DNA of 36,606 bases, from contig NZ_JANYGL010000018.1 in NCBI RefSeq assembly GCF_025362435.1, positions 1 through 36,606 on the forward strand, read 5' to 3'. The stretch's first letter is position 1, and each line of letters opens with the position of its first letter. Under the pieces are notes generated by a model. It was given only the letters and a program-made list of their open reading frames with translations, had not been told where the DNA came from and ran no database searches. This DNA comes from Polymorphobacter sp. GTDB taxonomy: Bacteria; Pseudomonadota; Alphaproteobacteria; Sphingomonadales; Sphingomonadaceae. Shown one piece after another: positions 1 to 36,606 of this stretch. The position numbers and the translations under genes were made by a program.

Positions 1-76
1 GCTTGCCGTGGCTCTTGGGGAAATAAGGCTCCAGCCGAGCCATCTGCTCGTCAGTAAGCCAATACAGGTCGCTCAT
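1..76 (-). CDS. IS5-family transposase, N-terminal fragment (runs off the window)
   Basis: The minus strand from 76 reads MSDLYWLTDEQMARL followed by a PYFPKSHGK stretch. This is the typical opening of IS5-family (IS427/IS1031-like group) transposases, which start with a helical DNA-binding segment before the DDE catalytic domain. Only 25 codons are inside the window, so intactness cannot be judged. An AAGGAG ribosome binding site lies about 8 bases upstream of the ATG. The family assignment comes from recognising the N-terminal sequence, not from catalytic residues, which lie outside the window. Confidence 0.8.
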   Translation of the reverse strand, partial: MSDLYWLTDEQMARLEPYFPKSHGK

Positions 77-137
77 ACTCAGTCTCCTTGCGGAGCCTGA
101 ATCAGATAACGACGCTCAAATCAATGGGTCCTGACCC
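1..137 (-). mobile_element. IS5-family insertion sequence, left end (partial)
   Basis: Upstream of the transposase start is a short leader ending in GGGTCAGGACCC (minus-strand reading of 126-137). This is a plausible terminal inverted repeat because it lies about 50-60 bases before the transposase ATG, as usual in compact IS5 elements. The exact outer boundary and any target duplication (a TAA follows at 138-140) cannot be fixed without the other end. Confidence 0.6.
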
Positions 138-230
138 TAAGCAGCGGACCCCCTCCGAAAGATTGAAGTGAGTGAACGGCACGAGTGACATGCCGCGGAA
201 AACAATCATAAGTCATTGATATCATTAAGC

Positions 231-306
231 TGGTGAGCCCTGCGGGATTCGAACCCGCGACCTATTGATTAAAAGTCAATTGCTCTACCGATTGAGCTAA
301 GGGCTC
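231..306 (-). tRNA. tRNA-Lys (anticodon TTT)
   Basis: Reading the minus strand, a 7-bp acceptor stem (GAGCCCT with AGGGCTC), a D arm, an anticodon stem ATTGA/TCAAT enclosing CTTTTAA (anticodon TTT) and a T arm GCGGG-TTCGAAT-CCCGC are all present, and CCA is encoded. The 5' end overlaps the last 10 bases of folK, whose TAG stop lies inside the tRNA gene, so processing of a folK-tRNA transcript or a promoter within folK is implied. Confidence 0.97.
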
Positions 307-812
307 CCAGCCGGTTGCGGTTTAGGGCGGCGTTGGCGTGCGCGCAACTGGCGTGCGCTCAAGTGCAGCACGGGGTGCCGCCAACCTGCAGCGATTTCGA
401 CGAGCGGATCGAGGACGAAGGCGCGGGCGGCGAGGCTGCGGTGGGGGACGATCAGCCCCTGCCGCGCTCGCCGCCAGTCGTATGTGACGAGCGCTCCGGC
501 GGTGGCGATATCGAGGTCGAGGACGCGCTCGGCCCAGCGGCGTCCGCGGCGGCGACCGAAATCGCGCTCGATGGTCTTGAGGATCGCCAGCACGTCGGCA
601 ACCGCGATGCTGGTTTCGACCGCGACCATGGCATTGGCGAAGGCTCGCTTGCTCGGACCGATCGGCTCGGTCGTGCGAACAGCCGACCGGGCGACGACGG
701 CGAGGCCCGCATCTTCCAGCGCGACGATTGCCGCCGCGACGACACCCTGCGGCGATCCGTGACGGCCGTGCCGCCGATTGCTGCCGAGGGCGATGTGGAT
801 GATTGCGGGCAT
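297..812 (-). CDS. folK: 2-amino-4-hydroxy-6-hydroxymethyldihydropteridine pyrophosphokinase (HPPK)
   Basis: The 171-residue protein transfers pyrophosphate from ATP to 6-hydroxymethyl-7,8-dihydropterin in folate synthesis. The start IIHIALGSNR matches the HPPK opening, followed by an E-P-I-G-x-S-x-x-x-F-x-N segment (about 49-60) and the signature R-W-x-x-R-x-L-D-L-D-I (about 92-102), whose aspartates bind Mg-ATP. IVPHRSLAARAFVLDPL (about 121-137) is the conserved C-terminal P-H-x-x-x-x-R-x-F-V-L-x-P-L segment. The ATG at 812 is chosen because homology begins two residues later; longer in-frame reading upstream is antisense to the glycosylase gene. It is divergent from that gene with only 28 bases between starts. 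The stop lies within tRNA-Lys. Confidence 0.93.
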   Translation of the reverse strand: MPAIIHIALGSNRRHGRHGSPQGVVAAAIVALEDAGLAVVARSAVRTTEPIGPSKRAFANAMVAVETSIAVADVLAILKTIERDFGRRRGRRWAERVLDLDIATAGALVTYDWRRARQGLIVPHRSLAARAFVLDPLVEIAAGWRHPVLHLSARQLRARQRRPKPQPAGSP

Positions 813-840
813 GGCCGCTCGCGCCTTACAGGTCGCCGCC

Positions 841-1536
841 ATGGAACCCAACCCCGCCGACCCGCAGCACCCCCCTTCGCCAGCCGAGCAGCCGCAAGCC
901 TCCCCAGCGCCGGCCGAGCCGCCAAGGGACTGCCCGCTGTGCCCGCGCCTCGCCGAGTATCGCGCCGCCAACCGCGTCGCGCATCCCGACTGGTTCAACG
1001 CGCCGGTGCCGGGGTGGGGCGACCCGAAGGCGTGGCTGTGCGTCGTCGGCCTTGCCCCCGGGGTGACGGGCGCGAACCGGACCGGACGGCCGTTCACCGG
1101 CGACCATGCCGGGTTGCTGCTGTACGCGACGCTCGCCAAGTTCGGCCTGTCGCACGGCGTGTTCGACGCGCGGCCCGACGATGGGCTGGTCCTCGACGGG
1201 GTGTTCATCAGCAACGCCGTCCGCTGCGTCCCGCCCGAGAACAAGCCGGTCCCGGCCGAGATCCACACCTGCCGCCAGTTCCTCACCGCGCAACTCGCGG
1301 CGCTGCCGAACCTCAAGGTCGTTCTCGCGCTCGGGACGATCGCGCACCAGTCAGCGGTCAAGGCGCTCGGCGGCAAGCTGCCCAAGGTGCCGTTCGCCCA
1401 CGCCGCGGTCCACCGGCTCCACACCGGCTATACGCTGGTCGATAGTTACCATTGCTCGCGCTACAACACGAACACCGGGCGGCTGACCGCGCCGATGTTC
1501 GAGGAAGCCTTCGCCGCGGCGATCGCGGCGCGATAG
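841..1536 (+). CDS. uracil-DNA glycosylase, type 5 (UDGb-like)
   Basis: The 231-residue cytoplasmic repair enzyme probably excises uracil and other deaminated bases from DNA. Motif 1 is GLAPGVTGANRTGRPFTGD (about 70-88) and motif 3 is HCSRYNTNTGRLT (about 204-216); both match the UDGb family rather than type 4. Cysteines at 31, 34, 129 and 144 are placed to bind the 4Fe-4S cluster of this family. The first 28 residues are Pro/Ala/Glu-rich and probably unstructured. An in-frame ATG at 811 would add 10 residues and reach the folK start. I prefer 841, but no strong ribosome binding site decides it. The gene is followed by tRNA-Leu on the opposite strand. Confidence 0.88.
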   Translation: MEPNPADPQHPPSPAEQPQASPAPAEPPRDCPLCPRLAEYRAANRVAHPDWFNAPVPGWGDPKAWLCVVGLAPGVTGANRTGRPFTGDHAGLLLYATLAKFGLSHGVFDARPDDGLVLDGVFISNAVRCVPPENKPVPAEIHTCRQFLTAQLAALPNLKVVLALGTIAHQSAVKALGGKLPKVPFAHAAVHRLHTGYTLVDSYHCSRYNTNTGRLTAPMFEEAFAAAIAAR

Positions 1537-1560
1537 CCTGCGACACCTGTATCCGGTGGT

Positions 1561-1645
1561 TGGTGCGGGTGGCCGGGGTCGAACCGGCACTCCTTGCGGA
1601 ACGGGATTTTGAGTCCCGCGCGTCTACCAGTTTCACCACACCCGC
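1561..1645 (-). tRNA. tRNA-Leu (anticodon CAA)
   Basis: The minus strand shows acceptor GCGGGTG paired with CACCCGC, an anticodon stem CGGGA/TCCCG around CTCAAAA (anticodon CAA), a long variable arm (class II tRNA) and T arm GCCGG-TTCGACC-CCGGC. CCA is encoded. It lies between the 3' end of the uracil glycosylase gene and the start of the pseudouridine synthase gene, antisense to both. Confidence 0.96.
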
Positions 1646-1819
1646 GTGGGGACACGATCGTGATCGCGCTGCCGACGGGCTTGTAGCGCAAATCATGGCG
1701 TCGGGGGAATAGCAATCGTGCGGGACAAGCGGCTGGATTCGCTCACATCGCGCTGCGGACGGCGTGAGCGGTTTCGCGCAGACCTTGCCAATTCGCGCTT
1801 GCCGTTCCACGAACGGCGC

Positions 1820-2905
1820 ATGTCACAGCCCCCGCGCCGCACCGGCGGCCGCCCTCCCCGTCCGCCCATCGATCCGCCCTCCGGCCCCCGGCCCCCGGTC
1901 CGCCGCCGCGAGCCCGCCGGCGGCGATCCGCTGTCGACCAATCCGCGCGAGGCCAACCGCCGCGCCAATCAGGCCGACCGGCCGATGCTCAAGCGTCCCG
2001 AGGCGGGAAGCACGTCGAACCCGTTCGGCGGGCGTCCGGTCAAGGTTCCGCGCGGGCGCGACGCGGCTGCTCCGCGCGGGCGCGACGATAGCGCTAAACC
2101 GTCGCGAGCGAACAACGCCCCGCGTCGCGACCGCGGCACGGCGCGCGCCGAAGCCGCCTCGGCCGCCCCTGGCAAGATCGAGCCGCAGCGGATCGCCAAG
2201 CTGCTCGCCCGCGCCGGGGTCGGATCACGGCGCGATATCGAGCGCTTCATCACCGAGGGGCGCGTCGCGATCAACGGCACCGTCCTGACGACACCCGCGC
2301 ACATCATCTCGTCGCTCGACGGCGTGACCTACGACGGCCAGCCGGTCGCGGCGATCGAGGCGACGCGGCTGTTTCGCTTCCACAAGCCCGCGGGCTTCCT
2401 GACGGCGGTGCGCGATCCCGGCGGGCGGCCGACGATCTACGACGCACTTCCGCCGGGGTTGCCACGGCTGGTCCCGGTCGGGCGGCTCGACATGAATACC
2501 GAGGGTCTGTTGCTGATGACCACCGACGGCGCGCTCAAGCGCCAGCTCGAGTTGCCGGTCAATGCCGTCGCGCGCCGCTACCGTGTCCGGGCGTACGGCG
2601 AGGTGACGCAGGCGATCCTCGAGGGGCTGATCGAGGGGATCGAGATCGACGGCATGCGCTACGGCCCGATCAACGCCGACATCGAGCGCCGGACCGGACG
2701 CAACCTGTGGCTGTCGATCACGCTGACCGAGGGCAAGAACCGCGAGATTCGTCGCGTCCTCGAATTCCTCGGCCTCCAGGTCTCGCGGCTGATCCGCGTC
2801 GCCTACGGCCCGTTCGAGCTCGGCGACCTGCCCGCGCGCGCGGTCGAGGAGGTCAACCCGCAGGCGATCGACCAGCTGCGCAAATCGGTCGCCAAAGCCA
2901 AATGA
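1820..2905 (+). CDS. rluB: RluB/RsuA-family rRNA pseudouridine synthase with long disordered N-terminus
   Basis: The 361-residue protein isomerises uridine to pseudouridine in rRNA, probably 23S U2605 by family. Residues 1 to about 118 are Arg/Pro/Gly-rich with no fold signal. Then comes an S4 RNA-binding domain (about 122-170, RIAKLLARAGVGSRRDIERF) and the RsuA-type catalytic domain with GRLDMNTEGLLLMTTDG around the nucleophile Asp224. The late KNREIRRVLEFLG segment is also typical of RluB/RluE/RluF. The ATG at 1820 is chosen because the upstream reading from 1718 has no family similarity. The stop overlaps the rsmD start (ATGA), so the two rRNA modification genes are coupled. RluE/RluF specificity cannot be excluded. 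Confidence 0.9.
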   Translation: MSQPPRRTGGRPPRPPIDPPSGPRPPVRRREPAGGDPLSTNPREANRRANQADRPMLKRPEAGSTSNPFGGRPVKVPRGRDAAAPRGRDDSAKPSRANNAPRRDRGTARAEAASAAPGKIEPQRIAKLLARAGVGSRRDIERFITEGRVAINGTVLTTPAHIISSLDGVTYDGQPVAAIEATRLFRFHKPAGFLTAVRDPGGRPTIYDALPPGLPRLVPVGRLDMNTEGLLLMTTDGALKRQLELPVNAVARRYRVRAYGEVTQAILEGLIEGIEIDGMRYGPINADIERRTGRNLWLSITLTEGKNREIRRVLEFLGLQVSRLIRVAYGPFELGDLPARAVEEVNPQAIDQLRKSVAKAK

Positions 2906-3444
2906 GGATCATCGCGGGTCAATATCGCGGGCGGCCGCTGGTCGCACCGCCGGGCGAGGCGACGCGGCCGACGAGCGAGCGGGCGCGCGAGGCGCTGTTC
3001 TCGATGCTCGCCAGCCGCCTCGGCGACTTCGACGGGCTGCGCGTCGCCGACCTTTATGCCGGCACCGGCGCGCTCGGGCTCGAGGCCTTGTCGCGCGGCG
3101 CGGCGCACGCGACCTTCGTCGAGAACGACAAGGCGGCGGTGACGGCGCTGCGGGCGAATATCCTCAAGTGCGATGCCGAACGCGCGACCGCCGTGCTCCA
3201 GCAGCCGGTCCAGGCGATCGGCCGCGCCCCTGCCCCGTTCGACCTGCTCCTGCTCGATCCGCCGTACGGCGAGGGCCATGCTCTGCCCGCGCTCGCCCGG
3301 CTCGTCGAATATGGCTGGGTCGCGCCGCATGCCTTGGTCTCGGTCGAGACGGCGAAGGGCGAGGTCCTCGAGCCGCCGGGGTTCACCCTCGACACCGTCC
3401 GCGCCCACGGCAAGGCGCGCCTCCATTTGTTCCGGGCGGACTGA
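2902..3444 (+). CDS. rsmD: 16S rRNA (guanine966-N2)-methyltransferase
   Basis: The 180-residue AdoMet-dependent enzyme methylates G966 of 16S rRNA on the assembling 30S subunit. It opens with MRIIAGQYRGRPL and has R-P-T-S-E-R-A-R-E-A-L-F (about 22-33), AdoMet motif I DLYAGTGALGLEALSRGA (about 50-67) and the catalytic D-P-P-Y at 119-122. Length is normal for RsmD. The start at 2902 overlaps the rluB-like stop by 4 bases, the usual sign of translational coupling. In-frame reading from 2707 is out of frame with, and inside, the upstream gene, so it is rejected. Confidence 0.95.
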   Translation: MRIIAGQYRGRPLVAPPGEATRPTSERAREALFSMLASRLGDFDGLRVADLYAGTGALGLEALSRGAAHATFVENDKAAVTALRANILKCDAERATAVLQQPVQAIGRAPAPFDLLLLDPPYGEGHALPALARLVEYGWVAPHALVSVETAKGEVLEPPGFTLDTVRAHGKARLHLFRAD

Positions 3445-3501
3445 GGCGGGGGATCGCTGCCAAGGGGCGCGTATCTCCGGCACAGTCGAGGAGTTCCCGT
3501 C

Positions 3502-3810
3502 ATGGGCCGCATTTTATTCGTCGCGTTCGTTGCCACCTTCGTCGCCGCGCTCGCGGTGGTCGTCGGAATGCCGCTGTCGGCGCAGGAAACCGCGCCAGCG
3601 TCGGGCCAGCGCGAGAGCATGGCGGCGCGCTTCACGGCGATGGACACCGACCATGACGGCAAATTGAGCAAGGCCGAATGGGTCGCCGGCGGTCGCAACG
3701 AACGCGGCTTCGACATGATGGACGCCGACCATGACGGCTTCCTGACGATGGCCGAAATCAAGGCCGGTCGCGAGAAGATGCGGGCGATGCGCGAAGCCAA
3801 GGGCAACTAA
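3502..3810 (+). CDS. small exported or membrane-anchored EF-hand protein
   Basis: The 102-residue protein has a hydrophobic N-terminal segment (about 3-24) ending near LSAQE, so it is either exported with cleavage near residue 28 or anchored. Two 12-residue EF-hand calcium loops follow: D48-E59 (DTDHDGKLSKAE) and D74-E85 (DADHDGFLTMAE). Both have acidic residues at loop positions 1, 3, 5 and 12, so Ca2+ binding is likely. The rest is short charged helix. A GAGGAG ribosome binding site precedes the ATG. Such small periplasmic EF-hand proteins are common in sphingomonads, and their roles are mostly unknown. Confidence 0.87.
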   Translation: MGRILFVAFVATFVAALAVVVGMPLSAQETAPASGQRESMAARFTAMDTDHDGKLSKAEWVAGGRNERGFDMMDADHDGFLTMAEIKAGREKMRAMREAKGN

Positions 3811-3885
3811 CCTGCTGCGGTCGGGTCGATAATCGCCCGGAACGCCGGCGTGCGGCAGTGAGCACGCCGTGACAAAGCCGTCGCC

Positions 3886-3900
3886 GTTCCCTATGTGTTC
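3886..3900 (+). promoter_or_regulatory. LexA (SOS) box, GTTC-N7-GTTC
   Basis: GTTC at 3886-3889 and GTTC at 3897-3900 are separated by exactly 7 bases. This is the direct-repeat LexA operator established for Alphaproteobacteria. It overlaps a possible -10 (TATGTG, 3892-3897), 17 bases downstream of GTGACA (3869-3874), and lies just before the helicase start. SOS control of this helicase is therefore inferred. Confidence 0.65.
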
Positions 3901-3904
3901 AGCG

Positions 3905-6193
3905 ATGCAAGCCGCTCCCACCCGCCCCGTTCCTGCGTCCGAGCCGCCGTACATGGACGGGCTCAACCCCGCGCAGCGCGATGCGGTGCTGACCACCGAA
4001 GGCCCGGTGCTGCTGCTGGCCGGAGCCGGAACCGGCAAGACCCGGGCGCTGACCAGCCGCCTCGCGCACATCATCTTCACCCGCCGGGCGTGGCCGTCGG
4101 AGATCCTCGCGGTGACCTTCACCAACAAGGCGGCGCGCGAGATGCAGCATCGCATGGGGCTGCTGCTTGGCGGCAGCGCGGAGGGCATGCCGTTCCTCGG
4201 CACCTTCCACTCGGTCGCGTCGCGGATGCTGCGGCGGAACGCCGGGCTCGTCGGGCTCGAGAGTAATTTCTCGATCCTCGACACCGACGACCAGTTGCGG
4301 CTGCTCAAGCAGGTGCTCGTCGAGGCCAATGTCGACGACAAGCGCTGGCCGGCGAAGGGGCTGGCGTCGCTGATCGACCGCTGGAAGAACCGCGGCTGGA
4401 CCCCGGCGCAGGTCCCGGCGACCGAGGAGGGCGGCTACGACAACAAGTCGGTCGCTTTGTACGCGCGCTATCAGGAGCGGCTGGTTGCGCTCAACGCGTG
4501 CGATTTCGGCGACCTGCTGCTCCACATGCTGACGATCTTCCTCGCCCACCCCGACGTGCTGGCGGACTATCAGCGGCGCTTCAAATACGTGCTGGTCGAC
4601 GAATACCAGGACACCAACGTCAGCCAGTATCTGTGGCTGCGGCTGCTCGCGCAGGAGCGGCGCAACATCTGCTGCGTCGGTGACGACGACCAGTCGATCT
4701 ATTCGTGGCGCGGCGCCGAAGTCGCCAACATCCTCCGCTTCGAGGTCGACTTTCCCGGCGCGACGGTCATCCGCCTCGAACAGAATTACCGTTCGACGCC
4801 GCACATCCTCGGTGCCGCCGGCGGGCTGATCGCGAAGAACTCGGGCCGCCTCGGCAAGACGCTATGGACCGAGCGCAACCACGGCGACCGCGTCAAGGTC
4901 GTCGGCGTCTGGGACGGCCCCGAGGACGCGCGCATCACCAACGACGCGATCGAGCGCCTCCAGCGCGAGGGCGCGTCGTTGAACGACATGGCGATCCTCG
5001 TCCGCGCCCAGTTCCAGACGCGCGAGTTCGAGGATCGCTTCATCACCACCGGACTGCCGTACAAGATCGTCGGCGGCTTCCGCTTCTATGAGCGCGCCGA
5101 GGTCCGCGACGCGATCGCCTACCTCCGTGTCGTTGTCCAGCCCGCCGACGGGCTGGCGTTCGAACGGATCGTCAACGTCCCCAAGCGCGGGCTCGGCGAC
5201 AAGGCGATGCAGGCGCTCCACGCCCACGCCCGCGCGACCAACAAGCCGCTGTCGTCGGCGGCGAACGCGCTGATCGAGACCGACGAGCTGACCCCCGCCG
5301 CGCGCCGCTCGCTGACCAATTTCATGACCGACCTCGCGCGCTGGCGGTCGCAGGTCGACACCCTGCCCCACGCCGAGCTCGCGCGGATCGTCCTCGAGGA
5401 ATCGGGGTATGTCGCGATGTACCAGGCGCAGCGGACGTCGGAGGCCGATGGGCGGCTCGAAAACCTCCAGGAGCTCACCCGGGCGATGGACGAGTTCGAA
5501 TCGATGACCGCGTTCCTCGAACACGTCAGCCTCGTCATGGAGAACGACAAGGCCGACCATGAGGAGCGCGTCACGATCATGACGCTGCACGCGGCGAAGG
5601 GGCTGGAGTTCGATCACGTCTTCCTCGTTGGCTGGGAGGAAGGCGTGTTCCCGTCGCAGCGCTCACTTGACGAAGGCGGCAACGCCTCCCTGGAGGAGGA
5701 ACGCCGCCTCGCCTATGTCGGCATCACGCGAGCAAAGCGCGCCGCCACGATCAGCCACGCCGCCAACCGCCGGATCTACGGCCAGTGGACGTCGAGCATC
5801 CCGTCGCGCTTCGTCAGCGACCTGCCCGACGACCATATCGAGGTGACCAGCACGATGAGCGGCGGCCCGAGCTTGTGGCGCGCCGCACTCGGGGGTGGCG
5901 ACCCCTTCGCCGACGTCACCCGCGGTGCCGGGCGCGGCCCCGGCTGGGCGCGCGCGACGGCGATGGGCGGGGCGAGCGTGCCGGGGCGCGGTGGATTGCA
6001 GATCGAGGCACGGGCCAGCGCGGTCAGCGTCGGCATGGCCGGTCGCAAGGACGTCAGCGTCGGCAGCCGCGTCTTCCACACCAAGTTCGGCTATGGCGCG
6101 ATCGCCGCGATCGAGGGCAACAAGCTCGAGATCGAGTTCGAAAAGGCCGGGCGCAAGCGCGTCCTCGACAGCTTCATCGAGGTCGTCGCGTAG
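3905..6193 (+). CDS. uvrD: UvrD/PcrA/Rep-type ATP-dependent 3'-5' DNA helicase
   Basis: This SF1A helicase unwinds DNA in excision repair and replication-fork restart. Walker A AGAGTGKT (about 39-46), motif Ia AVTFTNKAAREM, motif II VDEYQDTN (about 231-238), motif III GDDDQSIYSWRGA, motif IV EQNYRST, motif V TLHAAKGLEFDHVFL and motif VI AYVGITRAK are all present. The last 50 residues (FHTKFGYGAIAAIE...) form a PcrA-like Tudor/SH3-type tail. Length is about 762 residues from the ATG at 3905. Other possible starts are GTG 3869, ATG 3893 and ATG 3953. I chose 3905 because a LexA box and probable -10 sit at 3886-3900, which makes the two upstream starts unlikely; the mRNA might then be leaderless. 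UvrD versus PcrA is only a naming question. Confidence 0.92.
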   Translation: MQAAPTRPVPASEPPYMDGLNPAQRDAVLTTEGPVLLLAGAGTGKTRALTSRLAHIIFTRRAWPSEILAVTFTNKAAREMQHRMGLLLGGSAEGMPFLGTFHSVASRMLRRNAGLVGLESNFSILDTDDQLRLLKQVLVEANVDDKRWPAKGLASLIDRWKNRGWTPAQVPATEEGGYDNKSVALYARYQERLVALNACDFGDLLLHMLTIFLAHPDVLADYQRRFKYVLVDEYQDTNVSQYLWLRLLAQERRNICCVGDDDQSIYSWRGAEVANILRFEVDFPGATVIRLEQNYRSTPHILGAAGGLIAKNSGRLGKTLWTERNHGDRVKVVGVWDGPEDARITNDAIERLQREGASLNDMAILVRAQFQTREFEDRFITTGLPYKIVGGFRFYERAEVRDAIAYLRVVVQPADGLAFERIVNVPKRGLGDKAMQALHAHARATNKPLSSAANALIETDELTPAARRSLTNFMTDLARWRSQVDTLPHAELARIVLEESGYVAMYQAQRTSEADGRLENLQELTRAMDEFESMTAFLEHVSLVMENDKADHEERVTIMTLHAAKGLEFDHVFLVGWEEGVFPSQRSLDEGGNASLEEERRLAYVGITRAKRAATISHAANRRIYGQWTSSIPSRFVSDLPDDHIEVTSTMSGGPSLWRAALGGGDPFADVTRGAGRGPGWARATAMGGASVPGRGGLQIEARASAVSVGMAGRKDVSVGSRVFHTKFGYGAIAAIEGNKLEIEFEKAGRKRVLDSFIEVVA

Positions 6194-6213
6194 CGTCAAC
6201 CGACGTGGAAATG

Positions 6214-7218
6214 TCAGCCGACGTCGGCGAGCTCCTCCACCGAGGTCGGGCAGCACCGGTTCCGGCCGCTCCTCTTCGCGCGATACAGCCACGCGTCGGC
6301 ATTGGCGAGCCACGCGTCGACACTCGTCACCGACGGCCCGAGCGTCGCGACGCCGAGGCTGACGGTCGCCCGCAGTGAAAGCCCGTCGCCGATGTCGAAG
6401 GTGTGCCCCTCTATCGTCGCGCGGAAGCGTTCGGCGGCGGCGAAAGCCTCGGCAGGGCCGACTTCGGGGAGGAGCAGCGCGAACTCCTCGCCGCCGATAC
6501 GGCCGAACGAGTCGCTCGGACGCATGACCGTGCTGCACAATTCGGCGATCTCGCGCAGCACCTGGTCGCCGGCGGCGTGGCCATGATTGTCGTTGACCGC
6601 CTTGAAGTGGTCGACGTCGAGCATGATCAGCGAACCGGGGCGACCATGCCGATTATAATTGGCGAACTCCTTCTCAGCCTGCTCCATGAAGCCGCGCCGG
6701 GTCAGCGCGCTGGTCAAATGATCACGCTTGGCGATCAGACGAAGCTCGAGTTCGTCGCTGACGATGTTCGCCAGGTTGACCAGGATCGCGACCTCCGAGG
6801 CACTGAAGGTGCGCGGCTGGGTATCGATGGCACACAGCGCGCCGACATTATACCCGTCCGGGGTGCGCAGCGGAACGCCGGCATAACTGCGGATATTCGG
6901 CGCGCCCGTCACGAGCGGACTATCGGCAAAGCGCGGGTCGAGCCGGGCATCGGGGACGATCAACGGCTCGCGCTGCTGGATCGTATGGGTGCAGAACGAG
7001 ATCGCCCGCGGCGTCTGCTGCGACGGCAGGCCGCGATGGGCCATGAACCACTGGCGGTCGCGATCGACCAGCGTCACCGTCGCCATCGGCACGCCGAGGA
7101 TCGTCCGGACCAGATTGACGATGTTCTCGAACGGCTCCTCGGGGAGAACGTCGAGCACATCGAGCCGGTTGACGGCGGCGAGCCGCCCTTCTTCGTCGCG
7201 CAGCATCAGGTCAGTCAT
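6214..7218 (-). CDS. GAF-GGDEF diguanylate cyclase
   Basis: The 334-residue cytoplasmic protein should make cyclic di-GMP from two GTP. An N-terminal GAF sensor domain (about 28-160; features VTLVDRDRQWF, ISFCTHTI, SYAGVPLRTPDGYNVGALC) is followed by a GGDEF domain (about 165-325) with LDVDHFKAVND and active-site GGEEF at 242-246. The inhibitory I-site RxxD (RPSD, 233-236) is intact, so product feedback is expected. The ATG at 7218 overlaps the stop of the preceding 79-residue gene by 8 bases, and longer readings into that gene are rejected. The GAF ligand is not evident; this GAF subtype is common in soluble bacterial cyclases. Confidence 0.92.
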   Translation of the reverse strand: MTDLMLRDEEGRLAAVNRLDVLDVLPEEPFENIVNLVRTILGVPMATVTLVDRDRQWFMAHRGLPSQQTPRAISFCTHTIQQREPLIVPDARLDPRFADSPLVTGAPNIRSYAGVPLRTPDGYNVGALCAIDTQPRTFSASEVAILVNLANIVSDELELRLIAKRDHLTSALTRRGFMEQAEKEFANYNRHGRPGSLIMLDVDHFKAVNDNHGHAAGDQVLREIAELCSTVMRPSDSFGRIGGEEFALLLPEVGPAEAFAAAERFRATIEGHTFDIGDGLSLRATVSLGVATLGPSVTSVDAWLANADAWLYRAKRSGRNRCCPTSVEELADVG

Positions 7219-7450
7219 TCTTGTATCCCAGCACGAGCGACCGGATAGCACCGGTGAGCTCCATGCCGTAGCTGATCAAAAGCTGCTTCACGCTCGCGGC
7301 GATGACGCCTTCGTCGACCCCGGCAGCGCGCAGGCTGCTCACGAGAGCGCCGAGATGCTCCTGATGCCGCCGGACGCTCGCTTGCAACTCGGGTGGAAGT
7401 CCGGGCTTGTCCGGCACCGGAGCGTCTGGGTTCATGTCGACGAGCATCAT
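7211..7450 (-). CDS. hypothetical small protein coupled to the diguanylate cyclase
   Basis: This is a 79-residue soluble protein without signal peptide or membrane segment. I do not recognise the family. The first 25 residues are Pro/Asp-rich (NPDAPVPDKPGLPPEL); the rest is probably helical (ASVRRHQEHLGALVSSLRAAGVDE and VIAASVKQLLISYGMEL). Its TGA overlaps the cyclase ATG by 8 bases, so the two are almost certainly co-translated. A regulator or partner of the cyclase is an inference from coupling only. Start codons at 7450 and 7447 are adjacent and equally possible. Confidence 0.7.
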   Translation of the reverse strand: MMLVDMNPDAPVPDKPGLPPELQASVRRHQEHLGALVSSLRAAGVDEGVIAASVKQLLISYGMELTGAIRSLVLGYKND

Positions 7451-7594
7451 TACAGGGAAGCCACCTTACTGATTACAAGAGCTTAGCATCGAGACCCTTA
7501 CAGATAGATAATCGCCAGGCCTTCCCGACCGTTCGCTGGCGCCTGGCCACCCTCTTTCGTGGTTACTGCCATTTATCGGCAAAAGTCGGCTCTT

Positions 7595-7619
7595 GGAACC
7601 GCCGACCGTCCCTGCCGTT
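7595..7619 (+). promoter_or_regulatory. EcfG (general stress sigma factor) promoter
   Basis: GGAAC at 7595-7599 and CGTT at 7616-7619 are separated by 16 bases, matching the alphaproteobacterial EcfG consensus. The predicted start of transcription is near 7626, with an ACGGAGG ribosome binding site at 7636-7642 and the DUF4142 ATG at 7649. The spacing is ideal for a short leader. Confidence 0.75.
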
Positions 7620-7648
7620 GCGTGGCTATCTTTCAACGGAGGCTCACG

Positions 7649-8128
7649 ATGCGCAGGCTCAATACTCTTCTGATGATCGCGGCGATCGGTGTCGCTACCG
7701 CCGCGACGGCGACCCCTACGACCGACTTCCTCAACGACGCGATCAAAGGCGACAATTCTGAGATCAAGCTCGGCGCAATGGCCGCGGAAAAGGGCGGTTC
7801 GGCGGGCATCAAGGCCTACGGCAAGATGCTCAACCAGGATCATACCGCGCACAAGGCCAAGCTGGTAGCGATCGCGCAGCCGCTCAACGTCGCCATTCCC
7901 GACGGCATGCTGACCGGGTCGGACGTCGAATATCTCAAGCTCAAGGTCCTGTCGGGAGCGGCGTTCGACAGGGAATTCGCCCGTCACATGGTCAAGGACC
8001 ATCAGGATGACATCGCGAAGTACGAGAAGGAGGTCGCGCGCAACGACCCAGCGACGGTCAAGCTCGCCAAGGCGACGCTGCCGACGCTGCGCAAGCATTT
8101 GAAGACTGCGCAGTCGCTGTCGAGCTGA
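7649..8128 (+). CDS. DUF4142 family periplasmic protein
   Basis: The 159-residue protein has an N-terminal signal peptide (MRRLNTLLMIAAIGVATAATA, cleavage near residue 20-22). It then has a four-helix, ferritin-like DUF4142 region: TDFLNDAIKGDNSEIKLG, YGKMLNQDHTAHKAKL, FDREFARHMVKDHQDDIAKYEKE and TLPTLRKHLKTAQ. The spaced histidines (DHTAH, HMVKDH, KH) are the family hallmark. No enzymatic activity is established. The ATG at 7649 is chosen because it follows an ACGGAGG site by 6 bases and starts the signal peptide. It is a single-gene unit with an EcfG promoter upstream and a strong terminator downstream, consistent with the stress association of many DUF4142 genes. Confidence 0.9.
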   Translation: MRRLNTLLMIAAIGVATAATATPTTDFLNDAIKGDNSEIKLGAMAAEKGGSAGIKAYGKMLNQDHTAHKAKLVAIAQPLNVAIPDGMLTGSDVEYLKLKVLSGAAFDREFARHMVKDHQDDIAKYEKEVARNDPATVKLAKATLPTLRKHLKTAQSLSS

Positions 8129-8150
8129 TCGAACTAACACCGCGTAGCCG

Positions 8151-8180
8151 GCTGGGGGTCGCGAGACCCCCAGCGATTTT
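8151..8180 (+). terminator. rho-independent terminator after the DUF4142 gene
   Basis: A perfect 10-bp stem (GCTGGGGGTC at 8151-8160 with GACCCCCAGC at 8165-8174) encloses a GCGA tetraloop and is followed by GATTTT. It lies 23 bases after the DUF4142 stop. Confidence 0.9.
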
Positions 8181-8310
8181 GCTTGGACCAAGCCGGCTCG
8201 GCAGCTTCCCCAGACACGCCGTCCTACGGGCGGCATATCGCAGCGCCTGACGGTGGCGCCCAGTCGTTCGCGCGCGTGCAACCGGGCGAGATGCAGACGC
8301 AGAACCCCGA

Positions 8311-8339
8311 CGTTTGTGTGAACTTATTTTGAACTTAGC
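8311..8339 (-). repeat. short dispersed 3'-flanking repeat, copy 1
   Basis: CGTTTGTGTGAACTTATTT plus a GAACTTAGC tail is nearly identical to 15266-15294 (one mismatch in 29). Read on the minus strand it is a TAAGTTC direct repeat lying about 25 bases beyond the queA stop. The other copy has the same position relative to the quinone oxidoreductase stop. The rest of 8181-8363 holds no gene I can support. Confidence 0.75.
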
Positions 8340-8363
8340 ACGGGATCGGGGTCCCGAGAGGCG

Positions 8364-9386
8364 TCACGGCAGCAGCAAGCTCGCGTCGCCGTAGCTGTAG
8401 AAGCGATACCCCTCGGAAACCGCATGGGCATACGCCGCCCGCATCGTGTCGAGCCCCATCAGCGCGCTGACGAGCATGAACAGCGTCGACTTGGGCAGAT
8501 GGAAGTTGGTCAGCAGCCCGTCGACCATCGCGAAGCGGAAGCCGGGGGTCATGAAGATACGCGTGTCGCCGCTCCACGCGCCGAGCCCATCGGGGGTCCA
8601 TGCGCTTTCGAGCAGCCGCGCGCTCGTCGTCCCGACCGCGATGACCCGCCCGCCGGCGTTGCGCGCGGCGACGATGCGGGCGGCGGTGGCGGCGTCGATG
8701 CTGCCCCATTCGGCATGCATCGCATGGTCGTCGGTGTCGTCGGCCTTGACCGGGAGGAAGGTCCCCGCGCCGACGTGGAGAGTGACGGTTTCGCGCGTGA
8801 TCCCCGCCGCGTCGAGCGCCGCGAGCAATTCGGGCGTGAAGTGCAGCCCGGCGGTCGGGGCGGCAACGGCGCCCGGCTTCGTCGCATAGACGGTCTGGTA
8901 GTCGTCGAGGTCCTGCGCATCGACCGCGCGCTTCGACGAGATATACGGCGGCAGCGGCATCTGCCCTGCGGCGGCGAGCGCCTCCTCGAATGGCAGCGCG
9001 CTGTCGAAGCGCCAGCGGACCGAGCCGTCCTCGCCGCGCGCCTCGACCAGCCCGCTCAAGCCGCCACCGAAGTCGATGCGGTCGCCGATCTTGAGGCGCT
9101 TGGCGTTCTTGACGAAGCTCCACCAGACGCGGTGGTCCTCGCGCTTGTGGAGCGTGACGCGGATCTTGGCGTCGTGTTTCATCCCCGCCAGTTGCGCCGG
9201 GATGACCCGAGTGTCGTTGAACACGAGGCAGTCGCCGGCACGGAGCAGCCCCGGCAGGTCGGCGATGCCGCGGTCGGCGAGGCCTTCCGGGGTGACGACG
9301 AGCAGCCGCGCCGCGTCGCGCGGCACGACCGGACGGAGCGCGATCCGGTCGGCAGGCAGGTCGAAGTCGAAGTCGGCGACGCGCAC
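8364..9386 (-). CDS. queA: S-adenosylmethionine:tRNA ribosyltransferase-isomerase
   Basis: The 340-residue enzyme transfers and isomerises the ribosyl group of AdoMet onto preQ1-tRNA to form epoxyqueuosine. Family features in order are [25 protein letters not shown] at the N-terminus, a [13 protein letters not shown] segment, [20 protein letters not shown] in the middle, [12 protein letters not shown], and [18 protein letters not shown] near the end. Length is typical. It starts 17 bases after the cyclophilin stop and is probably the last gene of that minus-strand operon. The tgt gene often found next to queA is not in this window. A dispersed repeat sits just beyond its stop. Confidence 0.96.
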
Positions 9387-9403
9387 GGCGGTATCCCGGA
9401 AGC

Positions 9404-10102
9404 TTACGGGCGCCGCGGCTTCGACGGAGCGTCGGGCGTGACGGGCGGCGGCGCCTTCGTCGGCAACGGCATCCCGGGCATCGGCATGTCGGCGGCCTGC
9501 GTCACCGGCAGCGCAGCCGAGGGGATCGGCGTCGACGGTGCCGGCGCCGGATAATTGTCCGATCCGATCGACGCGTGGACGATCTTCGACGGGTTCGCCG
9601 GCGGCTCGCCCTTCTCGATCGCGTCGACATATTCCATGCCCGACGTCACCCGGCCCCAGACGGTGTAATTATGGTCGAGCTTGAGCGACGGCGCGAGGCA
9701 GATGTAGAACTGGCTGTTGGCGCTGTCGTTGTCGCTCGCCCGCGCCATCGCGACCGCACCGCGGACGTGCGGCAGGTCGTTGAATTCGGCCTTGAGGTTG
9801 GGCAGCTTCGACCCGCCCTGCCCGGTCCCGGTCGGATCGCCGCCCTGCGCCATGAAGCCGTCGATGACGCGGTGGAAGATCGTGCCGTCGTAGAAATGCT
9901 CGCGGACCAATGTCCTGATCCGCTCGACGTGCTTCGGGGCGATATCGGGGCGCATCGCGATGGTGACGCGCCCGCCGGTCGACAGGTCGAGCACCAGGGT
10001 GTTCTCGGGGGTCAACGGCGGCGCGACCGGCGGCGCGGCGGTCTGTGCCGACGCCAGGCTTCCGATCGCCAGTGCCACGAAAGCCAGCAGTACCTTGCGC
10101 AT
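9404..10102 (-). CDS. periplasmic peptidyl-prolyl cis-trans isomerase, cyclophilin type
   Basis: The 232-residue protein catalyses proline isomerisation in exported proteins. Signal peptide [21 protein letters not shown] (cleavage after about residue 19) is followed by a cyclophilin core with [39 protein letters not shown] and [18 protein letters not shown]. The core is split by no insertions. The last 40 residues form a Pro/Met/Ala-rich tail ([17 protein letters not shown]) that is probably unstructured. The ATG at 10102 has a GGGGAT ribosome binding site 5 bases upstream; a TTG 12 bases further up is rejected. It sits between coaD and queA, an order common in alphaproteobacteria. Confidence 0.93.
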
Positions 10103-10168
10103 CGTTATCCCCAAAACAGGTTTTCCCGCCGTAAACGTCCTCCGCTTGCGCGGCGCTGAACGATCCAG

Positions 10169-10666
10169 CTAGCGCCGCGCCCCGAGTTCGGCAACGCGCG
10201 CCACGACGTCAGCAGCGATCCGGGGGGTCACGAACTTGCGAATATCGCCGTCGTAGATCGCGATTTCCTTGACCAGCTTCGACGCGATCGGCTGGAGCGC
10301 GACGTCGGCCATCAGGAAGACCGTCTCGATCCGCGCGTTGAGCTGCTGGTTCATCCCCGCCATCTGGTATTCGTATTCGAAGTCCGACACCGCGCGCAGG
10401 CCGCGGATGATCACCTGGGCATGCTCGGCTTCGGCAAACTTCATCAGCAGCGTGCCGAACGAGACGACGCCGACGGCATCGCCAAGGTCCTCGGTCTCAC
10501 GCTTCACCTGCGCGACGCGCTCCTCGAGGCTGAACATCGGCGACTTCGAGGCGTTGGTCGACACGCCGATGATCAGCTTGTCGACGAGCTTCGCACCGCG
10601 CCGGATGATGTCCATGTGCCCGAGCGTGACGGGATCGAACGTGCCGGGATAGACGCCGATCCGCAT
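10169..10666 (-). CDS. coaD: phosphopantetheine adenylyltransferase
   Basis: The 165-residue enzyme makes dephospho-CoA from ATP and 4'-phosphopantetheine, the penultimate step of CoA synthesis. It has the nucleotidyltransferase signature GVYPGTFDPVTLGHMDII at the N-terminus (TxGH motif), then VSTNASKSPMFSLEERV, IIRGLRAVSDFEYEYQMAGMN and the late VKEIAIYDGDIRKFVTP segment (variant of the usual S-S-S-x-V-R-E-I, here ASKLVKEIA). Length and order are normal. It follows ispA by 38 bases on the minus strand and is probably cotranscribed. Confidence 0.96.
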   Translation of the reverse strand: MRIGVYPGTFDPVTLGHMDIIRRGAKLVDKLIIGVSTNASKSPMFSLEERVAQVKRETEDLGDAVGVVSFGTLLMKFAEAEHAQVIIRGLRAVSDFEYEYQMAGMNQQLNARIETVFLMADVALQPIASKLVKEIAIYDGDIRKFVTPRIAADVVARVAELGARR

Positions 10667-10704
10667 CGCCTAGACGTCGCGCGTCGAGTTGGCGGCGGCG
10701 CTCA

Positions 10705-11601
10705 TCAAAAATCCCGCTCGATGGCGAAGCGGGCGATCGCTCGCAGCAGGTCGGCTTCGCTGCCGTAGCTGTGGAGGTGATCGATCGCCTGGTCGATCAA
10801 CATCCCCGCCTGGGTCCGGGCGCGGTCGACGCCGAGCAGCGAGACGAAGGTTGCCTTTCCGGCCGCCGCGTCCTTGTGCACTGCCTTGCCGGTCTTGTCC
10901 GACGATCCCTCGACATCGAGCAGGTCGTCGGCGATCTGGAAGGCGAGGCCGAGGTCGTGGGCGTAGCCACGAAGCGGCGTGCGGCGGTCGTCGGGGATGT
11001 GCCCCATGATCGCGCCCGCCTCGAGGCAAAAGCCGATCAGCGCCCCGGTCTTCAACTGCTGGAGTCGCGTCGTCGCGGTCAGGTCGAATTCGTTCTCAGC
11101 AGCAGCGAGGTCCATCATCTGCCCGCCCGCCATCCCACTCGGGCCGCTGGCACGGGCGAGCTCGAGGACGAGCTCAGCGCGTGCCGACGGATCGGCATGG
11201 GTCGCCGGGTCGGCGAGGATTTCAAACGCCAGCGCATGGAGCGAGTCGCCGGCAAGGACCGCGGTCGCCTCGTCGAACGCCTTGTGGACGGTCGGCTTGC
11301 CGCGGCGCAGGTCGTCGTCGTCCATGCACGGCAGGTCGTCGTGGATCAGCGAATAGCAATGAACGCACTCGATCGCGAGGGCGACCCGGAGCGCGCGCTC
11401 ACGGTCGACGTTGAACAGGTCGCATGCCGCGACGACGAGCAACGGCCGCATCCGCTTGCCGCCGCCGATCGCGGCATGGCGCATGCCCGCGTACAGCCGG
11501 TCGCGCCCGTCGCCGGGAATCGGCAGCAGCCGGTCGAAGCGCTGGTCCATCGCCGTCCCGATCGCATCGAGCGCCGGCGTAAGGCTGTTCGACGATCGCA
11601 T
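10705..11601 (-). CDS. ispA: short-chain (farnesyl) polyprenyl diphosphate synthase
   Basis: The 298-residue trans-prenyltransferase condenses IPP with DMAPP/GPP, most likely to farnesyl diphosphate. GGGKRMRP (about 47-53) binds IPP. The first Asp-rich motif is [10 protein letters not shown] (88-97) with the two-residue insertion typical of bacterial FPP synthases, and the second is [10 protein letters not shown]. The ATG at 11601 is chosen because it begins 8 bases after the xseB stop; ATG 11619 would overlap xseB. The xseB-ispA order is conserved in many proteobacteria, often followed by dxs, which is absent here. Geranylgeranyl product specificity cannot be excluded. Confidence 0.93.
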
Positions 11602-11608
11602 GATCCGG

Positions 11609-11896
11609 TCAGCCTGCATCGAACGGCTTAAGTCCCGCCGCCTGGCCGTCGGCCCCGACGACGATCGCCTCGATCCGCGCGGTGGCACCGGCGAGCTTGT
11701 CTTCGCAATGCTTCTTCAAGCGCTGGCCATCGGTGTACAGGTCGATCGACTCCTCAAGTGTCGCATCGCCTGCTTCAAGCCGATGGACGATTTTCTCCAG
11801 CCGCGCCAGCGCGACCTCGAAACTCAACTCGGCGACATCGGATACAGGTTCGATCACGTCGCGGTTGTGGACGGACGGCCGTTGGGGGTCAAGCAT
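11609..11896 (-). CDS. xseB: exodeoxyribonuclease VII small subunit
   Basis: The 95-residue protein is the small subunit that binds XseA to form ExoVII, which degrades single-stranded DNA. The core LSFEVALARLEKIVHRLE-A-GDATLEESIDLYTDG (about 24-57) is the family signature, with the following KKHCEDKLAGATARIE helix. The first 15-20 residues are not conserved, so the start could be shorter than the ATG at 11896. It is directly followed by ispA. The gap to trcR upstream is 30 bases. Confidence 0.93.
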   Translation of the reverse strand: MLDPQRPSVHNRDVIEPVSDVAELSFEVALARLEKIVHRLEAGDATLEESIDLYTDGQRLKKHCEDKLAGATARIEAIVVGADGQAAGLKPFDAG

Positions 11897-11926
11897 ATCG
11901 CCCCGGAACTGCGGCGTTTCGTACGA

Positions 11927-12616
11927 TCAGCGACGGAACAGCGCGTCGCCCTGCTGCTGCGCGGTGCCGACTTCGGGCGCCGGGCCATGCTCGGCGATGT
12001 GCGCGGCAGCGACGCGCTCGGCGTGGAGCTGCTCGATCAGCTGGGCGCGCTCCTCGACGATCTTGCCCTCGTCGATGTTGGTGTCGACGCCGGCCTTCTT
12101 CGCCGCCGCCAGCACCAGCACGTCGAGTTCGCGCTGCGGGCACAGGCCGAGCGTGACCGGGTCCTTCGGCGTGATGTTGGCGATGTTCCAGTGCGACTTG
12201 TCGCGGATCGCGGCGATCGTCGTCTTGGTCGTGCCGATCAGGCGGCTGATCTGGTTGTCGGTGACCTCGGGGTGGTTACGGACGATCCACGCGATGCCGT
12301 CGGGCTTGTCCTGGCGCATCGACACCGGGGTGTAGCGCGGGCCCTTGGTCCGGCGCTCCTGCTCCGGCTGCTTCTCGAGCACCAACCGGCGCGACGGGTC
12401 GGCGGCGACGCGGTCGATCTCGGCCTGGGTCAGCTCACTCGAACGGATCGGATCGCGCCCGGTCAGCTTGGTCGCGGCGGTATCATCGGCGATCGCCTGG
12501 ATCTCGAGGATGTGCAGCCCGCAAAAGATCGCGATCTGTTCGAAGGTCAGCGCAGTATTGTCGACCAGCCACGCGGCGGTGGCATGCGCCATCAGGGGGG
12601 TTGTCGGAGCGCTCAT
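11927..12616 (-). CDS. trcR: cell-cycle transcriptional regulator TrcR (DUF1013)
   Basis: The 229-residue protein belongs to DUF1013, an alphaproteobacteria-specific family annotated as TrcR after Caulobacter work. The conserved block KPDGIAWIVRNHPEVTDNQISRLIGTTKTTIAAIRDKSHWN (about 105-145) contains a helix-turn-helix-like segment, followed by IANITPKDPVTLGLC. The N-terminal 65 residues resemble another short HTH-like region (NTALTFEQIAIFCGLHILEIQAI). A C-terminal charged tail ends in QQQGDALFRR. It is divergent from kynU across 114 bases holding a good promoter and a leader hairpin. It may head the xseB-ispA operon, but the 30-base gap alone does not prove it. Confidence 0.9.
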   Translation of the reverse strand: MSAPTTPLMAHATAAWLVDNTALTFEQIAIFCGLHILEIQAIADDTAATKLTGRDPIRSSELTQAEIDRVAADPSRRLVLEKQPEQERRTKGPRYTPVSMRQDKPDGIAWIVRNHPEVTDNQISRLIGTTKTTIAAIRDKSHWNIANITPKDPVTLGLCPQRELDVLVLAAAKKAGVDTNIDEGKIVEERAQLIEQLHAERVAAAHIAEHGPAPEVGTAQQQGDALFRR

Positions 12617-12647
12617 CGGCTGAAACCTTGCAAGTGAATATAGAAAG

Positions 12648-12669
12648 GGCCGCCCCTTGCGGAGCGGCC
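12648..12669 (-). other. hairpin in the 5' leader of trcR
   Basis: GGCCGC (12648-12653) and GCGGCC (12664-12669) form a perfect 6-bp stem with a 10-base loop. It lies between the proposed trcR promoter and the ribosome binding region, about 32-53 bases before the ATG. No poly-U follows, so it is not a simple terminator. Its function is unknown. Confidence 0.45.
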
Positions 12670-12681
12670 ATGTGACAAGTT

Positions 12682-12710
12682 GATGTAGGCGCGATACCCC
12701 GCACTATCAA
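12682..12710 (-). promoter_or_regulatory. probable sigma-70 promoter of trcR
   Basis: On the minus strand TTGATA (12705-12710) and TACATC (12682-12687) are 17 bases apart. The same bases read on the plus strand give TTGATG-N19-TATCAA toward kynU, and GTTGAT (12679-12684)/ATCAAC (12706-12711) form an inverted repeat, so the two divergent promoters may overlap. Confidence 0.45.
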
Positions 12711-12730
12711 CAAGGACTTGGCCAGCGACG

Positions 12731-13963
12731 ATGATTTCCCGTGAAGATTGCCTCGAACTCGACGCTGCCGACGGCCTTGCCTTCGCCCGGGCGCGCTTCG
12801 CACTGCCCGAAGGCGTGATCTATCTCGACGGCAACTCGCTCGGCGCCCTGCCCCGCCGGACCGCATCGCGCGTCGCCGACACTGTCACGCGCGAATGGGG
12901 CGAGCGGCTGATCCGCAGCTGGAACGACGCCGGCGACAAGACCGGCGGCTGGATCGACGCCCCGGCCAAGATCGGCGCAAGGATCGCGCGGCTGGTCGGC
13001 GCGGCGGCGGACGAGGTGATCGTCACCGACACCGTCTCGGTCGACGTCTTCAAACTCGCCGCCGCCGCGCTCGCGCTCCGCCCCGGACGGCGGGTCATCG
13101 TTACCGAGGCGGGCAATTTCCCGACCGACGTCTATGTCCTGCAGGGCCTCGCCGCGCTGACCGGGATCGAGCTTCGCATCGTCCCCCGCGCCGACATCGC
13201 AGCCGCGCTCGACGAATCGGTCGCGCTGCTGTTGCTGACGCAAACGCACTACCGCACCGGCGCGGTCCACGACATGGCGGCACTGACCGCCGCCGCGCAC
13301 GCCGCGGGAGCGCTGGCGTGCTGGGACCTGAGCCACAGCACCGGGGCGATCGCGGTGGCGCTCGATGCCACCGAGGCCGACATGGCGGTCGGCTGCGGCT
13401 ACAAGTTCCTCAACGGCGGCCCGGGAGCGCCGGCGTTCGTCTATGTCGCGCGCCGCCACCACGACCGCCTCAGCCAGCCGCTGACCGGGTGGATGGGCCA
13501 TGCCGCGCCGTTCGCCTTCGAGGGCGACTACCGCCCCGGCGGCGGCGTCGCGCGGATGCTGTCGGGAACGCCGGGGATGCTCGGCATGGCGGCGCTCGGC
13601 GCGGGCGTCGCGACCTTCGACGGGATCGACATGGCGGCGGCGGCGGCGAAGTCGCGCGCGCTCGGCGACCTGATGCTCGACCTCGTCGAGCAGCGCTGCC
13701 CCGAGATCGGCATCGCCTGCCCGCGCCACAACCGCGGCGCGCAGGTCAGCCTGAGCCACGATAACGCCTACGAAATCTGCCAGGCGCTGATCGGCCGGGG
13801 CGTCATCGGCGACTTCCGCACACCCGACGTGATCCGCTTCGGCTTCCCGGCGCTGTACGTTCGCTACGCGGACATTTGGGACGCGGTTGAATATCTGTCG
13901 CGGGTGCTGGCGAGCGGGGAGTGGCGCGAGGCGCGGTTTGCGGTGCGGGGGGCGGTGACCTGA
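12731..13963 (+). CDS. kynU: kynureninase
   Basis: The 410-residue PLP enzyme (class V aminotransferase fold) cleaves kynurenine to anthranilate and alanine in tryptophan breakdown. It has YLDGNSLGALP at about 31-41 (substrate site), GGWIDAP, EAGNFPTD (about 127-133), LLLLTQTHYRTGAVHDM, CWDLSHSTGA (about 197-205) and the PLP lysine in GCGYKFLNGGPGAPAF (Lys225). The end FGFPALYVRYADIWDAVEYL is typical. No other kynurenine pathway gene (kynA, kynB) lies in the window. It is divergent from trcR. Confidence 0.94.
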   Translation: MISREDCLELDAADGLAFARARFALPEGVIYLDGNSLGALPRRTASRVADTVTREWGERLIRSWNDAGDKTGGWIDAPAKIGARIARLVGAAADEVIVTDTVSVDVFKLAAAALALRPGRRVIVTEAGNFPTDVYVLQGLAALTGIELRIVPRADIAAALDESVALLLLTQTHYRTGAVHDMAALTAAAHAAGALACWDLSHSTGAIAVALDATEADMAVGCGYKFLNGGPGAPAFVYVARRHHDRLSQPLTGWMGHAAPFAFEGDYRPGGGVARMLSGTPGMLGMAALGAGVATFDGIDMAAAAAKSRALGDLMLDLVEQRCPEIGIACPRHNRGAQVSLSHDNAYEICQALIGRGVIGDFRTPDVIRFGFPALYVRYADIWDAVEYLSRVLASGEWREARFAVRGAVT

Positions 13964-14058
13964 GGGTTGGGCGGTCGAGGGCGGGATGTCTGTAATGGAT
14001 GGTTAGCTGCCATCTTGGCTGTCGAGGCGTTAGGGTCCGAAGCGTGTCGGAGAACCCT

Positions 14059-14892
14059 ATGTCACAGGTCATTGTCGTTATCGGCGCGGGCTCGATCGGA
14101 ATAGCGATTGCCCGCCGCATCGGCTTCGGCAAGCGCATCCTCCTCGCTGACTTGCGTCACGAGGCGACGGACGCCGCCGCAAGAGTCCTGAGTGACGCTG
14201 GCTTCGACACAAGCACAACCGTTGTCGACATTTCGTCGCGCGCATCGGTCGAAGCACTCGTGGCGAAGGCCAACGATATGGGAGACGTCTTCGGCATGAT
14301 CCACGCCGCCGGCGTCTCGCCGTCGCAAGCGCCTCCAGAGGTGATTTTGCACGTCGATCTATATGGCACCGCGCTTCTTCTGGAAGAATTTGGCAAGGTA
14401 ATTGCCGCAGGTGGATCTGGCATCGTGATCGCGTCGCAGTCGGGCCATCGCCTGAGGGCCCTTAGCGCCGATGAAGATCGGCTCCTTGCGACGACACCCG
14501 TCGAAGAATTGATGAGGCTTCCAATGCTTCAGCCTGACGTTGTGACCGACCCGCTCAATGCGTATCAAATTGCCAAACGAGGCAACTCTTTGCGTGTGAA
14601 GGCAGAAGCCGTTCGCTGGGCGAAGCGCGGCGCACGAGTTAACACGATCAGTCCCGGCATCATCATGACTCCGCTCGCCAACGACGAGCTCTCAGGCCCT
14701 CGGGGCGAAGGCTATCGCCGCATGATAAGCCTTTCGCCGGCAGGTCGCGCAGGAACCCCCGACGAGGTTGGCGCCGTGGGAGCGCTGCTAATGGGTCCCG
14801 ATGGAGGATTCATCACCGGCAGCGATTTCCTCATGGATGGCGGCGTTACTGCAAGTTATTTCTATGGCCCGCTCGCTCCTCCAAAAGATTAG
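14059..14892 (+). CDS. SDR family NAD(P)-dependent oxidoreductase
   Basis: The 277-residue short-chain dehydrogenase has a Rossmann glycine motif GAGSIGIAIA (9-18), an acidic residue after the second strand (D31, suggesting NAD), HAAGVS (about 82-87), a catalytic serine region ASQSG (S126/S128) and Y169-x-x-x-K173. The end IMTPLANDELSGPRGEGYRRMI, then GFITGSDFLMDGGVTASYF, is classical-SDR-like; the substrate is unknown. Insert 130-165 is longer than in many SDRs. The ATG at 14059 has GGAGA 8 bases upstream. Base composition looks visibly less GC-rich than its neighbours, and a dispersed repeat follows directly, so acquisition by transfer is possible. Confidence 0.9.
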   Translation: MSQVIVVIGAGSIGIAIARRIGFGKRILLADLRHEATDAAARVLSDAGFDTSTTVVDISSRASVEALVAKANDMGDVFGMIHAAGVSPSQAPPEVILHVDLYGTALLLEEFGKVIAAGGSGIVIASQSGHRLRALSADEDRLLATTPVEELMRLPMLQPDVVTDPLNAYQIAKRGNSLRVKAEAVRWAKRGARVNTISPGIIMTPLANDELSGPRGEGYRRMISLSPAGRAGTPDEVGAVGALLMGPDGGFITGSDFLMDGGVTASYFYGPLAPPKD

Positions 14893-14937
14893 GTCTGCTT
14901 TTGGGCGCAAGCCGCCGTCGACCATTCCGAACAAACC

Positions 14938-15176
14938 CCTGTCCTACACCTCGTCATCTGGACTACCCTCCTCCCGTCGCCACCGGGCGCGCGTGTTCTT
15001 TCTCATCACTGGCCCACGGCAAGTCGACGCCTTCACGGACGAGGCCAAGACGGTTCCGACGCGACAAAAACGTCAACTCTGTCAACTTAAGCGGTGGAAG
15101 CCCTGCATCGCGGGCGCTCCGAAACGCCGGTTCGGAACGACGGAAACGTCAACTCTGTCAACTTAACGCTCTAGCG
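14938..15176 (+). repeat. dispersed intergenic repeat, copy A
   Basis: This element of about 238 bp matches the reverse complement of 32811-33045. Shared blocks in order are CTGTCCTACACC (start), a block at 14981-15034 containing GTGTTCTTTCTCATCA, a 22-base block at 15069-15090, a variable 54-base spacer, the same 22-base block again at 15145-15166, and CGCTCTAG. The 22-base block read on the minus strand holds the direct repeat AGTTGAC-AG-AGTTGAC. The 426 bases from 14893 to 15318 hold no gene I can support, only this element, a partial second copy of the CTTTCTCATC block (about 15198-15215) and the short repeat at 15266. Confidence 0.85.
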
Positions 15177-15265
15177 TCCGCCATTGCCGCCCGGCGGCAC
15201 GCGCTCTTTCTCATCGGTGCAAACTCCTCGCTCTTCGCGGAAAGGCGAACGAGCAAAAACACCGG

Positions 15266-15294
15266 CGTTTGTGTGAACTTATTTGGAACTTAGC
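15266..15294 (-). repeat. short dispersed 3'-flanking repeat, copy 2
   Basis: CGTTTGTGTGAACTTATTT followed by a GGAACTTAGC tail matches 8311-8339 with one mismatch. Read on the minus strand it lies 25 bases beyond the stop of the quinone oxidoreductase gene, the same relation as copy 1 has to queA. Confidence 0.75.
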
Positions 15295-15318
15295 TTATTT
15301 GGTTAGTTTCCAGTTTGC

Positions 15319-16317
15319 CTACGCGACCGCGAGGACGATCTTGCCGACGTGGTCGCCCGCCTCCATCCGGCGGTGCGCATCGGCGGCATCGGCGAGGGCG
15401 AATGTCCGGTCGCTGACCGCGCGGAGCTTGCCAGCCGCGAACAGCGGCCAGACCTCGCGCTCCAACGCTGCGGCGATCGCCGCCTTGAACGCCACTGGCC
15501 GCGCCCGCAGCATCGACCCGCTCAGCGTCAGGCGGCGGCGCATGACGAGGCCGAAGTTGACCTCCGCCGTCGCGCCGCGCTGGAGGGCGATCGAGACGTG
15601 GCGGCCATCGTCGCCGAGGCACATCAGGTTGCGCGGGATATAATCGCCGCCGACCATGTCGAGGACGACGTCGACGCCCTGGCCCCCGGTGATCCCGGCG
15701 ACCTTGTCGACGAAGTCGCTCGCCTTGTAGTCGATCGCATGGTCGGCCCCGAGCCCGCGCGCCGCGGCGCACTTGTCGGCCGACCCGGCGGTGACGATGA
15801 GCTTGAGCCCGCGCGCCTTGGCCAGCAGGATCGCGGTCGTGCCGATGCCGCTGGTGCCGCCGTGGACCAGGACGGTCTCGCCCGCCGCCGCATGGCCGCG
15901 CTCGAACAGGTTCGACCAGACGGTGAAATACGTCTCGGGCAGCCCGGCGGCGGCGATATAGTCGAGGCCCTCGGGGATCGGCAGGCACTGGCCCGCCGGG
16001 ACGACGCAATATTCGGCATAGCCGCCGCCGATGACCAGCGCGCAGACCCGGTCGCCGACCGCCCAGCGCCCGCCGGTCGGGCCGACCGCAACCACCTCGC
16101 CGGCGATCTCGAGCCCCATGATCGTCGGCGCCGCGGGCGGCATCGGGTACAGGCCCTGCCGCTGGAGGACGTCGGGGCGATTGACCCCGGCGGCGTGGAC
16201 GCGGACCAGCACCTCGCCGTCGGCGGGGGTCGGGACCGGGCGGGACACCGGCACCAGCACCTCGGGGCCGCCCGGGGCCGAAGGATCGATCGCGGTCATC
16301 GTCGTGGGAATCGTCAT
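15319..16317 (-). CDS. NAD(P)H quinone oxidoreductase, PIG3/zinc-less MDR family
   Basis: The 332-residue medium-chain dehydrogenase probably reduces quinones with NADPH. GroES-like N-terminal half: VRVHAAGVNRPDVLQRQGLYP (about 38-58), IMGLEIAGEVVAVG, then VGDRVCAL. The Rossmann half contains ETYFTVWSNLFERG, ETVLVHGGTSGIGTTAILLAKARG and GADHAIDYKASDFVDKV. No zinc-ligand cysteine/histidine pattern is seen, as expected for the QOR branch. The C-terminal DAADAHRRMEAGDHVGKIVL is the usual family ending. ATG 16317 is used; ATG 16299 (MTAID) is also possible because neither has a clear ribosome binding site. Confidence 0.92.
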   Translation of the reverse strand: MTIPTTMTAIDPSAPGGPEVLVPVSRPVPTPADGEVLVRVHAAGVNRPDVLQRQGLYPMPPAAPTIMGLEIAGEVVAVGPTGGRWAVGDRVCALVIGGGYAEYCVVPAGQCLPIPEGLDYIAAAGLPETYFTVWSNLFERGHAAAGETVLVHGGTSGIGTTAILLAKARGLKLIVTAGSADKCAAARGLGADHAIDYKASDFVDKVAGITGGQGVDVVLDMVGGDYIPRNLMCLGDDGRHVSIALQRGATAEVNFGLVMRRRLTLSGSMLRARPVAFKAAIAAALEREVWPLFAAGKLRAVSDRTFALADAADAHRRMEAGDHVGKIVLAVA

Positions 16318-16362
16318 GCCCGCGATATTGACTTGGCCGCGCGCCGGGTCAACGTCGGCGGC

Positions 16363-16554
16363 ATGGATGACGACCTGCCCCGCCCCAAGGACGACGTGCT
16401 CGCGGCGCTGCTGGCGCAGGACCTCGACCGGCTATCGGTCGGCGAGCTCGACGACCGCATTGTCGCCCTCGAGGCCGAGGTCGCCCGGACCAGGGCCAAG
16501 CGCGACGGCGCAAGCAAGTTCCGCTCGGCCGCCGACTCGCTGTTCCGCCGCTAG
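16363..16554 (+). CDS. DUF1192 family protein
   Basis: The 63-residue acidic-then-basic protein contains the DUF1192 pattern: MDDDLPRPKDD, then LLAQDLDRLSVGELDDRIVALEAEVARTRA, then KFRSAADSLFRR. The family is small, alphaproteobacterial and of unknown function; the middle helix is probably a short coiled coil. The ATG at 16363 lies 45 bases from the divergent quinone oxidoreductase start. Its TAG stop shares three bases with the TAG of the convergent downstream gene (CTAG at 16551-16554). Confidence 0.85.
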   Translation: MDDDLPRPKDDVLAALLAQDLDRLSVGELDDRIVALEAEVARTRAKRDGASKFRSAADSLFRR

Positions 16555-16754
16555 GCGGTCAGCGCGGCGATCAGCCGGGCAAACATCGCGATATTATCGG
16601 TCTGGTGGGCGACGACCCCGGCGGTGATGTCCTGCGTCGTATCGTCGGGCATCTTGAGCAGCGCCCGGACGCCGCCGACGCCGAACAGCTCGACCTGGCG
16701 GGCTGCATCCTCCGACTGGCGCTGGCACCAGTCGGCCAATTCGGCGGGCGTCAC
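16551..16754 (-). CDS. hypothetical small protein
   Basis: This is a 67-residue soluble protein starting with GTG (TPAELADWCQRQSEDAARQ...), ending in NIAMFARLIAALTA. I do not recognise a family. It appears mostly helical with one cysteine (residue 10). The GTG overlaps the TGA of the upstream membrane protein gene by 3 bases (GTGA), which strongly supports this start and co-translation. It overlaps the convergent DUF1192 stop. Confidence 0.65.
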   Translation of the reverse strand: MTPAELADWCQRQSEDAARQVELFGVGGVRALLKMPDDTTQDITAGVVAHQTDNIAMFARLIAALTA

Positions 16755-17155
16755 GCGGCGGCAGCCGAGACGAGCTTGCGCGCCAGTCCGTCGCCGCTGC
16801 CGAAGACGATCCACAACGGCGCCCCCGCCGCCGCGCCGAGGACGGTCAGCACCGCCAGCCCGCCGCCGAACAGTGCGATCATCGCCGTCGCCCCGCCGAC
16901 CGCGGCGCGTTCGGTGTTGCTGCGCTCGTCCCACGCACTGCGCTTGATCGCGTCGCCGAGACGCTGGATCAACGGCCACGCCGCCTTGCCGTCGACCGTC
17001 GCCATCAGCGCCGAGCGCGCCTTGCCGAAGCCGTCCTCCGAATCGTCGCGGATCGCCAGCAACCGGCCCGCCCATGCGGCGAGCGCGGCGCGCTGCTCGG
17101 GGGTCGCGCCCTCGGTCAGCTCGGTGGCAACGCGGTCTTCCATCGCTTCGCTCAT
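16751..17155 (-). CDS. hypothetical protein with one hydrophobic segment
   Basis: The 134-residue protein has a charged helical N-terminal half (MSEAMEDRVATELTEG..., QRAALAAWAGRLLAIRDDSEDGF) and a hydrophobic stretch at about 87-118 (GGATAMIALFGGGLAVLTVLGAAAG) that could span the membrane once. The segment KSAWDERSNTERAA-like (about 71-85) precedes it. I do not recognise a family. The ATG at 17155 has GGGGAG 6 bases upstream. It is coupled to the next gene through GTGA and is divergent from the acyl-CoA dehydrogenase operon, so the LiuR-like box at 17207-17220 could affect both directions. Confidence 0.72.
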   Translation of the reverse strand: MSEAMEDRVATELTEGATPEQRAALAAWAGRLLAIRDDSEDGFGKARSALMATVDGKAAWPLIQRLGDAIKRSAWDERSNTERAAVGGATAMIALFGGGLAVLTVLGAAAGAPLWIVFGSGDGLARKLVSAAAA

Positions 17156-17206
17156 CTCATCTCCCCTTCGCGCCAAGCCTATCACGCCGCAGGGGTTGCA
17201 CGCGAC

Positions 17207-17220
17207 TGACGTTAACGTAA
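17207..17220 (+). promoter_or_regulatory. LiuR-like operator in the acyl-CoA dehydrogenase promoter
   Basis: TGACGTTAACGTAA contains the perfect palindrome ACGTTAACGT (17209-17218). This resembles the operator TTTACGTnnACGTAAA known for the MerR-family branched-chain amino acid regulator LiuR. It lies 30 bases upstream of the first acyl-CoA dehydrogenase start and just downstream of TTGCAC (17196-17201), a possible -35. No merR-type gene is present in the window. Confidence 0.55.
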
Positions 17221-17249
17221 AGTCCTGCCAAAGCCCCTGGGGAGACGGC

Positions 17250-18350
17250 ATGGACTTCGACTTTTCCGACGACGCCAAGGCGTTGCGCGAGCAGGCCCGC
17301 AAGTTCTTCGACGAACGCGCCGGACCGGCGGTAGCGCGAGCCTCGATGAACGGCACCGCGTCGTTCGACGCAGCCTTGTGGCAGGCAGTGGTCGACCTCG
17401 GCTGGACCGCGGCGCGCGTCCCTGAAGCGCATGGCGGGGTCGGCATGTCGTCCGAGGCGGCGTGCGTGCTTGCCGAGGAGGCCGGGCGCAGCCTCGCGCC
17501 GATCCCGCTGGCGCAGGCACTGGCGGCGACCGAGGCGCTGATCGCGCTTGGCACCCCCGAACAGCAGGCGCGCTGGCTCCCCGGCATTGCCGATGGCTCG
17601 GTCGTCGCGGTCACCGGCTGGGCCGAGGGCGGCACCGCCTCCCCTGCCAAGGCATCGGCGAAGGTCGACGGCGGCGCGATCAACGGCACCAAGTCGCCGA
17701 TCGCCGACCTCGCCGCGGCGACAATGGCGATCGTCAGCGCAGCCGGTCCCGATGGCCCCGCGCTCTACATCGTCGACCTCAAGGGCGAGGGCGTCGGCGT
17801 TGCCCCGGTCGACACGCTCGACCTCGTCCGCCGCCACGGCACGCTGACGCTAAGCGGTGCCGCAGCCGACCCGCTCGGCACCACGGCAGGCTACCACGAC
17901 TGGCTCGACCGGGCCGCGATCCTCGGCAGCTTCGAGGCGATGGGGACCGCGACCGCGGCAATGGACATGGCGGTCGCCTATGCCAAGGAACGCACCGCCT
18001 TCGGCCAGAAGATCGGGCGATACCAAGGCATCAAGCACAAGTGCGCCGACATGTACATCAAGCTCGAACTCGCCCGCGCCCACGCCCTCCACGCGGCATG
18101 GGCGATGGAGGCGGGCGCCGCCGAACTCCGCCAGGCGGCGAGCGCGGCCCGCGTCGCCAGCCTCGACGCGCTGGCGTTCGCCGCCGAGGAGAACGTCCAG
18201 ATCCACGGCGGCATCGGCTTCACGTGGGAGAGCGACTGCCAGTTCTACTACCGCCGCAACCGCGCCCTCGTCGCGGCCCTCGGCAGCCGCAATTTCTGGG
18301 CCGACCGGCTGGTGCGCTCGCTCGAGCAGCGCAACGCCGCCGCCGCGTAA
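17250..18350 (+). CDS. acyl-CoA dehydrogenase, probably non-catalytic or partner subunit
   Basis: The 366-residue FAD-dependent acyl-CoA dehydrogenase family protein has MDFDFSDDAKALREQARKF at the start, LGWTAARVPEAHGGVGM (about 50-66), AYAKERTAFGQKIGRYQGIKHKCADM in the C-terminal helical domain, and QIHGGIGFTWE. The usual catalytic Glu positions do not look filled: the helix-G position corresponding to Glu247 of the isovaleryl enzyme in this window reads LDRAAILG (Asp220), and there is no YEGTSxIxR motif. This suggests a partner in a heteromeric enzyme with the next gene. GGGGAGA precedes the ATG by 5 bases. The gap to the next gene is 12 bases. Confidence 0.88.
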   Translation: MDFDFSDDAKALREQARKFFDERAGPAVARASMNGTASFDAALWQAVVDLGWTAARVPEAHGGVGMSSEAACVLAEEAGRSLAPIPLAQALAATEALIALGTPEQQARWLPGIADGSVVAVTGWAEGGTASPAKASAKVDGGAINGTKSPIADLAAATMAIVSAAGPDGPALYIVDLKGEGVGVAPVDTLDLVRRHGTLTLSGAAADPLGTTAGYHDWLDRAAILGSFEAMGTATAAMDMAVAYAKERTAFGQKIGRYQGIKHKCADMYIKLELARAHALHAAWAMEAGAAELRQAASAARVASLDALAFAAEENVQIHGGIGFTWESDCQFYYRRNRALVAALGSRNFWADRLVRSLEQRNAAAA

Positions 18351-18362
18351 GGGAGACCGACG

Positions 18363-19583
18363 ATGGACTTCAACGATACCCCCGACGACGCCGAGTACCG
18401 CGCCAAGGCCCGCGCCTGGCTCGCCACCGCCGCCGCCGACTACCGCGACCCGCCCGCTCGCCCCGTCAGCCGCGGTGAGAACGTCCCCGAGTCGCGCAAG
18501 TGGCAGAAGATCAAGCACGCTGCCGGCTATACCGGCATCACCTGGCCCAAGGCGTTTGGCGGGCAGGGGCTGAGCCCGATGCACTCGATCATCTTCAACC
18601 AGGAGCAGTCGAAGTATCACGCCCCGACCGAGCTGTTCGCGATCGGCCTCGGCATGTGCATCCCGACCGTCTTCACCCACGGCTCGCCGGCGTTGATCGA
18701 GCGCTACGTCGCCAAGGCGCTCGAGGGCGAGGAGGTATGGTGCCAGCTGTTCTCCGAGCCGAGTGCAGGGTCCGACCTTGCCGGCATCCGGACCAAGGCC
18801 GTGCGTGACGGCGATGACTGGGTGATCGACGGGCAGAAGGTGTGGACGACCAACGCCCATTTGTCCGACTTCGGCATCATCGTCACCCGCACCGATCCCT
18901 CCGCGCCCAAGCACAAGGGGCTGACGATGTTCATCGTCGACATGCACGCACCAGGCGTCGAGGCGCGGCCGCTGAAGCAGATGTCGGGCGGCAGCGACTT
19001 CAACGAGGTGTTCTTCACCGGGGTCCGGGTCAGCGACAGCCACCGCCTCGGCGCGGTCGGCGACGGCTGGAAGGTGTCGCTAACAACGCTGATGAACGAG
19101 CGCCTCGCGGTCGGCGGCAAGCCCGGCCATGCGCCCGGCTACCGCGACCTGATGGCGCTCGCCGCGCGGATCGAGACCGACATGGGCCCGGCGATCGAGG
19201 CACGCGACGTCCGCCAGCGGATCGCCGTGACGTACATCGCCGACGAGGGCATCAGGCTCACCCAGATGCGCGCGCTGTCGGCACTGTCGAAGGGCGAGGC
19301 GCCGGGACCCGAGCAGTCGATCAGCAAGGTCGTCGTCGCCAAGACGATGCAGGAAATGGCGGCGTTCGCGCTCGACCTGTCGGAGGCTTCGGGCTTTACC
19401 ACCGCTGGCGGCGACCCCGGGCTCCACAAGCTCCAGGGCAGCTACATGGCGTCGGCGGGGCTGCGGATTGCCGGCGGCACCGACGAGATCCTGCGCAACA
19501 TCATCGCGGAGCGCGTCCTCGGCCTGCCCGGCGACATGCGTCCCGACAAGGACACGCCGTTCAACGAAATTCGCGCAGCCTGA
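18363..19583 (+). CDS. acyl-CoA dehydrogenase, catalytic partner
   Basis: The 406-residue FAD enzyme introduces an alpha-beta double bond in an acyl-CoA. It has YTGITWPKAFGGQGL (about 56-70), WCQLFSEPSAGSDLAGIRTKA (about 126-146), the flavin-domain IDGQKVWTTNAH, and a C-terminal RIAGGTDEILRNIIAERVLGLP. Glu246 in LMNERLAVGG aligns with the catalytic Glu of isovaleryl-type enzymes, whereas the MCAD-type Glu position is Gly. It follows the previous acyl-CoA dehydrogenase by 12 bases with GGGAGA as ribosome binding site. Substrate is unknown; paired genes of this type often act on bulky or branched acyl-CoAs. Confidence 0.9.
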   Translation: MDFNDTPDDAEYRAKARAWLATAAADYRDPPARPVSRGENVPESRKWQKIKHAAGYTGITWPKAFGGQGLSPMHSIIFNQEQSKYHAPTELFAIGLGMCIPTVFTHGSPALIERYVAKALEGEEVWCQLFSEPSAGSDLAGIRTKAVRDGDDWVIDGQKVWTTNAHLSDFGIIVTRTDPSAPKHKGLTMFIVDMHAPGVEARPLKQMSGGSDFNEVFFTGVRVSDSHRLGAVGDGWKVSLTTLMNERLAVGGKPGHAPGYRDLMALAARIETDMGPAIEARDVRQRIAVTYIADEGIRLTQMRALSALSKGEAPGPEQSISKVVVAKTMQEMAAFALDLSEASGFTTAGGDPGLHKLQGSYMASAGLRIAGGTDEILRNIIAERVLGLPGDMRPDKDTPFNEIRAA

Positions 19584-19636
19584 TCGAGAACATCACTTAA
19601 TAATCTTAATACACATGCGTAACAAGTTAAAAAAGC

Positions 19637-19668
19637 GTCGGAATATTTTACACTTTCGTCGGCGCCGA
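19637..19668 (+). promoter_or_regulatory. possible activator-binding region upstream of the sigma-54 promoter
   Basis: Two dyad-like elements lie in an AT-rich stretch: GTCGGAATATTTTACAC (19637-19653, imperfect palindrome) and TCGGCGCCGA (19659-19668, perfect palindrome). They are 36-67 bases upstream of the -24 element. A PrsR-type enhancer-binding protein is the natural candidate ligand, but this is inference. Confidence 0.35.
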
Positions 19669-19702
19669 AGGTTAAGTAGTTGAAAGATCAGTAAGCATCG
19701 TT

Positions 19703-19718
19703 TGGCATGGATCGTGCC
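19703..19718 (+). promoter_or_regulatory. sigma-54 (RpoN) promoter of the PEP-CTERM gene
   Basis: TGGCATGGATCGTGCC has GG (19704-19705) and GC (19716-19717) separated by exactly 10 bases, and matches TGGCAyG-N4-TTGCw at most positions. The predicted start of transcription is near 19729, 25 bases before the ATG at 19754, with GGAG in between. PEP-CTERM genes are known to be under sigma-54 and PrsK/PrsR control. Confidence 0.75.
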
Positions 19719-19753
19719 TTGGTCGCCGCAGGTGAGTCACCTCGGAGATTAGA

Positions 19754-20374
19754 ATGAAGAGTTTGTTGCTTCTTGCGCCTGTCCTCGCTTTTGCCGGTTC
19801 GGCTCAGGCCTTGACGATCACGTCGTCCCCTCTCGATGTCGCACCCTCAGCGGGCGAAAAGGTCGTGTTCGATTTCAACGGCGGCGCCCCTGTCGCCGGT
19901 TACAGCTACACCGGCGGTACAATCTTCACGCACTCGGTTGCTAACGTTGCTGCAGCCCCCGCGGGTGACACCACCCCGTTCCTCGCGGTCCAGCAGGGCG
20001 ATACCGCCACCTTCACCTTCGCCAAAGCGATCAAGTCGTTCAGCATTTACATCGGCTCGGTCGACTCGTTCAACTCGCTGCATTTTACCGGTCCGGGCTA
20101 TGACTCGGGCGTGTTCTCGGCGTCGATGCTTCCGGGCGGCGACAACGGCAACCAGGTCAATGGCGACACAAATCGCCGCTTCTTCTTCACCTTCAATGGT
20201 GGGCAGAGCGTCAAGACCGTCACCCTCGGAAGTGCGGGCAACTCGTTCGAGATCGACAACATCGCCGTCGCGAATGTTCCCGAGCCGGCCACCTGGGCCA
20301 TGCTCGTCGGTGGTTTCGGCCTGATCGGCTTCGCCCGCCGTCGCAAGTCGACGCTCGAGACCGTCGCGGCCTAA
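19754..20374 (+). CDS. PEPxxWA-CTERM sorting domain protein
   Basis: The 206-residue exported protein has signal peptide MKSLLLLAPVLAFAGSAQA (cleavage near residue 19-20). A beta-rich, Gly/Ser/Thr-rich body (about 20-170) follows, with a VFDFNGGAPVAGYSYTGG stretch and an SFEIDNIAVANV region. The C-terminal sorting signal is VPEPATWAML then a hydrophobic stretch and RRRK (about 175-198). Such proteins are processed by exosortase/EpsH systems and surface-displayed, usually with exopolysaccharide. No exosortase gene is in the window. A sigma-54 promoter precedes it and a strong terminator follows, making a monocistronic unit. Confidence 0.92.
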   Translation: MKSLLLLAPVLAFAGSAQALTITSSPLDVAPSAGEKVVFDFNGGAPVAGYSYTGGTIFTHSVANVAAAPAGDTTPFLAVQQGDTATFTFAKAIKSFSIYIGSVDSFNSLHFTGPGYDSGVFSASMLPGGDNGNQVNGDTNRRFFFTFNGGQSVKTVTLGSAGNSFEIDNIAVANVPEPATWAMLVGGFGLIGFARRRKSTLETVAA

Positions 20375-20419
20375 AGCCAACGATTGCGGGATGCCTCGTG
20401 GGCGTCCCGACGCGAAATG

Positions 20420-20451
20420 ACTGCGCGCAGCCCCGGTTGCGCGCAGTTTTT
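20420..20451 (+). terminator. rho-independent terminator after the PEP-CTERM gene
   Basis: A perfect 10-bp stem (ACTGCGCGCA at 20420-20429 with TGCGCGCAGT at 20438-20447) is followed by a T run (20447-20451). It lies 46 bases past the PEP-CTERM stop. Confidence 0.9.
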
Positions 20452-20513
20452 GTCTGTGGTCGCCACGCTGCGTGACGACTTGGCGCTGTTCTAGACCCGG
20501 CCGACTGTCTAAC

Positions 20514-20527
20514 GAACAACGATGTTC
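20514..20527 (+). promoter_or_regulatory. candidate operator upstream of isovaleryl-CoA dehydrogenase
   Basis: GAACA-ACGA-TGTTC is a 5-bp inverted repeat, 29 bases upstream of the ATG. The protein that binds it is unknown. The ACGTTAACGT box found at the other acyl-CoA dehydrogenase operon is absent here. Confidence 0.35.
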
Positions 20528-20555
20528 TGTCCGACCTTGACCAAATAGGCGCCCG

Positions 20556-21719
20556 ATGACCCTCTCGACGCTCAACTTCGCCCATGGCGAGACTATCGAC
20601 ATGCTGCGCGATACGGTGCGCGCGTTCGCCGCCGCCGAGATCGCGCCGCGCGCCGACGCGATCGACCGCGACAACGTCTTCCCGCGCGACCTGTGGACTA
20701 AACTCGGCGATCTCGGCCTTCACGGCGTTACCGTGCCCGAGGCCGACGGCGGCGCCGGGCTCGGCTATCTCGCGCACGTCGTCGCGGTCGAGGAGATCAG
20801 CCGGGCCTCGGCGAGCGTAGGTCTGAGCTACGGCGCGCATTCCAACCTGTGCATCAACCAGATCGCCCGCTGGGGTACCGCCGAGCAGAAGGCGAAGTAT
20901 TTGCCCAAGCTGATCAGTGGTGAGCATCTCGGCAGCCTCGCGATGTCCGAAAGCGGCTCGGGGAGTGACGTCGTTTCGATGCGGCTGCGGGCAGAGAAGC
21001 GCAACGACCGCTACGTCCTCAACGGCTCGAAGTTCTGGATCACCAACGGCCCGGGAGCCGACACGCTCGTCGTTTATGGCAAGACCGATCCGGCTGCCGG
21101 CGCGCGCGGCATCACCGCCTTCCTGATTGAGCGGGGCATGGCCGGGTTCTCGACCGCGCAGAAGCTCGACAAGCTCGGGATGCGGGGTTCGGATACCTGC
21201 GAATTGGTTTTCGAGGATTGCGAGGTGCCGTTCGACAACGTCCTCGGCGAGGAGGGCCGCGGCGTGCAGGTGCTGATGTCGGGGCTCGACTACGAGCGCG
21301 TCGTCCTTGCGGGCGGACCCTTGGGCATCATGCAGGCATGCCTCGACACCGTCGTGCCGTACATTCACGAGCGCAAGCAGTTCGGCCAGGCGATCGGCGA
21401 GTTCCAGCTGATGCAGGGCAAGATCGCCGACATGTACGTCGCGCTGTCGACGGCGCAGGCGTACACCTACGCCGTCGCCCAGGCGTGCGATCGCGGCGAG
21501 ACGACACGCAAGGACGCCGCGGGGTGCATCCTCTATGCCGCCGAAAAGGCGACGTGGATGGCACTCGAGGCAATCCAGGCGCTTGGCGGCAATGGCTATA
21601 TCAACGACTACCCGACCGGCCGCCTGCTCCGAGATGCCAAGCTGTACGAGATCGGCGCGGGGACGAGCGAGATCCGTCGATATCTGATCGGGCGGGAATT
21701 GTTCGACGAGACGGCATGA
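20556..21719 (+). CDS. ivd: isovaleryl-CoA dehydrogenase
   Basis: The 387-residue FAD enzyme oxidises isovaleryl-CoA to 3-methylcrotonyl-CoA in leucine degradation. Family features are [26 protein letters not shown] (about 60-85), [12 protein letters not shown] (about 92-103), [32 protein letters not shown], and [17 protein letters not shown] with catalytic Glu247. The C-terminal [12 protein letters not shown] is typical, with Gly where MCAD has its base. The stop overlaps the mobA start (ATGA). The remaining leucine genes (liuB-E) are not nearby, so this copy is isolated from the usual liu operon. Confidence 0.93.
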
Positions 21720-22234
21720 CCGGCGTTCTCGGCGCAGTCCTCGCCGGGGGTGCGTCGAGCCGCTTCGGCAGCGACAAGGCGAAGGCGCTATTTCACGGCA
21801 AGGCGTTGATCGAGCATGTTATCTCGCGGCTGCGACGGCAAGTGTCGGACCTTGTCGTCGTCGGACGTGACTATCCAGGAGAGGCATCAATCCCCGACCG
21901 CCCTGCCCCCGGACTCGGTCCCCTTGGCGGGCTCTGCGCCGCGCTCCATCACGCCGACGCCGGCGGATATGACGCGGTCTTGACGAGCGGCTGCGACCTG
22001 CCGGAATTGCCGCTCGACCTGCGCGATGCACTCGGCGAGGGTTCCGCGTTTGTCATCGGCCAGCCGCTCCTCGCAGTATGGCCAAGTGCGCTGGCGGGGG
22101 TGCTCGACCTCCATCTCGCTCGTAGCTCCGACCGCTCGCTCCGCGGCTGGGTGGCGTTGACCGGTGCACGCGGCGTCGACCTCGGCCCGATCTGGAACGT
22201 TAACCGGCCAACGGACATACCGCCTGTGCAATAA
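21716..22234 (+). CDS. mobA: molybdenum cofactor guanylyltransferase
   Basis: The 172-residue enzyme transfers GMP to molybdopterin-Mo, giving the bis-MGD cofactor. The signature [14 protein letters not shown] (9-22) binds GTP, and [10 protein letters not shown] (about 90-99) holds the metal-binding aspartate. [12 protein letters not shown] (about 66-77) is also conserved. It is slightly short for MobA (usually about 190-200) because the C-terminal half is compact. The ATG overlaps the isovaleryl-CoA dehydrogenase stop, so translation is coupled although the pathways are unrelated. No molybdoenzyme gene is in the window. Confidence 0.88.
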
Positions 22235-22292
22235 TGCCGGAACACCGCCGGTCGCGCCGCTTTTATTGCTCAGAGGTTCGAGGAGCAGCAAC

Positions 22293-22868
22293 ATGGCAAC
22301 AAAATACAAGGCGCGCAGCAACAACGATAGCAGCGGCGGGAAATTCGCCGCGGGCGCGGCGGGCTTCGGCCTCGGGCTGCTCGCCGCCGTAGGCCGCCGG
22401 GCCGCTGTCCAGGCGATCACGGCGGTTGCCGGCGACTGGTTTGACGGGCTCAAGGCCGAGCACAAGCTAGCCATGACCCTGATGGAGGCGATGGAGAAGA
22501 CCAGCGAGGCGGACGTCAAGAAACGCGCTGCAATGCTGCTCTCGCTCCAGCACATGCTCGGCAAGCACGCGATCCAGGAGGAGGACGTGATTTATTGCGC
22601 TCTCCGCGCTCTTGGGGATGTCAATGACGCCAACGAGCTCGGCAACGAGCACAACGCCGAGGTCAAGCAGGGGCTCTATGACCTCGAGCAGATCGACAAG
22701 GCGTCACCGGCGTGGGTCGCGCGTCTGACCCAGCTCAAGAACGACATCGCCGCCCACGTCCAGAAGGAAGAGGACGAGGTTTTCCCCAAGCTGCGCGCGA
22801 AGCTTACCCCTGAGGAAAACAAGAAGCTAACCGTGCGGATGAACTTCGAGGGCTTCAAGGTCGCTTGA
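22293..22868 (+). CDS. hemerythrin HHE domain protein
   Basis: The 191-residue protein has a Gly/Ala-rich N-terminus (SGGKFAAGAAGFGLGLLAAVG, about 14-34) that may be membrane-associated. A four-helix hemerythrin-like domain follows. Histidines at 57 (AEH), 87, 92 (QHMLGKH), 120 (NEH) and 155 (AAH), with glutamates at 96 and 159, are placed to bind a di-iron centre. It could sense or buffer O2, NO or iron. The ATG at 22293 follows AGGAG by 8 bases. It converges on the following minus-strand gene. Confidence 0.88.
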   Translation: MATKYKARSNNDSSGGKFAAGAAGFGLGLLAAVGRRAAVQAITAVAGDWFDGLKAEHKLAMTLMEAMEKTSEADVKKRAAMLLSLQHMLGKHAIQEEDVIYCALRALGDVNDANELGNEHNAEVKQGLYDLEQIDKASPAWVARLTQLKNDIAAHVQKEEDEVFPKLRAKLTPEENKKLTVRMNFEGFKVA

Positions 22869-22883
22869 CCTCCCGTCGCCCGC

Positions 22884-23501
22884 TTACATCGGCGGGATGA
22901 CGCCCTTCAGTCCGACGGCAACCTGGTTCGTTGCCAGCTTGCCGTCGGGGGTCCGCATGGTGAAGGCGAAGATGTGGGCGCCGGGGACGAGCTGCGCGGC
23001 GTTTCCTTCGGCAAAGGCGACGATCGGCGTCGTTGCGGGCACGACGACTTCCTGCGTCCCGCCCTTATAGTCGACCGTCAACGTCCGCCCGCTGTGGTGG
23101 CGGATCGTACCGACCTTGCCGACGTTACCGTTAGTCATCGTGCTCGTCGGACCCTGGTCCCATGCGCGATGGCCCTCACCGAGCCCGCGCATCGATTCGG
23201 CGAAGACATGGACTTCGGTCGCTTCGAGGACGCCGTTCTTGCCCGGCTTGGCGGCGGTGCCGATGAAGCTGTTGGCCTTGATGTCGTCGAGGCCGATCTT
23301 GGTCAGCGCCGCGACCTTGGCCCCGGGAGCGAGAACCACGGTCAGCGCGGCACCGTCGTTCGACTTGACGCTGAGCGCGCCGGTCGGGTCGACTGCAGTG
23401 ATCGTGCCGCGGACGACGACCGGCGCGGCGGGCTTCATCAGGTCGGCCGACGCACCGGTCGCGAGCAGGGTTGCGGCCAAAGCCGCGAATATCGTCTTCA
23501 T
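22884..23501 (-). CDS. secreted protein of unknown function (DUF5666-like)
   Basis: The 205-residue protein has signal peptide MKTIFAALAATLLATGASA (cleavage near 19). The mature part is beta-rich with two repeated OB-like segments (VVVRGTITAVDPTGALSVKSNDG, about 28-50, and KVGTIRHHSGRTLTVDYKGG, about 129-148). The conserved-looking centre is HVFAESMRGLGEGHRAWD (about 98-115). Similar proteins are sometimes labelled metal ABC transporter permease, which the sequence does not support because there are no membrane segments. It starts 13 bases after the DUF885 gene and is probably cotranscribed with it. The function is unknown. Confidence 0.78.
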   Translation of the reverse strand: MKTIFAALAATLLATGASADLMKPAAPVVVRGTITAVDPTGALSVKSNDGAALTVVLAPGAKVAALTKIGLDDIKANSFIGTAAKPGKNGVLEATEVHVFAESMRGLGEGHRAWDQGPTSTMTNGNVGKVGTIRHHSGRTLTVDYKGGTQEVVVPATTPIVAFAEGNAAQLVPGAHIFAFTMRTPDGKLATNQVAVGLKGVIPPM

Positions 23502-23514
23502 GATCTCGTCTCCC

Positions 23515-25320
23515 TCAGGTCCGCTTGGTCGCGGCGATCCAGTCGTCGATCTTGGTTTCGAGCACCGCCATCGGCAGCGCCCCCGACATCAGCACCTGCG
23601 CGTGAAAGGCGCGGATGTCGAGTTTTGGACCGAGTTCGGCCTCGGCCTTGGTCCGCAGGCGGCGGATCGTCAACTGCCCGACCTTGTATGCCAGCGCCTG
23701 TGACGGAATGGCGATGTAGCGCTCGACCTCGGCGGTCGCATCGGTCTTCCCCATCGCCGAGTTGTCGAGCATGTATTTGATCGACTGGTCGCGGGTCCAA
23801 CCTTGGCTGTGGATGCCGGTGTCGACGACCAGCCGCATCGCCCGCAGCATCTCGTCGTTGAGGTGGCCGTAGTTCTGGTACGGATCGGTGTAGAAGCCGA
23901 GTTCGTAGCCGAGGCTCTCCGAGTACAGCGCCCAGCCCTCGACGTAGGCGGTGTTGCCGCCGAAGCGCTGGAACGCCGGCAGCGAGGTGTTCTCCTGCGC
24001 GAGGCTGATCTGGAAGTGGTGGCCGGGGATGCCCTCGTGGAGGAACAGCGTCTCGAAGCCCCAGGTGAAGCGCGACGGCAGGTCGTAGGCGTCGTAGTAG
24101 AACACGCCGGGACGCGAGCCGTCGGGGGTGCCGCCCTGATACGAACCCGCGGCGTCGGTCTTTTCCTTGTACGCCGGGACCGGGCGGATCACGAGCGCCG
24201 ACTTGGGGATCGTCGAGAACTCACGCCCGACCACCGCCATCACCCGCTTGTCGATTGCGGTGAAGTCGTCGCGCATCGCGTCGCGGGTGGCGGGAGCGAA
24301 CCTTGGGTCGGTCCGCATGAAGTTGGCGAACTCAGCCAGCGTGCCCTTGAAGCCGGCGGCGTCCTTGACCTTCTCCTCGGCGGCATGGATGCGGTCGACC
24401 TCGCTCAGGCCGAGCGCATGGATTGCCTCGGGGGTCATGTCGGTCGTCGTCGTGCTCGCGACGAGGTAGCGGTAGTAGGCCGCGCCGCCGGGCATCTGGC
24501 CGAGGCCGACCGTCGTCCGCGCCTTCGGCAGATAGACATCGCGGATGAAGTCGCGGAGCCGGGTGTGCGCCGGGATCAGCTGGTCGCGGATGATCGCGGT
24601 ATAGGCGGCGGTCAGCCGGGCGCGGTCGGCGGCGGGGATGCCGTCGGGGAACTTCTTGACCGGCTTGTAGAAGGTCGACCCCTCGACGCCCTCGGCATTG
24701 AGTGCATCGAGCTGGCCGATGACGTTCTGCATGACAAGCTTCGGATTGGTCACGCCGTCGGCGAGCCCCTGCCGCATCCGCCCGATCGAGCGGTCGATCA
24801 GGACAACGTAACCGGCGATCCGCGTCAGGTTGTTGTCATAGTCCGCGACGGTCTTGAACGGGGCCGCGCCTTCGCCCGACGACAGGTCGGGCATGAACGT
24901 CTGGAAGCCCGAGAAATGGTCGATCGGGCGGTCGGTCGCGGTCCGCAGCAATGCGGGATCATAGCCCTTGAGGTCGGTCGTCCGCTGCCACTTGAAGACG
25001 TCATAGCTGATCCGGTCGTCGACGCTGAGCGCCTTGCGGTCGATCTTCGCCAGCGCGGCAAGCTCGTCGACCGCGGCCTGCTTCTCGGCGGCGTAATAGG
25101 CGTCGGTGATATAGTCGCCGAACTCGTTGGCGTAGCGCAGGTCGCCACGGAACAGGCCCTGGATCGGATTGCGCCGGAGCTGCGCCTCGTCGCTTTCGTG
25201 GAACAGCGCCTTGAGCTGCGCTGCCGGGGTCGCTGCGGTTGCAGCGGCGGGCGGTCCCGACTGGGCGATCGCCGCGGTGCCGGCAAGGAGGGTGACGGCG
25301 AGCAGCGCGGCGCGGAGCAT
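23515..25320 (-). CDS. DUF885 family secreted protein, probable metallopeptidase
   Basis: The 601-residue protein has a signal peptide (MLRAALLAVTLLAGTAAIAQS). The DUF885 body contains RNPIQGLFRGDLRYANEFGDY (about 50-70), LGQMPGGAAYYRYLVASTTT (about 273-292), FETLFLHEGIPGHHFQISLA (about 422-441) and AYVEGWALYSESLGYELGFY (about 460-480). HEGIPGHH (428-435) with the later E-G-W-A-L-Y-x-E helix gives an HExxH-like zinc site of the type seen in DUF885 proteins. Peptidase activity is inferred, and the substrate is unknown. The family is usually secreted or lipid-anchored. It is the first gene of a two-gene minus-strand unit. Confidence 0.9.
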   Translation of the reverse strand: MLRAALLAVTLLAGTAAIAQSGPPAAATAATPAAQLKALFHESDEAQLRRNPIQGLFRGDLRYANEFGDYITDAYYAAEKQAAVDELAALAKIDRKALSVDDRISYDVFKWQRTTDLKGYDPALLRTATDRPIDHFSGFQTFMPDLSSGEGAAPFKTVADYDNNLTRIAGYVVLIDRSIGRMRQGLADGVTNPKLVMQNVIGQLDALNAEGVEGSTFYKPVKKFPDGIPAADRARLTAAYTAIIRDQLIPAHTRLRDFIRDVYLPKARTTVGLGQMPGGAAYYRYLVASTTTTDMTPEAIHALGLSEVDRIHAAEEKVKDAAGFKGTLAEFANFMRTDPRFAPATRDAMRDDFTAIDKRVMAVVGREFSTIPKSALVIRPVPAYKEKTDAAGSYQGGTPDGSRPGVFYYDAYDLPSRFTWGFETLFLHEGIPGHHFQISLAQENTSLPAFQRFGGNTAYVEGWALYSESLGYELGFYTDPYQNYGHLNDEMLRAMRLVVDTGIHSQGWTRDQSIKYMLDNSAMGKTDATAEVERYIAIPSQALAYKVGQLTIRRLRTKAEAELGPKLDIRAFHAQVLMSGALPMAVLETKIDDWIAATKRT

Positions 25321-25409
25321 GGGCAGACTTTCAAGGAGGAGGTGATGTAGTCAGCTAATATAGTCGCCAGCTTGACGCTAGCCCCTGCCGTGCCTGACGC
25401 TGGCAGATC

Positions 25410-26942
25410 CTACGCTATCGCGACGTCGTTTGCCTCGACCGGTTGCTTACTCCGGAGCCGCATCAGCAGCAGCATCGCGCCCGCCGGAATAAGCCAGACG
25501 ATCCGCGACTGGTAGCGGGGGAACGGCCCCGACAGGATTCCGCAGACGGCGGCGTTGAGGATCACCCCGGCGGCGAACATGATCGCCACCGCGAGCAGGC
25601 GGCGGTCGTCAGACAGCCCTGCCCCGCGCTCGGTCGTCATTCGCTGGCGGATAAAGGCGGCGGCAAGGCCCAGCGCCGCTGCCGCCGCGATCAGCCACGA
25701 CCCGTGCCACGACCGCGACTGCGCCATCGTCAGCCGCGACGGGCAGCCCCGGCCATGCTTGCCGCAGTCGGCGACGCGCTCGATCACCGGCGGCAGGTTG
25801 GTCTGCCGCCAGTACGGGTCGGTCAAATAGAAATGCGGATTGCGGATCGGATCCTCGACGAAGATCAGGATCAGCTGCTGCCCCCAGTTCTTGAGCGAGG
25901 CCAGAAGCTGCGCGCCCGGCGCATAAGCGATCGTGCCGAGGACGAAGCGCGCCTCCTGCTCTTCGAGGGCGACCCGGGTATTATAATCGGCGATCATGAA
26001 CACCCCGCTCCGCGGCATGTCGGACCACAGGATGTCCTCGGAGTTGTTGAGCGGCTTCGCCTTATAGTGGCACAGCGTATAGACGTTACCCTTCTCGCAG
26101 GCATGGCGGAGGTACGCCCGGCCCGGCCCATCGGCGAGCAGCCGGGCGGTGAGGAACGGCTGGTTGCGCAGCGGCTCGCCGGTCTCGTAACGGACCATCG
26201 CGCCGTAGACGCTGTTGGCGGCGAGCGCGACGACGATCGCGATCCCGACGCTCGCCAGCCGCCCCGCCGCCGAGCGCCGTCCGGGCTTGAGCCAGACCAG
26301 CATCAGCCCGCCGATCCCGAGCAAAGGCACCATGAACAGGATGTGCGAGGTGTGGACCGACAGTGCGATCGTCAGCAGCGCGCCGACCGACCACCGCTCC
26401 CACCGCCCGAGCCGGTCGCCGTAGATCAGCAGCAAGGCCGCCGCGACGACGACGATCCCGGCGAAGATGTCGGGCATGGCGAAGCCAGCGAAGAACGGCA
26501 GCGGCGAAACCAGCGAGACGACGCCGATCGCGAGCAGCGCGCTCCAGCGCGGCTCGGCGGGAAGCGCGGCGCGCCACAGCAGTACCACCAGCCAGCTGAC
26601 CGCCGACGCCTGCGCCAGCGCGACCAGCCACAGCGTCCCCGCCGATTCGGTAGCGTAGAGAAAGACGCTGTAGATCGCCGACCGCGACGCCATCTGGGTC
26701 AGCCCCATGTGGCGGTCGATCTTCGCCTGGGCGACGTCGGCGTCGGACAGCTCGGGCGGCGGCGGGCCGAGGCCGATGTCGCCGACGAGCTCCTTGCCGA
26801 GCGCGTAATAGTCGTCGGTGTCGGTGAAGACCGTCGGATGGCCGTTGATCGCGACGACGGCAAGGATCAGCAGTGCCCCCGCGAGCACCGCGCTCCACCA
26901 CTTGACGAGGACGATCGCGCGCCCGCTCGCTTCGGTCATCAA
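25410..26942 (-). CDS. polytopic membrane protein (GT-C-like), function unknown
   Basis: The 510-residue integral membrane protein has about 10 hydrophobic segments. After the first (about 15-33) comes a short acidic motif DTDDYYAL (41-48), in the place where GT-C glycosyltransferases carry a catalytic Asp in the first periplasmic loop. A large loop (about 280-415) contains CEKGNVYTLCHYK, SLKNWGQQLILIF and Cys/Gly-rich CGKHGRGCPSR. The C-terminal segments are about 420-440, 450-475 and 480-497. No ArnT/PMT-specific motif is clear, so the class is a guess. It starts 31 bases after the PAP2 gene. Confidence 0.75.
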   Translation of the reverse strand: MMTEASGRAIVLVKWWSAVLAGALLILAVVAINGHPTVFTDTDDYYALGKELVGDIGLGPPPPELSDADVAQAKIDRHMGLTQMASRSAIYSVFLYATESAGTLWLVALAQASAVSWLVVLLWRAALPAEPRWSALLAIGVVSLVSPLPFFAGFAMPDIFAGIVVVAAALLLIYGDRLGRWERWSVGALLTIALSVHTSHILFMVPLLGIGGLMLVWLKPGRRSAAGRLASVGIAIVVALAANSVYGAMVRYETGEPLRNQPFLTARLLADGPGRAYLRHACEKGNVYTLCHYKAKPLNNSEDILWSDMPRSGVFMIADYNTRVALEEQEARFVLGTIAYAPGAQLLASLKNWGQQLILIFVEDPIRNPHFYLTDPYWRQTNLPPVIERVADCGKHGRGCPSRLTMAQSRSWHGSWLIAAAAALGLAAAFIRQRMTTERGAGLSDDRRLLAVAIMFAAGVILNAAVCGILSGPFPRYQSRIVWLIPAGAMLLLMRLRSKQPVEANDVAIA

Positions 26943-26973
26943 GGTCCAGTTCGGTTGTACGTTCGCTGCCGAC

Positions 26974-27651
26974 CTATACGGCGATGCGGCGTTGCTGCAA
27001 CGCTATCCACGCGACAAGGGCGATTGCCGAGCCGAGCGCCCAGCCGGCAACGACATCGGTCGGCCAGTGAACCCCGAGGTAGACGCGGCTGATTCCGATC
27101 GCGACGACGAGGACGACGCTGCCTCCCATCAGCAGCCGCCGTGCCGCCGGTCGCAACTCCCCGGCGGCGATTATGGCGGCGAGGGTGAAGTAAACCGCGG
27201 GGGCCATCATCGAATGCCCGCTGGGGAAGCTCGACGAGGTGATCAGGTCATACTGGGTGACGAACATCGGCCGTTCGCGCCCGACATAATGCTTGATCGC
27301 CTCCGCCGCGACCTGCGCGACGACCGCGGTCGTGCCGAAGACCAGCGCCTGGCGGCGGCGGTCATAGACCAGCAGCACCGCGACCGCGGCGAGCGTGACC
27401 AATGTCAGCACGGTGAAGCCGCCGAGCGCGGTGATGTCGCGCGCCGTCTCGCGCAGCCACAGCGGGCCGATCGTCAGGTTGGGGTTGGCGGTCTGGCGGA
27501 AGGCGAGGAGGACGGCGCGGTCGAACCCGCTCGTCTCGCCCTCGCCGATCTCCGAACCAAGGTGCGCGACGCCCCACAGCACCGCGCAAACCAGCGCGAT
27601 GACGACAAGGATGCGCGGTTCGACGCGCCGGGTGGGGAGCGTGGTCGTCAA
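26974..27651 (-). CDS. PAP2 family (lipid) phosphatase
   Basis: The 225-residue membrane protein probably dephosphorylates phosphatidate or undecaprenyl-type lipid phosphates at the outer leaflet. Three phosphatase motifs are complete: KHYVGRERP (KxxxxxxRP), SSFPSGHSM (PSGH) and SRVYLGVHWPTDV (SRxxxxxHxxxD). Six hydrophobic segments are visible. Its ATG overlaps the stop of the DUF6582 gene by 4 bases (27648-27651), and the GT-C-like gene follows by 31 bases, so the three form one operon. The combination of lipid phosphatase and GT-C-like protein suggests envelope lipid or glycan work. Confidence 0.93.
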   Translation of the reverse strand: MTTTLPTRRVEPRILVVIALVCAVLWGVAHLGSEIGEGETSGFDRAVLLAFRQTANPNLTIGPLWLRETARDITALGGFTVLTLVTLAAVAVLLVYDRRRQALVFGTTAVVAQVAAEAIKHYVGRERPMFVTQYDLITSSSFPSGHSMMAPAVYFTLAAIIAAGELRPAARRLLMGGSVVLVVAIGISRVYLGVHWPTDVVAGWALGSAIALVAWIALQQRRIAV

Positions 27652-27896
27652 GACCTGGACTTACCGAGTTCCCGCCAGCTCGTCTCGCTGACCTCGACAT
27701 CGAACTTCTTCGCTGCGGCCTTGATTCGCTTCCACGCGGCGTCGCGCTCGGTGTCGCTGACGCCCTTGACCTGGTCAAAACGGGCGATTGCGTTGCGGAC
27801 GTGCTTTGCGTCCTCGAGCGGCTCCTTGCGCTCCTTGGGAAAGGCATATTTGCCGTCGTCGAGCTTGTCACGATCCCCAGTGTCCAGCTTGGCCAT
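27648..27896 (-). CDS. DUF6582 family small protein
   Basis: The 82-residue soluble, very charged protein has the pattern KYAFPKERKEPLEDAKHVRNAIARFDQVKGVSD, then ERDAAWKRIKAAAKKFDVEVSE. This is a widespread helical family of unknown function, often seen in stress-related contexts and near phage or plasmid genes. It resembles a short DNA/RNA- or nucleoprotein-associated helical unit rather than an enzyme. The ATG at 27896 has AAGGAGGAG 6 bases upstream. It leads the PAP2 and GT-C-like operon. Confidence 0.8.
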   Translation of the reverse strand: MAKLDTGDRDKLDDGKYAFPKERKEPLEDAKHVRNAIARFDQVKGVSDTERDAAWKRIKAAAKKFDVEVSETSWRELGKSRS

Positions 27897-27977
27897 CGTC
27901 GTCTCCTCCTTGCCGATCGGAGGGTAACTGATGGCGCGCGCGCAGGTTCACTATCGCCCGGCAGGTCGACGATGTGA

Positions 27978-28052
27978 TGGTGACCCCTACGGGAATCGAA
28001 CCCGTGCTTCAGCCGTGAGAGGGCCGCGTCCTAACCGCTAGACGAAGGGGCC
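27978..28052 (-). tRNA. tRNA-Glu (anticodon CTC)
   Basis: On the minus strand the acceptor GGCCCCT pairs with AGGGGTC, the anticodon stem CGGCC/GGCTG encloses CTCTCAC (anticodon CTC), and the T arm is CGGGTTCGATTCCCG. CCA is encoded. Confidence 0.96.
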
Positions 28053-28064
28053 AAGCGAGGCGCG

Positions 28065-28094
28065 TCAATACCGGCGCGAAGGGCGCTTCGTCAA
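28065..28094 (-). promoter_or_regulatory. probable sigma-70 promoter of tRNA-Glu
   Basis: TTGACG (minus-strand reading of 28089-28094) and TATTGA (28065-28070) are 18 bases apart, with the tRNA 5' end 12 bases further on. This is a normal arrangement for a stable RNA gene. Confidence 0.55.
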
Positions 28095-28116
28095 CCCACC
28101 GCGGCGAAGGCGTTAG

Positions 28117-29493
28117 CTAAGCAGCCGCGCGATGATCGCGGTCGGCCTTCTCCGCCTTGAGACAGTCGGCGAGCAAGAAGGCGAGTTCAAGCGCTTGGCT
28201 GGCGTTGAGGCGCGGGTCGCACTGTGTCTCGTAGCGGTCGGCGAGGCCTTCGTCGGTGATCGCAATCGCGCCGCCGGTGCATTCGGTGACGTCCTGTCCG
28301 GTCATCTCGACGTGGATGCCGCCGGCGTGGGTGCCCTCGGCGCGGTGGACCGCGAAGAAGCTGCGGACCTCGCGCAGGATCAGGTCGAACGGGCGCGTCT
28401 TATAGCCCCCCGCCGCCTTGACGGTGTTGCCGTGCATCGGGTCGCACGACCACACCACCGAGCGCCCCTCGCGGGCAACGGCGCGGACCAGACGGGGCAG
28501 CGCGCCCTCGACCTGGTCGGCGCCGAAGCGGGCGATCAGCGTCAGCCGCCCGGGGACGTTGCCCGGGTTGAGCGTGTCGGTCAGGCGCAGCAGGTCGTCG
28601 ACGGTGATCGACGGCCCGACCTTCAATCCGATCGGGTTGCCGACGCCGCGGAGGAACTCGACGTGCGCCGACCCGGCGAAGCGCGTCCGGTCGCCGATCC
28701 ACAGCATGTGCGCCGAGGTGTCGTACCAGTCGCCGGTCAGGCTATCCTGCCGCGTCAACGCCTGCTCGTAGCCGAGCAGGAGCGCCTCGTGGCTGGTGAA
28801 GAAGCTTGTCGCCTTCAATTGCGGCACCGTCTCGGGCGAGATCCCGCACGCCGCCATGAAGTCGAGCGCCTCGCCGATGCGGTCGGCAAGCGCCTGATAT
28901 TGCTCGCTCCACAGCGACCGGCCACCGAAATCGAGGTTCCACTGATGGACCTGCTGCAGGCTGGCATAGCCGCCGCTGGCGAAGGCGCGAAGCAGGTTGA
29001 GCGTCGCCGCCGACTGCATGTAGCCGCGCATCATCCGCGCTGGATCGGGGGTCCGCGATGCCGGGGTGAAGGCGATCCCGTTGATGTTGTCGCCGCGGTA
29101 GCTCGGCAGCGACACGCCGTCCTGTTCCTCGAAATCGCCCGATCGCGGCTTGGCGAACTGCCCAGCCATCCGTCCGACCTTCACCACCGGCAGCTTCGAC
29201 GCGAAGGTCAGGACGACCGCCATCTGGAGGAGGACGCGGAAGGTGTCGCGGATGTTGTTCGGGTGGAAGTCGGCGAAGCTTTCGGCGCAGTCGCCCCCCT
29301 GCATCAGGAAAGCCTTGCCCGCGGCGACGTCGGCGAGTTGCGCCGTCAGGTCGCGCGCCTCCCCGGCAAACACCAGTGGCGGATAGGTCCGCAGCTCGGC
29401 CTCGGTCGCGGCAAGCACCGCGGCGTCGGGGTAGATGGGGAGCTGCCGCGCCTCGTGGCCGCGCCAGCCGTCGGGGGTCCAGTTGGTCGTCAT
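28117..29493 (-). CDS. aroF: 3-deoxy-7-phosphoheptulonate synthase, class II
   Basis: The 458-residue DAHP synthase condenses PEP and erythrose 4-phosphate, the first shikimate step. It belongs to the plant-like class [14 protein letters not shown] (about 79-90) contains the metal-binding Cys, [49 protein letters not shown] (with Asp and His) and [17 protein letters not shown] (metal-binding Glu) are all present. The ATG at 29493 has GGAGCAG upstream, while the ORF continuing to 29823 has no similarity. Class II enzymes may be allosterically inhibited, which cannot be told here. Confidence 0.95.
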
Positions 29494-29692
29494 CGCTGCT
29501 CCAATGCGGAACTTCGCCGCGGCTGACAAGCATTCGCCGCGCGGATCGGGTTCGTCGTGGAAATCGGAAGTTGACGATCTTGACGCCACGTCGAAGCCAA
29601 GTCTCGCGCCTGTGAACCGGATCGGCTTCTTTGCGACGTTAAAAAGTTGAGCTTCGTCTTCATTGCCGGTGGAAATTACGCGCATCGACGGG

Positions 29693-29703
29693 GTGTAGGA
29701 CAG
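29693..29703 (+). repeat. GTGTAGGACAG motif in the aro-TonB intergenic region
   Basis: The same 11-mer forms the end of both dispersed repeat copies (14939-14949 reversed, 33035-33045). Here it stands alone. The 345 bases from 29494 to 29838 hold no gene I can support; besides this motif they contain the Fur-like sites and both promoters. Confidence 0.4.
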
Positions 29704-29764
29704 CCCTTTCTGCCGAAGCCCTGCCAAGCCGTTCTTCCTCATACGCATCCACTCGATCCATATC

Positions 29765-29806
29765 GCGAATAATTCGCAACAGGCTTGCGATTGAGAATGA
29801 CTCGCA
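29765..29806 (+). promoter_or_regulatory. Fur-like operators upstream of the TonB-dependent receptor
   Basis: GCGAATAATTCGC (29765-29777, near-perfect palindrome) and TTGAGAATGACTCGCA (29791-29806) are 13 bases apart and 33-74 bases upstream of the ATG at 29839. Both resemble Fur boxes of the TTGCGAATnATTCGCAA or TTGAGAATnATTCTCAA type. Iron repression of the receptor and PiuC genes is expected. Confidence 0.55.
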
Positions 29807-29838
29807 GTATCGGGCAGCCTCATTCGTCGGGGAACAGT

Positions 29839-32118
29839 ATGTCGAACACCAGAATGCCGCTCTCATTGCGGTCGCCCGCGCTCGTTCCCCTTACCGCGGC
29901 GCTGCTGTTCGGTGGAGCGGCGAAGGCCGACGCGGTGGCCGACGCCGCCGATGCAGCGGCACCCGTCAGCGACATCGTCGTCACTGGCTTTCGCGCGCCC
30001 GGGACCAATCCGTATGCCGATGCCAACGCGCCGTACAAGGTCGATCGCTCGGCGTCGTCGAAGCTGACCGAGGCGATCGCCGACACGCCCAAGTCGATCA
30101 CGATCATTCCGAAGGAGGTCATCCAGGACCTCGGCGCGCTGAGCTTCCGCGACCTCGCCCGCACCCAGCCCGGCGTCACCCTCGGCACCGGTGAAGGCGG
30201 CAACGCGTTCGGCGACCGCATCTTCATCCGCGGCTTCGACGCCCGCAACGACGTCTACATCGACGGGCTCCGCGACCCCGGCGTGTCGAGCCGAGAGGTT
30301 TTCGCGATCGAGCAGGTCGAGATCGTCAAGGGTCCGTCGTCGACCTATGGCGGGCGCGGCACCACCGGCGGCGCGGTCAGCCTGATCAGCAAGGCGCCGC
30401 AGGTGACCAATTTCGTCGAGGGCGAGGTCACCGGCGGCACCGACGCGACACGGCGCTTCACCGCCGACGTCAACCGCAAGCTCGCCGACACCGTCCAGCT
30501 TCGCGTCAACGGCATGTTCACCGATGCCGGGGTTGCCGGGCGCGACTATACCTACAGCCGCCGCTGGGGGGCTGCGGGGTCGCTCGCGTGGCAGGCGGCG
30601 CCGAACTTCGACGTCGTCCTCGATTATTACCACCTGACCGCCGACGGACTGCCAGACTGGGGCGTCCCGTTCGACGTTCGTAGCCAGCAGCCGTTCAACG
30701 TCGACCGCAACAACTTCTACGGCCTGCTCAAGCGCGACTTCACCCATTCGCTGACCGACATCGGCACCGCGCAGCTCGAATGGCGCCCCGCCGAGGGGGT
30801 CAAGCTAACCAGCAAGACCCGCTACGGCGAGACCCTCAACCAGTATATCGCCACCGTCGCCGAGCGCCCGAACATCAGCGATCCCAACCCCGCGAACTGG
30901 ACGGTGCAGGCCAACGCGCAGAGCCGCAATGCCCGCGCCAAGACCTGGGCCAACGTCACCGAGGCGAGCGGCGAGTTCGATACCGGCAGCTTCCACCACA
31001 GCCTCGTCGGCGGCGTCGAGTTCGACCACGAGGACATCGTCAACCGCCTGTTCCTCAACGGCCGCTCGGAGACCGTCGGCACGGTGATCATCCCGGCGGT
31101 GGTCATCCAGCAGAACCTGTTCAACCCCGACCCGAACAACCCGGCGTACGTACCCTTCCGCGGGCTGTCGGGAGCGGTCGCCGATACGCTGGTGGTGTCG
31201 AAGGCCGCGTACTTGCTCGACACGATCGACCTGACCAGCACGATCAAGCTCAGCGCCGGGGTTCGCTTCGACGACTATCTCGTGTCGAGCAACTCGCTGT
31301 CGGCGACGCCCTTGACCGCGACTGCCCCGGCGCAGACCCGGACCCTGCTTCGCAACCACAGCAGCTTCGTCAACTGGAACGGCGGGCTGGTGTGGAAGCC
31401 GGTGCCCAAGGCGACGCTGTACGTCTCGGCGAGCTCGTCGTCGAACCCGAGCGGCGAGCAGACCGACGCCAGCGGAGTCGCCTATGGCGGGCTTGGCCCG
31501 ACGACGAACAACCTCGATCCCGAGCGCAACTACAGCTACGAGGCCGGGGCGAAGTACCAGGCCAGCAAGGGCGGGCACGTCCTGCTGACCGCGGCGGTGT
31601 TCCGTACCGACAAGACCAACGGCCGCGTCATCGACCCGTTGAGCGGTGTCTCGCAGGTCCTCGCCGGCAAGCAGCGCGTCGACGGCTTCGAGCTCGGCGC
31701 CAGCGGTAACATCACCCCGCGCTGGGCGGTGTTCGGCGGCTACACCTACCTCGACGCCAAGGTGCTGCCGACGACCAACCCCGTCGTCCTCGGCGGGCCG
31801 TTCCCCAACGTCGCCAGGAACAGCTTCGCGATGCTGACGACGTACAAGCTGTTCGACAGCTTCACCGTCGGCGGGCAGGCGTTCTACAACAGCGCGCGCT
31901 ATGGCGGCTCGACGATCGCCCAGACCGCGATGCTGCCCGGCTACTGGCGCTTCGATGCCACCGCCAAGGCATCGGTGACGAGCAAGATCGAGGTCCAGCT
32001 CAACCTGCTCAACCTGACCAACAAGACGTACTACGACGCGATCTACCGCTCGGCGGCACCGTTCGCCTACGAGGCCCCCGGGCGCTCGGCGCTGGCGACG
32101 CTGCGCTTCAAGCTATAG
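29839..32118 (+). CDS. TonB-dependent siderophore receptor (catecholate type, Fiu-like)
   Basis: The 759-residue outer-membrane receptor has a signal peptide (about 1-31, ...GGAAKADA), TonB box SDIVVTGF (about 43-50), a plug domain with [49 protein letters not shown] (about 93-132), and a 22-strand-type barrel ending in ATLRFKL. It should import a ferric-siderophore with TonB-ExbBD energy. The immediate downstream piuC-type gene and the Fur-like sites place it with iron uptake. Fiu/PiuA-type receptors take catecholate or monohydroxylated degradation products, but the ligand here is not certain. ATG 29839 is preferred over 29785, with GGGGAA 5 bases upstream. Confidence 0.92.
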
Positions 32119-32128
32119 GGCTTCGGCG

Positions 32129-32812
32129 ATGCTCCTCGTCATCCCAGACGTCTTCTCCCCCGAGCAGGTCGCGGCGTGCGTCGCCGACCTGAACGCGGCG
32201 ACATGGGGCGACGGGAGGGTCACCGCCGGGCTGCAATCCGCCCCGGTCAAGGACAACGAGCAACTGTCGGAGACCTCCCCGGTTGCCCGCGCATGGGGCG
32301 ACCGGGTGCTCGACGCGCTCGGCGCGAGCGACCTGTTTGTCGCCGCCGCGCTGCCGCTCCGCACCTTCCCGCCGCTGTTCAACCGCTATGCCGGGGGGCA
32401 GTCGTTCGGCACCCACATCGACAATGCGATCCGCCCGATCCGCGGCACGAGCGTCAAGCTCCGCACCGACCTGTCGGCGACGTTGTTCCTCAATGACCCC
32501 GACAGCTATGACGGCGGCGAGCTGATCATCGAGGACGCCGGCGGCGGCCAGGTCATCAAGCTCCCGGCCGGCAGCATGGTGCTCTACCCCGCGTCGAGCC
32601 TCCACCGCATCGAGCCGGTCACCCGCGGAGTCCGCCTCGCCAGCTTCTTCTGGGTCCAGTCGATGGTTCGCGACGACGGCGCGCGGGCGTTGCTGTTTGA
32701 CCTCGACCGGACGATCCAGCGGCTCGCAGGCCGCGACGGGATCGGCGATGCCGAGGTCGTGGCGCTGACCGGCATCTACCACAATCTCGTCCGGCGCTGG
32801 GCGGAGAGCTAG
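32129..32812 (+). CDS. piuC: Fe(II)/2-oxoglutarate-dependent dioxygenase, PiuC/YbiX type
   Basis: The 227-residue protein has the double-stranded beta-helix with H96-x-D98 (GTHIDNAI) and H159 (SSLHRIEPV) as iron ligands, and R169 ([14 protein letters not shown]) for 2-oxoglutarate. [15 protein letters not shown] and [18 protein letters not shown] are family signatures. It starts 10 bases after the receptor stop and should be cotranscribed. PiuC-type proteins are commonly linked to catecholate siderophore receptors; their exact reaction is not established. The stop is followed at once by repeat copy B. Confidence 0.92.
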
Positions 32813-33045
32813 AGCGTTAAGTTGACAGAGTTGACGTTTCCGACGTCGACGATCTGGCTTCGCGGCGTCCGCAACGCGGGGCACTCCTACCGCTTAAGTT
32901 GACAGAGTTGACGTTTTCGCAACGTGCGGAATCGTCTTTCGCCCGCCCGCGAAGGCGTCGGCCTGCCGTGGCCATTGATGAGAAAGAACACGCGCCGCCC
33001 GGTGCGACAGCGAAAGGCTAGCGCGCGGTCTTGGGTGTAGGACAG
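32811..33045 (-). repeat. dispersed intergenic repeat, copy B
   Basis: This 235-base element is the reverse complement of 14938-15176 over shared blocks. The 22-base AGTTGAC-direct-repeat blocks lie at 32817-32838 and 32894-32915 (77 bases apart), the block containing GAGAAAGAACAC at 32951-33004, and GGGTGTAGGACAG at 33033-33045. It begins at the piuC stop and ends 113 bases before the histidine kinase GTG. Of the 346 bases between these genes, the remainder (33046-33158) is the kinase leader with no further feature I can support. Confidence 0.85.
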
Positions 33046-33158
33046 CAGAAAATCGCCCCCAAGAAAGCGGAGAACGCGGAACGCCTTTAACCATGACGGC
33101 TTTTACAGGTTTCGGAGGCGCCAGCCCGCCGGCTCCGTCGTTTGGAGGAGTAATCAGC

Positions 33159-34550
33159 GTGAGCGGCCCCAACGGAATCGCAAGCGCGAGCTTGTTCGAA
33201 ATCATCGTTGAAAGCGCCACCGGCTTTGCCATCTACACGACCGACGTCCGCGGCGACGTGACGTCGTGGAATGTCGGTGCGGAACGGCTGTTCGGGTTTA
33301 CCGCGAGCGAAATCCTCGGACAAACCGGTGATCAGCTTTTCACGCCCGAGGACCGCGCCATGGACGGTCCCGAGGATGAGCGGATGCGGGCGCGGCGTGA
33401 CGGTCGCGCGGAGGACGACCGCTGGCACCAGCGGAGTGACGGTTCGAAATTCTGGGCTTCGGGGCTGCTGATGCCGCTCAAGAACCCAGCCGACGGCTTC
33501 GTCAAGATTGCTCGTGACCGCACCGAAAATCATCTCGCGATGCAACTGGTCCGCGAGAACGAGGAGCGCTTTCGCGTCCTCGCGACCAGCATTCCGCAGC
33601 TCGTTTTCCGGACCCTCCCGGACGGCGACCGAACCTGGGGCAGCCCGCAGTGGATCGACTTCACCGGGCTAAGCCTCGCCGACAGCGTCGGCTTTGGCTG
33701 GCTCGACGCGATTCATCCCGATGATCTCGAGTTAACCCGCGACGGTTGGCAGGAGGCCCGCGCGAGCGGCGAATATTACGTCGAGCACCGCATCCGCCGG
33801 GCCGCCGACGGCGAGTATCGCTGGCACCAGACGCGTGCGCGTCCAGTCAGCGGATCCGACACCGATGTGTTCGACTGGGTGGGGACGATGACCGACATCG
33901 ATGATTTGCGCAGCCTGAAAGACCGCCAGCAGGTGATGATGGCGGAGCTTCAGCACCGAACCCGCAACCTGCTCGCTGTCGTCCAGTCGATCGCCAGCCA
34001 GACGATCCGCAACAGCACGTCGGTCGAGGCGTTCGGCACCGAGTTCGCCAGTCGCCTGCGCGCGCTATCGCGCGTCCAGAGCATCCTGGCGATCGCGGAT
34101 AGCGGCGAGATCGACCTGCGGATGCTGGTCACAGCCGAACTCGAAGCGCACGCCGAACAAGGCATCGGGGGCGGCAGGATCACCATCGGCGGGCCCGCCG
34201 TGGCGCTGCCGACGATCTCTGCGCAGGCATTCGGCCTGGCTCTCCACGAACTCGCGACCAACGCGGTCAAATACGGCGCCTTGGCCCAGCCCGCCGGAAA
34301 GCTGGGGGTAAGCTGGAGGATCGATAACGAGGATACCAGCCCGTATGTGCGTCTCGAATGGGAGGAATCCGGTGTGGAGATGCCGCCAGCCGATGCTCTG
34401 CCTCGCAAGGGCTATGGCACCGAGTTGATCGAACGCGCCCTCCCCTATCAGCTGCGGGCGAAAACCCGGCTTGAATTTCGTGCCGGCGGCGTTTTCTGCG
34501 CGATCGCGGTCCCGCTTGCGACCGGAGATGGAGCAACCGACCATGCTTGA
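33159..34550 (+). CDS. PAS-PAS HWE-family sensor histidine kinase
   Basis: The 463-residue cytoplasmic kinase has two PAS domains (about 10-125: GFAIYTTDVRGDVTSWNVGAERLFGFT; and about 135-250: LVFRTLPDGDRTWGSPQWIDFTGLS, WLDAIHPDDL, RIRRAADGEYRWHQTRARPV). An HWE kinase core follows: AELQHRTRNLLAVVQSIASQT with phospho-His266, ALHELATNAVKYGAL (N box, about 361-375) and LEWEESG (W-x-E, about 399-405). I choose the GTG at 33159 because GGAGGAG lies 8 bases upstream; the ATG at 33093 has no comparable site. There is no membrane segment. It overlaps the response regulator by 8 bases. The PAS ligand is unknown. Confidence 0.92.
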   Translation: MSGPNGIASASLFEIIVESATGFAIYTTDVRGDVTSWNVGAERLFGFTASEILGQTGDQLFTPEDRAMDGPEDERMRARRDGRAEDDRWHQRSDGSKFWASGLLMPLKNPADGFVKIARDRTENHLAMQLVRENEERFRVLATSIPQLVFRTLPDGDRTWGSPQWIDFTGLSLADSVGFGWLDAIHPDDLELTRDGWQEARASGEYYVEHRIRRAADGEYRWHQTRARPVSGSDTDVFDWVGTMTDIDDLRSLKDRQQVMMAELQHRTRNLLAVVQSIASQTIRNSTSVEAFGTEFASRLRALSRVQSILAIADSGEIDLRMLVTAELEAHAEQGIGGGRITIGGPAVALPTISAQAFGLALHELATNAVKYGALAQPAGKLGVSWRIDNEDTSPYVRLEWEESGVEMPPADALPRKGYGTELIERALPYQLRAKTRLEFRAGGVFCAIAVPLATGDGATDHA

Positions 34551-34908
34551 GCACCCGAGCCTGACAGGCCGGCGCATCCTGATCGTCGAAGACGAGTATC
34601 TCATTGCGATGGACCTCGCGCTGAAGCTCGGCGACATCGGCGCCGATGTCGTCGGCCCGGCGGGGTCGGTAGCCGAAGCCATGGAGTTGGTCGAAAGCAC
34701 CGGGGGTTCACTCGACGGCGCAGTTCTCGACGTGAACCTGCGCGACGAGCGCGTCTACCCAGTTGCCGATGCTCTCGCCGCGCTCGGCGTACGGTTCATC
34801 TTCGCCAGCGGTTATGACGCGGGACTGATGCCACCGGCTTATGCCGAGGTGCCACGCTGTGCCAAGCCCATCGACACCGCGATGATCATCCGCTTCCTGA
34901 GCCAGTAA
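34543..34908 (+). CDS. single-domain response regulator
   Basis: The 121-residue receiver domain has ILIVEDE (acidic E16 and D17), phospho-acceptor D63 (AVLDVNL), S89 (FASGYD) and K108 (CAKP). There is no output domain, so it acts as a phosphorelay partner or competitor of the coupled HWE kinase. The ATG at 34543 overlaps the kinase stop by 8 bases; an ATG at 34528 is also possible. HWE kinase plus stand-alone receiver is a common alphaproteobacterial pair. Confidence 0.93.
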   Translation: MLEHPSLTGRRILIVEDEYLIAMDLALKLGDIGADVVGPAGSVAEAMELVESTGGSLDGAVLDVNLRDERVYPVADALAALGVRFIFASGYDAGLMPPAYAEVPRCAKPIDTAMIIRFLSQ

Positions 34909-34943
34909 CGACCGGCAGGACGGTTCCCCGCCAAGGTCGCCGT

Positions 34944-36311
34944 CTACCGCATCAGCACCAATTCTTCCGCCATCGTCGGGTGCAGCGCGACGGTCTCGTC
35001 GAACTGCGCCTTGGTCAGCTTCGCCTTCACCGCGATCGCCAGCGCCTGCAGGATCTCGGGCGCATCGGGACCTATCATGTGGGCGCCGACCACCACGTCG
35101 GTCGCGCTGTCGACGACGAGCTTGTACAGCGACCGCTCGTTGCGTCCGGCGAGGACGTTGCGCATCGGGCGGAAATCGCTGGTGAAGACCTTGACGGTAC
35201 CGAGCTTGGTCTTCGCCTGCGCCTCGGTCATGCCGACGCTGGCGATCGGCGGGTTCGAGAACACCGCGCTCGGCACGGTGTCGTGGTCGACCGTCCAGAC
35301 CTTGTTGCCGAACACCGAGTCGGCGAAGGCATGGCCCTCGCGGATCGCGACCGGGGTCAGCTGGATGCGGTCGGTGACGTCGCCGACCGCCCAGATGTTG
35401 TCGACGTTGGTCTTGCTGGCGGCGTCGACCGCGATCGCGTGACGCTCGTTGAGCGCGACCCCTGCCCGCTCGAGCCCGAGCCCCTCGATGTTCGGCCGTC
35501 GCCCGATCGCCCACAGCAGCATCTCGGCCTCGACCGGATCGTCGGCGTCGACGAGCGCGCGGACACCGCCGCCGTCGATCTTCTCGAAGCCGCGGACGTC
35601 GCAGTTGAAGACGAAACGAATGCCCTTCGCCATCGAGATGTGGAGCAGCCGGTCGCGCAACGCCTGGTCGTAGCCACGAAGGATGGTGTCGCCGCGATTG
35701 ACCAGCGTCACCTTGACCCCGAGCTCGTGGAAGATCCCGGCGAACTCGTTGGCGATATAGCCGCCACCGGCGATCGCGAGCGACTTCGGCAGGCGGTCGA
35801 GGTGGAAGACCTCGTTCGAGGTGATGCCGAGTTCCGCCCCGGGCAGGTCGGGGACCAGCGGGCGCGCGCCGGTGGCGATCAGGATCTTGTCGGCGGTGAC
35901 GGTGGTCTCGGCGGTCAAGCCGTCGGCGCCGGCCGACAGCTTGATCGTATGCGCGTCGAGCAGCTCGGCGCGGGTGTGGTAGAGCTTGACGTCATGGCTG
36001 GTCAGCGTCTCGGTATAGGCGCCGTTGATCCGATCGACCTCGGCCATGACGTTGTCGCGCAGCGTCGGCCAGTCGAACCCCTTCTCGCCGATCGTCCAGC
36101 CGAAACGGCGCGCGTCGACGAGGTCCTCGGCGAAGTGCGAGCCGTAGACGAGCAGCTTCTTCGGCACGCAGCCGCGGATGACGCAGGTCCCGCCGACGCG
36201 ATACTCCTCGGCGATGGCGACGCGCGCGCCGTGGCCCGCAGCGATCCGCGCGGCGCGAACGCCTCCCGAGCCGGCGCCGATGACGAAGAGATCGTGGTCG
36301 TATGTGGTCAT
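34944..36311 (-). CDS. gor: glutathione-disulfide reductase
   Basis: The 455-residue FAD-dependent pyridine-nucleotide disulfide oxidoreductase reduces GSSG with NADPH. It has FAD motif FVIGAGSGGVRAARIAAGHG (about 9-28), the redox pair C43/C48 in GGTCVIRGCVPKKLL, NADPH site AIAGGGYIANEFAGI and the HPTMAEE end carrying the catalytic His/Glu. The GxGSGGxRAAR and RGCVPKKLLVY combination marks glutathione reductase, not lipoamide dehydrogenase or mercuric reductase. It converges with the response regulator gene, with 35 bases between the stops. There is a GC-rich repeat upstream of its start. Confidence 0.95.
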   Translation of the reverse strand: MTTYDHDLFVIGAGSGGVRAARIAAGHGARVAIAEEYRVGGTCVIRGCVPKKLLVYGSHFAEDLVDARRFGWTIGEKGFDWPTLRDNVMAEVDRINGAYTETLTSHDVKLYHTRAELLDAHTIKLSAGADGLTAETTVTADKILIATGARPLVPDLPGAELGITSNEVFHLDRLPKSLAIAGGGYIANEFAGIFHELGVKVTLVNRGDTILRGYDQALRDRLLHISMAKGIRFVFNCDVRGFEKIDGGGVRALVDADDPVEAEMLLWAIGRRPNIEGLGLERAGVALNERHAIAVDAASKTNVDNIWAVGDVTDRIQLTPVAIREGHAFADSVFGNKVWTVDHDTVPSAVFSNPPIASVGMTEAQAKTKLGTVKVFTSDFRPMRNVLAGRNERSLYKLVVDSATDVVVGAHMIGPDAPEILQALAIAVKAKLTKAQFDETVALHPTMAEELVLMR

Positions 36312-36383
36312 GACGCGGACGTAAGGTGCCGGGGGCTGCTGCGCAAACGGAGAGTGGCGATCAGTGTGATCGGGGGGCTTCTA

Positions 36384-36504
36384 CCCCTCCCCTTCAGGGG
36401 AGGGGCGAGAGACGCGCCTCCTGGCGCGGCCCGGGGGTGGGGCCTTCGGTATTTCAACATCGAGGCACTGCCCCACCCCCAGCCCCTCCCCTGAAGGGGA
36501 GGGG
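36384..36504. repeat. GC-rich palindromic intergenic repeat
   Basis: Two palindromes, CCCCTCCCCTTCAGGGGAGG(GG) (36384-36405) and the same with CCCTGAAGGGG (36483-36504), flank a core with GGGGGTGGGG (36433-36442) and CCCCACCCCC (36471-36480), and an internal stem GCGCC-TCCT-GGCGC (36414-36427). The element can fold on either strand. It lies upstream of gor and downstream of the last partial gene. It is of the REP/MITE-like kind often seen in alphaproteobacterial intergenic DNA. Confidence 0.8.
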
Positions 36505-36526
36505 AGCCAGAAAGAAAAGGGGAGCA

Positions 36527-36606
36527 TTAGAACAGTCTCGCCCCGTTCGGCACCGCTTTGTCGGGGGCAAACAGCACCACCGCGCCCTCCGCATCGGGGA
36601 ACCCCA
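36527..36606 (-). CDS. 3' end of an unidentified gene
   Basis: The minus strand from 36606 reads GFPDAEGAVVLFAPDKAVP then NGARLF and TAA at 36527-36529. Codon use matches the neighbours (strong third-position GC), so this looks like a real C-terminus of a gene that continues beyond the window. I do not recognise the family from 26 residues. Confidence 0.5.
   Translation of the reverse strand, partial: GFPDAEGAVVLFAPDKAVPNGARLF

Follow-up and report, generated by a model that had tools for sequence, protein, structure and literature searches.

The window, that is the whole stretch of 36,606 nt analyzed here from a Polymorphobacter sp. contig, carries a pair of inverted intergenic repeats, copies A and B, each pointing toward a gene of opposing direction from its 3' side, and between them a class II DAHP synthase gene preceded by a third, related site (table 1). 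Aligning copy A (14938–15176) with the reverse complement of copy B (32811–33045) gave 190 identical positions among 245 columns and homology over the whole length, with a score of 111 compared with a highest score of −29 among 200 shuffles; a repeat search of the window also recovered inverted arms (I1, I2, I3, and I5) at the places of A and B. Both exact common blocks named in a preliminary description of this DNA, CTGTCCTACACC and GTGTTCTTTCTCATCA, are present, and so is the block found twice in each copy around GTCAACTCTGTCAACTTAA, at a spacing of 76 bases in A and 77 bases in B. The 22-base block delimited in that description is real and is one variant among a wider class of paired direct repeats (DR). 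Likewise, the element is real and its start had been placed one surplus C too early, at 14938 rather than 14939. It had been regarded as a defined element beyond chance or a purely local duplication, and this is borne out by two additional full-length copies (83% identity) in the genome of a congener, G001, and by partial copies elsewhere in the own genome, G000. A second hairpin–boxA–DR unit (15172–15292), absent from the preliminary description, directly adjoins copy A.

Table 1. Features of the two inverted elements and of the related sites in the window.
Feature	Positions	Strand	Basis or remark
Copy A, promoter-like block CTGTCCTACA-N15-TACCCT	14939..14969	+	site reading and family statistics
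Copy A, hairpin immediately 5' of boxA (boxB position)	14975..14993	+	z −0.43 alone; excess stability at family level
Copy A, putative boxA GTTCTTTCTCAT	14995..15006	+	motif also in G001 rrn leader
Copy A, DR pair type b, unit 1 (GTCAACTCTGTCAACTT)	15072..15088	+	
Copy A, DR pair type b, unit 2	15148..15164	+	
Second hairpin and putative boxA (GCTCTTTCTCAT, 15203–15214) past copy A, without own CTGTCCTACA	15172..15214	+	
DR pair type a (one mismatch), at a distance of 27 nt from end of opposing gene 15319–16317	15271..15292	+	
Copy B, promoter-like block CTGTCCTACA-N15-TAGCCT	33015..33045	-	
Copy B, putative boxA GTTCTTTCTCAT	32978..32989	-	
Copy B, DR pair type b, unit 1	32896..32912	-	
Copy B, DR pair type b, unit 2, adjoining stop codon (32810–32812) of opposing gene 32129–32812	32819..32835	-	
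Third CTGTCCTACA-N15-TAATTT site, without boxA, upstream of class II DAHP synthase gene (28117–29493, minus)	29673..29703	-	
DR pair type c, between third promoter-like site and DAHP synthase gene	29566..29587	-	
Segment enclosed by A and B, in reversed orientation in G001	15177..32807	.	

Read on the CTGTCCTACA strand, the family consists of CTGTCCTACA, 15 nt, TAnnnT, a hairpin, and GYTCTTTCTCATYG, with paired DR approximately 150 nt from the promoter-like block. Sites were collected by an exact 10-mer, so that its invariance, orthologs included, is by construction. The 72 matches in the own genome reduce to 71 sites after removal of duplicates of one site, and approximately 40 of these carry a boxA; TGTAGGACAG was counted 72 times, compared with 8 for the reversed control. 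Among the 69 sites that have at least 60 nt of downstream sequence, TAnnnT lies exactly 15 nt past CTGTCCTACA in 52, and at any of the remaining offsets between 5 and 44 it was seen at most once. The 68 matches in G001 correspond to 67 distinct sites; this set was retrieved with the exact promoter pattern, so that a site whose promoter is lost or altered in G001 does not show up in it, and four more boxA elements of that genome (L301–L304), whose −10 is weaker, stand outside the counts. A scan of the copy A region (14880–15330) yielded no standard sigma-70 promoter. The fixed spacing makes it very likely that CTGTCCTACA-N15-TAnnnT is a promoter.

The motif that follows the hairpin, GYTCTTTCTCAT(T/C)G, combines a GYTCTTT core with the letters of the rrn boxA of the lineage as read in the G001 rrn leader, which carries CGCTCTTTCTCATTGTAGG approximately 220 nt upstream of 16S, and the match includes the ATTGT(A/T)GG extension. 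The identification depends on this congener because no 16S match was obtained in the G000 assembly. GCTCTTT(GAC or CTC)ATTGT lies approximately 200 nt before 16S in all four named Sphingomonadaceae leaders examined, and the element core is shared with the gammaproteobacterial boxA consensus, given as GYTCTTTAANA in PMC5725501. G000 has 39 exact copies of GYTCTTTCTCAT and G001 has 47, compared with 0 and 1, respectively, for the controls; the 53 relatives outside the genus have 0–3 each (controls there 0–2). Twelve loci of other families that match the 12-mer were considered as possible rRNA leaders and rejected; they lack rRNA and many are coding-like by eye, and we therefore do not claim GYTCTTTCTCAT as a boxA in other families. 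A boxA-like match in G001 (L299:1484) was also set aside as coding-like by eye. Within the elements, the letter-for-letter agreement with the rrn leader argues strongly for a true boxA.

We assessed the stability of the hairpin before boxA by single-sequence folding in place of consensus folding. As a set these hairpins are more stable than shuffles (mean z −1.14, n = 39, in G000 and −1.49, n = 41, in G001); taken alone, those of A and B are not (z −0.43 and +0.24, respectively). RNAalifold found no consensus pairs in a MAFFT alignment of 44 modules (45 boxA rows less one dropped at a contig end), probably because hairpins of differing length and subfamily fail to align. The hairpin reported earlier in the spacer of copy A, and with it the suggestion of a structured spacer RNA, did not hold up, as the predicted folds of the spacers are no more stable than those of shuffles (z +0.57 in A and +1.39 in B) and the spacers are, judged by eye, among the least conserved regions across the four full copies. 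Rfam models matched only three tRNAs in the whole window at the gathering threshold, and nothing in 14900–15310 at E values up to 1 or in loci L003, L044, L023, and L027. A short open reading frame (ATGAGAAAGAAC...) on the opposite strand of many copies was considered as a small peptide and rejected; its letters, which are the reverse complement of boxA, repeat without silent changes (by eye), and its frame shifts in A and B.

Paired DR were found within 480 nt of 62 of 65 sites in G000, a proportion that is partly fitted because the DR seeds were taken from the same sites, and of 55 of 67 sites in G001, with none in reversed controls; these counts and those of hairpins cover sites with at least 200 nt of downstream sequence (65 of 71 and 67 of 67). 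A recognized DR is missing at 9 of 41 boxA sites in G001, and none was seen in what can be read of the rrn region of G001, 5 kb there being N. Protein- or RNA-binding blocks within the element are plausible, a protein-binding array having been among the earlier suggestions. The units also have a marked orientation with respect to genes, which were called with a custom codon-score script in place of a standard caller; counts cover 61 of 71 own sites and 64 of 67 in G001, the others having little sequence or lacking called genes on both sides. The right-hand gene is opposing, so that the unit points at its 3' end, for 27 of 36 boxA units in G000 and 29 of 39 in G001, compared with 8 of 25 and 7 of 25 boxA-less units (p = 0.0014 and 0.0003), and in G000 the other 9 of the 36 boxA units point at a gene of like direction. 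A convergent setting was found for 22 of 36 and 21 of 39 boxA units, compared with 5 of 33 gene pairs in the window.

The composite of promoter-like block and boxA occurs in five of six genomes of the genus and in none of 53 other relatives; the sixth genome, G002 (95% complete), has 16 promoters, no exact composite, and near-boxA motifs at 2 of the 16 sites. Of the 71 own-genome sites, 33 match an equally oriented G001 site on both flanks, 16 share one flank (four via weak, repeat-like matches and several at contig ends), and 22 have no flank match at any G001 site. At all 33 both-flank sites the boxA state, scored with a stricter boxA pattern, is concordant, being present in both genomes at 20 and absent from both at 13. 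Because at least 33 of 71 sites hold their position in G001, recent mobility is unlikely, which counts against the non-autonomous mobile unit envisaged in the preliminary description, and copy A matched none of 72,556 plasmid records. By eye, no terminal inverted repeats or target duplications were noticed. A 19-mer scan of genome contigs returned a single, unrelated Paenibacillus site. The suspected inversion, on the other hand, is real; the 15.3–32.8 kb segment is flipped in G001 with breakpoints at both repeats, the comparison covering those parts of the 17.6-kb segment that lie at 15.3–21 kb and 26.5–32.8 kb of the window. Given that A and B are inverted copies, the simplest cause is recombination between them, or between their ancestors, on the G001 lineage. 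A literature search on the family or its motifs returned nothing relevant.

The reading we favor, with moderate confidence and from sequence comparison, is that A and B are genus-specific, mostly vertically inherited noncoding transcription units that carry an rrn-type boxA and end at the DR; that such units yield noncoding RNA is likely. Transcription would begin at the uniform promoter CTGTCCTACA-N15-TAnnnT, giving an RNA whose 5' end consists of the hairpin and the boxA, and with an rrn-type boxA at the RNA start the polymerase would probably be loaded there with the NusB/S10 antitermination complex, as on rRNA. The predicted transcript would continue for approximately 150 nt, across no obvious gene, up to the paired DR next to the neighboring gene, mostly where an opposing one has its 3' end and where a putative DR-binding factor would probably stop or meet the polymerase. 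A Rho-resistant polymerase directed antisense, together with a DR site, would curb read-through from the opposing gene. That the units serve in this way as a transcription boundary between convergent genes is a possibility we raise tentatively.

It is unlikely that the units instead act as decoys whose short boxA RNAs titrate NusB, S10, and SuhB away from rRNA transcription, their positions being of little weight. The 47 boxA 12-mers of G001, set against the one 16S locus found there, would fit such titration, as would the retention of boxA between orthologous sites with diverging spacers (among the matches listed); however, both position and orientation are retained between species, neither of which a pure decoy requires, and boxA-less units have the promoter and the DR in common with the others. 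The latter units recall an ordinary promoter and leader in which boxA would boost the processivity of an mRNA and antisense orientation would be incidental, since 17 of 25 and 18 of 25 of them precede a co-directional gene, as does the site before the DAHP synthase gene in the window; the opposing gene faced by most boxA units speaks against this account, which we also consider improbable.

The order of hairpin and then pyrimidine run in a convergent setting might also mark a bidirectional terminator or insulator that works through the DNA or RNA hairpin alone, with GYTCTTTCTCAT as its U-rich tail rather than a boxA, and the presence of TTTT close to the DR, on the opposing strand, at 17 of 27 and 13 of 22 sites (an uncontrolled count) would agree with this. 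Yet the 12-mer recurs letter for letter and equals the rrn leader boxA including its extension, the promoter-like block stands at fixed spacing, and a scan for intrinsic terminators (GC stem and T run) found none in the copy A region (14880–15330), which makes this explanation quite unlikely. Very unlikely, finally, is a MITE- or REP-like non-autonomous element dispersed through the genome: a dispersed multicopy family seen in a single genus, the full-length relationship of A, B, and the two G001 copies, and the sites without a flank match are what it predicts, but the sites with both flanks in common, the promoter-like block and boxA in the interior, and the lack of plasmid matches to copy A are not.

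Antitermination of the boxA type is viewed as a mechanism for rRNA and a small number of special transcripts. Approximately 40 dispersed boxA units per genome with a uniform promoter, mostly facing opposing genes, would, if confirmed, show the Nus machinery in a new role and make the separation of convergent genes directly testable, and the A–B inversion indicates that such units participate in shaping the chromosome. The broadest version, in which the genus has recruited an rRNA antitermination signal into a genome-wide boundary system of dozens of boxA units that lie mostly between convergent genes, end at protein-bound DR, and are inversion hot spots as well, strikes us as unlikely.

Intergenic repeats of the REP/MITE type are dispersed and able to drive rearrangements. 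The present elements share these properties and differ in that many of their positions are stable between species, with a promoter and boxA predicted inside and no sign of recent movement. The rRNA leader is a close parallel, as the boxA letters match those of the G001 rrn leader down to the ATTGT(A/T)GG tail and a predicted hairpin lies directly upstream of boxA near the predicted transcript start; the elements, however, number in the dozens, each a separate short unit between genes that has another promoter and no rRNA downstream. Outside rRNA operons, boxA with Nus-factor regulation is described for enterobacterial genes such as suhB in PMC5725501, where it lies in single mRNA leaders near the start codon; our units are numerous and in most cases point at an opposing gene. 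It also occurs upstream of CRISPR arrays, as cited in PMC7862264, near the promoter of a noncoding RNA, as is predicted here; our elements are short, and no repeat-spacer array was noticed downstream by eye. The rRNA leaders examined read ACATGTGGGC 3' of boxA; the elements show no clear boxC and bear paired DR at the far end; GTGTGAACTT within some DR bears a weak resemblance only to boxC (GTGTGGG-like).

Copies A and B are homologous over their whole length: A and the reverse complement of B share 190 of 245 aligned columns, with an alignment score of 111 versus −29 for the best of 200 shuffles. This bears out the shared repeat proposed in the preliminary description, together with its double blocks, both units of which are present and are spaced 76 (A) and 77 (B) bases apart. 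The hairpin placed in the spacer of copy A did not hold up, as the spacers of A and B fold no better than shuffles, and by eye these spacers are among the least conserved portions of the four full copies. A search with copy A gave 15 hits in G000, the genome it comes from (2.9 Mb in 165 contigs), and 15 in the sister species (G001), two of the latter at full length with 83% identity; the repeat thus has further copies in a related genome. In G000 we counted 72 occurrences of the end block TGTAGGACAG/CTGTCCTACA, at 71 distinct sites, versus 8 of the reversed pattern. An Rfam search gave no family matching the elements, and our literature searches found no description of the family among the papers covered.

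At 52 of 69 G000 sites TAnnnT lies exactly 15 nt after CTGTCCTACA, a 10-mer whose exactness follows from how the sites were searched for; no other offset between 5 and 44 has more than one of the 69. The two motifs form a promoter-like pair, of which the upstream box is unusual. At about 40 of the 71 G000 sites a hairpin and then GYTCTTTCTCATYG come next; TGAGAA (the reverse complement of TTCTCA in boxA) is present at 45 G000 sites, and boxA was found at 43 by a loose pattern and at 39 of 65 with two mismatches or fewer. The invariance of TTCTCA among 44 aligned modules results partly from their having been picked for it. Hairpins preceding boxA vary in sequence yet as a set are more stable than dinucleotide-preserving shuffles (mean z of −1.14, n = 39, in G000 and −1.49, n = 41, in G001); those of A and B taken singly are not.

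A search of the G000 assembly for 16S found none, so the comparison with boxA, the antitermination signal of rRNA (rrn) leaders, uses the leader of G001, where CGCTCTTTCTCATTGTAGG is located about 220 nt upstream of 16S, after a possible hairpin. By identity with this leader, the conserved block of the elements is, judged on sequence, a boxA. In equivalent position, the four named Sphingomonadaceae leaders that were fetched contain GCTCTTTGACATTGT (three) or GCTCTTTCTCATTGT (one), with a common ACATGTGGGC next after it. The gammaproteobacterial boxA consensus is given as GYTCTTTAANA (PMC5725501). For the 12-mer GYTCTTTCTCAT, the counts are 39 in G000 (reversed control 0), 47 in G001 (control 1), 1–9 in each of four other congeners, and 0–3 per genome in 53 further relatives (controls 0–2).

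The far end of the element carries a paired direct repeat (DR), for example GTGTGAACTTATTTTGAACTTA or CGTCAACTCTGTCAACTTAA; its median distance from CTGTCCTACA is 161 nt in G000 and 146 nt in G001. Using eight seeds and up to four mismatches, we found a DR at 62 of 65 G000 and 55 of 67 G001 sites and at none in reversed controls, figures that are partly fitted, above all for G000, as the seeds were taken from these sites themselves. The 22-base block of the preliminary description is DR type b, of which A and B contain two units in tandem and a site in the congener G002 (L317), by eye, three. DR types can interconvert because the orthologous loci L059 and L218 carry different types. Near one exact type a pair in the window there is neither a boxA nor an exact CTGTCCTACA, and DR therefore also occurs alone. 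By eye, the congeners G005 (L327, L328) and G002 (L310, L316, L317, L320) have their own spellings, beginning GTGTACTTCGCT and reading GTGTGAACTTCGTGAACTTCG, respectively, as if recognition of the repeat had drifted between species. Stretches similar to a palindromic repeat of the window are seen by eye in the spacers of several element loci (e.g., L092, L112), and at several sites CCCCTCCCCTTCAGGGGAGGGGC and another dispersed repeat, GTCATCCCGGCGAAGGCCGGGACC, lie between boxA and DR.

Elements and neighboring features in the window
Feature	Position	Strand	Context
Exact type a DR pair	8316-8337		between two convergent genes
Copy A	14938-15176	plus	
Second hairpin-boxA-DR unit	15172-15292		directly after copy A
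DR type c	29566-29587	minus	with the boxA-less promoter, before class II DAHP synthase gene
BoxA-less promoter of same kind	29673-29703	minus	upstream of class II DAHP synthase gene
Copy B	32811-33045	minus	
PAS-domain, histidine-kinase-like gene (NCBIfam)	33093-34550		between copy B and glutathione reductase gene in G000
23-base palindromic repeat CCCCTCCCCTTCAGGGGAGGGGC	36384-36406		
23-base palindromic repeat CCCCTCCCCTTCAGGGGAGGGGC	36482-36504		

According to our own gene calls, on which all context counts rest, the right-hand gene opposes the transcript for most boxA units (27 of 36 in G000, 29 of 39 in G001), versus 8 of 25 and 7 of 25 boxA-less sites (p = 0.0014 and 0.0003, respectively). 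The layout of boxA units is convergent in 22 of 36 (G000) and 21 of 39 (G001) cases, versus 5 of the window's 33 gene pairs. Over all sites with an opposing right gene, the median distance from the DR end to the 3' end of that gene is 39 nt (n = 35) in G000 and 50 nt (n = 28) in G001. BoxA-less sites are mostly upstream of co-directional genes, in the window that for class II DAHP synthase; G000 sites similar to this one precede genes that by eye look like glmS, hom, and secE. By eye, both species (L086 and L245) may share a short, conserved arginine-rich reading frame that lies between the promoter and the hom-like gene.

We propose that polymerase would start at the promoter-like block, gain Nus factors at boxA, and make a short noncoding RNA toward the end of the neighboring gene, and that it would halt or be met at the DR, which would keep convergent transcripts apart. 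The rival readings are that the elements act as decoys for Nus factors, as ordinary leaders or as terminators, or that they are mobile repeats. When the 71 G000 sites were compared with G001, both flanks matched in the same orientation at 33, one flank at 16 (4 of these matches being weak and repeat-like), and none at 22, several G000 sites being at contig ends. The boxA state agrees at all 33 both-flank sites (present in both species at 20, absent in both at 13), and boxA and DR are often conserved islands among the G000/G001 alignments listed.

The composite of promoter-like block (CTGTCCTACA, 15 nt, TAnnnT) and boxA was found 34 times in G000, 38 in G001, 5 in G005, 4 in G004, 3 in G003, and 0 in G002, and in none of the 53 genomes of other genera searched; its reversed control gave 0 in every genome. 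Counts for the promoter pattern by itself are 54, 68, 14, 18, 9, and 16 in the same order, and 0–4 per genome outside the genus (reversed control 0 within the genus and at most 1 elsewhere). In G002, near-boxA motifs accompany only 2 of the 16 promoter sites. The genus is placed near or in Sphingomonadaceae because the 16S gene of G001 hits plasmid-borne copies from Novosphingobium, Sphingobium, and Sphingomonas at 91.5–94.1% in the 20 listed of 511 records; one further record, beyond those 20, falls in the 99% band.

The inversion between A and B suspected earlier is found in G001. On its contig C1, window 12700-13980 corresponds to 3325705-3326970 (plus strand); the next 2.6 kb gave no match and is followed by an element with 29 outer nt similar to the outer flank of A. 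Beyond it the window descends from 33046 to 26461 and, in a second fetched stretch, from 20956 to 15323 (window 21-26.5 kb falls between the two stretches), after which come an element that has boxA and a type a DR and then window 34945-36305 (plus). The segment between the repeats is thus inverted, with both breakpoints at elements. Recombination between the inverted copies would be the simplest cause. Judging by one genome at one end, the G001 branch is the likelier place of the flip: at the right end G003 keeps the order of G000, with translated hits of L280 on window 28.3-29.6, 32.5-32.7, and 34.9-35.6 kb, the genes between these stretches being missing. In G005 the gene at 32129-32812 has a different neighbor and is uninformative on the branch. 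The corresponding junction in G001 gave no match to the PAS-domain gene that stands beside copy B in G000.
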